Assembly: GCA_039583875.1 (NCBI GenBank)
Contig: CM077150.1
Location: 174,973,499-175,037,498 of the forward strand
Source of the DNA: Platanthera guangdongensis
Lineage: Eukaryota > Streptophyta > Magnoliopsida > Asparagales > Orchidaceae
Length of the DNA: 64,000 nt
Direction of reading: 5' to 3'
Shown: in pieces, positions 1-64,000 of the stretch
How the letters are laid out: each line of letters starts with the position of its first letter
Position numbering within the stretch: position 1 is the stretch's first letter
The notes under the pieces: model-generated
The model's database searches: none
What the model was told of the DNA's origin: nothing
The model's input: only the letters and a program-made list of their open reading frames with translations
Position numbers and translations under genes: made by a program

Positions 1-410
1 GTTCTGCAGCGCCTCCCTTACAAAGCTTCAAACGGAGCCATTTGCAAGCTCTCTTGGTAACTGTTATTATATACAAACTCCATAAGCTGCAAACGCTCAT
101 CCCATGCTCCACCGTGGTCCAAGATATAGCACCTGATCATATCCTCAACTATCTGGTTCACTCGCTCAGTCTGACCATTAGTCTGTGGGTGGTAAGCTGT
201 AGAATACCTCAAATTTGTACCCAAACCCTCTTGCAGACTCCTCCAGAAGCGAGATGTAAAACGGGAGTCTCGATCCGAAATGATGCTAACTGGCACACCG
301 TGCAATCTGATGACCTCGTTCAGGTACAGCTCTGTTATCTTCTTCATCAGGTAATATATCTTATACGGTACGAAGTGCGCACACTTCGTCAATCGGTCCA
401 CGATCACCAA
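1..410 (-). pseudogene. Gyp1 integrase catalytic core (partial)
   Basis: This encodes the DDE integrase core that joins element cDNA to host DNA. The 130-residue reading 18-410 begins at the strand-transfer domain ([14 protein letters not shown]). It contains the second catalytic Asp in SDRDSRF and the Glu region in HPQTNGQTERVNQ, then the typical MEFVYNNSYQ and MAPFEAL motifs. The first catalytic Asp lies in the preceding reading (SMDFITGLPRSP, near 430-465), which is in another frame, so a frameshift near 411-417 separates the halves. The C-terminal GPY/F and chromodomain are outside the window. Confidence 0.9.
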
Positions 411-1011
411 AACTGAATCAAAATCCCCTTGGAGATCTCGGTAAGCCCGTAATGAAGTCCATAGAAATACTCTCCCACTTCCAAGTCGGGATCTCCAACA
501 TTGTCAACTTGCCAACAGGCCTTCCATGATCGGCCTTCACACGCTTGCAAGTGTGGCACTCAGCAACAAATCGGGCTATATCACCCTTCATCCCATACCT
601 CCAGGCAATCTGTTTCAATTCATGATACATCTTTGTAGATCCTGGATGGAAGGCAACACTGGATCCATGATCCTCTCTGCATATCATAACCCTGATGTCT
701 CCAACAGCAGGGATGCAAAAAATGCCACGGTACTTCAAAGTACCCGCATCATCGATATAAAAATCCGGCAACTCCCCTCTCTCAGTCCTGAGGTATAAGT
801 GCAATAGATCAGGATCATCCTTCTAGTGCAACTTTGTAAGAGAAATCCAAGACGGCTCTGCCACTGCCAAACTGCTCTGCATGTCACAGTATCCCACAGA
901 GATATCCATCAGGAGGAACTCTTCCACTAAACGATCGGCGTAGAGATTAAAGATCTTCCCCATCTTCCGGCTTAGGGCGTCAACCACCACATTGGCCTTG
1001 CCCGGACGATA
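411..1011 (-). pseudogene. Gyp1 RNase H tail, linker and integrase zinc-binding domain
   Basis: The reading 418-804 carries the N-terminal HHCC domain of integrase: the His pair in the HGSSVAFHPGSTKMY region and the Cys pair in CHTC, followed by the conserved GLPRSP just before the catalytic core. Upstream on the minus strand (805-1011) is the RNase H C-terminus and the variable linker, with at least three in-frame stops. It is continuous with the RT/RNase H reading at 1012. It is decayed but easily recognised; the fragment is not a separate gene. Confidence 0.8.
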
Positions 1012-2783
1012 CTATATCTCCACATCATAATCGGCCACATACACTAGACACTGCCGCTGTTGCAGATTCAACTCCTTCTGTGTGAACACATACTTTAGAC
1101 TTTTATGATCTGTGAAGATCTTGCACTGAGCACCATAAAGTAGATGCCTCCACAGCTTTAGTGCATAAATCACCGCTGCATACTCAAGGTCATGTGTAGG
1201 GTAATTTCTCTCATGAGTATTTAATTGCCTTAACGCATATGCAATCACTTTTCCAGCCTGCATACACACGCAACCCAGACAAACATGTGAAGCATCCACG
1301 TACACATCATACTTTGCACCCTCAGTAGGTAGGGTCATAATGGGAGCAATGCACAATCTATTCTTTAGTTCCAGGAAGGTTTCTTCGCACTTCTCGCTCC
1401 AAACAAAGGCCGTGTTCTTCGGAGTCAACCTGGTCAAAGGTGAAGCCAGGGTGGAGAAACCCTCCATGAACCTCCTGTAGTAGCTGGCCAACCCTAGGAA
1501 GCTTCTAATCTCCTTGGGCGTCCCCAACCTGCTCAAATCCATCACTACTGCGATCATTTCCGGGTCAACCGAGATCCCATTCTTATTCACCACGTGGCCC
1601 AGAAACGAGACCTGAGGCAACCAAAATTCGCACTTGCTCAGCTTGGCGAATAACTTGTGGTCCCTCAACTCCGATAGAACCAGGCGCAGATGCTGCTCAT
1701 GCTCCTTAGCACTGTGAGAGTAGATCAACACATCATCGATGAATACCACAACGAACTTGTCTAGAAAATCCTTGAACACCCGGTTCATCATATCCATGAA
1801 AGCTGATGGTGCGTTGGTCAAACCAAACGACATCACTAGAAAATCGAAGTGTCCATGCCTCGATCTAAACACAGCCCATGGAATATCTGCCTCACGGATC
1901 CTGAGCTGATGATAGCTAGAATGAAGATCGATCTTGGAAAACACCGTGCTACGATGCAACTGATCAAATAAGTCATTGATCCTCGACAGAAGGTACCTAT
2001 TCTTAATGGTGACTTTGTTCAGCTCCCTATAGTCTATGCATAGCCTCATCGACCAATCCTTCTTCTTCACAAATAGAATAGGAGCACCCCAAGGCGACGA
2101 ACTCTGCCTGATAAAGCCTTTTGCCAAGAACTCGTCCAACTGGACTCGCAACTCCTCCAACTCACGAGGGGCCATCCCGTATGGCGCCTTAGCAATAGGA
2201 CGCATACCCGGTTCCAAATCAATCACAAACTCAACATCCCGATCGGGGGGAAGACCAAGAAGGTCATTAGAAAAAACATCAGAGAAACCACGTACAACAG
2301 GAATCTCCTCCAAGCGCGGTACACTAACAGCAGTCCCAACCGCCGAGACTAAATAAGCAAAACAATCAGAATGAAACAACTTCTGAGCACAAACCACAGA
2401 AATGACAGGAAAATCCTGGCAAGGGTCAGCATACACACTTCGAGGCTGACTGTTGTCCTTGATGTAGTCCAAGTGCTTCCCTTTGCACTGAATAACCTCA
2501 TCATACTTAGACAACCAGTCCATGCCCAGAATAACATTGAAGTCGTCTAGATCAATCATCTTCAAGTCTGCCTTCACAAGAAAGTCCCCCAACAAAACAG
2601 GGCAATCCCAAATGCCCACATCTGATTACACAGATTCACCAGAAGGGAACTTGATGCGGAAGGTATCACAAACTTGATCTAGAATCAACTGATATCGCTC
2701 CACAAAGGCTCTAGCCACAAATTAGTGGGTAGCGCCGGAGTCTAACAGAACACGCGCCCAACGGTTCTTCACCTTAAATTTCC
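1012..2783 (-). pseudogene. Gyp1 protease, reverse transcriptase and RNase H
   Basis: This is the core of pol. The protease begins at 2783, directly after the candidate intron. It shows the active-site motif LLDSGATH followed by a stop in place of the next residue, and the later flap-like ILGMDWL. Reverse transcriptase follows, with [22 protein letters not shown], the palm motif FIDDVLIYS and [12 protein letters not shown]. RNase H contributes YVDAS (Asp), [15 protein letters not shown] (Glu) and [11 protein letters not shown] (Asp). One long reading (1012-2619, 535 aa) is uninterrupted; the protease half 2620-2783 has two stops. The order PR-RT-RH and the sequence place it in Ty3/gypsy near the Tekay/Del type. 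Confidence 0.93.
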
Positions 2784-2875
2784 CTATAGGAGTATATAAG
2801 CAACTAAGGAACTAACAAAACAAAAACTATAACCATTCTAGTAAACAAAACTTTCACGCTAGGAAAACAACTAAC
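2784..2875 (-). other. Gyp1 candidate spliced intron at the gag/protease junction (92 bp)
   Basis: Minus-strand boundaries are ATCTCAG|GTTAGT and CCTATAG|GGAAA. Removal joins the gag frame (ending TQVIS) to the protease frame (KFKVKNRW) within a single Gly codon, phase 1. The first in-frame intron codon is a stop (TAG), so an unspliced message would end Gag here. Gyp2 and Gyp6 have intervals of 91 and 95 bp at the equivalent codon. Inferred from sequence, not from transcripts. Confidence 0.65.
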
Positions 2876-4096
2876 CTGAGATGACCTGAGTCGAAGTTTG
2901 AGCATCCTCGGAAGAGATTACGTTCAGCTTTCCTTTGACCTTGTCCACACGCTAAGGAGGAGGTAATGCCTGAAGTGGATCTGCTTGAAGAACAGGATGG
3001 ACCTGAGGACACCTTGTCTTGATATGGCCCTTCTGTCCACACTGATAGCAGACTTTATCCATGGAGCAACACTGGGCAGCATCATGCCCGGGTCGCTTGC
3101 AAATAGAACAGGAAACATCCTTCCTAGAAGCACCTTGAATTGCATGAACATGCTCCTTCTTCTGAGCACCCGCCTTCTTGAAACAACTCTCAACAGGGTG
3201 GCCTGGCCGGCCACAGAAACTACACACTACCTTGCTCTTCTTTCCCGAAGCATCACCGGGTACCTGGGGGTTCTTCTGTTCAGCAGACTTCCTCTTGTCC
3301 TTCCTCATTTGCTGGCCTCTATTCTTTGCGGTCTCAATTGCATCCACTTTCAGAGTAGCCTCCACTACCCCTGCATAAGTCTCTGATCCATATGCATTGG
3401 CCAACTGCTGATCCTCGCTCCTCAAGACAGCGAGGAACTGCTTGACTCGATCAGCTTGAATACTCACCAACCCAGGGGAAAACCGGCTCAACTTGCTAAA
3501 CTCTATCTCGTACTCACTAACCATGACTTGCCTCTACTTTAGGTGGAGGAAGTCGTTCATTAGTCGGTCACGCTAGACCGAAGGCAAGAATCCTCAACAA
3601 CATCTCCTTGAAAAATCCACAAGAGCAACCAGCTACCAAACTCTCATTTTCCCTAAGCCACCAGCTCTTAGGAAAACCCTTTAGCTGATAGGCGGCTATC
3701 ATCACTCTCTGATCATCTGCAATATCGGATTATGTGAACATCTCCTCCATGGAGATCAGCCAATCATCTATGACCATGAAATCTGCCTTCTCATCATATG
3801 TAGGAGGTATAAGTCTCTGAAATTGCGATATAAAGGCCATCTCTACTACACCACCACTGGAGGTCTTAGGGGAGTAGGAGGGGGAGGAGCAGCTAACCCC
3901 CTGCAGGGTCTTGCACTCCCTGAGTCTGTCCTGCCACAACTGCCACCAGAGACTGGATCTGGGCATGCATCTCCACCAACTGCCTGGTCGAGGAATCGTT
4001 GCTCTGTCGCGGGCTATAGATCACCGTATCACTCTGTGCTCCTGAAGACTCACCCTCAGACAGGGGAGTAGACCTAGTCGAAGGACGTCTCGCCAT
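2876..4096 (-). pseudogene. Gyp1 gag with three CCHC zinc knuckles
   Basis: Gag is the particle protein that packages element RNA. The start ATG at 4096 opens with a basic N-terminus (MARRPSTRSTP). The capsid-like region (FISQFQRLIPPTYDEKAD, then LKGFPKSWW and the reading from 3524) is split by frameshifts and stops near 3730 and 3525. The C-terminal part has three CX2CX4HX4C knuckles in a row: CSFCGRPGHPVESC, CSICKRPGHDAAQC and CYQCGQKGHIKTRC. One premature TAG at 2952-2954 interrupts the tail before the junction intron. Unlike Gyp6, the start codon lies in the internal region rather than in the LTR. Confidence 0.85.
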
Positions 4097-4409
4097 CCTA
4101 AAACCATAAAAACTGAGATCGAAACTTAGTACAACAGTTAGAACAAACTACCAGTACAGACAATACATACATAAATATGAACTTTTAACTGCTATACTTG
4201 CTCTGGGATTTTATTTTATTTTTACAAAAGTGATGTTATGCTTAACCTAGGATAGTTTACCACCATCAACTAACTCTTGTGCCTAGATCCGGAATGCATG
4301 AATTTATATTTTTTTCTGATTTAAACCCATGTGTGTACATATATCATCCTGCAAATCTTTAGCTTGGCACGTTGTGCTTATGCAATGTTATGTTATGCAA
4401 GATTGTGCT

Positions 4410-4637
4410 ATGCATTATAAAAAGGCCCTAATGCATGTTATGAGTGGCGTACGCATGAAAATGTTATGCATCCCATTCTACATAACATTCTCATGCAATG
4501 AAAAAGAAACGTGGTAGTCGCATTCATGTGGTGAGGTTATGAATCCCATAGTACATAACCCTCACATGTTGCACCTATGGTGGATCCATATACAAACACA
4601 TATTATTCATCCCATACTACATAATATGCCCCGTATA
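4410..4637 (-). other. Stem-loop cluster in the Gyp1 leader RNA
   Basis: Read on the plus strand, inverted repeats are: 4410-4436 (ATGCATTA / TAATGCAT); 4453-4496 (GCATGA and ATGTTATG / CATAACAT and TCATGC); 4525-4568 (CATGTG and GGTTATG / CATAACC and CACATG); 4589-4637 (TATAC and CATATTAT / ATAATATG and GTATA). The last three share a loop close to ATCCCATNNTA while the stem bases change in pairs. Spacing is about 70 bp. Structured RNA near the primer site could act in packaging or translation (inference). Confidence 0.5.
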
Positions 4638-4777
4638 CTTCATGTTATGCTATGAGTGTAGTCTTCGTGCTTCAGCCAAGACGTGTTGATGACATATCGG
4701 TATGTGTATGATATAATGCTAAACATCTAATACCTACAAGGAACGGTTGCCCGACAAATTGTCAAGCAACCTCCCTT

Positions 4778-4785
4778 TGATACCA
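4778..4785 (-). other. Gyp1 primer binding site
   Basis: Minus-strand TGGTATCA begins two bases inside the LTR end and matches the 3' end complement of initiator Met-tRNA. Confidence 0.8.
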
Positions 4786-5055
4786 ACTGTCACAACCGTA
4801 TTTTTCCGAATTTAAGAAGTATCAGAGTATGAGAAAACACGCGTCGTGATGCCACATCGAGCAAGGGATAACTGTCGACGCTCAGGCGAACACCATCTAA
4901 CTAGACTATGAAAATTCATAAGTTTAATGATTAGAAAATCAGTTGTATTTTACAGGCTGTATCCCTCGGCTCAGTGGATCATCTAGTCCATAGTTTAAAA
5001 ACTATACTTATATGTAGAAGAAAATACTTTATTTATATTTGGCATCCTATGAGAG

Positions 5056-5375
5056 TGCATGAGTGTCCCCCGAACTCAGATCACAGGAAAACATCAACCT
5101 CAGCTCACAGGAAAATGCCGATCTCAGTTTGATGATTTTCATCGAACTCAGATCACAGGAAAAAGTCGAGCTCAGTTCGACGATTTTCGTCAAACTCAGA
5201 TCGACGATCTTCGTCGATCTCAGGCAACCGGAGATCGTCGATCTCAGTTCGACGAACAACGTCGAGCTGATAATGATAAACGTCGTCGAAGTGGCAGCGT
5301 TGAGTGCACTCAACGTTGGCAATGCTTCTATACGTAGCATAAGACCAAGCCCAGCATTGAGTGAGCTTCCCTCAC
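5056..5375. repeat. TCGA-core palindrome array in the Gyp1 LTR
   Basis: Degenerate tandem units combine CGAACTCAGATC, GTCGAGCTCAGTTCGACGA and TTCGTCGATCTCAG, followed by one GTTGAGTGCACTCAACG palindrome near 5300. In this element the array is downstream of the TATA box, unlike Cop1 and Gyp6. Confidence 0.75.
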
Positions 5376-6280
5376 TCAACGATTTTACACTTAGGCAAAA
5401 TCAGAGAAACTTAAACCTGAACTAATCAACGCCCCCAGCCAGAAACGCTACAACCTAATTCCTGTACCGTCCATATCTCTCCAAACCACTTCATTTAGCC
5501 CAGAAATGCTCTAATCAACTAGACTAAGGAAAAGAGGGGGGTTTTGATACAGACATTACACAGGCAAGTCTAATTTCCCCCAATTTGTGCATAAGCAAGA
5601 CAGATTACTTTGTACAAAACCAATGTTAAGGCCACAGCACAACTATCCAGCTATAGTTACTACGCAGAAAAGGAAAAACATCTCCACTTTCATCTCTCTA
5701 TTCCCAGCCCGAGAGCAAGTCAAATTAACAACATGAAGTCCAAGAAAGAAGAAAAACAATTAACAACAAGGCCGATTCTTTAGTAAACTTGTGCAGAGAG
5801 TGATCAAATAGGCTTAAACATTTACGTGACTAATATTAATAGGCACTGAACATTAATATCCAAGCAATAGGGTGATCTATGAGCGGCTAGGTATAAAAGG
5901 AACTAAAACAAGTTACTTGGCAAGGGCAGGAGCACCACTTGCCTTGATTTCTGGAAGGTCTCGACCGACTTTTCTGCTTCCCCACGGACCTGGCAGCAAA
6001 CACCTAACCGAGCAAGACTAGACATTTTCGAAGAGGGAGAGGGGTCAAACGAAAATCTACGACACAATAGAAAGACACGAAATGGGGAAAGCTTACCGTC
6101 GAAATGAAGATCTAGGGGAGAGCAGTCCAGATCTACCCTTGGAACGAAAATCCGACCGCTAGAACTCCGGGAATCGGCGGTGGAAGGCAAGGGCAGCCCG
6201 CGGGTTTTCCTCTCTTGTACAGGGACGGCGGTTATGCTAATTCCGAAAAGACAATGAATAGTCTTTATTCTAATTTAAGA

Positions 6281-6290
6281 CTATTTATAG
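6281..6290 (-). promoter_or_regulatory. TATA box of the Gyp1 LTR
   Basis: Minus-strand CTATAAATAG lies about 480 bp into the LTR and is the best TATA match there. The transcription start is not determined. Confidence 0.45.
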
Positions 6291-6968
6291 ACAGCGGCTA
6301 AGTCCCAAATACTTTCTATTCTTAGCCAACCCAAAAGCTGCCAGCCACCTTTTCACCATAACTGCTACTTTCTAAAAACAATATCTATACATAATATATA
6401 ATATCACATTATTATAAATAAAATACAAAACGACGCGAAACCCGAACATCCTCGGAATTCGACGAAATTTGCACCGTAGCTAAATACCCACGCTACGAAC
6501 GCAACGGCGAAGTAGAATTCAACTTTCGACGAACAAAACTCGGGTTATTACCATCCTAAGTCAAAATACAAGCATCCCTCGAGAGGCCTCACCGGTCACA
6601 AAAATAGACCCAGCTTGCTAGGGAATCCTGCCAAATAGGCTACCAACAACCACACAAGGAACCTAAAGAGCTAAGACCACGCTCTAACAATTGGCACAAA
6701 CCGAAAACAAGTCAATGTAATGCCAAATGAGAATTAAATAATCGCAGAAAAAAAAATCGTGGGCGTTACACACTTGGCACCATGGGTGAATCCTCCAAGG
6801 TTGAGCCCAAGCTCACCTTGGAGTTAACTCCACAAACAACCCTCCCAAGCCCAAATCTACCCCACCATCAGCTTCAGAGAGAGGAGAGGAGTGGAAATCG
6901 TCTACTGGATCTAGGCAAACAGGGGAGAATAAAGGTTTTTAGCAGGAGATTGTCGGAGCAGCTCAGCC

Positions 6969-7010
6969 ATGGCAAACTGTCGCCGCACGCGCCGTCAAGG
7001 CCTGAATAAG
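6969..7010 (+). CDS. Gyp2 LTR-encoded gag mini-exon (candidate)
   Basis: Fourteen codons from ATG (reading MANCRRTRRQGLNK) end at a donor AAG|GTTTGT in phase 0. The basic N-terminus has the same character as the Gyp6 mini-exon (MPPRRTTRS) and the Gyp1 Gag start (MARRPSTRS). The matching acceptor is at 23669/23670, in frame with the Gyp2 gag body. Today the intron is interrupted by Cop1, so this copy cannot be expressed normally. The reading is inferred from comparison. Confidence 0.5.
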
Positions 7011-9785
7011 GTTTGTTTCACTTCACCTCTACCCGTACTAGCTTCCTAGATCAATTAGGGGAGATATCGGGCTCAATTAAGCCCGATGCCATGTGAGGAA
7101 ATGCTGAATTTTCCGAGTTTTTAATGATGCTCGGGATCGCCGGAGAGGCCAATTCCGGCGGCCTCACCGCCGGGAAATGTTAGCCACCACTTTAGTGAAG
7201 GTGGAGGAGAAAATCGTGGGCAGTGGCGCAGCCTCAGGTGGTCGGAAATAGCCAGCAAAAGTGGCCCAAGAAGAATGAATCCCAGCCGTCGGCTGGAGGT
7301 AGAAGACGACCCGATCCCGTCCATATCGCTTTAAGATTCATGCAACCGATTAAATTAAATTAAATAAAAACTATAGTGTATATATATATATATATCTGTC
7401 ACACAATTTCAGTCATTTTACAAGCCAAATTTAGGACTCTTAGAGGCATTTTCAGAACATGCACCCTTAATGAAATTTGTAGCTTATTGTCTTAACTTTA
7501 ATATGGCAACTTAAACATCAAATTTGGTATAGTATATTGGGTTGTAGGACAGTTTTCCTAGTACTGGTCCTTTACTAGGGCAGAATTTCAAATTGATGCC
7601 CAAGCAAAACCAGTAATCAAAATGACCCAAACATTTGGTTGCATGCATGATTAGGGCATACTAATCCCCTGCCAAAAATGAGAATTTTTGGGAGCAATTT
7701 TTCTATAGTATTTGTCGTAATACACATAATTAAATAAATGAAATAATTGCAGTAATGTGACTCCAAATGACCCCAAAATTTGGTACGAGGTCCTTGGGGG
7801 CATTATATGTGCATGGTAAACGTTTCAGCACATTTGGACCACTACATGTTGGGTTAACCCACTTGCATGTGTTGGCTATATATAACTTTGCGGTGCAAAT
7901 AACAATTTTTGAAATATTACATGTTCAGCCTATTTGACACATTCAAAAATAATTGAATTGATGACAGTGGCTCATTGGCGTAAAGTTCACCCCTCATAGT
8001 AATAATGTGATTTTTGGGAGCAAAAATCGCCTTATTTGAATTTTTATAAGTTTAGACTTTTTTGATAAATAAATTGGAAAATAGGCTTTTGGTCAAAAAC
8101 AAAACCCCCAAAATCTGTCAAAACAAAAGGGAGGTCATATTTGACTCATGAACATTTTTATCCCACTGTTTGAGAATTTTGTAGCAAAATACATGGAAAT
8201 TACCATTTTACCATTGTTGCATTTATTTATGAAATGATGGAAATATATATCAGTAAATTTTTGAAAAATTTCTAGTGTTGTATAATTATATGATTAGCCT
8301 TGTATAATTATATCAAAATTTTTGGATGTCCTAAAAATTTTTAAGTTAGCATAATGGCATTTTTGTAAATTATTAGGAATTGAAATTTTTCGGCCATTAC
8401 ATTATAGAGGTTGATGAAACTCTTCCATTAGCCTTAAATTAATGATATATATGCTTTGTAATGTTCTTAGAATTTTGAGCAATGTATTCCTTATACTTCA
8501 TTTTGAAAATGAAAATTATGTGAGTTTTGTTTTAATTAAGTAATAAATAGAAATAATCAAAGGAAAATTATGAATTTTTGTAGACATCAATATTTTACCA
8601 AGATGCAACTTAAGAAAATTCCTTAGGTCAGTGGATTATAATTTGTAATACTTCATGTATTAAATGACCTAGGGTATTAATTAAATGATTTAATTAGAGG
8701 CTTTAATGACTTAAGAAAATTATGAAAACCAATATGCTCGCTGCATTAGTGCATACCATCCTAGGATAAATAGTTAGGGGCAGGTGGCGCAAGGAATTGG
8801 AAGTTCTTTTTCGGGGTGGTATTAGGTCATGGGTTGCGCATAGTGAAAGTAGGTTATACTATAAGGACCACTGTGGGATAGATCGATGGATGAGCTAGAG
8901 ATTACAATTGCAGAATAACCATGGTGGGTAGTGTTATCTTAGTGACGAGAGTAAAAGTGCAAGCCCTTGGATAGCAACTGGAGTGGAGGCCGGCGGAAGA
9001 TCATCGCCCTTCTGAGAACATCTTAAGTCATTAGGATCACTCAAGAGTAATAACGAGAGCTGGGGGTGAATTATGGGTAGTCATCAACTAAAGTAAATAT
9101 CCTTCAGAAAGGGAGCTTTGGGCATAATCTCATCATAGTTCTTAGTGCCCCGAGAGCCCTTCACCGGGTATACCCTAGGCAGTCCTGGGAATAAACTTAA
9201 ATCACTAAGTATAATAACCCGTAGACAATAGTAGTCTAATAGGTTAAGACATTATGGTTCATTCTCGCCTGTGTTGGGTTGAGGGATTCTGAATAAAGGC
9301 ACTATTGTGCGTTCTCACTCGCGATGGGTTGGAGGGATATATGTTACAGGCTCACCTGTGAAGGGTTTGAGGGAATCAGGACAGGTTGCTCCTGCGAGCT
9401 GAAGGATCGAGATGAAATACTTGCATGTGCGTAAATTCAGTGGAAAGTTATGCGGAACTGGGTCGATCGTCACACCGATGGCAGTACTGTGACTCAAGCG
9501 GGAGTGAAGGTTTGAGGGGCCAGTTTATTATTTTACACTGTGGTCGGGAGGACGATCCCCGATAACGCACACCCGACCCAACAAGTCTAACTGGTAGTTA
9601 GTAAAATGCGTATGCAGACTCTAGAGTGCACTTAGGACGTGTAGAGAGGCGTATGAGAGGTGGTCTAGGTTTGGTAGTGTGCATACCTGCCTAGAAGTGG
9701 AGATTCCCGCTCCGCTGCTGCCGTTAGCTACAACAGTGGTACCCGAGAGTGAAGCTAGCTCTCAAAAAGTGGGAACTAAAGGTCT

Positions 9786-9790
9786 GTGAT
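9786..9790 (+). repeat. Cop1 target-site duplication, left (GTGAT)
   Basis: GTGAT precedes the left LTR and is repeated exactly at 22512-22516 after the right LTR, proving that 9791-22511 inserted as one unit. Confidence 0.95.
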
Positions 9791-9935
9791 TGTTGGGTAC
9801 ATTGGAATAAATGTACCTGATTTGAAGAAGCCTCACCCTACTCAATGATATACATCAAAATGTATTTGATGTGTTTTGAGTTTAGTTATGCAGGTTAAGT
9901 ATTTGCAGGGAAATCTGAAAGGTTTCTAAGTCCAT

Positions 9936-10751
9936 GTGTCGACACCGAGAAGAAAAATGTCGACACTTAAGAAGACTTGTGTCGACACCCAGAGAAGCAG
10001 TGTCGACACTTGGAGTAATTGTGTCGACACCAGGGATGCAGAGTCGACACCAGAAGGAAAGTGTCGACATATACAGGCTGTGTCGACAATCAATGAAGAA
10101 ATGTCCAGAGAAGCTGTGTCGACACTTAGAAGCAGTGTCGACACCCAAAGGAACTTTGTCGACATCAGAAAGAGTCGACACTTGGAGGATGTGTCGACAC
10201 TCAGCAAACTTCAACAGAGTCTAAGGACAAGTGTCGACATAATAAAGAATGTGTTGACACTCAGCAGAAGACTCAACACATGAAGAAAGTGTCGACACTA
10301 GGAGGCTGTGTCGACACTCAGTAAATTTCAACAAATTCTAAGTACAAGTGTCGACACAAAGGAGATGTGTCGACACTCAGCCAAAGTCTCAACACAAGAA
10401 GAATGTGTCGACATAAGGAGCTGTGTCGACACTCAGCAAGTATCAACACAGAAGGCATGTGTCGACACAAAGAAGATGTGTCGACACTGAACAAGTTCAA
10501 CACAAGAAGATGTGTCAACACAAAGGAGTTGTGTCGACACTTACAAGAAATCAACTAAGTACTGAAGAACAAGGAGTTGTGTCGACACACAATATCAGTG
10601 TCGACACATGTTGAAGAAGCTGTGTCGAGAAGTAATTTCTACAACACAAGGAGTTGTGTCGACACCATGAAGGCTAGTGTCGACACTTAGTGTACTTGTG
10701 TTGACACTTAGACTATAAGTGTTGACACTTAAAGACATACTGTCTCGACAC
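9936..10751. repeat. GTGTCGACAC palindrome array, 5' LTR copy
   Basis: About 33 exact or near copies of the 10-bp perfect palindrome GTGTCGACAC occur every 18-35 bp, with A/G-rich spacers such as TCAGCAAG or AGGAGCT. Variant copies are mainly GTGTTGACAC and GTGTCAACAC, the two products of cytosine deamination at the central CpG. The array ends about 135 bp before the TATA box, a position suited to upstream promoter elements. Confidence 0.95.
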
Positions 10752-10885
10752 TTTCAGACAGTTACAAATATTTCAAGAAGTGACTGGATGACTTCACAGC
10801 TGCCAATCCAGCCGGTCTACTGCAACTGTCAGAGATGTCAGAAAGTCGTTAGAAACCAGATCAGCCGGTCACCATGAAGAAAGTC

Positions 10886-10893
10886 TATATAAA
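10886..10893 (+). promoter_or_regulatory. TATA box of the Cop1 LTR
   Basis: TATATAAA stands between the palindrome array and the R/U5 region; the 3' LTR has the same box at 21670-21677. The transcript should start about 30 bp downstream. Confidence 0.75.
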
Positions 10894-11216
10894 GGCTTAT
10901 ACATTCAACAGATAATCAGTTGTTGGAAATCACCAAAGTGATCAAGTAATTCATTGAAGATTCAATTCAAGTGAAGATCTAAGTAGTTGGAGAGAGAGAG
11001 CTCCTTCCAAGAAGACAGCTGTTGAACCAGGATGTGAAGAAGGGTTCAGATTGAGATCTGAATCTTAAGTTGCAGTGATTGAAGATCAGCTGCATAAAGA
11101 ATCAACCCTACTGTGTTCTACATTCAAGAAGCTTTGAAGGAAGCCAAGGGAGGTTGATCTCAGCAGACTTCTTCCAAGAACTCATCAAGAAACCTGTCAA
11201 CTCTTATCTCTTATTC

Positions 11217-11480
11217 TGAGTTGTAGGTATATATATTGTATTCTTAATTTCTTGTAGGATCCTTAGGGATCTGAGTTGTAAGCCTGAAATTATAAAGGCT
11301 GAGTGGTAGGGCCTGTGTGCTTGAGTGTAGGAGATTCATTTCTCTGAGTGTAGGCCTTGTGGCTGAGTGTATGTCTTTGTGAAGACTGAGTGGTAGGGCT
11401 GTTGAGCCTGAGTTGTAGGAGTGGGATCACTCTGAGCTGTAGGAACCTGGTTGGGGTTCTGAGTGTAAGATCTGAGGATC
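11217..11480 (+). repeat. TGAGTGTAGG-type tandem array in R/U5 of Cop1
   Basis: About ten degenerate copies of CTGAGT(G/T)GTAGG occur at 20-30 bp intervals. It lies downstream of the TATA box and therefore in transcribed RNA. The 3' LTR copy is at about 22005-22262. Function unknown; RNA-end or polyadenylation signals are one possibility. Confidence 0.8.
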
Positions 11481-11730
11481 TGAGGAATAGTGGAGGAGTT
11501 TGGCCGAATCTAGTACACTACTAGATAGGCGAAGGGGGAAAGTGGATGTACCCAAATCTTGGGGAACCACTATAAAACTGTGTGTACTCTGTGTATGTGA
11601 TTGATGCTGTGTATGATGTTTATAGTTCTGTGAAATATGTGATATAATCTGCCTAAAAGTTTAAAAAGATTAAGTCACCTATTCACCCCCCCCCCCTCCT
11701 CTAGGTGATTAGGTACTATTGCTTTTCAAG

Positions 11731-11741
11731 TATTATCAGAG
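11731..11741 (+). other. Cop1 primer binding site (degenerate)
   Basis: TATTATCAGAG begins two bases after the LTR end and resembles TGGTATCAGAG, the initiator Met-tRNA complement, with mismatches at its start. Bases 11742-11839 are short leader before gag with nothing else notable. Confidence 0.6.
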
Positions 11742-11839
11742 GGAGGTTACTCAAAAAGGACATAACTGTCTGAATAGATCCTGTTGGCAGATTTAGTGAA
11801 ATTAAGGACCGATTCAGCATAATCAAGAAAATCAAGAAA

Positions 11840-13849
11840 ATGGGTTCAATAGAGAGTCATAAAGAACTTGGATCCATGAAGTTGCCAATTTGCAGAAAGG
11901 AGATTTTTGGCATCTGGAAAGAAAGGGTTAGACTGTTTATGGAAGCCTCTGACCCTAGAATCTATATCACAGTCAAAGAAGGGTCATATGTGCCAATGAA
12001 AGTATCTGTGTTAGATGCAAATCAGAGAACTCCAAAAGACTTTTCTGAAATGTCCAATGATGAGATTATTCTGGCTACAATGGACAAAAGGGCTCAGAAT
12101 ATCATTGTAAGTGCAATAGATGATGCTACATTTCAGAACTTGATACACTGTAAAACATCAAAGGAGATGTGGGATACTCTGATAGTGTACATGGAGGGTT
12201 CAGAAGAAGTTAGACAGGACAAAAAGTCTTTGTTAAACCAAGAGTATGAGAGCTTCATACAAGGAAGGTCTGATAGCATAACTGAGTGCTACAAGAAATT
12301 CTATAGGATAGTTAATGAGTTAATGTCCTATGGAAGAGAATTCAGCAATTATGAGCTGAATGATAAGTTTTTGAGGTCCCTAACAAAGGACTGGGACACC
12401 AAGATTTGTGTCATAAGGGAAATGGCCAAGATAGCAGATATTCCTCCTTCAACATTGTTTGGAAAGCTGTTATCCTATGAAATGCAGCTAATGGTTAGGA
12501 AAGAGGAGGAGAAGACTACCAGATTTGAGCATAAAGAAAGAGCAGTGGCATTCAAGACAGAAGCCACCAAGAAATATAAAAGTAAGTCTCCATCTCCACC
12601 TCCAAAAGTAGTTGAGACTGGGTCAGATAAATCAGAAATCAGGAATTCTGAAAGCAGTGAGAGTGATGAGGACTTTGCAGCTTTCACAAGACATTTTCAG
12701 AAGTTCCTAAAGAAGAAACAGTGGAGGTCTAAGCCATCCACTTCACAGAAGTATTCAATGAATGACAGGAGAAATCTCAAGTCAAGTAGAACTACATCTT
12801 CAAAGATAGTCTATTATTGTTGTAACAAACAAGGACATGTTGTTGCTGACTATCCTGAGAAGAGGAAAGAGTCAACTGATAAGAAGAAGACTCAAATCAA
12901 AGGGAAGAAGGAAAAGTCCTTTGTGGCAAGGAAGGACAAAAGTCTGTCAGATACGTCTTCTTCAGAAACTGATTCAGAAGCTGAGGCCTACATTGGACTG
13001 TTTGCTGAAGAAGAGGAAGAGGAGTTTATCCAGTTAATGAACTCTATATATGAGCAAGAGGACAATCAGTGCCAGGGACTGATGGCCTTATCTGAAGGTG
13101 ATAAAATCCAGGATCAGACTGGACCTAGTCAGGTACAAAATTGTTCTTCAAGTTCAGTTTCTTGTGCTGGTACAGAATCAGATTCATCAGCATCAAGTGA
13201 TGAGAGTGAATCTAAATCTGAAGGAGATATTCATCAATTGATTGATGAATATAGAGTAGTGTTGCAAGCTTTGAAGAAAAGCAAATCCTTGGCCAAGAGT
13301 CAGGCTAAGGAGATTGTCAGTCTCAAAGTTGCTGCAACAGATTTTGATAAGTTGATTGATCAAAAACTAAATGAAATAGACAGGCTGAAGAACATAACTG
13401 TTATTCCGATGGGGACTATTACATTCAAGAATGATCAAATCAGAAATCTAGAGATTAGTCTTCAGAAGGAGAGAGATATAGTTGCAAGGTTTTCTAAACC
13501 AAAATCTATTTTACCTTTGATAGATGAATTTGTACATCAAAAGGGTAAAACTGGATTAGGGTTTAAACAACCTGCTAGAACTGTAAAGTTCGATTCTAAG
13601 GGCAAAGCCCCAGCACTCAACAAGCCTGTTGTAGATAAAACAGTTAGGGTTGTACCTAAGCAAAGGTACAATAGATTTGAGTGCTGGTGTTGTGGCAAGG
13701 TGGGCCACTTTGCCATGGACTGTTGGCACAATTCAAGTGCCAAAGTGAGTAGCAATCTGCCTGTTAGAAAAGCTACAGATAGTTATGTTAAGAGGCAAAC
13801 TAACCAGCACCAAGCACCCAAGAATTCTTTGGGTTCTAAGGTTAACTAA
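11840..13849 (+). CDS. Cop1 gag
   Basis: An intact 669-residue reading for the copia particle protein. The N-terminal capsid region (residues 1-220) includes FGIWKERVRLFMEASDPRIY and MWDTLIVYMEGSEEVRQDKK, typical of SIRE-like Gag. Two zinc knuckles follow: the first (near residue 328, YCCNKQGHVVADY) has lost two Cys to Tyr, the second (CWCCGKVGHFAMDC, near 613) is intact. Between them lie acidic and Ser-rich stretches and a probable coiled coil around 470-545. The start sits 111 bp after the LTR. The stop TAA (13847-13849) is in the same frame as pol. Confidence 0.92.
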   Translation: MGSIESHKELGSMKLPICRKEIFGIWKERVRLFMEASDPRIYITVKEGSYVPMKVSVLDANQRTPKDFSEMSNDEIILATMDKRAQNIIVSAIDDATFQNLIHCKTSKEMWDTLIVYMEGSEEVRQDKKSLLNQEYESFIQGRSDSITECYKKFYRIVNELMSYGREFSNYELNDKFLRSLTKDWDTKICVIREMAKIADIPPSTLFGKLLSYEMQLMVRKEEEKTTRFEHKERAVAFKTEATKKYKSKSPSPPPKVVETGSDKSEIRNSESSESDEDFAAFTRHFQKFLKKKQWRSKPSTSQKYSMNDRRNLKSSRTTSSKIVYYCCNKQGHVVADYPEKRKESTDKKKTQIKGKKEKSFVARKDKSLSDTSSSETDSEAEAYIGLFAEEEEEEFIQLMNSIYEQEDNQCQGLMALSEGDKIQDQTGPSQVQNCSSSSVSCAGTESDSSASSDESESKSEGDIHQLIDEYRVVLQALKKSKSLAKSQAKEIVSLKVAATDFDKLIDQKLNEIDRLKNITVIPMGTITFKNDQIRNLEISLQKERDIVARFSKPKSILPLIDEFVHQKGKTGLGFKQPARTVKFDSKGKAPALNKPVVDKTVRVVPKQRYNRFECWCCGKVGHFAMDCWHNSSAKVSSNLPVRKATDSYVKRQTNQHQAPKNSLGSKVN

Positions 13850-13861
13850 TCTGTTTTGCAG
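13745..13861 (+). other. Cop1 candidate in-frame intron spanning the gag stop codon (117 bp)
   Basis: A strong donor CCAAA|GTGAGT and acceptor TCTGTTTTGCAG|GTG, with a branch-like CTAAT, bound 117 bp, exactly 39 codons, phase 0 at both ends. Removal deletes the gag stop and fuses gag to protease in frame. Cop4 has a matching TAATCTGTTTCTTTGCAG|GTG at its gag/pol border (acceptor at 38704), although its donor is unclear. Splicing is inferred, not shown. Confidence 0.45.
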
Positions 13862-16800
13862 GTGAGTCCAAGTGACCATGCCCCAATATGGTACTTGTAC
13901 AGTGGATGTTCCAGGCACATGACTGGATCTAGGGGATTGCTAAAGGACTACACACCAATCAAGGATGGTCCTAAAGTCACCTTTGGTGGTTCTGAAAAAG
14001 GAATCATCAAAGGTTTTGGTAACATTTCTAGCAACCTTATAACAATTACTCAAGTGGCTTATGTTAAAGGTTTGAAACATAACCTTATTAGTATAAGTCA
14101 GCTGAGTGATTTAGGATATGACATCTCATTTGTCAAAGATGGTTGTCATATCAGGAGATCAAATGATCAAGAAATCATTCTGACTGGTTATAGAAAGAGA
14201 AATGTCTATTGTCTAGACATTATGTATGAGAACAATGTTTCTCCAGTGTGTCTTGTAGCTGATGAGAAAGTCTCTCATTGTGTCAAATGGCACAAGAGAC
14301 TAGCCCATCTTAACTACAAGACAATTGGCCAACTCTATAGCAAAGAGTTAGTGAGGAATGGTCCTCAGGTTAAGTGTATTAAAGATGGGATATGCTCAGC
14401 TTGTCAAAAGGGCAAGCAGACTAGATCCACCTTTAATAGCATTGAAAATAAAGATGCTGTGAGGTGCTTATACCTCTTGCATATGGAACTCTTTGGTCCT
14501 ATGCCAGTTCACAGCCTAGGTAGGAAGGTCTACACATTTGTAGTTGTAGATGATTACTCAAGGTTTTCCTGGGTGTTCTTGCTTAGACAGAAATCTAAAA
14601 CACCTAGTATCTTCTATAGTTTTGTCAATTAAATTCAGAATGATTTAGACAGTACAGTGGTCAAAATAAGAAGTGACCATGGTACTAAATTCCAGTCTGA
14701 CAATATGATAAAGCTATGTGAAGAATTTGGGATATTTCAGGAATTTTCTTCACCAAGAACACCTCAGCAAAATGGCATTGCTGAGAGGAAAAATAGAACC
14801 TTGATTGAGGCTGGTAGAACCCTATTAAGTGACACATCTCTCGCAGAATATTTCTGGGCTGAGGCAGTAAACACTGCATGCCATGTAATTAATAGGGCTA
14901 CTATCACCAAAAGGCACAACAAGACCCCCTATAAGATTGTGAAAGGCAGAAAACCAAACCTATCATATTTCAGGATCTTTGGTTGTAAATGCTATATACT
15001 TAACAATGGTAAGTCTTACTTAACCAAGTTTGCTGCCAAATCCCAAGAGGGGATCTTTGTTAGGTATAGCAACAATAGTAAGGCTTATAGGGTCTACAAC
15101 TTGACTACTCAAGTTGTAGAAGAGTCAGTACATGTAGTATTTGATGAAGCTAGACTCATTAACAATGAATTATCTAGAAGTATTTGCAGCTCTACAGGTG
15201 TGACTAAGAAGATGGACAAGCTCACTATTGAAGAAGGATCTACTGCAAGTCAGCATGTAGATGATAGTGGCTGCTGTCCAGGGGGAGTACTAGATGCACC
15301 TGATGCAGAAGAAGACCAAGGAGTGCAGCAAGTTGAAGAAGCTGAAGGAGTTCAACCTGAAGCCAGGCTGCCTCCAGCTAATAGACATCTAAAAGATCAT
15401 CCAGCCAATCAAATTATTGGTGATCTAAGTCAAGGGGTACAAACAAGGAGCAGAAATCAAAGTTCAGTACTCTACTCCAGTTTTCTATCACAAGTAGAGC
15501 CAAAGAAATTTGAAGAAGCCATCCTAGACCCTCATTGGATTGTGGCAATGCAAGAGGAGCTGAATCAGTTCAAGAGATGCAAAGTCTGGGAGCTTGTTCC
15601 TAAACCAAAAGACCACAACATAATTGGAACTAAGTGGATCTTCAGGAACAAGATGGATGAACATGGAGTCATTATAAAGAACAAAGCAAGACTGGTTGCT
15701 AAGGGATATAGGCAGGAAGAAGGTATTGACTTGGATCAAACCTTTGCTCCAGTAGCCAGATTGGAGGCAATAAGGATGTTCTTGGCCTATGCACCCTATC
15801 AAGGGTTTAAAGTATACCAAATGGATGTTAAGTCAGCATTTCTGAATGGAAATCTGAAGCAAGAAGTCTATGTGGAACAGCCATCAGGTTTTGTTGATTC
15901 AACTCAACCTAATTATGTCTATAGACTTAGGAAGTCTTTGTATGGGTTAAAACAAGCCCCTGGGGTTGGTATGAAACCCTGTCTAGTTTCCTCATTGAGA
16001 ATAAATTCACAAGGGGGGGATAGACAAGACTCTATTCCTTAGGGAATCCAGAGACAAGATCATTCTAGTCCAAATATATGTAGATGACATCATATTTGGG
16101 TCTACAGAGAATAGTCTTTGCAGAAAGTTTGCAAAACTTATGCAAGGACAGTTTGAAATGAGCAGTATGGGGGAACTTAAGTTCTTCTTGGGTCTCCAAG
16201 TTAGACAGACTGAGAATGGTTTATCCATATGCCATTCTAAGTTCACCCTAGAATTAATAAGGAAATATGGTATGGAATCATCCAGTACCATGAAAACTCC
16301 TATGGGGTCAAGTATGTCTCTTAGCAAAGATGATGCAGGGAAACCTGTAGATGAGACTTTGTATAGATGAATAGTTGGATCCCTATTGTATTTGACTGCA
16401 AGTAGACCATATATCATGTATGCTACATGTGTCTGTGCTAGGTACCAAGCATGCCCTAAAGAATCTCATTTGACAGCGGTCAAAAGAATTCTGAGATATC
16501 TAAAGGGCACTCCTTATCTAGGACTTTGGTACCCTAGGAATAGAGACTTTGAACTGACAGGTTATTCAGATGCAAATTTTGCAGGATGCAAAGAAGATAG
16601 GAAAAGTACAACTGGTACCTGTCAATTCCTAGGTGGAAGACTGATTTCATGGAGTAGCAAGAATCAAACAAGTGTGGCTATCTCCACAGCAGAATCAGAG
16701 TATGTGGCTGCAGGAAGTTGTTGTGCTCAACTTCTATGGATACAACATCAGCTTGAAGATTATGGTATTCAAGTAAGTAGAACACCACTATTTTGTGAGT

Positions 16801-17021
16801 CTACCAGTGCTATATCTATTGCAAACAATCCTGTTTCCCATAGTAGGACTAAGCACATAGAAATAAAATATCATTTTCTAAGAGAACATGTGGAAAAAGG
16901 AAATATTTCACTAGAGTATGTTAATACAGATAATCAACTAGCTGACATGTATACTAAGCCATTAGAAGAAACCAAATTCAATAGGTTTAAAATTGAATTA
17001 GGTATGATAAACTTAGAATAA
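13850..17021 (+). pseudogene. Cop1 pol: protease, integrase, reverse transcriptase, RNase H
   Basis: Copia-order polyprotein. Protease reads WYLYSGCSRHMTG, with Tyr replacing the catalytic Asp (codon 13898-13900). Integrase has a zinc domain (HKRLAHLN, CSACQKGKQ), a first catalytic position reading MELFGPM (Glu for Asp), then [10 protein letters not shown] and [13 protein letters not shown]. Reverse transcriptase shows [31 protein letters not shown] and YVDDIIFGS. RNase H has DRKSTTGTCQFLGG and AISTAESEYVAA, and the C-terminus ends near LADMYTKPLEE. Breaks: a TAA at 14630, a +1 shift near 15960-15970 and a TGA near 16368. Two substituted catalytic residues make this copy inactive even apart from the breaks. 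Confidence 0.93.
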
Positions 17022-17047
17022 GTTTTCAAAATTGGCTAAGTAAAAAG

Positions 17048-17310
17048 GTGTCGACACACAGAGTTGTCTGTGTCGACACAGAAAAGTGGTGTCGAAACTT
17101 TAGAGAAAAGGTGTCGACACATCTAGGAAGTTGGTGTCGACACTTCATAGAATTTGTGTCGACACATGCAGGGTAGGTGTCGACACATCTAAGGTGGTGT
17201 AGATACATCAACAAGTGTCGACACATATATTCTGTCGACTATACTTGTGTCGACACATAGTTGTCGAGACATTATAAGTCTGTGTCGACACTTATCAACA
17301 GTGTCGTCAC
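17048..17310. repeat. Second GTGTCGACAC array, inside Cop1 before the third ORF
   Basis: About 14 exact or degenerate copies of GTGTCGACAC begin 27 bp after the pol stop, with two more at 17380 and 17418. Flanks differ from the LTR array (for example GGTGTCGACACATC), so it is not a simple copy of it. It is followed by a TATA box, repeating the LTR promoter layout. Confidence 0.9.
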
Positions 17311-17356
17311 AATTTAAGTATTTTGACGCCCCCTTTCATCTTCGATCCTAGAAAGG

Positions 17357-17364
17357 TATAAATA
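17357..17364 (+). promoter_or_regulatory. Candidate internal TATA box for the Cop1 third ORF
   Basis: TATAAATA (in AAAGGTATAAATATT) lies 47 bp after the internal array and 107 bp before the ATG at 17464. No ATG intervenes between the expected start site (about 17390) and 17464. The combination suggests a separate promoter (inference). Confidence 0.55.
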
Positions 17365-17463
17365 TTATTTCGCCATTGTCTGTCGACACACTCACCAAAG
17401 TTTCGAGACCAAACTTGTGTGTCGACATCTCTCTTCTCTCAATTCAAATTTCTTCAAACCCTA

Positions 17464-18504
17464 ATGGCGCCCAAGCTCGAAGAGAATGTGAATGAAGGTT
17501 ATGAACTCGTGCGGCATGCTTTTGATGACGCGAAACCAGATATCAAAGGCATGATAACCCTAATCGCAGAGACTGGATTAGACTTTCTTGTTTCAGAACC
17601 GACCAAGATATGGAAGAAGGAAGTCCTGGAATTCCTGAATGGAGCAACAATAGATGAATATGGACTCAAGATAAAGTCTAGAGTTCATGGGGCTAAAGTG
17701 AAAGTTTCTTCTAAGAGTCTGAGAAAGGTACTACAACTACCAAGTACAAAGGAAGAAGATGATGTTTCTGCTTCTAAAACTAGGGAAGCATTGACATGGT
17801 GTGGACTGGACTCCAATCTGAAAATAGGATCTGTTTTCAATAAGAAGGGAATGAACATGCAAGGCAAATTTCTATCTGAAATTGTTGGCAAGGTTATCTT
17901 AAGCAAGCCTGGCGGCCATGACAGAGTCTCAGCTCACATGTTTAGCCTCATGATAAGGATTATCTTCAAACTACAAACTGATGGGTCTGCAGTAGTGTTT
18001 GAGAAGATAAAAGAGAGTATGAAGAAGCCCAATTTGGGTAGGATTCTAAGTCTTTATCTGGCTGGTAGTATACCAGAGGTCATGAATCAAGCAGCTGGAA
18101 CTAAGATTAACCACATGAGGAGAATGGATTTGAGAATTTTCTCTAGGTGGGATATAGTCTTGACCAAGGAAATGCCAACTCCTGAGAAGGAAACACCCCT
18201 GAAGAAGAAGAAGAAGACAGCCCCAGTGGCTCAAGAATCCTCTAGCAGCTCTGAGGAGCAAGTTGTCTTTACTCCTGATAAGGAAGCAACTGGAAATGCT
18301 GGCCAATCACCTACAAGACAAGAAGATGCAGAGAGGCAGGGGGAGCTACCACAAGCAAGCCCAAATCACCAGGATTCCATGCAGGGGGAGCCCTTACTTG
18401 TGGAAGAACCAACTCCACTTGAGAGTGAACAGGCTACCCACACAATACTTGAGGTAATCACTGAAATCAACCAATTAGATTTCTCTATTGAAATGAAGAT
18501 ATGA
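17464..18504 (+). CDS. Cop1 third ORF, N-terminal part (unknown function)
   Basis: 346 residues from the first ATG after the internal TATA box (MAPKLEENVNEGYEL). The N-terminal 200 residues look globular. The pattern IWKKEVLEFLNGATI followed by SRVHGAKVKVSSKSLRKVLQL resembles the conserved core of proteins annotated as putative plant transposon protein and of extra ORFs in SIRE-like elements. Residues 250-346 are low-complexity, rich in Lys, Ser, Glu and Pro (KKKKKTAPVAQESSSSSEEQ). I see no signal peptide or clear membrane segment, so the env-like label often used for this position is not supported. The reading stops at 18504 and continues in another frame. Confidence 0.75.
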   Translation: MAPKLEENVNEGYELVRHAFDDAKPDIKGMITLIAETGLDFLVSEPTKIWKKEVLEFLNGATIDEYGLKIKSRVHGAKVKVSSKSLRKVLQLPSTKEEDDVSASKTREALTWCGLDSNLKIGSVFNKKGMNMQGKFLSEIVGKVILSKPGGHDRVSAHMFSLMIRIIFKLQTDGSAVVFEKIKESMKKPNLGRILSLYLAGSIPEVMNQAAGTKINHMRRMDLRIFSRWDIVLTKEMPTPEKETPLKKKKKTAPVAQESSSSSEEQVVFTPDKEATGNAGQSPTRQEDAERQGELPQASPNHQDSMQGEPLLVEEPTPLESEQATHTILEVITEINQLDFSIEMKI

Positions 18505-20306
18505 CTGACAGATTGTCTGATGTTAATCAGCAACCTCAGATTCATAGCCAACCCCAAGATGTTGTCATGGAAGACACATCTGTTGCAGATAAAGTGGTTG
18601 ATGAGATTAGAGATTCTCCAGCCCCTTCTCAACAAGAATTTACCTTAGAAGAACTATTCCCTGACCTTCTCTAAACTGACTTTGAGAAAGAAAGTGCTAC
18701 TGCTGAGGGGGAGAAAGTAATCATTGAGGTGGAGCAAGTGGAGAATATAGAAGAAACTGCAGGCAAAGAGATTGAGTTGCCAAAAGATGCTGAAGGGATA
18801 CAAAGGACTGAGAAGGAGTTACCTCCAATTCCAAAGGACAGAGTGACTTTTGCTAGCACATCTGCATCAGAATATGAAGAGGCTGCAAGAGCCAAGAAGA
18901 GGAAGTTTCAAGTCTTCAAGAGGAGAAGCCAGACATACAAAAAGGCTTTACAAACAATTGCACCACAGCCTGCACTACAGCCAGCCTCATCAACAGATTA
19001 CAGTTCATTGATGGTGGCTTTACAAATTACGCTTGATGAGCAAAGGCAAACTTTGGAAAAGTATGTAGATGAAGGGAATAAATCTCTACAATTTGATTTT
19101 GCACAAGATATTAAGTCCATCAGATTTGAAATGAATCTGAATAAGAAAGAGATGACTGACTGCTTTCATAAGGGAGGAAATGCAGTAGTCTATCTAGCTA
19201 CTCATCAAGAAAATATCAAGAAACAAATTGAAGACCTGGCAGTGAAGCAAGGCTATGTCCTGGAAAACCAGATTAGAATGAATGACAATTTGACTGAGTC
19301 ACACAATGTGATAGTCACTGCGATGCAGAATCTGGCTGCTGCTCAAACTACAGCAAGGACTACAGCCTAGGAAGAGTTTGATAAGAAGTTCCAAGAGCAC
19401 ATCACTGCTGTTAAAACTGCTATAGAAGCCTCTCAAAAAGCTATAACTGACAAGCTCCAAAGGTTGAAACCTTTCTATAAAGATGGAGTAAATTATCTGA
19501 ATGCACAGATAAGATTTCAGAAAGATGATCTGAGGGATCACATTGAAAGAGAAGTCATAAAGGGGGAGAGGGTGTTAGTCAAAGCATGCTCTGATCATGC
19601 AAAATGGATTTCAAATTCCATCAGAGCCACCCTTGGATATCCTCCATTATGTGATGATGACAATGTTGCAGAGTCTGGTATTAATCCTGCATATCTTGGA
19701 GGGGAGAAAGCTGAAGTGGCTCAAGTAATTTACCCTCCACTAGACTTTGATCTGATACATGCAGATATACAGTCAATGTATAGCCCACCTGAGCGAAATC
19801 AGAAGGTCATCATAGAAAAAGTGGTTCAGCCAGTATCTGAGGCTATACTGAAAGAACAAGAGGCTTTGCAGAAAGAACAAGAAGCCCAATTGTCTAAGAA
19901 GAGATTCAGGGAGCAAGCTGAACTGAGGCCTGATTTTGAACAGTGGAGCCCCACCTCCGGGAATATTATCTTGACTGCATGGAAGGCTGCCAAGGACAAT
20001 ATCCAAGATAGAAACAAGTGGTATTCTGAACTGGAGTGGAGGAAGCATGAGTCCAGGCAAGAGGAAATTGTGCAATATAGAAGAAAGGCTAAGATGGGAA
20101 AGCTACCTCCTACTGCACAGGAGCCTAACAAATACTTTCCTAAGCCTTATCATTATTTTGAAAGACAAAAGATCAAGGCTGAAGAGCAGAAAAATAAGGA
20201 TCTTAAAGGAAAGAAGCCTGCTACTGCTGAAGACACTGAAGCTCCTGTCCAAGCAAAGATACAATCTGGAAAGGACATAGTTATCAAGGAGCCTGAGCAG
20301 CAATAG
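18505..20306 (+). pseudogene. Cop1 third ORF, C-terminal part (broken)
   Basis: After a frameshift near 18500 the same protein continues through 18672 (stop), 18729-19370 (stop TAG) and 19464-20306. It is highly charged with long helical heptad-like stretches (EQRQTLEKYVDEGNKSLQF, KEQEALQKEQEAQLSKKRF), suggesting coiled-coil oligomerisation. The C-terminus is Lys/Glu-rich. I see no catalytic motif. Together with 17464-18504 the original protein would have been roughly 940 residues, as large as Gag plus protease. Function unknown. Confidence 0.7.
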
Positions 20307-20560
20307 GATAGAATTTTTCTTTAGTTTACAGTTGTAATCATTTGATTTTTAAACTGTCTGTAAACTTTTGGATAATGAATATGTTGAAGAACAATGTGAT
20401 ATATGTTAAATCTATTACATTAATATTCTGTAATATTTGTGTATACATGTTTTGCTTATACATGTTTATGTACTTACCCTGTTATATAATCCTGCTTTAC
20501 ACCATACTGTGATTTTGTTATGTATGGTGTATATCATTAACTAAGAGTTATGACTTCTCC
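20307..20560 (+). other. Cop1 3' non-coding region
   Basis: AT-rich sequence between the third ORF and the polypurine tract. Nothing recognised besides T-rich and TGTA-rich stretches. Confidence 0.6.
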
Positions 20561-20574
20561 AAATAGGGGGAGAT
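20561..20574 (+). other. Cop1 polypurine tract
   Basis: AAATAGGGGGAGAT abuts the right LTR and is the plus-strand priming site. Confidence 0.9.
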
Positions 20575-22511
20575 TGTTGGGTACATTGGAATAAATGTAC
20601 CTGATTTAAAGAAGCCTCGCCCTACTCAATGATATACATCAAAATGTATTTGATGTGTTTTGAGTTTAGTTGTGTAGGTTAAGTATTTGCAAGGAAAGCT
20701 GAAAAGTTTCTAAGTCCATGTGTCGACACCCAGAAGAAAAATGTCGACACTTAAGAAGACTTGTGTCGACACCCAGAGAAGTAGTGACGACACTTGGAGT
20801 AATTGTGTCGACACCAGGGATGCAGAGTCGACACCAGAAGGAAAGTGTCGACACATACAGGCTATGTCGACACTCAATGAAGAAATGTCCAGAGAAGCTG
20901 TGTCGACACTTAGAAGCAGTGTCGACACCCAAAGGAACTTTGTCAACATCAGAAAGTGTCGACACTTGGAGGTTGTGTCGACACTCAGCAAACATCAACA
21001 GAGTCTAAGTACAAGTGTCGACATAATAAAGAATGTGTCGACACTCAGCAGAAGACTCAATACATGAAGAAAGTGTCGACACTAGGAGGCTGTGTCGACA
21101 CTCAGTAAAGTTCAACAAATTCTAAGTACAAGTGTCGACACAAAGGATATGTGTCGACACTCAGCCAAAGTCTCAACACAAGAAGAATGTGTCGACACAA
21201 GGAGCTGTGTCGACACTCAGCAAGTATCAACACAGAAGGCATGTGTCGACACCAAGAAGATGTGTCGACACTGAACAAGTTCAACACAAGAAGATGTGTC
21301 GACACAAAGGAGTTGTGTCGACACTTATAAGAAATCAACTAAGTACTGAAGAACAAGGAGTTATGTCGACACACAATATCAGTGTCGACACATGTTGAAG
21401 AAGCTGTGTCGAGAAGTAATTTCTACAACACAAGGAGTTGTGTCGACACCATGAAGGCTAGTGTCGACACTTAGTCTACTTGTGTCGACACTTAGACTAT
21501 AAGTGTCGACACTTAAAGACAGACTGTCTCGACACTTTCAGACAGTTATAGATATTTCAAGAAGTGACTGGATGACTTGACAGCTGCCAATCCAGCCGGT
21601 CTACTGCAACTGTCAGAGATGTCAGAAAGTCGTTAGAAACCGGATCAGCCGGTCACCATGAAGAAAGTCTATATAAAGGCTTATACATTCAACAGATAAT
21701 CAGTTGTTGGAAATCACCAAAGTGATCAAGTAATTCATTGAAGATTCAATTCAAGTGAAGATCTAAGTAGTTGGAGAGAGAGAGCTCCTTCCAAGAAGAC
21801 AGCTGTTGAACCAGGCTTTGAAGAAGGGTTCAGATTGAGATCTGAATCTTAAGTTACAGTGATTGAAGATCAGCTGCATAGAGAATCAACCCTACTGTGT
21901 TCTACATTCAAGAAGCTTTGAAGGAAGCCAAGGGAGGTTGATCTCAGTAGAGTTCTTCCAAGAACTCATCAAGAAACCTGTCAACTCTTCTCTCTTATTT
22001 TGAGTTGTAGGTATATACATTGTATTCTTAATTTCTTGTAGGATTCTTAGGGATCTGAGTTGTAAGCCTGAAATTATAAAGGCTGAGTGGTAGGGCCTGT
22101 GTGCCTGAGTGTAGGAGATTCATTTCTCTGAGTGTAGGACTTGTGGCTGAGTGTAGGTCTTTGTGAAGACTGAGTGGTAGGGCTGTTGAGCCTGAGTTGT
22201 AGGAGTGGGATCACTCTGAGCTGTAGGAACCTGGTTGGGGTTCTGAGTGTAAGATCTGAGGATCTGAGGAATAGTGGAGGAGTTTGGCCGAATCTAGTAC
22301 ACTACTAGATAGGCGAAGGGGGAAAGTGGATGTACCCAAACCTTGGGGAACCACTATAAAACTGTGTGTACTCTGTGTATGTGAATGATGCTGTGTATGC
22401 TGTTTATAGTTCTGTAAAATCTGTGATATAATCTGCCTAAAAGTTTAAAAAGATTAAGTCACCTATTCACCCCCCCCCCCCCTCTAGGTGATTAGGTACT
22501 ATTGCTTTTCA
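20575..22511 (+). repeat. Cop1 3' LTR
   Basis: Near-identical to 9791-11728, with array 20720-21535, TATA 21670-21677 and the TGAGTGTAGG array about 22005-22262. Several differences from the 5' LTR are C/T or G/A changes at the CpG of the palindromes. Confidence 0.95.
20720..21535. repeat. GTGTCGACAC palindrome array, 3' LTR copy
   Basis: The same units in the same order as 9936-10751. Sites reading TTGAC or TCAAC in the left copy (near 10252, 10510, 10692, 10710) are TCGAC here, and one here (near 20941, TCAAC) is TCGAC on the left. Confidence 0.95.
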
Positions 22512-22516
22512 GTGAT
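22512..22516 (+). repeat. Cop1 target-site duplication, right (GTGAT)
   Basis: Exact match to 9786-9790. Confidence 0.95.
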
Positions 22517-23470
22517 CATAGAGTTGTTGTGTGTGAGTTGCACTTCCTTGTTGCGCAAATTGCATCATAAACATTCATTCATATTAGTTCATATGCTTCG
22601 TAGATCTTTATCATATAAATTAGTATGGGCTCTTTTTTTATATGATAAGTTAAATTTCCTGGAAATCTTAACTTATAAATTTGTATAGGCATTTTTATAA
22701 GTTAAGGTACGTTTGTGATGGTAGAGTAGTGGTAGCATAGCTTTACTTTCCTGCTCTTACTTACAGTTCTTTACTTACTTGTACTGTACATGTTTTAACT
22801 TTTATACTATACACATAGAACTGCTAGTGTAGATTTACTGCTTACACTCTTACTTAGTAGCATAGATTTCTTGTCACCTGCTTCCTTTTTTTACCCCTTT
22901 ATAGTACTCCGCTTCGTCCTCCCGCACGGTGCCTAGGAGTTGCGGGGCGAGGTGCGGAGGAAACGACATAGTGTTTTGACTAATGGTCGTTGACCAAACT
23001 ATTTTTAGGAGCTCGAGGAGATGGATCACCAGCACGACCGGCAGGACGAGGTGACAGGGCGTGAGGAGTTGATACCACCACCTACTACTACTACTACTAC
23101 AGCGCTACCTCAGGTGTCATGAGTTCGAGGATGATAGATTTGCTTCCGTGTTTTGATGTTTGTGAGGAGAGTTATTCATATGATGTACTGGGCATAAGCC
23201 TTTATTACTCTTCCTTTATTATTCTCATTGTGGACTGTGTACTCTTTCATTTATATATATATGATTTGTACTGTAACTGTGGAGTAGCTGTGTTATACTT
23301 TGATATGTATTACTACTATTTATCATATTAGCCTACAGGTTATATGATCATATTAGCTGGTAGAATCGGCGTGTTGCGGTGTCGACTAACCCATGCGTTA
23401 GTGCCACGGTAAGACGGCGGTTCTGGCCATAAGACCGGGAGCCTCCTTGGTAAGGTGGAGGGGTCTTATA
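22517..23470 (+). repeat. Gyp2 5' LTR, second part
   Basis: It continues the LTR broken by Cop1. It aligns with Gyp6 through TATAAATTAGTATGGGC / CTTATAAATTTGTATAGGC, the GGTGCCTAGGAGTTGC block (Gyp6 GGTGCCGAGGAGTCGC) and the end GGGTCTTATA (Gyp6 GGGTCTTACA). A CTA microsatellite is at 23082-23100. Confidence 0.8.
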
Positions 23471-23669
23471 AACTGGTATAACTTGACCGAACGATCATAT
23501 GAGAAAGAAGTCTACAACACTGTACCACCCCGCCCGAGCATTAGTTTGCGGACAAACTATGCAGCGGAAGCAGTGGTGTGCCCATGTGTAAAAATTCACA
23601 TAAAAGTCCATTAAATACAATGAGTTAGGCCAGTTCTGTTTTAACCTTACGTTTATACAACCTCCACAG
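23471..23669 (+). other. Gyp2 primer site and leader with conserved hairpin
   Basis: CTGGTATAAC (23473-) is a decayed Met-tRNA primer site. A hairpin at 23538-23562 has arms GCATTAGTTTG and CAAACTATGC around CGGA. It is followed by a 23-nt block (23563-23585, beginning AGCGGAAGCAGTGGTGTG) identical to Gyp6 51686-51708. The leader ends at the acceptor CCTCCACAG (23669). Confidence 0.6.
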
Positions 23670-24781
23670 GTCGCTGCGCCGTAAAATGTGGTTCCTCCCC
23701 CTCCAACTACCACTCCATTTCTACATATAGAGATGGGTCAAACTTTGACGGCTATCCTGAAAGCCTTCAAAGCCCAGCAGGTCCCAGCTCCGCAGCCAAA
23801 TCAAGGGTCAAGCTGGTTGAGTGCCTTCAAGAGCGTGTAACCACCGATGTACCGTGGGACAGAGGATGCTATGAAGACTGAGGAATGGCTGGAGGCCATA
23901 CATGAGATAATGGCAGGTATTAGCTGCCCGGTCGGCCAGGCAGTTCCTCTAGCTACCTCTGCTTTAGAAGCTCATGCAAAAATATGGTGGAAGTCCATGC
24001 GAGAGTCCACTTATGCTGACTGGGAGCTATCGGACATATCTTGGGAGGAGTTCGGCAAAGTATTATTAGATCAATTCGTATCCAGCACAGTCAGAGATGT
24101 ACTGGAGGGGAGGTTTTTGAACCTCAGGCAGGGAGTAGATCGGTGATTGAATACCAGAGGGAGTTTTCCCACCGTGCCAGGTTCGCAGGGATACATGATA
24201 CAGACGACAGGAGGTATGCCAAGAGATTCTACTGGGGCCTTAGAGACGACTTGATGCAGGCCCTACTGTTTATTTCTCACAGCACATCAGCCCAGATCAT
24301 CGAGATGGCCAAAAAGCTAGAGGCAGACCAGCTGATGGTGTAGAATAGAGGAAAGAGGCCGCTGGATGGGTCATCACCCGAGGAGAGTAGTAGGGGATCC
24401 CAGTGAGGTAGAGTCATTTGATATAAGAGGTGTGGGGGACGTCCTCATCCCAACTTCAGGCAGGAGCAGGGGCCTCGTCCAGCATTAGCTCCCGCACCAC
24501 TACAGGTGCATATTCCGAGGAGACAAGATGAGCATGGCCACCAGCCGGTAGTTTGTTAAGGATGCCACCAGCCCGGGCATATTAGATCGGAGTGTCCGCA
24601 TCAGTTCCGTCCACCTCCTCGTCCTCCACCTCCAGTGGCCCCTCAGTACAGCAGGGCTGAGGCCGAGGCCGAGGACGAGGTCGAGGCCGAGGCCGGGGAT
24701 ATCACGGCCGAGGACGTAACCAGTAGCAGATGTATGCATTGGACCTCACGCAGCAAAGGAACCCCGAGGAAGTGATTACAG
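23670..24781 (+). pseudogene. Gyp2 gag (decayed)
   Basis: A Ty3 Gag relic in the same family as Gyp6. MGQTLTAILKAFKAQQ (from 23733) aligns with LGQTLTAILDAFKAQQ of Gyp6, and TEEWLEAIHEIMAGI with TEEWLDTIQELLVGI. The capsid region (IWWKSMRE, YQREFSHRARFAG, KRFYWGLRDDL) spans 23847-24343 across a frameshift near 24140. The zinc knuckle near 24550-24595 keeps CHQPGHIRSEC but has a stop inside its first Cys pair. The tail MHALDLTQQRNPEEVITG ends at the junction intron. The exon before 23733 contains a TAA. Confidence 0.85.
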
Positions 24782-24872
24782 GTACTTAAATTAATTTAAT
24801 TTTGAACTTCAACCTTAGTAGTGCCTTGAAAACCATATAAATAACCTCCATTTTAATCCAAATAAATCTCAG
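24782..24872 (+). other. Gyp2 candidate intron at the gag/protease junction (91 bp)
   Basis: GATTACAG|GTACTTAA to AAATCTCAG|GCATGG, phase 1 in a Gly codon, with an in-frame TAA at intron bases 6-8. Position, phase and size match Gyp1 (92 bp) and Gyp6 (95 bp). About 106 bp of following sequence (24873-24978) should be protease but is not recognisable. Confidence 0.6.
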
Positions 24873-26237
24873 GCATGGAGACTCCTATGTCACTATTGAA
24901 GGTATCTGACCTATCCCCCATCTTTCATTATCTTCTGTACAGGCAATCAAGGCATATGAGCAGGGGGAAGAGGTGTACTGTAACATCCCCATCCGTCGCG
25001 TGGCATATAACTGAAGGTCCAGCTAGAACCCGACGCCATATACCACAGACAGTCGGAAGGGTTACATAAGAATATTCAAACTATCTAATTAAGACTACTC
25101 GTCCTACATAGAGCATTCTAGCGGAAGCTTTTAAAAGTTGAAAGAACCCAAAACTTAAATCCAATAATCATGAATGTCCACAACCACACCACTGGAATGA
25201 AAACCAAATAAACTGAAAGGGTACACGGCCTTATGGCCTTACAAATATTCACATAACAAATAGTGTCTTACATACATCGGCTCGCAGGCCGGCCACACAT
25301 GATAAAATAAAAACAACTATTATTTACGCCCTTCGAGGGCCAGCATAGCAACATTGATTCCAGCCCGCTATCTAGCACTCGGCTCCGCAGCACCTGTAAG
25401 CAACATTCCATTTCATGTTGGCAAAATAAAGCAACGATCAGCCAAAGCCGACCAAATTATAACGACCCCGCCCCTTACTCGGGACGCAGGTGCTCTTTCC
25501 CTACATATCATTAGCCCAGTAAAACAATAAAATGCAATTATACTACGCCACAGGTGTAGGCTCGCACGGCCAAACACCGCGTGCACTCAGGGCACATTAA
25601 CGGTGAATACTGACACTTCAGCGTCTTCACCACCATCCCAAAGATGGCAACCACGTGAGCATTTAGCCTTTCTCACCACTGTCTAAGGCTCCCGACTATG
25701 GCAACAGCCAGTCCCATTTTCGGGTCTCTCGCACCGAACCACATAGCCTAGGTCCAATTCCACTTGCCGTTGCTCACACCATGTAGTCACTTTAAGACGT
25801 ACGCACGAGCAAAGCTTCTCTCGGATCCCAAAACTTTTCCAAACAATCACATAACCCAGTTATGTTCAAGGCCGGTTCCCTGACCACCAAGTTAGAAGAA
25901 CACGTTTCTGCTCAGTTTTTCAGGTGCGACTTGGAGTTAATCCCCAAGGATCCCTGGTGCAATCTACCGCATAGAAACCCTAAAAACCCAAAGCACGAAG
26001 TCTTCTCCATCAAAACATATCAAATGCAACATCACCGATCCAGACAATACTTGTCCGAGTAGGTTTCACACACAATGCCTATGCTCGTACTTCGATTCCG
26101 GACTCTATATGCAACATAAAGGGGGACTATTCACATCAACCCCGAGGAACACCACGCACTCACCGCACACTCGCGGGAGAGGGTTTCCCTATGCAAAAAG
26201 GAAGAGAGCTTCACATGCTCAAGTAGAGAATCGTTAC

Positions 26238-26261
26238 CCTTATAGTACGCTTTGGCGCCAT
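26238..26261 (-). CDS. Gyp3 LTR-encoded gag mini-exon (candidate)
   Basis: Eight codons, MAPKRTIR, end at AGG|GTAACG in phase 0. It is conserved in the Gyp4 LTR as MAPKKNAR with AGG|GTAATG, and is analogous to Gyp6 and Gyp2. The partner acceptor and gag body of this element are missing. Confidence 0.45.
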
Positions 26262-26535
26262 GGAAAAACTACACGGATAGAAGTCTTCGCAACGACCTTT
26301 CCTGCACAGATCCACTCTCAGATCTCAAAATGGTGCTACGATGCTCCACCGGCGGCCGGAATCCTTCTCCTTCTTCCACCTCTTTCTAACTCCTTGGAAA
26401 GAGAATGGCTTGGAGAAAATGAAGAGTTAGCTCCCCCATTCCCGGCATTAACAGAGCAGGAAACCATCTGAGCCCTTGGATCTTACTTAAAACAAAATGA
26501 ACGGCTCAGATCTGCACAAAATTCCCCAAACCTGG

Positions 26536-27075
26536 GCTAAACACGGCCTCGCACACGGCCGTGTCCCAGGACGTGTGCCTTGATCGAGGAACGATCGTCG
26601 AACGAAGAAAAGACACACGGGCAAAGACACGCCCGTGTCTCACCTGACATGCCCGTGTCGGGTCCTCGACACGCTCGTGACCAGGGGGCGTGTCACATAT
26701 AACCCCCACGGAAATGGACACGACCCAACTGAACACTGGTAGGGACACGAGTATGAACATGCCCGTGTCACTCGACAATCATCGATCGTCGAACGCAGAG
26801 GGTTACTCAACAATCGTCAAGCGTCATTCGGAGATCGTCGAACACAGGGGGACACGCCCTCCCAACACGCCCGTGTCGCCTGGCGTGTTCCTCCCGAACA
26901 CTTTTCGTCAAACTCAATCGGCTTTCGGGAACACAGGTATAGATACGGTTAGGCACACGCCCGTGTCAAATGACACGCCCGTGTCATTCAGCCATGTTTC
27001 TGGCCATGTTCTTCTCCGGGTGAAAACGACCAAAACACCAGCCAGACACGGCCTTGGACATGCCCGTGTCCTAGG
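26536..27075. repeat. GACACGCCCGTGTC-type palindrome array in the Gyp3 LTR
   Basis: Repeated GACACGCCCGTGTC, CACACGGCCGTGT and ACATGCCCGTGTC with interspersed ATCGTCGAAC sites. Many units are near-palindromes with CpG cores. Confidence 0.85.
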
Positions 27076-27149
27076 CCTTGTACCCCTATATAGGCACCAA
27101 AAATCCCTTTTTACGCGACCAACTCAAATACAATATTCGGAGCGTTACA

Positions 27150-27184
27150 AATCTCCCCCACTTAAGGAATTTCGTCCCGAAATT
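27150..27184 (-). other. Gyp3 polypurine tract and adjacent palindrome
   Basis: Minus-strand AAGTGGGGGAGATT (27150-27163) abuts the LTR. Just upstream is AATTTCGGGACGAAATT (27168-27184), a 7-bp-arm palindrome also present before the polypurine tracts of Gyp6 and Gyp7. Confidence 0.85.
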
Positions 27185-27207
27185 AAGTAAAGGTACACAA
27201 AAATTAC

Positions 27208-28989
27208 AAGTTACCCGAGCAGAATAACTCGGGATATTCATCCAACATAGCTTGCACTCGCTCCCAAGAAACCTCCTCACGTCCGCAATTATCCCAATGG
27301 ACCTTAACCATTCAGATATCCTTGTTGAGGAGTCGCTTGACTTCAACGTCTTCTATTCTTATAGGCTTGACCTTTGTCATTAATTCATAATCAACCAGTA
27401 CTTGATTGTCTGCAATGATCTGCGAAGGCTCTTGCACTGCCTTACGAAACACCGACATGTGGAACACGTCATGTAGCCCACTTAATTCCGCCGACAGCTT
27501 CAATCTATATGCCCCCTCGCCAACACGCTCCAGGATTTCAAATGGTCCAAGGTATCTCGGACTCAGCTTCTTCAAGCATCTAACCGGCGAGACACCCTTG
27601 AACGGCTTAATTTTTAAGTACACCCAGTCGCCAACATTGAACTCCACATTCCTATGTCTAGCGTTATAGTACTTTGACTGTCTGTCCTGAGCGATCTTCA
27701 ACCGTTCTTGAATTATCCGTATCACTTAAGTGGCATCTTCCATTGCTTGACGTTTGTAAAGCTTCGACTCGCCCGTCTCCAACCAAGACAACGACGTGCG
27801 ACACTTTCTCCCGTACAAGGCCTCGAAAGGTGCCATTCCAATACTCGCCTGAAAACTATTGTTATACGCAAACTCCACCATGTACATGTGATCTTCCCAC
27901 TGCTTTCCAAAATCTAGGACGCAGATGCGAAGCATGTCTTCCATCGTCCGGTTGACCCTCTTGGTTTGGCCATCCGTCTATGGATGAAAGGCTGTGCTGA
28001 TCTTTAGCTTAGTATCCAACAGACTATGCACCAACCTCCAGTCCTTCGACGTGAAAAGTCCATCTCGATCACTAACAATACTGCGGGGCACACCATGCAA
28101 TCCTACAATATTCTCCACATAAAGTTTGGCTAACTTTTCCACCGGATCTTCCTTCCTGACCGGAATAAAGTGCGACACCTTTGTCAACCTATCTACGACG
28201 ACCCAAATGGCGTCGTTTCCCTTCTATGACTTCGGCAAACCATGCACAAAATCCATAGATATGTTGTCGAATTTCCATTCTGATATAGGTAGGGACTTCA
28301 AGAAACCTCCGGGTTTCTGGCATTCTGCCTTCACCAATGCACATGTACGACACTTGGCCACATAATGTGCTACGTCCTTCTTCAATCCTGTCCACCAGAA
28401 CAATTTCTTCAAGTCTCTGTACATCTTCGTGCTTCCCGGGTGGATTGAGTACTTGGTATGATGAGCCTCATACATCAACTCATCCCGAAGATTATCCGCA
28501 CTAGGAATGCATAGGAGACCGTCCTTCCTTAGCAACTCATCTTCAATAGCAAACTGGGAATTTGACCGATCCAAAGATTCATCCAAGATCTGCTTCATGT
28601 TGTTATCCTGAAGCAAAGCCCGTCGAACTCTATCAACTAGGTCACACTGCACCTCTGTCCAAAATAGTTTCACCTCGACACTAGACTGCTTGTCGACGCA
28701 AGATATCTCCAAAGCCTCCAACTCATGGACCAATCTCTCATCATGTACCGATAACCAGTTGTCCTACGCCGGAGTCCTGCGACTCAATGCATCCGCCACT
28801 AAATTTCTCTTCCCAGACACATAATATATCTTGAAGGTGTAGTCCCCTAAGAACTCCATCCTCCTCCGCTGCCTCATGTTCAGATCCTTATGATCCAACA
28901 GGTACTTCAAGCTCTTATGATCGGTGTAAATATCGACCTTCACACCTTACAGGTAGTGCCTCCAAAGCTTTAGAGCAAATATCACAGAT
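27208..28989 (-). pseudogene. Gyp3 pol: RNase H tail, integrase, GPY/F and chromodomain-like tail
   Basis: From 28989 down: an RNase H tail ([25 protein letters not shown]); then the integrase zinc domain in 28224-28733 (HHTKYSIHPGSTKMY, CRTC) and [12 protein letters not shown]; the catalytic core in 27978-28187 (IVSDRDGLFTSKDW) and 27726-27944 ([19 protein letters not shown]); the GPY/F module (LSPRYLGPFEILERVG) in 27312-27725; then, after a stop at 27312, a chromodomain-like KVHWDNCGREEVSWE ending YPELF near 27220. Frameshifts near 28190 and 27950 and several stops disable it. The chromodomain-like tail assigns it to the chromoviruses. Confidence 0.9.
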
Positions 28990-29433
28990 TGATGGATCCC
29001 TAGTTGATTTTGGCTAGGTTCACTGACTTAGGATGTGACCCATCTTGTATAGCCAGGGTCAATTTGTGTCCTAGAGTCTAGGTTAAGTCCTTAGGCTCAA
29101 CTCCAGATGGACCAGCTTTCAACAAGACCGTCAGAGACTCCAGTCTAACAAGTTTTGAAGACTAAGTAAAGTGAGTTCGACATTCATCGAACTTAGCCCG
29201 AAGAAAGGAGTTTTGCGCTCGACGATCGTGAGACAATTCTTAGTGCTGAGATCGATCTATGTTCTCTATTCGAAGAAAACTCAGTTTCTACATCAAGCCA
29301 AAGTCAGGAGGACTTCAAATTTTGTCTAAGTCCAGAACTTTTCTCAGCTCGACGAATTTGATTCTCAGCTCGACGAATGAAGAATGTCTGTTAGATGAAT
29401 GAAGATTGTCTGGTCGACGAACTCTATCAAGCT

Positions 29434-29553
29434 CAGCTCGACGTACTCAAGATCAGCTCGACGTACTCAAGCTCAGCTCGACGAACTCAAGCTCAGCTCG
29501 ACGAACTCAAGCTCAGCTCGACGAACACAAGTTCAGCTCGACGAATTGTGTTC
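29434..29553. repeat. 20-bp tandem repeat with TCGACGA core in the Cop2 LTR
   Basis: Six head-to-tail units of exactly 20 bp near CAGCTCGACGAACTCAAGCT start at 29434, 29454, 29474, 29494, 29514 and 29534. Degenerate copies extend from about 29345 to 29575. Readings through it (29395-29628) are repeat artefacts. Confidence 0.9.
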
Positions 29554-30097
29554 TGCGTTCGACGAATCCAGATGAGGTTTTCTTCAAGGTTCCCGTCCCG
29601 TTTCTTGGCGCTGATTCCTGAACATTAAATGCCAGATTTTCTCGGAATGTTACCGTTAGAACGTGCATTGACTATGGATGATCACATGCCGCTTTTCCAT
29701 GGGACAGTTAGGAAAGTCATTGATTGCTGATTCTTTCTAAGGCCGACTGTAATTACTGCTCGACATTCAAAACTTTGAATATTCATCAGTCAGAAAAAGA
29801 TACAATAGATACACAAAAAAAGAGACACAGTAAGAGAGAATGGAATCAAGCAGAGTTCAAGAATTACAGTACAGAAAATACTCAAAAGCTGCAGAAGAAC
29901 AAAACATTCTCAAATCTAAAGTTCTTGACTGCAATCAGCCTTGACCAGAGATCTCTCTCAAGAAGAAGAAGAAGAACAACTAAATTCAATTAAGAGTCTT
30001 CTTCCTTCTATTCTCAGGACAACTTCAAAGGACAACAGAACTTTATCAGTCAAAAGAAGTTCCTGAATCAGTTCTGGTCCAGGCATTCTAGGTCATT

Positions 30098-30597
30098 NNN
30101 NNNNNNNNNNNNNNNNNNNNNNNNNNNNNNNNNNNNNNNNNNNNNNNNNNNNNNNNNNNNNNNNNNNNNNNNNNNNNNNNNNNNNNNNNNNNNNNNNNNN
30201 NNNNNNNNNNNNNNNNNNNNNNNNNNNNNNNNNNNNNNNNNNNNNNNNNNNNNNNNNNNNNNNNNNNNNNNNNNNNNNNNNNNNNNNNNNNNNNNNNNNN
30301 NNNNNNNNNNNNNNNNNNNNNNNNNNNNNNNNNNNNNNNNNNNNNNNNNNNNNNNNNNNNNNNNNNNNNNNNNNNNNNNNNNNNNNNNNNNNNNNNNNNN
30401 NNNNNNNNNNNNNNNNNNNNNNNNNNNNNNNNNNNNNNNNNNNNNNNNNNNNNNNNNNNNNNNNNNNNNNNNNNNNNNNNNNNNNNNNNNNNNNNNNNNN
30501 NNNNNNNNNNNNNNNNNNNNNNNNNNNNNNNNNNNNNNNNNNNNNNNNNNNNNNNNNNNNNNNNNNNNNNNNNNNNNNNNNNNNNNNNNNNNNNNNN
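30098..30597. other. Assembly gap (500 N)
   Basis: Exactly 500 N, the usual placeholder for a gap of unknown size. It hides the left end of the Gyp4 LTR and part of the Cop2 LTR. Readings across it are meaningless. Confidence 0.99.
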
Positions 30598-31734
30598 AAT
30601 GCAACATCACCGATCCAGACCAACATGTCACGGGTAGGCTTCACACATTACATGCCTATGTCCGTTTCTCGCTTACGGACTATAAACAACGGGGACTTCA
30701 CATATCTACCCGAAGGAACGCCTCCAACTCACTGCAAACTCGCGAGAGCGGGCTTCCTATGCAAAGAAGGAGAGCTACTCATGCTCAAGAAGAGAATCAT
30801 TACCCTTGCATTCTTCTTTGGCGCCATGGAAAACTAAGCGGATGAAAAGCACCGCACTAGCTTTTCCTCCGTGGATCCAGAGTCGGCTCGCGATTTGGAG
30901 CTTCGAAGCTCCTCCAATGGCCGGATCTAGCTTCTTATTCCTTCCTTGGCTCTCTTCTCTCTCTAAGCTTTAGGAAGATAACCACTCATGAAAAGTGAGG
31001 GTTTCTAAGGCCCAATCCCGGGTATATCCCATCAGGAACAACCCCCATCCGTTGGATCAACAATTAAAGACACGAACGGCTTTGATTCGGGACCGAAATG
31101 TCCAATCTGGACCGCACACGGCCTAGCACATGCCCGTTTCCAGGGCCGTGTGCCTCATTCGCCGTCAAAATCGACTCGCCCGGAACAACACGCGGGCATC
31201 GAATACGCCCGTGTTCGACCTGACACGCCCGTGTTCCACCTGACACGGTCGTGTGGCCGGCCGTGTACCCCCATCAATTTATCCCGAAAACAACCCGAGA
31301 ACTGCACGGGTTCTAAGACACGCCCGTGTCCTTGTTCGTGTCTACCTCAATACGCCTGGGCTCCAGGCTGTGTACACGGTCTCGACACTCGACACTTCGT
31401 CGAGCGAAGTTCGTCGACCTCATGACACAGCCTTGGACACTGCCATGTCCTAGGCCGTGTGCCTTGTCTCGACACATCGTCGAGCAAAATTCGTCGACTC
31501 CCCGAGATGAGTGTCGACACGGGTCGACACGCCCTGCGACAAGCCCATGTTGCAGGCCGTGTGCCCAGTCTCGACACAATGTTGAGATCAAAATGTCTAC
31601 TTCGCCGGCTGAGTGTCGACACAAGCTTGACATGACCTGGGACATGCCCGTGTCCCACGCCGTGTGCCTTCTTCCAGAACCTAAAACTGGCCCAAAACAT
31701 CCCCCGTCACTCTTTTGAGTTTCGGGGCGTGACA
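30598..31734 (-). repeat. Gyp4: Ty3 LTR related to Gyp3, partial
   Basis: It shares long similarity with Gyp3 26020-26290 (ATGCAACATCACCGATCCAG, TTTGGCGCCATGGAAAA) and starts on the minus strand TGTCACGCCCCGAAAC at 31734. It was inserted in the Cop2 LTR. A palindrome array at about 31110-31670 mixes ACACGCCCGTGTC, GTCTCGACACATCGTCGAGC and TTCGTCGAC units. Confidence 0.8.
30804..30827 (-). CDS. Gyp4 LTR-encoded gag mini-exon (candidate)
   Basis: Eight codons MAPKKNAR end at donor AGG|GTAATG, phase 0, at the position equivalent to the Gyp3 mini-exon. Four of eight codons differ from Gyp3 while the ATG, the start MAPK and the donor are kept. Confidence 0.45.
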
Positions 31735-34700
31735 ACCCATACCTTGGGGAACCACTATAAATCTGGTGTATGTTGTGCTGTGTTCATTATTTTGTGGTTT
31801 ACATTATTTCTGTGTTGAGATAATTTTATTATTTACATGAAATTTTGAAGGAAAAATTAGAATCTATTCACCCCCCCCCCCCCTCTAGGTGTCTAGAAAT
31901 CAAGTCTTTCAACTAGACTGCCCCATCTCCAAGTGTGCCGACCTTCGGGGCTACTCCTCCATGCTGGGCTCCACGGTCCCCTAAAATGATGTGGTTCGAA
32001 AACCGTTAGTCTAAAAGACTAAGTCCTATCATGCCCCTCCCCTTCCCCCATGGCTCCTAGACACTGAGCGGGGAGAAGGAAAGGAGAGGACATGAAAGTG
32101 GAGAATAATAGATAAACAGATGGTGGCGGAACTAATCTAGCAATTTTATAGTATATATGGTAGTAAATAAGGTATGGAAAACTGAACAAGAAAATAACCT
32201 TAACTTATATGAAAACACATAAGCCAAGGGATCTTTTGTAGGGCTCCTATTGTATAAAAAGTCTCATACCAATTTATACGATATGGTGTCGGTTCTCTAG
32301 CAAGCATATATTTATAATACTGAATGAAAACCTTAACTTATAAGAACGCTCACACGAACTTATAAACCAAGGGGTCGTTTTGCAGTTCCTATTGTATAAA
32401 GCTTCCCATACGACTTATACAATAGGTGTTGGGGTTATATGCAATGGTTATGCTATGAAATACAATTATGTCATGATGTGATCATGCAAGTACAACTCAC
32501 CCACCCGACTATGTGTACCCAGACCTTTATTTCCCCCTTTCTGGAGCCGAACCTCCCAGGATACCTCCGTAGTGGCAAACAGAAGTGGTGGGTTGGGCCT
32601 TGCGCACCTCTAAAACGGTAATTGCACTACCAGTCAGACCAATCGTTCGCCTCAATGCTGGTGCACAAAGCGGAGCTCCTGCATACTCTTGCCGGCTGGC
32701 ACACAAGACTTTATTTGTCCAAGTGCTAACCACACTCGCCGAGTCAACGTATTGGTGTCGGTGCATCGACTCACCAATACCAAAGACCCACCACCTTATA
32801 CCTTTTTCACATGCAACCTTATGTATCAGCTACCGAGGCCAAGCTCCCCGGACCAACCCGTCCATCATAACAACAAACGAGCCAATGCTCTCCGGGCAAA
32901 CCTGCCCATCACAAACAACAACTGAACCAAAGCTCGCCGGGCCAACCTGCCCACCACCAAATCCACTGAGCCTACAGCCCGAGTGACAGAACCTACCACC
33001 CCGAGACATCGAGGTGAGTGAAGCTGAAACCCTATATTTACTAGTTACACTTGCATTCCAATTGTTGCCCACAGTTTAGGTTAGCCCAGGACTGCCCAAG
33101 GTATACCTAATGAAGGGCTCTTGAAGGCACTAGGAACTACGATGGGATTACGCCCAAAGCTCCCTTTCACAAGGCAGTTACTATTGTTGGTTAATACCCA
33201 TCTCTTAGTCCCTTAAATGTTGTACTATATCTAATCCTAGTGTATTTGACATTTCCTCTCCACGGGAAAGACGATCCTTCGTCGATCCCGAGCCCCACCT
33301 ATCACTAGTCAACCCAACACTCTACTCATCATCACTTTCAAAGATGAACTCATTTTTTATTTATCCAAACCAGTAAACATCTAACCACAACTCATGTGCC
33401 CAAATTTATATTCCAACATAACTTCTGCAATTTACTAAATGCAGACTACGTTAAGCTATATGACGTGTAAAATGGGAGGTACACTAAATATTCACCCAGG
33501 ACCCCTATAATAATTACTGGAGGGCTATCGTGACATTTGTATCTTAAATCAAGAAATTCATAATTTTCACAATTATCTGATAATTTATTTAATTATTCTA
33601 GCAAATCAGAAACCCAAGTTTGAACATGAAGTGCCCATTTGAGACAAGCAAATACCCCACAAAATTTATGATAAATTCAAGATGATGTTTTAACACAGAA
33701 TCCAAAGTATCCCAATTTTTCAGCAAGGTTAAAATCTCTAAATATAATTTTGAATATAACCTATTTTAATCAATTTTAAGAGGCAAGTGCAGCAAAAATA
33801 CTTCCATAAATTCTGAGAAAATTCAGAGGTGATTGTAAGGACATATATATTCTTTAGGTCAAGTTTCATAATTTATCATCAAGTAATGAGCTCTAAACAA
33901 AATATTGAACAATTTTCCAAGATGATGAGCTTGTGAAGTAGGTATTACAAATATGTACTCAAAAATGCTAATAAAATTCATACATAAGCAATAAGATCTA
34001 AAATTTCCTCTGCCTAATTTTCATCACCTTCCAATGGGCAGTGGGATCATAATGACCAAATGATTAATTAGGGCAATCCCATGAGTTACAAAGGAAGTGC
34101 TAAGATTATTGATTCAAAATTACCAATTAAATTACCAGAGGTTCAACTTATCCTTATGAGCATACTACCCAAATTTCATTATTGTTCAAGGAGTTTTACT
34201 AACCTATTCTAGCACTACAATATTTGTGCCATAAACTAGGGTTAAGGTTTTGTGGGGCCTACCCTTTCCCAAATCCCCTAAGATTTTTACCAGAGGGCTT
34301 TAGATACCCTATCACCCTCCCTACCAAATTTGCAGTTCATTCAAGTTCTTTTGGCCTCATGCCCTTCACAAGGCACAAAAGCCCTTCCTTAGGGTTTGGC
34401 CTTAGATCTTAGGTAAAATCTATTCCAATCTAGCCCACCTTCCATGGGGTGGTGCTAAAAGCAATGCCAAGCCAGTGGCCCCAATTTCAACATTTGTTGA
34501 GGTGATTTGGCCACTCAAAACCCAAAGTGCACTTTTTGACCAAAATACCTTTTTTAGGGCAAGGCTAGGGTTTGCATGATTTCAGTTCAAACCACCTTCA
34601 AATGAGATGAAATGTTAACCAGAGAATTATAATGACCCCAAGCACCACTCACCAAAATTTGGGTGAGTTTGGAGGTCATTTGGTCCCTAAATTAATTTAC

Positions 34701-35420
34701 CCTAGAGAAATTAAATAATTTCCAAAACTATAGAAACATAGACCCCACAAATTCTCATTTTTGGGCAAGACTAGATATAGCCTAGGATGACTCCCTGTTC
34801 AAATATGAAGTCATTTGGACCAGAGGTGAAGGGTGGGCATCCATTTGAATTTCTGCCTAGCCCTAGGTATAGACCTCCACCAAACTAGGTGCCCTGGTCA
34901 AACCAGGCACCCAAATTGGTTCAAACCAATTTTGAATTAAAGTAGACCCACAGGGCTATAATGTTTGTGTAGACCATTTTCTCTGAATTAGAATCTATGT
35001 ACTTTTAAAAATTACAAACATTAAATACATTATATGTGACAAAAATGAAATAAAATTCATTCAAGCCTATAGTTTAATTTAATCTCTGCACCAATCTTGG
35101 CGCGCCATTAGACGGCATCCTGGTGTATTCAACCTCCAGCCGATGGTGCCGATTCAACCTGCCTGGAGCTTCTTCCAGCCGCTGCCGCCGGCCATCCGGC
35201 CACCTCCCCGACAGGCCACCGCCACCACCGCCTCTGTTGAGGTGGTGGTTGTCGCCAGGCGGCGGCACAGCCGCCAGAGGGCCTTTTTTCGACGATCCCG
35301 ACAAGGTGAAATTCATGGAAAAACCAGGAATTGTTCAACTTGGATCGGGCTCAATTGAGCCCGAACCTTGGCCCTAAGGATTGCTATGAACTACCCATGG
35401 AAGAAGGAGTTGAGGAGGAC

Positions 35421-35462
35421 CTGTGTGGGTGGTTGTAGCCTTGCCGATCGCCGGATGGTCAT
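35421..35462 (-). CDS. Gyp5 LTR-encoded gag mini-exon (weak candidate)
   Basis: Fourteen codons beginning MTIRRSARLQ end at CAG|GTCCTC. Basic composition, length (14 codons, as in Gyp2) and phase 0 fit the series, but the donor is poor beyond GT and no gag body is present. Confidence 0.3.
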
Positions 35463-36004
35463 GGTGGTGGTGGTTGTGGTCGGATTTCTGCAACAGCACA
35501 GTGAACTCCCTTGGCTCCTTCAGGTAATGTGTGGAACTGAATCCCTGGAGTCTAGTGAAGCTTTTAAGAAGGAGAATTAGGCTGTTAGGTGGGTGTATGC
35601 TGCATTGCCATTAATGGCCCCTTAGTTAAAAATTTCGGCCATGGTGGGTGGGGGATGAAGCATGCCTCAAACCAGTCAAAGGCCAGCTGGTTGAAATGGG
35701 ACTATACTCGCCTTATCCTAGTGAGTTGAATGGGGGGTTGGGGAAGGGGAAGGATGAACCCCAAAGTCTTCCCTCATTACTCCCCTTTCTTTCTCTCTCT
35801 TTCATTTGATGCTTTTTCTCTCTCCTACTCACCAAGCCTGAAATTTGACTCCTACCTACCCTAATGGCAACCCACATGTCCATTTCATCCACCAATACAA
35901 GGTTAACCCAAGTGAATTGGGCTTGAGCTTAAGTTAGCCCATTTGGGCTAGCTTGACCTAAACCTTGACTAAGGTTGACCTTGGTCAATTTGGTCCTTGA
36001 GGTT

Positions 36005-36620
36005 GCCCATAGTGGGTCCTTGGTGATCCATCGGCCTCCCCTAAGGTCTAAGTAGGGTTGACTTGGCCCTTTGGAGGTCACTTGACCCTTAATCAGGGCA
36101 CTTTGACCACTTTAGGGCTAGAGTTGACTTGTATCAACTTAGCCTTTTTGGTTGACCCCAATGGGTCATTGGTGACCCATTCACCTCTCTATAGGGTTAG
36201 GATGGTATGTGTGGGGTCCACTTGGCTAAGGGAAATTCAATTGGCCCTGTGCAGGTCAGTTTGACCCATTTAGGGTTATGGTTGACTTGGGTCAACTTAG
36301 CCTCTTGGGTGGACCCCAATGGGTCCTAGGTGACCCATTGACCTCACCCTAGGGTTAGTAGGGCATGGGTGGGGTCCACTTGACTAGGGTATGGTCAACT
36401 GACCCTAAGAAGGCTAACTTGACCATTTAAGGTTAGAGTTGACTTTGGTAAACTAACCACTTTGACTACCCTCCATGGGTCCTTAGTGACCCATTGACCC
36501 CACTTTAGGTCTAGGAATGCCCTAGTAGGGTTAGTTGGTCTTTACTAGGGCACACTGCCCTTAGTTAGGGCACCTTGCCCAATTTAGGCCTAGAGTGGTT
36601 CTAGGTCAACTTGGCCACCC
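36005..36620. repeat. 155-bp tandem repeat rich in TTGAC boxes, Gyp5 LTR U3
   Basis: Four units are anchored on (A/G)TGGGTC...GACCCA at 36012, 36161, 36319 and 36475 (spacing 149, 158, 156). Each contains the inverted repeat TGGGTC/GACCCA and several TTGAC(C/T), the W-box core bound by WRKY factors. More than 15 TTGAC or GTCAA cores lie in 35930-36560. Confidence 0.8.
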
Positions 36621-36876
36621 TAGGTCGGCTTCAAGGGACCCTTAGGGCTTTAATGAACCTTACAATGAGTTGATGAGACCATGGTTTGGTCTTGAAGTCT
36701 TGGTGAAGCCCCATGGTCATCTTAAACTAGGGTTTAAAAATTTACTATTTACAGACCATAGTGGTCTAACCTACATTCCTAGGTTCACTTTGCCCTCTTG
36801 GGCTTCCTAGGGCTTTGTCATGACCTAGTCATGATAAAACCACTCCTAGGGGTCTTGTTGTTTGAGGGATGTTACA

Positions 36877-38400
36877 GATGCGGAGAAGGCGGATAGTGTA
36901 GAAACGTTGTCGAGGAAGCAGAGGCCGCCACTCTCAGTCCTAGTAGCAATCGTCCGCTTGGTGCCCGGATCCTGAAAAGAACAAGTAGTAGACATAAATG
37001 TGACAAAGTATTGTAGTTATTTGCAATGAGAAGTAATAGATAACAAGTTACAAGGGAACTTTGGCACGTAGAGGGTATCCTCCAAGCGAAGAGACGGAGT
37101 TACTTGAACAACCCCCGTTCCATTGACCAGTGAGGGAGAGCCGTCCGCAACAAGGACCGGGGGTAACCGGTCATGCTGTTGTAGGAGACAAAAACAGTGC
37201 AGATTGCCGGTTATATGATTTGTAGCACCAGAGTAAATCAGTCATTTACCTTGAGTAGCGACGTGGGCACTACCTAAAGACGTGACCATAGAGGCGGATG
37301 ACTTCGTAGAGGAAGAGGAGGCGTCACCAGATGGTCGAAGATGAGGATGCTTCTTCCAACAGCAATCAACTGTGTGGCCGGTGCGACCATAGTGAGAGCA
37401 AATAAAGCGGGAAGCACCACGTTCGCTCGAGGGGAGGTGGCGGCCACCAGTGCCACTGCACTGAGTATGGTGAGCGGACTTGTTCGATGGAGGAGGGGAG
37501 GATAACAGTAGGCATTGGACCAAAGAAGTAACAGCGGCGGTGCGGGCAGCGGTGGCATCCAAGGTGGGAGACTCCGCTTCACCAAGTATCTATTGACGGA
37601 TCATGTCATATGACTCTAGAAGGTGTAGAAGATAATACACCACTAGAAGCTCCTGGAAGTGCTTGTGTTGCTCAGCGATAAGCAGAGAAGGGGCGATTTT
37701 GGAGAATTTCGGCTCTGAGAGCCTGAACTTACTAGTAAGCAGCTGTTGGAGACATGGAGGGACGGGCAAAGAGGTCCGTATATAAAGTATAGATGTGAGA
37801 TGCCTGAGCCCCCTTGGAGTAGAGAGCGGCAAGATGTAGCTAAGCATCCTTGACGATTTCATTCTGACGGATAATAGGGAGGAATTCATCAGAGAGGCTG
37901 TTAGCCAGCCATATGTGGACAAGAGCATCGATGGCATCCCAGTCATCAAAAAGAGGGGAATCATGTGGAGGATGGTCATCGGTGAGATGATGACGTGTGT
38001 GTTGAGAGCGGAGGAGGATGGTGAAGCAGACACTCCAATCTGGATAGTTGTGGCCAATAATCTTGGAAGCGGTGCCAAGATTACCAAAAGGAGTGGGAGG
38101 AGTAGGAGGATGAGAGGCAACAAAAGTAGTGGTGGTGGAGATATCGGAGTTTTCCATAGATGAAAGCAGCGAGATAAACAAGCCACGACTAGAAGGAGAG
38201 GTCGCTAACAAGGTCGCGACGACATAAGAACAGGTCGCGGCGATAAAGAAGAGGAGAGCGGCTGGAACAGGTCGTCATGACTTGAGGATAGGTCGCGGCG
38301 ACAAAGAAGAGGAGAGCGGCTAGAATAGGTCGCGGCGACTTAAGGATAGGTCGCGGCGACAAGGAAGAGGAGCAGCTAGAAAAAGAAGAAGCAAGAGGTT
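36877..38400 (-). pseudogene. Cop3: copia gag and protease fragment
   Basis: Minus-strand gag starts near 38157 (MENSDISTTTTFVA) with the copia Gag core: NYPDWSVCFTILLRSQHTR, then DWDAIDALVHIWLANSLSDE. It continues through a frameshift at about 37840 and the reading 37590-38186 to a zinc knuckle around 37360-37400 (ICSHYGRTGHTVDCC). Protease follows at 37160-37240 as IYSGATNHITGN, with Tyr for the catalytic Asp, then YVPKFPCNLLSIT and RTESGGLCFLDN, typical of the copia protease/integrase border, up to about 36880. The rest of pol and both LTRs are missing. Confidence 0.8.
38205..38370. repeat. GGTCGCGGCGAC tandem repeat upstream of Cop3 gag
   Basis: At least seven degenerate copies of AGGTCGCGGCGAC alternate with AAGAAGAGGAGAGCGGCT. 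It occupies the leader position relative to the Cop3 Gag start. Another CpG-rich short repeat, here of palindrome type GTCGCGGCGAC. Confidence 0.75.
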
Positions 38401-38409
38401 ATCTGAAGA

Positions 38410-38703
38410 AGTAATAATACATGAGATTTTATTAAAGGATACCTGAAACCTTTCATCACAAAACTAACTTATGGAGATGAGGTTATACTTCAGTCCATTT
38501 ACGTATGCAACCTTCCTGAAGGTGACTGCCTCAATCTTGACCTTTCCATAGCCTTCAGTCTGGCCACAATTGGACTCACCAAATATTACTTTAGGTCCTA
38601 ACTTTGACTTGAAGTTGATTAGGTTGTCCTTATTTCCAGTCATGTGTTTAGAACAGCCACTATCCAGGTATCACTGTTGCTCTGTGGTGGGATAGTATTT
38701 CAC
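38410..38703 (-). pseudogene. Cop4 protease region
   Basis: It begins after the acceptor-like TCTGTTTCTTTGCAG (ending at 38704). The reading has YLDSGCSKHMTGNKDN with the catalytic Asp kept, then ESNCGQTEGYG and NLISISKFCDE, the usual copia protease-to-integrase linker. A TGA lies just before YLDSG. It ends at the Cop3 junction. Confidence 0.8.
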
Positions 38704-40854
38704 CTGCAAAGAAACAGATTAGCAATTCTTGACCCAGGTTATCTTAGGTCCTTCTTTCTTCACATAATTAAAACTGGAGATGTAAGAATATTCAGGTTGG
38801 CATTTATAACCTAAAGGGTGATATCTTCTAGGTGGAATAATCCATTGATTAAATTGGTTTATGGATGATCTTGGTTGATTATGAGTTTTAGAAAAAATAA
38901 AATTTCTGTTAACTTGAACTGGGTTCGACGAATTCAAGTGAGTTCGTCGATCTGAGTTCGACAAATGGGGGTGAGTTCGTCGAACTCCACTCAGAGAATG
39001 AAAGTAGTCATTCTCTGGGAAACAAAATCGTCGATCTCGGCTCGACGAACCATACTAGTTTCGTTGATTGTAGTTCAACGAATAGTTATAATGAAAGTTT
39101 ACGTTCGGAGTTCGTCGACTTGAGTTCGACAAACTTTGCACATTTTGTCGATCGGAGTTCGACGAAATCTGTTGAATATTGTTATAGTTACGATTTTTCT
39201 TATTCTGTTTCCGTTTCTTATTCTTTGGTTTTAATTCAGTTGGTTTAACATTTTTATCCTTATCTATTTTCTCTTTTCCTTTTTTTAGAAACAAATTTAA
39301 TTGGAGTTGTCAGAATATTTTTCTAAATTAGTGGGGGTTGGCTTGATGAAGCACCTAAGCCCAACTTGCCATTTAACCTGGCATTAACTGTGCTTGTGAT
39401 GTCCATCAACTTGATGCTTCTCCCATTTAGGGATTCTTCAAGTTTCCTGGCCTCAGCTAAATCAGATTTTAGTGATATAATTTGTTCTTGAGCTAAAGTT
39501 AATTCATCTTTTAATTTAATATTTTCAGAAACAAAGTTTTCATGATTTGTTAATTTTTTCCTAAGTATTTTAATTTCTTCTTCAGAATTTATTAAATCTA
39601 TACATAAAGATTTAAATTCAGTTTTGAAACTATCTGAATTATAATCAAATGATAGAAATACCTGATCTGCCTCTGATTCAGATTCTTCATTTTCAGATTC
39701 TTCTATTTAATCCTCAGCATCAAATGGGCTGCAAGAGGCATTGATAGCCATAAGGAAAACTTCCCTTGCCTTAGCTTCTTCTTCCTCTTCACTGGAGCTA
39801 GATGATAAAGATTCTTCCTTAGTATCACTCCAGGTCTCATCCACAAAGCCCTTATCTTTTCGTTTGTGCTTGCTGGATGAAGTCTTGCTGTAGTGATGCT
39901 TCTTGGAGTCCTTTTCCCTTCTTATTTCCTTCTTTTATTCTCAGGACACTCTGAGATAAAGTGTCCTGGCTTCCTGCACCAAAAACACACAATTTCTTTA
40001 GTGGGTATCTTGTCATACCTTGGTCTGTCATCATGCCTGGATAACTTTCTCCTGAGGTCCTTCTTTGCCATTTTGTAGAATCTCTTGGCTAAGAGACTCG
40101 GGAGTTCATCACTAGAAGTTGGAGTTTTTGTTTCTTCCGCAGCTTTAAAAGCTATGTTCTGCTCCTTTCTTGATGTTGTATGAGTCTTCTGTTTTATAGC
40201 TTCCCTAGACTTGATAAGCTACTCATATGATTTGAGCTTGCCTAGAAGAGATTTTTTATAAATTTCTTTAAGACTTTTGGCCTCCTTGATTGACCAAATT
40301 ATGGAATCCCATGAGCTTGGGAAGCACATGAGGATTTTGTCATTGACCTCAGTGAGAGAGATGTCTTTGTCCAAGGTCTTCAGCTCACTGATAATTAAAC
40401 TTAATCTGTTGTACATGTCACTAACAGATTCTGATTCTTCTTTCTTAAAGTTCTCATACTGGGAGATGAGAATTGATCTTCTTTCTTTCCTCTCATCAGC
40501 TGATCCAACAACCTTCTAGTTTAGAGAGTCCCAGATGGCTTTTGCAGATGTGTATTCAGCCACTTTCTGAAATATATCATCTGACATAGTCTGAGCTAAT
40601 ATATTCATGGTCTTTGCATCTGTAATCTTTGCCTTTTTCTGAGCATCTGTCCACTCAGGTGGTGGAAGAGCATGAGTGCTTGAAGTAGAGGTAGATGTAG
40701 CAGCTGTACGTTGAGGAGGACTTGTCAAAATAGAATTATATATGTCCTCATCAATAGAATTCATGTACAACCTAATTCTTGCCTTCCAGATTGCAAATTT
40801 ATTCATGTTGCAGACTGGAGGTCTGGTGCTTGCATAATCTTTGTTCTATGCCAT
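38704..40854 (-). pseudogene. Cop4 gag
   Basis: Gag from ATG at 40854 (third codon is a stop) through FAIWKARIRLYMNSIDEDIY and AKAIWDSLN (40516-40806), then NRLSLIISELKTLDKDISL (40219-40416). The zinc knuckle CFWCRKPGHFISEC near 39955-40000 is intact. A coiled-coil-like segment (about 39330-39700) has long Lys/Glu/Leu heptads. The C-terminal tail 38719-39294 is Asn/Ser/Lys-rich and overlaps a TCGA palindrome repeat. Stops at 40516, 40219, 39720 and about 39290 disable it. The final stop TAA (38719-38721) sits 14 bp before the acceptor-like site. Confidence 0.85.
38925..39180. repeat. TTCGTCGA / TCGACGAA palindrome array inside Cop4 gag
   Basis: About ten copies of GAGTTCGTCGA(T/A)CT or GTTCGACGAA occur in a region that is coding by position (Gag tail). 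The same motif dominates the LTRs of Cop4 and Cop2, so this element has both an LTR array and an internal array, as Cop1 does. Confidence 0.85.
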
Positions 40855-40936
40855 GCTGTGAAATAAACAAAACTAAGATCAGATCTAACAAAGGATATTT
40901 TGGTTCAAGTTTTAACTAGTACAATCAAAGGAACCT

Positions 40937-40948
40937 GCTCTGATACCA
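40937..40948 (-). other. Cop4 primer binding site
   Basis: Minus-strand TGGTATCAGAGC, a full 12-nt match to the initiator Met-tRNA complement, two bases from the LTR end. Confidence 0.95.
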
Positions 40949-40950
40949 AT

Positions 40951-42574
40951 TGAAAGATAGGGGTTAGATCTGATTACTCTAGAAGGGGGTAGAGGTGAAT
41001 AGAGTATGTTAAAACTTTTGCTGTTTTAAAATATTATCATATTAAATAAAATAGGTGATACTAGTAGTAGTAAAACAAAGAAAATATAATCTAATCTAAT
41101 CTACCACAGCACAACAAACTAGTCTATCACGGCCACAGCAAGAAAACCAGGAAAAAGGGCAACCAGACAACACAAAAAAATTTATAGTGGTTCCCCAACC
41201 TCGGTACATCCACTCTTCTACCACCCTAGTAGGAATCCACTAGCAGGTTTTTGATCAGGTGACTGCCACCACAAGATCTATTTTCAGGGAGATCTCACAA
41301 CCCTTTGAGCTTTTAATCAGGTGCCCAAAAACCAAATAAACTTTTGAAGGGAGTTAATAAACCCTTTATACAGGAGGGGTGAGAGAGATTTGATGGTGTC
41401 TTCTCTTTCTCAAACAACTGAGAAGACTTAGTGGATTGTTGTTGTCAAGCCTTCTTCAAAAATCACTTGAAGCCTTGCTCAGGGTGTAGGTCATCTTCCT
41501 TGACTTGAGATGATCCAGGAACTTCTGACTGATTCAGAGATTGTTGTCCTTGAAAGCTCCGGGAGTTGAAGTTAAAGAAGACTCTTGATAGTGATTGTTG
41601 TTGTTGTTCTTCTTCTTCAGTAAGATCAAGGAGAAAACAAAGTGTTTTCTGTACAGAGAATTTCTGAATGTTATTTTTGTATTCTTTGGTTATCTCTATG
41701 ACTTTCTCTATTCTATATCACTGAAAAGAGAAAATCTATTTTATATTCTCTGTCAAAAATTCTCCTTTGAATTTTGAATTCTCTGTAATGAATGTAGATT
41801 GCCTCGAGAATGAAAATCGGCTGGAGAATAATGTCTTTAATGAGTTTCCCCAACTATCCTAATTAATTAAGCAAGTAATTAACCTGATGAAGACCATAAT
41901 TAATGATGCCAATAACAGCTATATTCAGAGAATATGTGCATTAATTACTCAGGAAATTATTGCTAAAAAATATATGGAATATGCACAGAAAATGAGGAAT
42001 ATTCTAAGTCTGGAACTGCAACAGAAATCGTTGACCATAGAACAAATTTCGTCGACCTGAGATCCAAGTTCATCGAGCTGAGAAATCCTGTTCGTCGACC
42101 TGAGAAAATTTGTTTGTTGACCTGAGATCCAAGTTCGTCGATCTGAACACAGCGAACTGTATTCTGTGAATAACTTGCCAATTCTGCGCTCCAAGTTCGT
42201 CGAGCTGATAATCTATCTTCGTCGAGCTGAGTTTAGAGAAAATATCCTATAAAGAATATGTTGAAGTTGAAATCCAGACTTCATCGACCTGTGCTCGAAT
42301 ATTGTCGAGCTCAACTCAGAGAATTAACTCTGAGTTCTTCGACCAGCGATCGACAATCATTGAGCTGAGTTCGACGAACGTCGAACTTATATACTAAACT
42401 TGATTTCTTCTAAGTCTTGAGTCAATCTGAGGTCTTTTGCTAGCTGGTCCATGTAATGTTGAATCTAAAGACTTAGTTTAAACTCTAAGACTCAAATACA
42501 TGACCCTGGCTATACATTGTAGGTCAGGCATCCTAATTAGTGAACCTAGCCCAAATCCAACTAGGGATCCAACA
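40951..42574 (-). repeat. Cop4 5' LTR (1624 bp)
   Basis: On the minus strand it starts TGTTGGATCCCTAG at 42574 and ends CTATCTTTCA at 40951, next to the primer site. A TTCGTCGAC/GAGCTGAG array lies at 42030-42380. TTGGGGAACCACTATAAAT near 41190 is the conserved motif shared with Cop1, Cop2 and Cop6. Confidence 0.9.
42030..42380. repeat. TTCGTCGA(C/G)CTGAG array in the Cop4 LTR
   Basis: Around 12 degenerate units such as AAGTTCGTCGAGCTGAG, GTTCGTCGACCTGAGA and GAGTTCGACGAACG occupy the U3 part. Confidence 0.85.
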
Positions 42575-43678
42575 AGATTGTCGATCAAGGAGATGTGAGC
42601 ATTTACAGAGTGCCGACTGAGGAGAACATTGTGGATCTACTGAGAATGCCTCTTACAGAGAAAAAGAATGATGGTCAGGTTAGATCTATGGGTATACGAT
42701 ACCTGAATGATCAACTCTAGTAGGAGTCTTGTGGATTATATGTTTTTTGGATGTATTATTGCATTTGATGAATAAAGTATTGTATTCATTTAATTTATAT
42801 ATTTTGGCAATTTCTTTTATTATGTTATTATTACAATTATGATAGGGCAGTTAACTAAATAAATGCCCTTAGAGTGTTTGCTTATATGGGTCAAGTAGTG
42901 ACTTGAATGTGAGAACTTATGATCCCAGAAGCTTCATTTTTAAAGGTCCCTAGTCGTTGTATCATCTTAGAAGCTAAGGGCGATGATGATACCTTTAAGA
43001 CTAGCATGTGCGTTGACTGATGACACGTCCTCACAGGTCATGATATTGTGATATCAAGTCATCACATGGGTACTTGTTATGAACAAGTTGTACTGGACAG
43101 ACGCACCATGAGAATACTTTGTGGATTGTTATATAAATGTGTCACAAGTATGGCTTAAGTGGCAATGGTGTTTGTGGTCCTTTGACCTGAAGTCACAATA
43201 TTTATCGTGTGAGGAAGTGCGTGCTTTGATTCCATCAAAAGTCCAGTCTTGAGAAAGTTGGATGATAAAAGTGGTTATTAGGTACATTGCGAATCATTTA
43301 GGTGTTTGTGTGTGAGCAGAGATGGGATTTGTCCTAATTTATGATAGGAGTTTCATCCATGGGCCCCTTGATGGAATGAGACTGAGAAATGCATGGCCAT
43401 GCTTAGTTGAGTTAGTATATGATATTGGGCTCACCAATTTCTGGAAGTCTATTCTAGATCAAGAAACTGGGATTGAAACATTTTGAGGGTGACACGGTCT
43501 ATACCTCTAGTTATATCCGGATGTAAGGAACGAAGGGACATGACAACACTGTAATATTAGTCACAATGGCTTTTGAGTTTAATAAACTCTTACTGTTTGG
43601 GAAGCAATAGTGTATTGCTAGATGCCGCTCATTATTTGTGAAGCCTTTGTTTGATACTTTCAAGATCAAGTGGTAGAC
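42575..43678 (+). pseudogene. Cop5 pol C-terminus and 3' non-coding region
   Basis: Bases 42577-42720 read as the copia pol terminus: IVDQGDVSIYRVPTEENIVD, LLRMPLTEKK and SMGIRYLNDQL, then a stop. This matches the end of RNase H plus the short tail of Ty1/copia. About 950 bp of non-coding sequence follows, then the polypurine tract CAAGTGGTAGAC (43667-43678). Everything upstream was lost at the Cop4 junction. Confidence 0.8.
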
Positions 43679-43884
43679 TGTTGGTGTTACCATTGTGATC
43701 TGGAAGTGATCAAGCATGTGTCCTCACTGTCACCTCAATATTAGCCTATCAGAGTAGCACATAAGATTGTGGAGAAATTGGTTGATTGGATTTGTATGAT
43801 ATAGCTCATATCATGAGTTGAAAAGGCTTAGATCAATCAGGCTAAAAGTGACGAGTGCGTTGAGACCGGTCAACGCTTTCTTTG

Positions 43885-44400
43885 AGTTAAGCCTTAACTC
43901 GTTGAATGACAGCATTGAGTGTGTTGAGTATATTCAGCGATTCGTCGAGTCAAAGTGTTGATTCGATGAGTATGACACATAAGTGTTGAGTGTGTTGATT
44001 ATACTCGACGATTCATTGAGTCAAGGAGTTCTTTCGACAAGTCTGAGTCGTAGGCGTTGAGTGCGTTGAGCTCACTCAATGCCTTCATCGACAAAAGGGT
44101 TTACTTGATGAATCCGACACTTAGAAGTTGAGTGCAATGAGTGCACTCAACACCATTCAATGAATCTGGATTTTGGCATTGAGTGCGTTGAGTGCACTCA
44201 ATGTCATTCGATGATTTGTTGTGTTTGGCGCAGAAAGCGTTGAGTCCGCTCAACGCCTTTGCAGAGTCGAGCGTTGATTCAGCTGAGGATGGCGTTGAGT
44301 TCATCGTGTATCCTATGGATACTCGACGATTCATTGAGTTTGTGATGATACTCGACGATTCGTCATATATGTTATAGATACTCGATGATTTGTCGAGACA
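43885..44400. repeat. GTTGAGTGCACTCAACG and CTCGACGATTCGTCGAG palindrome array, Cop5 LTR
   Basis: Repeated GTTGAGTGCGTTGAGTGCACTCAA and GATACTCGACGATTCGTCGAG units are palindromic or nearly so. The array ends 80 bp before the TATA box. Confidence 0.85.
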
Positions 44401-44479
44401 AGCATTGTCTGGCCGAAATTCTGGATTCTAAGTCTAGGTCTGCCAATAGCGACAGGAACTATTCTGTTTATTCCTTGGG

Positions 44480-44487
44480 TATAAATA
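44480..44487 (+). promoter_or_regulatory. TATA box of the Cop5 LTR
   Basis: TATAAATA in GGGTATAAATAGG, directly downstream of the palindrome array. Confidence 0.7.
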
Positions 44488-44988
44488 GGATGTTTTATGG
44501 TTTCTAAAAATAATGATGTAATATCTTTGTCAAGCACACGAGTCATACTGTGCGAAAACACGGAAGCCCTAGAACCCAACGGAAGCATTCCGCCGATTCC
44601 GTCACTGTCGCTGATCCTGATCCCGTCGATTGTCGCGGCCACCTCTCCTCTAACATATATAGCAGCATATGGAGACGCTGAGTGTCCTCTCCCGACCTAG
44701 TGCTTGTTCGACAAGTGGCTGCGGGTTCTCTCGATCGTGTGGATTTCTTGTATAGGCGTGGATATACTTTCTGCATTCAGGACTAGAGAGGCTAAGTGGC
44801 TGGCTGATTTTTTGGAGTATCATGGTTAAGTATAGACTCAATCCCTCAAAGGTAATTTTATTTACAGCAAGCTTTACTTCTTGATTCATGAATATTGCCA
44901 TATCCGAACACTTTGGGTTTTCTTGTTCTCTATTTTCCAATGCGCGTGCAAATGTTGTGTCGTCTAGTAAAACCCAACATTTCTTACA

Positions 44989-46158
44989 CAAGTAGGGTTG
45001 GGTTTAGTTTCCATCCAACCAGTGGCAAGGTGAGAGTGACATGTGGAATCTTATTAATGGTGGGATGGGTGTACGGTTGGGTTAGTATAACTTTAGTTAA
45101 GGAACTATAGTTGAGTTAAACCACTCCCTCCTCCCTCTTTCATTCTTCTTGGCCAAGCATGGCCTCATCCAACCATGGTTGGGCAGATGTCAGCTAGCTA
45201 GTGGAGGAGCTTTTGCTGGCCAATCATAACTCTCTATAGAGATTATGGTTTTTTTCTTTTTAGTTGATGAGTGGAGGAGATTGACTTGGAGAGAGAAAGA
45301 GAAAGAGTGATTTAAACAAATTGATCTTGGGCTTGCTCTGGGATCTGAATAGCTCTCATCCAATCAAAGAACGTCACTTGGATTTGGGTTTTGTTTGGGT
45401 GGGGAATGAGTGTCCTTGTGTGTTTAAATAATTCCAAATTTCCTCTTTTAAGAAAAATGACCAATGCCAACTCTATGTAGGTCCCCTATGCATTTCCAAG
45501 TCCACATAGGTTCGCGTCGTCGAATGTCGAGTTGGTGTTGACGCGTTGGAGTTGAAATCAAGCGTTTATGTATCTCAAGGTATTGTATAATTTTACGAGC
45601 TTAATTTTTATTTAATCATCCAAACAACATCAAAAATTAGCAAAACGAGCCTTATTGCACTCGTATTGACCATACGAGTCTAATGAGACTGACAGAGATT
45701 CATTCAGAGCTCATTTGCTTAATATTTTTAAATAGTGTTCTCGCGGTGCACAACGTCGCTCAAAATGGTTATTTTCTCCAAACGACCTTGGATCGAGACG
45801 AAACGGGATCTGGTGCACTCGTATTGACTATACGAGCTCAATCAATCTGACGGAAGTCGATTCAGAGCACATATGCTCAATATTTTAACGCAGTGTCGTT
45901 GCGACGACTACTCAAAGTAGTTGTTTTCTCCAAACAACCATGGATCGGGATGAAACGAGTTTCGGTGTGCAAGAACTGAATATACAAGTTCAATGTAACT
46001 GACTGAAGTTGATTTAGAGCATATAAGCTCAATATTTTAGCACGTTATCCTTAACCATGTAGTGTAGGTCGGGTCGTAGTTTGTCAGGACCCGTTCCAAA
46101 CCCCTTCCTAGGTTCAATTGAACTATCTAGATCCCCTTTTTGAAGGCAGGTTGTTACA
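44989..46158. other. Unassigned repetitive region, probable LTR remnant
   Basis: No coding similarity seen. It ends at 46158 with GGTTGTTACA, which looks like an LTR terminus. It contains three units of a tandem repeat of about 155 bp (45656, 45814, 45968; shared text such as TGCACTCGTATTGACCATACGAG and TTTTCTCCAAACGACC). Possibly the LTR of the Tat-type element next to it. Confidence 0.4.
45656..46060. repeat. Tandem repeat, period about 155 bp
   Basis: The anchors TGCACTCG/TGCACTCG/TGCAAGAA start 158 and 154 bp apart. Units also share GATTCAGAGC and GCTCAATATTTTA. Roughly 2.6 units. Confidence 0.8.
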
Positions 46159-47234
46159 AGTTGACAGTGGGAGTGTAAGAAAGTGGCATGGAGTTCATAA
46201 CTCTTACACTTCTAAGTGAAGTCAATATTATCCTTCTTAAGAGTGGGCCAGTATAATCCCTGGCATGAGACTTTTAGTGCCAGGGATTTGCTACCAAGAT
46301 GTCCACCCACACTCCTTCGTGAATATCCCTTAGAGCGTACTCCGCTTCCATGGCGAATAGATACTTCAGATAAGCTCCATAAAAAGAGTGCTTGTAAAGT
46401 TCCAAGCCAATGATTGAGAAAACAATGATGCACATTTACAATCAACGAACTTTCAGGTGATCTTTTGTTATTTATCCATGCTCAAGATACATAATGATGG
46501 GATATATCCAACATGATTCTACTTTAGCTATGACAGTGATCTCATACGGTCTACATATGTTGGGAACTACTATCTCTTCAATACTACAACACCTTGTCTA
46601 GTAGTCGGAGGGGGAAGTTGCAAACTTGGATAGTGTGTTCTCCCTGGAGTATTAGTCTCTAGGGATGTGGAAGATTGAATGAAATTGAATCTAGATGAGT
46701 AGGAATCGAGCGAGATGGGGATACTATCCTGGCTGTTTATTCTTTATCTTGCAATCCCCTTAAATCTATGAGACTACTAGCTGTGAATCTATGTGTGTGG
46801 TTAGTCTCTCTACTTTATAGTTAATAGCCACTCAAACACCCACAATCAAGGCCTCATACTCATCGTCTTTATAGGTGCTCTAATATTTCTACTAGAGGTC
46901 GTACTTGAGAGTGGCTCTCAGGAGACCTACCAACAACAAACTTGATCCTGCCTCGCCACCTCCTAATGCTGCATCGACATACAAGATCCATCACGCAGGA
47001 GTAGAGGCACCGATGCAAGGATCGATTTCTATACGGATTGCACTCTACCACAGAATCATCTGGCCTACGATTTGATATCAGTTCTAGGAAGGAATTGGAT
47101 GTTGAATTAGTCGAGTTCTACGACACACTTTACTAGTCTACCATACACTAATGAATTTTGGAGGATTGTTTAGAGTGGCAGTTGCGTGATCACTTTGATG
47201 GTATGGGCCTAGAATGTTAGAACATAACTGAAAA

Positions 47235-47480
47235 TAACAATGGCAGAATTGTGATGAGAGTGCTGATGAGGGCTTCTTATCTAGGAGGTCTGGGGATCGA
47301 GCCCCGGCCTCAACAACCTGTCGCACGGTGTTGACTTCGTGGCAGAGAGCTGGTTGGGGTGTACGACCCGTGGGCCTGTTAAAGCCGCTTGGTGCTGACT
47401 CCAGGTGGGCCCCTTGGTGCTGATGCAAAGGTGGCGGGCCAGGTGGACTCCTGTCCCCGCATCATAGAAATACATCCTGA
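47235..47480 (+). repeat. Possible tRNA-derived SINE
   Basis: TGGCAGAATTG (47241) fits the RNA polymerase III A box and GGATCGAGCCC (47294) the B box with one mismatch, in the context GGAGGTCTGGGGATCGAGCCCCGG, typical of plant SINE heads. It breaks the Tat1 RNase H. No clear tail or target duplication was found, so this is tentative. Confidence 0.3.
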
Positions 47481-48258
47481 GCTTTCATGCAGAGAATACG
47501 AGAGCCAAGTCCATTTTGTCAACTGTAGCATATCTGGTCTCTATGTTGGTCAGGAACTTGCTAAAGTAGTACACCAGACAACGAACCCCTCCCTCGTATT
47601 TTACTAGCACTGAGTTAAGGGCATGCAATAATATTGCCAGATATAGGAATAAAATTTCTCAAATAACGGGCTTCGAGTGCAGCAGGAGGGGGAGTGCCAA
47701 TTATTTGTTGATAAGCTCGAAGGTTGTCTGGCACTCATTCTTCCACTAGTACCCAACATTGCAAGCCCCTAGGAGACCCATGAAGAATGAGAAGTATTTG
47801 TCCCATGATCATGCTATGAAATGAGAAAGCGCTTATATCCTCTAGTTGAGGTGTTGTACGTGCTTGATAGAAAGTAGGGGAAACATTTCCTCCCATGCCT
47901 TAATTTTTTTAAGGGTTGACGTCAATTCCTCAGTGGGCTAGCATGAAACCCAAGAATTTCCTCGAGTCATGCCGAATGTTCACTTGGAGTGATTAGTCCA
48001 CATCTGGAAATGATAAAGTATCCTAAAGCACTTATCCAAGTCTTAAATATGGTCACTGCGATGGTTGCTTTTTGCTAGCATATCATCGATATACAATTCT
48101 ATAGACTGCTTGGCGAGGTCCTTGAACACTTAATTCATCACCCTCTGGTATGTTACATAAGCGTTCTTGAGCCCGAACAACATTATCTTATAACAGTACA
48201 CCTCCTCTATCGATCCTGATGGTAGTGTGTCCCTCATCAATGGGATTCATCTGAATCT

Positions 48259-48263
48259 GATTG
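48259..48263 (+). repeat. Gyp6 target-site duplication, left (GATTG)
   Basis: GATTG recurs exactly at 59454-59458, just outside the right LTR. Confidence 0.95.
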
Positions 48264-48393
48264 TGTAACGTCCCGAATCGCTCTAGGCCCCTAGTGTGTG
48301 TGTTTTGAGTCAGGAGGGTTGACTCGAGTCCTGAGAAGTGCAGGGAATTGGGCTGCGCTTGTGGAGAAGGGGAGAAATCAGTGCAGAGAGAAG

Positions 48394-48938
48394 TGACACG
48401 GGTAGAGACATGGCCGTGTCCCTACCCGTGTGCATCGAGATGATCTCGACGAGCCGTGTCGAGATCGTCGAGAATCGTCGAGAGTCGTCGAGATCAAGTG
48501 ACACGGGTAGTGACACGGCCGTGTCCCTACCCGTGTGCGTCGAGATGATCTCGACGAGCCGTGTCGAGACCGTCGAGAGTCGTCGAGATCGTGACACGGG
48601 TAGTGACACGGCCGTGTCCCTACCCGTGTGCGTCGAGATGATCTCGACGAGGCGTGTCGAGATCGTCGAGCGGGGTCGACACTAAGTGACACGGGTAGTG
48701 ACACGGGCGTGTCCCTACCCGTGTGCGTCGAGTTGAGCTCGACGAGAAGTGGCGAGATGTAACTGAAGATGCACACGGCCAATGACACGGCCAGGCACAC
48801 GGCCGTGTCATGTGAACACGGGTTGGGACACGGGCGTGTCCCGACCCGTGTCAAACACTGAACCGACATGGAAACTGTCGTTGCCGTTTCGCCAGGCAGG
48901 ACACGGGTAAGGACACGGCCGTGTCCCTACCCGTGTCA
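48394..48938. repeat. Large ACACGGCCGTGT palindrome array, Gyp6 5' LTR
   Basis: Six units at 48394, 48500, 48593, 48687, about 48815 and 48900 have the form GACACGGGTAGTGACACGG followed by its reverse complement, nearly perfect palindromes of 36-38 bp. Between them lie CGTCGAGATGATCTCGACG palindromes and GTGTCGAGATCGTCGAG. The last unit ends 8 bp before the TATA box. The right LTR copy is at 56255-56799. Confidence 0.95.
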
Positions 48939-48945
48939 CATTTTG

Positions 48946-48953
48946 CATATAAG
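48946..48953 (+). promoter_or_regulatory. TATA box of the Gyp6 LTR
   Basis: CATATAAG immediately follows the palindrome array (right LTR: 56807-56814). A start near 48978 would give a leader of about 105 nt with no ATG before 49083. Confidence 0.75.
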
Positions 48954-49082
48954 GGGCAGAGAAACCCTAGCCGTTTTTCACTCTCATTTCCTTTCCCTAT
49001 TTCCTGTGAGAGCTCCTGGTGAGAGGGAAACTGCAGGAGCAAGTTTTACCGAAGGAGATCCGCCATCGCCGCGAGAGAGAAG

Positions 49083-49142
49083 ATGCCGCCAAGGAGAACT
49101 ACGCGATCCATGGCCGGAAATGGTGGTACCGCTGGAGTCAAC
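49083..49142 (+). CDS. Gyp6 LTR-encoded gag mini-exon
   Basis: Twenty codons, MPPRRTTRSMAGNGGTAGVN, run from the first ATG downstream of the TATA box to a consensus donor AAC|GTGAGT, phase 0. The acceptor GTGTAG|GTTCCA at 51786/51787 opens, in phase, seven codons ahead of the ATG at 51808 of the gag reading. The removed interval (49143-51786, 2644 bp) contains the rest of the LTR, the primer site and the leader, so a spliced message could only be a translation template and not a genome. The right LTR has the same exon near 56944-57003. Inferred from sequence, not transcripts. Confidence 0.6.
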
Positions 49143-51592
49143 GTGAGTTTCCTACCCTCTCCCTTGGTGCTAGATCTTAGATATTTAGGAGAGACATCGG
49201 TTCAAGAGAACTTGATGGAGAGGAGAAGATTTCTAGGTTTGGCCATGCTAGGATTTGAATCCTAGATTTTAGATCTCTTCAACCCTTCCCCTTTTCTTCA
49301 ATATGACGACGGGTGGATGGTCTCGTGAGGAGTTTATGGCCTTTGAGGTTGAATAAGGGAGGAGAATAATTCTGGAAAATTTAGGAACGATCGCCTTGAC
49401 GAGGAAGACGAACCGATGCCGTTCATTTTCCTTTAAGATGCGCGCAGAATCTGTATTCTGCGCGCAGCGATCTTCTAGGCCCTTTTTATGTAGGATATGT
49501 GCAGATCTGGGCTTTTGGCCAAACACGAAAGTTGTAGCCCTTGGAAATACCTTTCCAACGAGTGGTTGCACGACTTCAAGTGATGTCTGTGGCCCCGGGA
49601 AAACCAAATCGAGTTTGCTGTCCGGCAATTCCTGTACACAGAAATTGTGTTCTGTGCGCAGTGAACTTTGAAGCCGATTTCGAGTAAGTTATTTTCAGAT
49701 CTGGGTTGTGACCTGAATATGAAAGTTGTAGATCATGAAAAGATCTTTCCAACGAGGGGTTACACGACTTCACCGGATTCTTGTAGCCTCGGGAATCTCC
49801 GGTCGAAATTGCTGTCCAGATTAGTGATACACTTAGAATTCTGGTTTTATATAAAGTGCAACAAGAGTCGGTGGAATTCTGTCAAGATTAAATAATTGAT
49901 GCTAATCACCGAAGAACTTTGAATGATGGTGTTTATTATTTAGAATGCATACAACTGATTTACTATTGCAAGTTGTCTTGAGATTTGGATGGTTTCCTTT
50001 ATGTTTAATTGAATCGAATTGATAAGATGTTGATAGATTATAACATATACGCATCATATAAGTCTTATGTAGAGTTCGTATGGAATGACATATAGAAGAT
50101 TAAACTATGACCATGATATGTTGATTTGGTGAAATGAAATTTATTAGTCCAATACTTAGAGCGTCGTCTCCCTACGGGTAGTATTGTGGAAGAATGAAAG
50201 TGCGGTGTTGACCGTCACTTGTTTTGTTGTGTTGAGATAGGTGTGGATGGATGGTTGGGCTGTGTCCTCGTGTTTACTTCCGAGGCCCCTTCCATGATAT
50301 GTTGATATGGTATTTGCATGTGGTGTGAGTCGACACGCGGTGTCGTAATCCTGGGTTAAGGATAGTGTGGCAGGTCTACGGGCTCGCCAGTCGTCACACC
50401 GACGGGAGTTGGCAGTTAGACTTGGTCGGTTTGGGCTGTGTCCTCGGTGTTCACGTCACGAGGCCCCTCCGACCATGTGAAGGGTTGGGCTGTGTCCTCG
50501 TGCTTTCTTCCGAGGCCCCTTCCGGGTCACACAAGGCCAGTTCGGGCTGTGTTCTTGGTGCACATCTACCCAAGACCCCGCTGGGCCATAGTACGCATGG
50601 GCTCCGCTGTTGTGTTCCTAGCGTTGAGGCGTACGGAGGCCTAGGTGAAGTAGTGTGATACCCGCCTAGTAGTAGAAGTGCCCGTTCTACTGTCACCGCC
50701 TGGCCACGGCGGCTGATGCCTGAGAGGTTAGCTACCTGCTCGAAAAGTGGGAACTATAGTCTGTGTCGACATAGCAGTTGCATGGGTGTGCATGGGTGAG
50801 TCATTGCATAGCATTCATAGCATTCATAACATTGCACAACAAGATCCTCATCGTATAAGTTTGTATGGGCACTCTTATACGATGAGTTACTTTTATGTAA
50901 CCCGATCCTTAACTTATAAGTTTGTATGGGCATTCTTATAAGTTAAGTTACTTCCTGCTCTTACTTATACTTGCTAGTTTACTTGTAGCTCTTATATAAA
51001 TGCTGATAGTGATACTGTTTCTCTTACTCTACTGCCACCTGTTTGTACCTGTCATACACTTATAAATATTGTACCCTTGTTTCTCTTTCTCCGCCCGGTG
51101 CCGAGGAGTCGCCGGGGGAGCGGATGTGAAACCACTTAGTCGTTTCGACTAACGGTTGCTACGTCTTCCTTTTTAGGAGGTCACGCCGCAGGTAGAGCAG
51201 CCGCAGACTACGCAGCAGGACAGCCAGGCCAGGACGACAGGGCCTGATGTGACGGTGCCGTCGATACCGTCTGTTACTGATGTTAGTATTTTTATTACTC
51301 TGATGTAGCCCGTTTGGGCAATGATTAGCTGTACTCTGATATTTTGTAGAAGCATGTTTTAGCTTCTCATTATTGATGTTTTGGACTTTATATACTTAGT
51401 GTGGATTTTGACTTCTCTTGCTTATTTATTTGGTTGGGTTGGCATGATATATTGATATGGTTTTAGCCGGCGGAATAGGCGTCTTGTGGTACAGGTTAGC
51501 CCGTGTGCTAATGCTACCGCAAGGCGGCTGTTCCGGGCATAAGACTCCCCCTTCGTGCCGTGTTTTGGGATCCGGGTAGGGGGGGTCTTACA

Positions 51593-51786
51593 AATGGTAT
51601 CAGTTTGCCACGCTCCTCAACTAAGAAGTCATTCAACAATGGTGCCACCCCCGTTTGATTAGTCAGTTTGGGGACAAACTGACTTAGCGGAAGCAGTGGT
51701 GTGCCCATATGTAATTCACATTAAGTTTGTCCAACTTTGACCTTAAGTTTAGCCAACCTGACCACAAATTTGTCGTGTACGTGTAG
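51593..51786 (+). other. Gyp6 primer site and leader with conserved hairpin
   Basis: TGGTATCAG (51595-51603) matches initiator Met-tRNA. A hairpin at 51661-51684 has 10-bp arms AGTCAGTTTG/CAAACTGACT and the loop GGGA. The 23-nt block 51686-51708 is identical in Gyp2. Both are candidates for RNA packaging or dimerisation signals. A pyrimidine-poor acceptor GTACGTGTAG ends the leader. Confidence 0.65.
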
Positions 51787-51807
51787 GTTCCACTGCATGT
51801 TGAGCCG

Positions 51808-52911
51808 ATGAGGGGTACTCCTACCCCTCCCATACCCACTCAGTTCCAACAGTCTGAGTTGGGGCAAACACTCACCGCCATTCTTGATGCTTTTAAGGCA
51901 CAGCAGGCTCCGGTGCAACAACAGGCCCCGAGCTCCAACTGGCTGAGCACCTTCCGAGCTCTCTCCCCTCCCGTCTACCTTGGGACGGAGTCAGCCGTAC
52001 GTACAGAGGAATGGCTAGACACGATACAAGAGTTGTTGGTTGGTATCCGTTGCCCGGCCAACATGGCAGTAACATTGGCAGTGTCCGTCTTGGACTTACA
52101 TGCGAAGAGGTGGTGGAAGTCCCTCATGGGCTCTACCTTCCAAGGCCGGATCTACACTGAGATAAGTTGGAGTGAATTTTCGGAGGTTTTCTTGGAGCAC
52201 TTTATCCCTACATCGGCCCGAGATGAGCTTGAGCAGAGGTTCCTTCTACTAAAGCAGGGATCAAAGTCGGTTACAGAATACCAGCGGGAATTCCAGCATC
52301 TCGCAAGGTTTGCGGACTCTTATGAGTTGGATGACAGAGGTTATGCCAAGCGCTTCTATAAAGGGCTGCAAGATCCCCTAAGGCAGTCCCTTTTGTTTAT
52401 AGCGGATGGTAGCTTGGCGGAGATCATTGATATGGCGAAAAGATTGGAGGCGGACCACCTGGGATGTAGTAAGAGGCCTGCGGAGGACGTAATGGAAGCC
52501 GGCCCAAGTAATAGAAGGAGACGGGACTTCAGAGGAGGAAGAGGTTATCAAAGAGGTGGAGGGCGTGTCCACCGAAACTATAGGGTGGAGCATCCAGTTC
52601 CGCAGCCGCCTGCGTTGCCTCCACCCCCACAGCCTCAGCGATTTCAACAACCTGAAGGGCGTCGTGGTCTGGTGTGCTTCGAATGCAACCAGCCGGGCCA
52701 CATCCGGCGTTTCTGCCCGCAGCTATATGGGAACGCCCCTCTTGCTCTCCCTCCTGCTCTCCCTCCAGCAGCTCCACGAGGGCGGGGATACATGCGTGGT
52801 CGAGGACGAGGACCGCCAAGAGGTAACCCCGGCCCTGCTAGGGATCAGGTGTACGCGCTTGACATGGCACAGGAACGGAACCCACAAGATGTGATTGCAG
52901 GTATGATTTAA
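51808..52911 (+). CDS. Gyp6 gag
   Basis: A 367-residue open reading; the coding frame is open upstream to the acceptor at 51787, and with the LTR mini-exon Gag would gain 27 residues. Capsid region: LGQTLTAILDAFKAQQ, TEEWLDTIQELLVGI, KRWWKSLMGSTF, SVTEYQREFQHLARFA, AKRFYKGLQDPLRQSLLF. An Arg/Gly-rich stretch (RRRDFRGGRGYQRGGGR) follows, then one intact zinc knuckle CFECNQPGHIRRFC and a second RGRG-rich tail. The frame reaches the junction donor at 52901; if unspliced, translation ends four codons later at TAA (52909-52911). Cytoplasmic particle protein. Confidence 0.93.
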   Translation: MRGTPTPPIPTQFQQSELGQTLTAILDAFKAQQAPVQQQAPSSNWLSTFRALSPPVYLGTESAVRTEEWLDTIQELLVGIRCPANMAVTLAVSVLDLHAKRWWKSLMGSTFQGRIYTEISWSEFSEVFLEHFIPTSARDELEQRFLLLKQGSKSVTEYQREFQHLARFADSYELDDRGYAKRFYKGLQDPLRQSLLFIADGSLAEIIDMAKRLEADHLGCSKRPAEDVMEAGPSNRRRRDFRGGRGYQRGGGRVHRNYRVEHPVPQPPALPPPPQPQRFQQPEGRRGLVCFECNQPGHIRRFCPQLYGNAPLALPPALPPAAPRGRGYMRGRGRGPPRGNPGPARDQVYALDMAQERNPQDVIAGMI

Positions 52912-52995
52912 TTAGTTTACATACTTGCATGGTTTAACATGAATTGCTTAGAACTTATTAGACACTAGCAATAAGTTTTGGTCGTTGGCACTTAG
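52901..52995 (+). other. Gyp6 candidate intron at the gag/protease junction (95 bp)
   Basis: GTGATTGCAG|GTATGA to GGCACTTAG|GCACC, phase 1 within a Gly codon. Splicing turns QDVIAG directly into [10 protein letters not shown] of the protease. An in-frame TAA lies at intron bases 9-11. Same codon, phase and size class as in Gyp1 and Gyp2. Confidence 0.7.
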
Positions 52996-54581
52996 GCACC
53001 GTGATTATTGGCGGGAAGACGGCCTATGCGCTGTTCGATACCGGTGCCTCACACTCTTTTGTGTCCGAGGATTTCATAAAAGACGTGGGGGATGTTCAGT
53101 ACTTCACGGGAATAGCCCGACGTGTACGCCTTCCGGATGGCTCGGAGATGATCGCAACTGCCAAGTGCGAGTTGGAATTATTTATTGATGGGAAGGCCTT
53201 TGATACGCCGGCCACGGTTCTGAGAATGCCGGAGTTTGACATCATTTTGGGCATGGCATGGCTGGACTGGCACTTCGCGAGGATCGACTGCGCGGAGAAG
53301 CGGATCTATTTGAGGCATGGAGACTCTGACGTCATCTTCCAAGGTATTGGCTTCGCGCCACGTATGATATTATCTTCTATTCAGGCTGTAAAAGCTCATA
53401 TGAAGGGAGACGAGGTCTTCATGATCTGGTTCGAGTTGAAGGAGGAAGCGTTGGAGTTAAAGGATGTACGGGTAGTGCGGGATTTTCCTGAGGTATTTCC
53501 TGAGAAGCTACCAGGATTACCTCCACATAGAGAGGTTGACTCCCAGATCAATCTAGTACCAGGTGCCAAGCCTGTATCCAAGGCCCCGTACAGAATGGCC
53601 CCGAAAGAACTAGCAGAATTTAGAGTTCAATTGCAAGAACTAGTAGATTCAGGGTTCGTTCGCCCCAGTTCATCACCATGGGGTGCCCCTGTGCTGTTCG
53701 TAAAGAAGAAGGATGGAACCCTGCGATTGTGCATAGATTATCGGGAACTCAATCGACTAACGGTGCGGAACACTTATCCGCTACCTCGGATCGACGAGTT
53801 GTTCGATCAATTAGTGGGAGCACATTGGTTCTCTAAACTAGACCTGCGCTCTGGATACTATCAGTTGAGGATACAAGAGGGGGATATTCAGAAAACAGCC
53901 TTCAGTTCGAGATATGGTTTGTATGAGTTCACAGTAATGCCGTTTGGGCTCACGAATGCGCCTTCGGCCTTCATGAGCCTGATGAACAAGGTGTTTGAAC
54001 CATACTTGGACATCTTCGTCATTGTTTTCATCGACGACATCTTGGTCTACTCAAAGACGGAGGAGGAGCATGTCGAACACCTGACCTTGGTTTTGAAGAA
54101 ATTGAAGGAGCATGCCTTGTATGCCAAGTTTAGCAAGTGTGAATTCTGGCTTAAGGAGGTAGCCTTATTGGGGCATGTGATTAGTGGAGCAGGATTAGCT
54201 GTGGATCCAGCCAAGGTGCGGGCCGTGAAGCAGTGGTCGCCCTTGAAGTCGGCGGCCGATGTACGAAGCTTTCTTGGACTTGCTGGCTACTACCGCAAGT
54301 TCGTGAAAGGATTTTCCAAGATTGCCCTTCCTCTTACCTCCTTGACGAAGAAGGGTGTGCCATTTGAGTGGACACCTCAATGTGAAGCGGCATTTCAAGA
54401 ATTGAAAGATAGGCTTACCTCCGCCCCCATCCTTGCACTTCCGTCGGGGAAGGAAGGATTCCAAGTTTACACGGACGCATCATATCAAGGGATGGGAGCG
54501 GTGCTGATGCAGCACGGGCATGTGATCGCTTATGCTTCAAGGCTCCCTCGGCAGAGCATGCGGAGTATTTGGCCACCATGA
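52996..54581 (+). CDS. Gyp6 protease, reverse transcriptase and truncated RNase H
   Basis: The frame opens at the intron acceptor; the first unspliced start-like codon is GTG at 53001. Protease: [17 protein letters not shown] and [13 protein letters not shown]. Reverse transcriptase: [63 protein letters not shown], the catalytic [24 protein letters not shown]. RNase H begins with [19 protein letters not shown] and HVIAYASR, but then the normal continuation (the Glu and remaining Asp residues and the linker) is absent and the frame stops at 54581. The remaining pol is in another frame. The deletion removes most of RNase H, so this copy probably cannot complete reverse transcription by itself. 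Confidence 0.93.
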
Positions 54582-56035
54582 GCATAATTTGTGATATCCG
54601 AGACCGGATTCGGGTGGAGCAAGGAATGGATGCGGCCTTGGCCCCGGCAATCAAGGCAATTGAAGATGGGACCACCGATGAGTACACACTAAAAGACGGT
54701 CTCGTTTATTTTCATGGCCGACTTTATATTCCCAAGGGCGGCAAAATTCGGGAGGATATATTAAGAGAGGCGCATTCCTCTCAATATTCAGTGCACCCGG
54801 GTACTGCTAAGATGTACGCCGGACTGCGGAAGACCATGTGTTGGCCGGGAATGAAGAAGGATGTTCGCTACTATGTTACACATTGCGAAGCTTGCCAAAG
54901 AGTGAAGGCTGAATGCAGGAGTCCCGGTGGTTTGTTGCAGTCGTTGCCCATCCCCGAATGGAAGTTCGAGGACATCTCCATGGACTTTGTCCATGGGCTA
55001 CCTCGCTCACGCTCCGGGAATGATTCGGTATGGGTTATAGTGGATCGACTGACAAAGGTGGCCCGGTTCATTCCAATGAAGAAGGAAGCACACGTGGATG
55101 TTTTGGTACGCCTTTTTGTGGAACAATTTGTACGGTATCATGGCGTGCCCAAGACAATTGTTTCGGATCGGGATGGTCGGTTTACATCCAATGAGTGGAA
55201 GGCGGTACAGGCGTATTTGGGCTCACGCCTAACCTTTAGTACCGCATTTCATCCTCAGACTGACGGACAGTCAGAGCGGACCATCAGAACGCTGGAGGAT
55301 TTATTAAGGTTATGTGTGTTGGACAGAGGAGAGCCGTGGGAAAGACTCTTGCCCCTGGTAGAATTCTCCTACAATAATAGTCATCAAGCGAGCATCGGTA
55401 TGGCGCCCCATGAAGCCCTTTACGGAAGAAGGTGTAGGACTCCCTTGTCTTGGGTGCAAGATGAAGATCCGAAGGCATTGGGAAACGAATACATAGATGA
55501 TACTGCTGCGGCGGTCAGATTGATACGGGATCGCATGTTGGAGGCTCAAAGTCGACAGGCAAAATATTACAATAAAAAGCATCGGATGGTGGAATTCCAA
55601 GTGGGCGAAAAGGTGTTCCTTAAGATTCGGCCGATGCATGGAGTTTCGCGGGTGCGTGGAGTGAAAAAGCTCAGCCCAAGGTATGTTGGGCCTTATACTA
55701 TATTGGAAAGGATTGGCCCGTTTGCCTATCGGTTGGAGTTACCACCGGAACTAGAAAATCTTCACGACGTGTTCCACGTATCGTCGCTTCGAAAAGCACT
55801 ATTGCGGCCCGACCAATTTATTCCCACTACTGATGGTGCGGTGGCGTCAGATAGGTCTGTGCGACTAGAGCCGGTACGAATCGTTGACAGCGAGACAAGA
55901 ACATTACGCCGCAAAAGTGTCCCCTTAGTGAAGGTGCTATGGATGAATCATGGGAAGGAGGAGTACACCTGGGAGCCAATGGATTTGATGCAGCAACGCT
56001 ACCCGGAGTTGTTTACCCAAGGTAATCTTATTTAA
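54569..56035 (+). CDS. Gyp6 integrase with GPY/F module and chromodomain-like tail
   Basis: A 488-residue open reading in a frame shifted from RT; the formal first ATG (54569) lies in the deletion scar, so the protein would normally be a pol cleavage product. Zinc domain: [15 protein letters not shown] and [14 protein letters not shown] core: [48 protein letters not shown]. Then [20 protein letters not shown], the GPY/F module [16 protein letters not shown] and [13 protein letters not shown]. The tail [19 protein letters not shown] ending in YPELF is chromodomain-like and marks a chromovirus; such tails can steer integration to particular chromatin. All catalytic residues are present. Confidence 0.93.
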
Positions 56036-56085
56036 AAACATATGATAAACTTTCTGTTAGGTTTTTCTCCACACAGCCTAAGCCT

Positions 56086-56124
56086 GATTTCGGGGACGAA
56101 ATCTTTTATTTTGTTTATAGGATT
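56086..56124 (+). other. Gyp6 pre-LTR palindrome and polypurine region
   Basis: GATTTCGGGGACGAAATC (56086-56103) has 7-bp arms around GGGA. The sequence up to the LTR (TTGTTTATAGGATT) is a weak polypurine tract. The same palindrome type precedes the LTRs of Gyp3 and Gyp7. Confidence 0.65.
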
Positions 56125-59100
56125 TGTAACGTCCCGAATCGTTCTAGGCCACTAGTGTGTGTGTTTTGAGTCAGGAGGGTTGACTCGAGTCCTGAGAAGT
56201 GCAGGGAATTGGGCTGCGCTTGTGGAGAAGGGGAGAAATCAGTGCAGAGAGAAGTGACACGGGTAGAGACACGGCCGTGTCCCTACCCGTGTGCATCGAG
56301 ATGATCTCGACGAGCCGTGTCGAGATCGTCGAGAATCGTCGAGAGTCGTCGAGATCAAGTGACACGGGTAGTGACACGGCCGTGTCCCTACCCGTGTGCG
56401 TCGAGATGATCTCGACGAGCCGTGTCGAGACCGTCGAGAGTCGTCGAGATCGTGACACGGGTAGTGACACGGCCGTGTCCCTACCCGTGTGCGTCGAGAT
56501 GATCTCGACGAGGCGTGTCGAGATCGTCGAGCGGGGTCGACACTAAGTGACACGGGTAGTGACACGGGCGTGTCCCTACCCGTGTGCGTCGAGTTGAGCT
56601 CGACGAGAAGTGGCGAGATGTAACTGAAGATGCACACGGCCAATGACACGGCCAGGCACACGGCCGTGTCATGTGAACACGGGTTGGGACACGGGCGTGT
56701 CCCGACCCGTGTCAAACACTGAACCGACATGGAAACTGTCGTTGCCGTTTCGCCAGGCAGGACACGGGTAAGGACACGGCCGTGTCCCTACCCGTGTCAC
56801 ATTTTGCATATAAGGGGCAGAGAAACCCTAGCCGTTTTTCACTCTCATTTCCTTTCCCTATTTCCTGTGAGAGCTCCTGGTGAGAGGGAAACTGCAGGAG
56901 CAAGTTTTACCGAAGGAGATCCGCCATCGCCGCGAGAGAGAAGATGCCGCCAAGGAGAACTACGCGATCCATGGCCGGAAATGGTGGTACCGCTGGAGTC
57001 AACGTGAGTTTCCTACCCTCTCCCTTGGTGTTAGATCTTAGATATTTAGGAGAGACATCGGTTCAAGAGAACTTGATGTAGAGGAGAAGATTTCTAGGTT
57101 TGGCCATGCTAGGATTTGAATCCTAGATTTTAGATCTCTTCAACCCTTCCCCTTTTCTTCAATATGACGACGGGTGGATGGTCTCGTGAGGAGTTTATGG
57201 CCTTTGAGGTTGAATAAGGGAGGAGAATAATTCTGGAAAATTTAGGAACGATCGCCTTGACGAGGAAGACGAACCGATGCCGTTCATTTTCCTTTAAGAT
57301 GCGCGCAGAATCTGTATTCTGCGCGCAGCGATCTTCTAGGCCCTTTTTATGTAGGATATGTGCAGATCTGGGCTTTTGGCCAAACACGAAAGTTGTAGCC
57401 CTTGGAAATACCTTTCCAACGAGTGGTTGCACGACTTCAAGTGATGTCTGTGGCCCCGGGAAAACCAAATCGAGTTTGCTGTCCGGCAATTCCTGTACAC
57501 AGAAATTGTGTTCTGTGCGCAGTGAACTTTGAAGCCGATTTCGAGTAAGGTATTGTCAGATCTGGGTTGTGACCTGAATATGAAAGTTGTAGATCATGAA
57601 AAGATCTTTCCAACGAGGGGTTACACGACTTCACCGGATTCCTGTAGCCTCGGGAATCTCCGGTCGAAATTGCTGTCCAGATTAGTGATACACTTAGAAT
57701 TCTGGTTTTATATAAAGTGCAACAAGAGTCGGTGGAATTCTGTCAAGATTAAATAATTGATGCTAATCACCGAAGAACTTTGAATGATGGTGTTTATTAT
57801 TTAGAATGCATACAACTGATTTACTATTGCAAGTTGTCTTGAGATTTGGATGGTTTCCTTTATGTTTAATTGAATCGAATTGATAAGATGTTGATAGATT
57901 ATAACATATACGCATCATATAAGTCTTATGTAGAGTTCATATGGAATGACATATAGAAGATTAAACTATGACCATGATATGTTGATTTGGTGAAATGAAA
58001 TTTATTAGTCCAATACTTAGAGCGTCGTCTCCCTACGGGTAGTATTGTGGAAGAATGAAAGTGCGGTGTTGACCGTCACTTGTTTTGTTGTGTTGAGATA
58101 GGTGTGGATGGATGGTTGGGCTGTGTCCTCGTGTTTACTTCCGAGGCCCCTTCCATGATATGTTGATATGGTATTTGCATGTGGTGTGAGTCGACACGCG
58201 GTGTCGTAATCCTGGGTTAAGGATAGTGTGGCAGGTCTACGGGCTCGCCAGTCGTCACACCGACGGGAGTTGGCAGTTAGACTTGGTCGGTTTGGGCTGT
58301 GTCCTCGGTGTTCACGTCCCGAGGCCCCTCCGACCATGTGAACGGTTGGGCTGTGTCCTCGTGCTTTCTTCCGAGGCCCCTTCCGGGTCACGCAAGGCCA
58401 GTTCGGGCTGTGTTCTTGGTGCACATCTACCCAAGACCCCGCTGGGCCATAGTACGCATGGGCTCCGCTGTTGTGTTCTTAGCGTTGAGGCGTACGGAGG
58501 CCTAGGTGAAGTAGTGTGATACCCGCCTAGTAGTAGAAGTGCCCGTTCTACTGTCACCGCCTGGCCACGGCGGCTGATGCCTGAGAGGTTAGCTACCAGC
58601 TCGAAAAGTGGGAACTATAGTCTGTGTCGACATAGCAGTTGCATGGGTGTGCATGGGTGAGTCATTGCATAGCATTCATAGCATTCATAACATTGCACAA
58701 CAAGATCCTCATCGTATAAGTTTGTATGGGCACTCTTATACGATGAGTTACTTTTATGTAACCCGATCCTTAACTTATAAGTTTGTATGGGCATTCTTAT
58801 AAGTTAAGTTACTTCCTGCTCTTACTTATACTTGCTAGTTTACTTGTAGCTCTTATATAAATGCTGATAGTGATACTGTTTCTCTTACTCTACTGCCACC
58901 TGTTTGTACCTGTCATACACTTATAAATATTGTACCCTTGTTTCTCTTTCTCCGCCCGGTGCCGAGGAGTCGCCGGGGGAGCGGATGTGAAACCACTTAG
59001 TCGTTTCGACTAACGGTTGCTACGTCTTCCTTTTTAGGAGGTCACGCCGCAGGTAGAGCAGCCGCAGACTACGCAGCAGGACAGCCAGGCCAGGACGACA

Positions 59101-59453
59101 GGGCCTGATGTGACGGTGTCGTCGATACCGTCTGTTACTGATGTTAGTATTTTTATTACTCTGATGTAGCCCGTTTGGGCAATGATTAGCTGTACTCTGA
59201 TATTTTGTAGAAGCATGTTTTAGCTTCTCATTATTGATGTTTTGGACTTTATATACTTAGTGTGGATTTTGACTTCTCTTGCTTATTTATTTGGTTGGGT
59301 TGGCATGATATATTGATATGGTTTCAGCCGGCGGAATAGGCGTCTTGTGGTACAGGTTAGCCCGTGTGCTAATGCTACCGCAAGGCGACTGTTCCGGGCA
59401 TAAGACTCCCCCTTCGTGCCGTGTTTTGGGATCCGGGGAGGGGGGGTCTTACA
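56125..59453 (+). repeat. Gyp6 3' LTR
   Basis: Same length as the 5' LTR, with matching array (56255-56799), TATA (56807-56814) and mini-exon (about 56944-57003). Differences are scattered single bases. Confidence 0.97.
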
Positions 59454-59458
59454 GATTG
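59454..59458 (+). repeat. Gyp6 target-site duplication, right (GATTG)
   Basis: Exact copy of 48259-48263. Confidence 0.95.
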
Positions 59459-60115
59459 TACCCTCTGAGTAACCATCCATGAAACCAAGAAATTCATGGC
59501 CTATGGTATCATATACAAGCTCGTCGATTCGAGGGGGTGAGAAGATATCTTATTGGCTTACATGGTTGAGGTTGATGTAATCTACGCACATCCACAACAT
59601 CTTGGAAGTCTTCTTTACCAACATCACATTGGAGAGCTAAGTAGGATACTCTGCTTCATGAATTAACCACACCTCTAGGAGTTTTCTACCTCTTCCTCAA
59701 TATCCAGAAGCTATTTTGGGGCGAAGTTGTGCATTTTTTGAATCTCAGGCATGCACATATGGTTAATATTTAGCGAATTGGAAATTACCTGTGGTTTCCC
59801 ACCATGCATGCCCTCGGGATTTCATGCAAAAATACCATGGTTAGCATGGAAGAAGTTTGTGTACTCCTTCCTCTCTTTAGAGGGCATAAATGATCAGACA
59901 TGGACCACATGTGTTGAGTCCTTGCTGGAATGAAAAACCTCTATGAGTCCCTCCATTTGTGCTCGACGCCAAAGTGTTGCCTCGTCAACAAGATCAAAGG
60001 TGATGGAGGGTTATAGCCTTCCTTGGCTGAGCCTTCCTTAGATAATAGGATCCTACTGTATCTTGATTCCCACACAAATTGCCCACCGTGTAGGGAGTAA
60101 TGAACTTCATCACGA
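59459..60115 (-). pseudogene. Tat1 pol: protease tail and reverse transcriptase N-terminal half
   Basis: It continues Tat1 across the Gyp6 insertion. On the minus strand a protease-end pattern TPYTVGNLCGNQDTV lies near 60060. RT fingers read LSNVMLVKKTSKMLWMCVDY (59570-59645), then PPRIDELVYDTIGHEF and LGFMDGYSEGTI running into the target duplication. Multiple stops. The motif order matches Tat/Ogre-type RT. A transcript from this relic is not expected. Confidence 0.75.
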
Positions 60116-60685
60116 GTTGTTATAATGGGATTGCCTTAAAACTACTAGCAAAGTGATCCATAGTGGCTACATAATCCTTTTTCTCTTGCTTGAATGCTTC
60201 ATATTGCCGATTTAGGAGGGATTTCCTATCATCCCTCACTTTGTATGTTCCTTGCATATAGACAATAAGAGAATCCCACATCTCTTTAGCAGTCTTGAAG
60301 TGAGCCAAGTTCTGGAAGGTGGAGTCATCTATGACACTTACAATGATATTTTGTGTCATCTTATCCATAGTGGCCAAGATGACTCCATCCTTAGTCATTT
60401 CAGTGTATTTCTTTGGGGTTTGGACATTGGTATCTGGGATAGAGTTTTTCAAGGGAATGACGGGTCCTTCCTGAACTGTAATTAATATCCTAGGGTCTAA
60501 GTCTTCCATGAATAGCTTGACCCTCTCTTTTCAAATCTCAAAGTTCTCTTTTTGCCGACTGGAAGCTTCATTGAGCTCAACTCCTTATGGTTCTCTCCTG
60601 AATCCATAGGGATAATATTTAGCTACTCATGGAGATCTGTTCAGACTGTTAAGTCCTTATTGAACAACCTCCCTCAGATACCACT
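60116..60685 (-). pseudogene. Cop6 gag N-terminal fragment and leader
   Basis: The minus-strand reading 60120-60509 is closely related to Cop1 Gag: LDPRILITVQEGPVIPLKNS (Cop1 SDPRIYITVKEGSYVPMKVS), VILATMDKMTQNIIVSVIDD and KEMWDSLIVYMQGTYKVRDD. It stops at 60120, where Tat1 sequence begins. Bases 60510-60671 are leader and the frameshifted Gag start. A primer site (TGGTATCTGAGG on the minus strand, 60672-60683) adjoins the LTR. Confidence 0.85.
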
Positions 60686-60890
60686 TGAAAGTCTTTGTTT
60701 CAAGAGTAATTATCACCTAGAGGGGGGGGGGGGGTAAATCGGTTTCTTAGTCTTTAAGACTATCTCATTGATTTAGTGTGTTAAGTGTTCAGTTATTTTA
60801 GTTATCTTTCAAGAAAGAGAGACAACACAATAGTATTTATAGTGGTTCCCCAAGGTATGGTCCAATGTTTCTCCGACCTTTCTAACATTG
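60686..60890 (-). repeat. Cop6 5' LTR, terminal fragment
   Basis: The plus-strand start TGAAAGTCTTTG is the LTR 3' end. It carries the G-tract next to CACCTAGAG (60714-60734) and TATAGTGGTTCCCCAAGG, the motifs shared with Cop1, Cop2 and Cop4. Truncated at 60890 by the Athila-like LTR. Confidence 0.75.
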
Positions 60891-62577
60891 TGTTAGACAA
60901 GGCAATTGATAAGTCAATTTATATAGTTATTTTAGTTTAGTTTTTTAGAAATAAAAAATATAGTTTATTTGGCTTTATATTAATATATAAAATAATTCGT
61001 TTATTTTTATATTTCAGGTCAATATGGGCTCCAAATATCAATTTCAAGTCCATGGCAATGATCTGAAAATATTGTGGAGAAAATTAACATTTTTGGTCAC
61101 GGATAGCTGAACTTCAAATGGTCATAACTTTCAAACTTGAAGAGTTACGGGACGTGCAACCAGTCAACGGAAAGAGGATGATCTCCTCTATAAATCTGGA
61201 GAGTTTCACATGTGCACGCCCCGAAGTGAAGCCCTGGTAGGGCGTGACAAGGGGGCGTGTCTCGGGTAAAAATATAATTTTCCGCAGAAAACTTCTGTAG
61301 GCAATTCTGGGACTTTTTATAAGTACACGCCCACATGTCACTGGCGTGACCTAGGGCGTGGCCAACCCAAACCTGCGAAATTGAAGCCAGATTGTGCTGT
61401 TTCCAGCTATTTGATGACCCGGTCAGTACACGTCCTAGGTCACAGGCGTGTCATAGGAGCGTGACATCCCGTAACAGCCAGAATTTATTTCCTGCCATTT
61501 CTCCTTCCTGCCGTTTCTAGTAACAGACTTGACACGCCCTAGTTCACGGGCATGACCAAGGGGCATGACCCGAAAAACGACAACTTTTTGCACTTTTTCT
61601 CCAATGTTCCCAGGCTTTCAAGACAGCAATTTCCGAGCCTTACACGGTATAGGTCACGGGCGTGACCTAGGGCATGACCTTCCAGAAATTTTACTATAAA
61701 TTCCAGAAAAAGCCAGGATCTACAAGAAGCATCAAGGGAGCCAAATCTAGGAGTAGTTCAATAGCTTAGTTTCTATTTTTATGCATTTCTTTCATGTAAT
61801 TTTCAATTACATAGTGTAGTTTCACTCTTGTTAGCCTTCAGTTTCAGTTCTATTTTATTCCGATCATGTCTCCATTTATCTTTCTTTGTATCTTACTTTT
61901 CATGTCAAGTAGCTAATTTTTTTATCACTTGATCATGATAATCTTTGAATAACATAATCTTTTTTTTGTTAAACTCTATTTTTACTACTTCGATTTATCT
62001 TTGATTATTTTTGTGTCGAATTCATATTTCGCAGCTATGTTATTCGATTTTAGATCTGTACCTTAAATGACAGAGAGGTTGCGGATACGAGTAGATCACT
62101 CAAACATAAAAGGAGCCGCATGCACTCCTCGAGAGAGGATGACACGGATCTTCCGGATTGAAGTCAAATCAAATAGCGGGGTTCATCGCATAAGGAAACC
62201 TTAGGGGTTTCGACTGGCCGAGGGATCTTAATCGATCAACCTAAGTTTAGTCAGGAGCGTATACTCGAGAGAGGTGCTTTTGTAATTTAGGAACCTCCAC
62301 GGTCGAAGTAGGTAATTTAGAAGTTTGCTTTAATGAAAAGTTTATTTTATTTTAAAGTGAGTGTAGATCAAGTATTATCTTTTATTTTATTTTTCTGCCT
62401 ATAGTTTAATTTCACTCATTTTATCATCCAATAAAATAATATTAATTCACGTGAGTAGGAGTACTCAACAGGCCCCGAGTCTAATACGACATTTTCTATA
62501 ATATATTTTGATAGGTACACTTGCCTATTTGGGATTTTAGTTTGGATATATTTTCAAAACTATAAAATTCCTCATCA
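60891..62577 (+). repeat. Ath1: Athila-like LTR (1687 bp)
   Basis: It starts TGTTAGACAAGG and ends CTCATCA before the primer site. It contains CACGGGCGTGACCTAGGGCGTG-like repeats (61200-61690) and a 3' block resembling Athila LTR ends (GAGAGAGGATGACACGGATC, AGGAACCTCCACGGTC). No coding content. Confidence 0.7.
61200..61690. repeat. GTCACGGGCGTGAC-type repeats in the Ath1 LTR
   Basis: At least eight copies of (G)GTCACGGGCGTGACCTAGGGCGTGAC variants, near-palindromic with CpG core, comparable to the arrays in Gyp3 and Gyp6. An inverted Ath2 copy is at 63686-63720. Confidence 0.7.
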
Positions 62578-62985
62578 AACTTTTGGCGCAGTTGTCGGGT
62601 ATATTTTTGTTGATATTTTGAAAGCGAAAATTGTATTACTTTTATCACTCTCTTTCTCTATCCTCAATTCTCTTTTTAATTTTCATTTTCAAATTCATTT
62701 CTATTAGATAAGGGTTGTGTTTATTTTCTTTTATTAAAAAAATATTATCCCAATTGGCCGCTAAAATTGTCAAGCTTCAAAATCAACTAGATATTTTGGA
62801 AGCCGCAAAAAAGCCCCAAATTTTTGTTCTAATTGTAGTGCTCCTCATCAAAGTGATAATTGTTATTATTATTATTATCAAAAATTTTGTTATGAAAATA
62901 ATTTTACATTTATTATCAAAAATTGAAATGCGATGGATAAAAAACGAGCAATTGATCTAGAATCCCTTTGGAGAAAATAAACTTT
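62578..62985 (+). other. Ath1 primer site and start of internal region
   Basis: TTTTGGCGCAGTTGTCGGG (62581-62599) resembles the Athila-type primer site TTTGGCGCCGTTGCCGGGG. The remaining bases are AT-rich; the reading 62715-62960 is low-complexity (Ile/Val) with no recognised motif. Confidence 0.65.
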
Positions 62986-63721
62986 TCTATAAAAGGAAAA
63001 GACCCACAAGTTTTTAAAATAATTAACTTTGACCGTGGAGGTTCCCAAAATATATAAGTGACTCTCTCGAGAACACACAAACAACTAACTTTAGGTTGAT
63101 CAATTAAGACCCCCTCGACCAGTCAAAAACCCTAAGTTTTCTTTTAGCGGTGAAACCCACGATTGGGTTTGACCCCAATCCCGAAGATTTATGTCGTCCT
63201 CTCTCAAGGATGCATGCAAATCCTTTTTTCTTTGAGCGATCTCCTCATTTGCTTGGATTTCTCGATCAAGTAGCATGCAAATCTTAGATTGAAAAACATA
63301 CTTGCGACATATGAATTCAAAGCAAAAATTATTCAAAGATAAATCGAAGCGAAATAAATTAGAAAGTTTGCACATGTTTATAGAGACAAAATAAAATTTA
63401 TTTTATTCCAAAGTTCATCATGATCAAGTGTTCATGGAAATTTAGCTACTCATCATGATGAGATTACATAAAAAAAGAGGGAGAGACATGATTACTAAAG
63501 TTGAAATAACTTGAAATGAAATTGCAAAGAAAAGAGAACACTAGGAAAGAGAATACAAGAACTAAACTAGCTAATAAAAATGAAAATACAGCTAAAACAA
63601 ACCATAATTTCAAAAATTAAGCTCCCAAATCACCCTCATCAGCTCATGGACTTTTCTAAAATTTATAATAATATTTGCTAGAGAGTCATGCCACTAGGTC
63701 ATGCCCGTGACAGGGGCATGT
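62986..63721 (-). repeat. Ath2: Athila-like LTR fragment, inverted relative to Ath1
   Basis: The reverse complement matches Ath1 about 62085-62340 (GAACCTCCACGGTC, GATCAACCTAA, GACTGG(T/C)CGAG, CTTGAGAGAGGACGACAT), roughly 75 % by eye, and carries the GTCATGCCCGTGAC repeat at its far end. It forms an imperfect inverted repeat with Ath1. Confidence 0.7.
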
Positions 63722-64000
63722 TGTAACGACCTCCCCAGACCACGACACGAAAGGATAACCGGTCAAGCTCGTCGAGATCTGCTCCACGCTATGTCAAGCT
63801 CAGCTCGATGCTTTTCGTTGAGCTCAGGTCAACTGTTGTCATGTTACCTCTGATTAATTTTTGGGGTGTTACAATCCTCCCCTCCTTTCATAAATTTCAT
63901 CCCAAAATTTAATACAACATGCATAAACCAGTGACAAATATGTTACAATATATATTTTCTTCAACAAAAACATGTTACAACATTTTAGCTAAACAACTCG
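63722..64000 (-). mobile_element. Gyp7: 3' end of a Ty3 element with a very short LTR
   Basis: Minus strand: pre-LTR palindrome relic AAATTTTGGGATGAAATTT (about 63890-63911), polypurine tract GAAAGGAGGGGAGGAT (63874-63889), then an LTR of only 152 bp (63722-63873: TGTAACACCCC...GGTCGTTACA). The LTR contains TCGACGAGCTTGAC and GCTCAACG units. Internal sequence continues past 64000 without a coding match in the visible 110 bp. Confidence 0.7.

What the first reader, a model, noticed from the sequence alone, without database searches (positions are those of the whole stretch)
2784..52995. Conserved phase-1 intron with an immediate stop at the gag/protease junction of three divergent Ty3 elements
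Gyp1 (2784-2875, 92 bp), Gyp2 (24782-24872, 91 bp) and Gyp6 (52901-52995, 95 bp) each have GT...AG boundaries in the same Gly codon at the end of gag (VISG, VITG, VIAG), phase 1. In each, the retained frame meets a stop within 11 nt of the donor (TAG, TAA, TAA). Intron retention would give Gag alone and splicing Gag-Pol, so splicing rather than frameshifting could set the Gag:Pol ratio. The intron survives transposition only if unspliced RNA is the reverse-transcription template. Known plant precedents (Ogre intron between protease and RT, BARE spliced gag RNA) are at other places or work the other way. I do not know whether this junction intron has been described.
Basis: partly seen in the sequence, partly recalled or inferred. 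Interest (0 to 1): 0.87.

Follow-up and report, generated by a model that had tools for sequence, protein, structure and literature searches.

The report
Intron between retrotransposon Gag and protease
Two distantly related plant jumping genes carry what looks like a short intron at the same point between the shell-protein and enzyme genes, so that splicing could decide how much of each protein is made, but no RNA evidence could be examined here.

Summary
The junction insert is real in two of the three elements. In Gyp6 (52901-52995) and Gyp1 (2875-2784, minus strand) a GT...AG stretch of 95 and 92 nt splits the same Gly codon, phase 1, between Gag and protease (PR). Three relatives, found as eukaryote-like contigs in bacterial assemblies, read continuously through this point. 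Both inserts are the most GC-poor and T-rich stretches of the coding regions examined, and GT...AG ends arise in about 1% of shuffled inserts each. The Gag frame stops 11 or 5 nt into the insert; the PR frame opens 50-59 nt further on in another frame, so a simple frameshift or readthrough would not give Gag-Pol. Gyp6 LTRs are 99.4% identical, so it moved recently with the insert present.

The third case fails: Gyp2 has the donor, but its claimed acceptor is coding sequence (NLRHGDS) beyond a deleted protease.

Best reading: a retained spliceosomal intron; unspliced RNA makes Gag and is the template, spliced RNA makes Gag-Pol. Splicing and ratio control are inferred: no transcripts or further genomic copies could be searched. 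In what I read, Ogre's intron lies between PR and RT, and in BARE1/EVD splicing makes Gag. New variant of a known kind.

The parts
48264..51592 (+). Gyp6 5' LTR (3329 bp); GATTG at 48259-48263 is the 5' copy of the target-site duplication
   Evidence: self-BLAST 48259-51599 to 56121-59460 at 99.37% identity; LTR ends and GATTG read
51595..51603 (+). Gyp6 putative primer-binding site TGGTATCAG (initiator tRNA-Met motif, recalled)
51808..52911 (+). Gyp6 gag reading frame from its first Met to the TAA that ends 11 nt inside the insert; Retrotrans_gag and zinc knuckle
   Evidence: (Retrotrans_gag E 1.9e-18)
52901..52995 (+). Gyp6 putative phase-1 intron, 95 nt, CAG|GTATGA...GCACTTAG|GC, 31.6% GC, 38.9% T
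52962..54581 (+). Gyp6 protease - RT - start of RNase H reading frame; homology to relatives begins at the acceptor, 52996; DTG active site at 53037; first Met of this frame only at 53148
54413..56035 (+). Gyp6 later pol frame: integrase, Tf2-type SH3, chromodomain-like end; reached only by a frame change within RNase H, so this copy is broken there
56125..59453 (+). Gyp6 3' LTR (3329 bp); GATTG at 59454-59458 is the 3' copy of the duplication
2784..2875 (-). Gyp1 putative phase-1 intron, 92 nt, CAG|GTTAGT...CCTATAG|GG, 30.4% GC, 50% T; Gag-frame TAG ends 5 nt in
2876..3831 (-). Gyp1 gag remains (tblastn pieces 3831-3658, 3644-3477, 3053-2958), ending in VIS-G
1228..2783 (-). Gyp1 protease-RT-RNase H; a stop follows DSGATH in the protease, so this copy is decayed
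23718..24781 (+). Gyp2 gag remains, ending in VIT-G
24782..24858 (+). Gyp2 AT-rich stretch (77 nt) that starts with the donor GTACTTAA and runs straight into the PR-RT linker; acceptor and protease are missing
24859..24978 (+).

Best explanation
Gyp6 and Gyp1 are plant chromovirus-type Ty3 elements that carry a short, U-rich spliceosomal intron at the gag/protease junction. RNA that keeps the intron is translated to Gag only, because the Gag frame stops within four codons, and it is also the RNA that is packaged and reverse transcribed, which is why the intron persists in DNA copies. RNA that loses the intron joins the Gag frame to the protease frame and gives Gag-Pol. The efficiency of splicing would therefore set the Gag to Gag-Pol ratio. 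Shown here: the insert, its exact position, phase, composition and frame relations, and its presence in a copy with near-identical LTRs. Inferred: that it is spliced, that splicing is partial, and that this sets the ratio.
For: Same residue and phase in two elements whose PR-RT is 45% identical. Three relatives are continuous at exactly this point: VVLG|TLLVN, VIFG|TFLVN, VVIG|MFSIN. Both inserts are composition outliers: 0 of 3944 (Gyp6) and 0 of 2614 (Gyp1) other windows as low in GC, none as high in T; the experimentally spliced 104-nt BARE1 intron is also U-rich (PMC3735527, section 11 read). GT...AG ends in about 1% of shuffled inserts each. The Gag stop and the opening of the PR frame are 50 nt (Gyp6) and 59 nt (Gyp1) apart, in different frames, and both insert lengths are 2 mod 3, so a simple -1/+1 frameshift or stop readthrough does not bridge them; the first PR-frame Met in Gyp6 lies past the active site. 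Gyp6 PR-RT is one open frame and its LTRs are 99.37% identical. Gyp2 keeps a donor at the same residue.
Against: No transcript was seen. Gyp6 is itself broken in RNase H and Gyp1 and Gyp2 are decayed, so activity rests on the LTR identity. The Gyp1 and Gyp6 inserts show no similarity above shuffles (195 of 500 score as high). The RT tree (7 sequences, 173 columns) does not unite Gyp1 and Gyp6 (forced together: AU p 0.0485, SH p 0.0735), and the integrase tree places Gyp6 with Gyp3, away from Gyp1 and the contig sequences, with 97% support, so common origin of the intron is uncertain. Other GT...AG pairs of 60 nt or more also join the two frames in the stretch examined (4 pairs in Gyp6 and 5 in Gyp1, these included), although only one in each falls at the conserved junction. 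In one relative, L005, the zinc knuckle and PR lie in different, overlapping frames with no insert like this one, so frame changes at this boundary have other solutions. [quoted passage not shown]
Confidence: 0.62

Rival explanations
1. It is a true intron but spliced efficiently, with no ratio function. Nearly all translated RNA is spliced and makes Gag-Pol only; the unspliced minority is the genome. The intron would separate translated RNA from packaged RNA rather than Gag from Pol.
For: All structural evidence for the intron fits equally. Distinct RNA pools for translation and replication are reported for BARE (PMC3735527, abstract start, passages). Three relatives without the insert have a single continuous Gag-PR frame at this point.
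Against: The Gag frame stops by nt 11 in all three elements, which happens in about 17 to 22% of shuffles each and about 0.7% jointly, slightly favouring a used Gag terminus. The acceptors CTTAG and CTATAG depart from the recalled TGCAG optimum, which would favour incomplete splicing (recalled, not scored).
Confidence: 0.25
2. The inserts are not used as introns; they are relics or unrelated insertions in non-autonomous copies that depend on proteins from other elements.
For: Gyp1, Gyp2 and Gyp6 carry other defects. No similarity between the Gyp1 and Gyp6 inserts above shuffles, and the two elements are not sisters in the small trees made.
Against: Unrelated insertions at one codon, in the same phase, with GT...AG ends, both GC-poor and T-rich, are improbable. 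Gag tail and PR head, read as separate pieces, abut at the residues that are adjacent in three relatives.
Confidence: 0.08
3. Gag-Pol is made by recoding across the gap: ribosome bypass, or a frameshift combined with readthrough.
For: Recoding is common in Ty3 elements generally (established knowledge), and L005 shows overlapping Gag and PR frames.
Against: Gap of 50 nt (Gyp6) and 59 nt (Gyp1) between the Gag stop and the opening of the PR frame, without overlap. The junction RNA of Gyp6 is not unusually structured (z -0.77; 51 of 200 shuffles fold as well).
Confidence: 0.05

Closest known systems
Ogre (Ty3/gypsy, Tat lineage)
   Same: Plant Ty3 element with an intron between coding frames; only part of the transcripts is spliced, which allows the whole polyprotein (PMC6317226, sections 9 and 13 read)
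   Different: [quoted passage not shown] here it lies between Gag and protease, is 92-95 nt, in a chromovirus-type element
BARE1 (Ty1/copia) facultative intron
   Same: Short (104 nt) U-rich GT...AG intron at the end of gag (PMC3735527, section 11 read)
   Different: Opposite logic: the unspliced BARE1 frame is open and splicing creates a stop, so spliced RNA gives Gag alone; here unspliced RNA would give Gag alone
EVD/EVADE shGAG (Ty1/copia, Arabidopsis)
   Same: Alternative splicing separates Gag from Gag-Pol production (PMC8892269 and PMC12786077, passages)
   Different: Spliced and prematurely terminated RNA makes Gag; unspliced RNA makes Gag-Pol; a copia element
Sunflower Tyran and Varan transcripts
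   Same: Plant LTR elements with unspliced and spliced RNAs that encode different proteins (PMC7730604, passages)
   Different: Short spliced, early-terminated isoforms encode truncated GAG; no gag/protease-junction intron is mentioned in the passages seen
CRR and Bagy2 (Ty3/gypsy)
   Same: Plant Ty3 elements with spliced transcripts (named in PMC3735527, passages)
   Different: CRR splicing removes RT and creates two ORFs; Bagy2 splicing gives an env RNA
Bianca (Ty1/copia)
   Same: Two ORFs separated by a spacer, on average 172 bp (PMC6317226 section 13)
   Different: Copia lineage; splicing is not stated in the section read

Membership tests
Plant chromovirus (Ty3/gypsy), Tekay-like | Ty3 domain order PR-RT-RH-INT | tested here: met
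   Pfam RVP_2, RVT_1, RNase H, Integrase_H2C2 and rve in that order in Gyp6; rve scores 32.1 bits, just under its 32.6 cut-off
Plant chromovirus (Ty3/gypsy), Tekay-like | Chromodomain at the C-terminus of integrase | tested here: inconclusive
   Pfam Chromo on the last 131 aa of Gyp6: E 1.5e-4, 22 bits, under the 25.1-bit cut-off
Plant chromovirus (Ty3/gypsy), Tekay-like | Primer-binding site for tRNA-Met, 5-bp target duplication | tested here: met
   TGGTATCAG after the 5' LTR and GATTG on both sides of Gyp6; the tRNA-Met assignment of this motif is recalled
Plant chromovirus (Ty3/gypsy), Tekay-like | Placement in the Tekay clade by an RT tree with named references | not tested
   No named reference elements were at hand; the trees hold only window and contig sequences
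Ogre | Intron between protease and RT | tested here: not met
   PR and RT share one open frame in Gyp6, 52962-54581; the insert is upstream of PR
BARE1/EVD-type gag splicing | Unspliced RNA encodes continuous Gag-Pol | tested here: not met
   The unspliced Gag frame stops at 52909-52911 and PR is in a different frame
Spliceosomal intron | GT...AG ends, AT/U-rich against exons, plausible length | tested here: met
   for Gyp1 and Gyp6; Gyp2 fails for want of an acceptor
Spliceosomal intron | Removal from RNA | not testable with these tools

The most novel reading that the evidence does not exclude
A lineage of plant Ty3 chromoviruses uses retention of a gag/protease-junction intron as its Gag to Gag-Pol switch, so that one unspliced RNA is both Gag message and genome and only spliced RNA makes the enzymes. 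The intron is old, kept in deeply separated lineages against the constant chance of loss by reverse transcription of spliced RNA, and has been lost in other lineages that went back to a single frame.
Probability: 0.4. Interest if true: 0.78.

Novelty: new variant of a known kind. Interest (0 to 1): 0.58.

Why it matters
LTR elements need far more Gag than Pol. The review passages that I saw name frameshifting and a short spliced GAG RNA as the two described strategies, and Ogre and EVADE as the notable intron-bearing plant elements (PMC12786077). A gag/protease intron with an early in-frame stop would be a third and simple answer, testable with ordinary RNA-seq. An intron that survives repeated passage through RNA would also imply that spliced RNA is kept out of reverse transcription.

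Tried and rejected
The Gyp2 acceptor was tested and rejected. Similarity between the insert sequences: none above shuffles for Gyp1 vs Gyp6 (195 of 500 as good) or Gyp1 vs Gyp2 (249 of 500), weak for Gyp2 vs Gyp6 (29 of 500). A recoding RNA structure at the Gyp6 junction: not supported. A 10-bp hairpin that would hide the Gyp6 donor: 52 of 400 shuffles give as long a stem. A single origin of the intron: the RT tree (7 sequences, 173 columns) puts Gyp1 with L002 (72% support), and joining Gyp1 with Gyp6 is at the edge of rejection (AU p 0.0485, SH p 0.0735); the integrase tree (7 sequences) separates Gyp6 and Gyp3 from Gyp1 and the contig sequences with 97% support. With so few and partly decayed sequences I draw no firm conclusion; old intron with losses and parallel gain both stay open.

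Searches with no use: viral contigs three times, 9, 1 and 180 pattern matches but 0 relatives; plasmids, 3 records with distant RT matches; Rfam, 0 matches; tRNA genes, 0.

Literature: ten searches (searches returned no paper) in the held open library. In the titles, abstract beginnings and passages that I saw, no gag/protease intron of a plant Ty3 element is described. I opened 7 papers, in passages or named sections only (PMC6317226, PMC7730604, PMC12786077, PMC3735527, PMC9289625, PMC8892269, PMC6875170); the other listed papers I saw only as listings. Subscription papers are mostly not held; the Ogre splicing paper PMC2596294 is not held.
Full report
What is there. The window looks like plant DNA (inferred from the element types) and is rich in LTR retrotransposons. 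Gyp6 is a Ty3-type element with LTRs 99.37% identical over about 3.3 kb, GATTG on both sides and a TGGTATCAG primer site, gag (Retrotrans_gag E 1.9e-18), PR-RT-RNase H, integrase and a weak chromodomain match. Its pol changes frame within RNase H, so this copy is broken. Gyp1 (minus strand) and Gyp2 are decayed relatives: Gyp6 PR-RT aligns to Gyp1 at 45% identity, and Gyp6 gag to Gyp2 at 53% and 48% over the two main pieces.

The junction. In Gyp6 the Gag frame ends NPQDVIA-G|GT ATG ATT TAA; the PR frame resumes after ...CACTTAG|GC as [21 protein letters not shown]. In Gyp1 Gag ends STQVIS-G|GT TAG and PR resumes after ...CCTATAG|GG as KFKVKNRWARVLLDSGATH. The inserts are 95 and 92 nt, both phase 1 and both 2 mod 3.

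The yardstick. A scan of prokaryote genome contigs returned 6 loci with relatives, most likely plant or other eukaryotic contamination (inference). I read 5 of the 6 upstream of PR; L006 holds only an RT piece. Three (L001, L002, L003) align clearly at the junction and are continuous: PNVVLG|TLLVN, DEVIFG|TFLVN, NDVVIG|MFSIN; L003 has a stop earlier in gag. L004 is continuous from its zinc knuckle into PR but too diverged to place the Gly. L005 has its zinc knuckle and PR in different, overlapping frames and no comparable insert. So the inserts of Gyp1 and Gyp6 sit exactly between two residues that are adjacent in three uninterrupted relatives.

Chance. No other non-overlapping window of equal length is as GC-poor or as T-rich (0 of 3944 in Gyp6 51808-56035, 0 of 2614 in Gyp1 3900-1012). 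Four placements of each insert give the same empty site, one of which is GT...AG; single-base shuffles of the insert reach that in 221 and 211 of 20000. Other GT...AG pairs could join the frames (4 pairs in Gyp6 and 5 in Gyp1, these included), but only one in each hits the conserved junction. The early stop alone is weak evidence: 17 to 22% of shuffles each, 0.7% for all three.

Correction of the third case. The protease is missing, and the proposed exon would be out of frame.

Why not recoding. The Gag stop and the opening of the PR frame are 50 nt (Gyp6) and 59 nt (Gyp1) apart with no overlap. The first PR-frame Met in Gyp6 (53148) lies past the active site (53037), so reinitiation there would lose the protease. 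The Gyp6 junction RNA is not unusually structured (z -0.77).

Mechanism. Most likely an intron with retention: unspliced RNA gives Gag and is the template, spliced RNA gives Gag-Pol. A copy with near-identical LTRs that still carries the insert fits an unspliced template. Splicing itself, its extent and the ratio function are inferred. The main rival is an efficiently spliced intron without a ratio function. The reported retention of unspliced RNA in the Arabidopsis nucleus (PMC8892269, passages) is a difficulty for the Gag part.

Origin. The two intron-bearing elements are not sisters in the small trees made here: the RT tree is weak (AU p 0.0485 against joining them), and the integrase tree sets Gyp6 with Gyp3 apart from Gyp1 and the contig sequences at 97% support. 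The insert sequences show no similarity. That fits an old intron with losses elsewhere, or two gains at one place; I cannot tell which.

Comparison. [quoted passage not shown] BARE1 has a 104-nt intron at the gag end whose removal makes a Gag-only RNA (PMC3735527, section 11 read); EVD works in a similar way (passages). The present case combines a BARE1-like place and size with an Ogre-like logic, in a chromovirus-type Ty3 element. Ten searches of the open library did not show it described; that library is incomplete.

Limits. No RNA, no further genomic copies (genome search did not complete in 17 calls), no protein database, no named reference elements for a clade assignment. The claim stands on two elements and on three clearly alignable intronless relatives.

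Noticed in passing
window 9788-22511: A Ty1/copia element with LTRs of about 1.94 kb at 97.2% identity. Its gag-pol frame is interrupted by single TAA codons at 13847-13849 and 14630-14632 in one continuing frame. Further ORFs follow pol at 17362-20306, one with a sub-cut-off match to Transposase_32.
   Followed up: partly
window 9936-10677, 17048-17282, 20720-21503: The palindromic 10-mer GTGTCGACAC occurs 54 times in the window: 19, 9 and 24 times in three clusters in the LTRs and post-pol region of the copia element, and at 31511 and 31613.
   Followed up: no
window 52896-52905 and 52920-52929: A 10-bp stem TGCAGGTATG/CATACTTGCA would hide the Gyp6 donor, but 52 of 400 shuffles give as long a stem; the longest donor stems in Gyp1 and Gyp2 are 7 bp.
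   Followed up: yes
L001 1206, L002 2285, L003 367: The intronless relatives encode the junction Gly as GGT followed by A (GGTAC, GGTAC, GGTAT), which resembles the donor itself; the donor may derive from this codon.
   Followed up: no
L005 1166-1506: In this Ty3 relative the zinc knuckle and the protease lie in different, overlapping frames, as if joined by frameshifting or split by a sequence error.
   Followed up: no
L001-L006: Contigs placed in bacterial assemblies carry Ty3 pol sequences (with gag in several) and look like eukaryotic contamination; L006 is a match inside a 1.16-Mb contig.
   Followed up: no
window 48391-48758 and 56252-56619: The Gyp6 LTRs hold a 95-bp tandem array (3.7 copies) that also forms inverted repeats.
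   Followed up: no
window 24979 onward: The Gyp2 PR-RT remnant breaks off at TGTAACATCCCC, which resembles the Gyp6 LTR start TGTAACGTCCCG; probably another LTR element nested in Gyp2.
   Followed up: no
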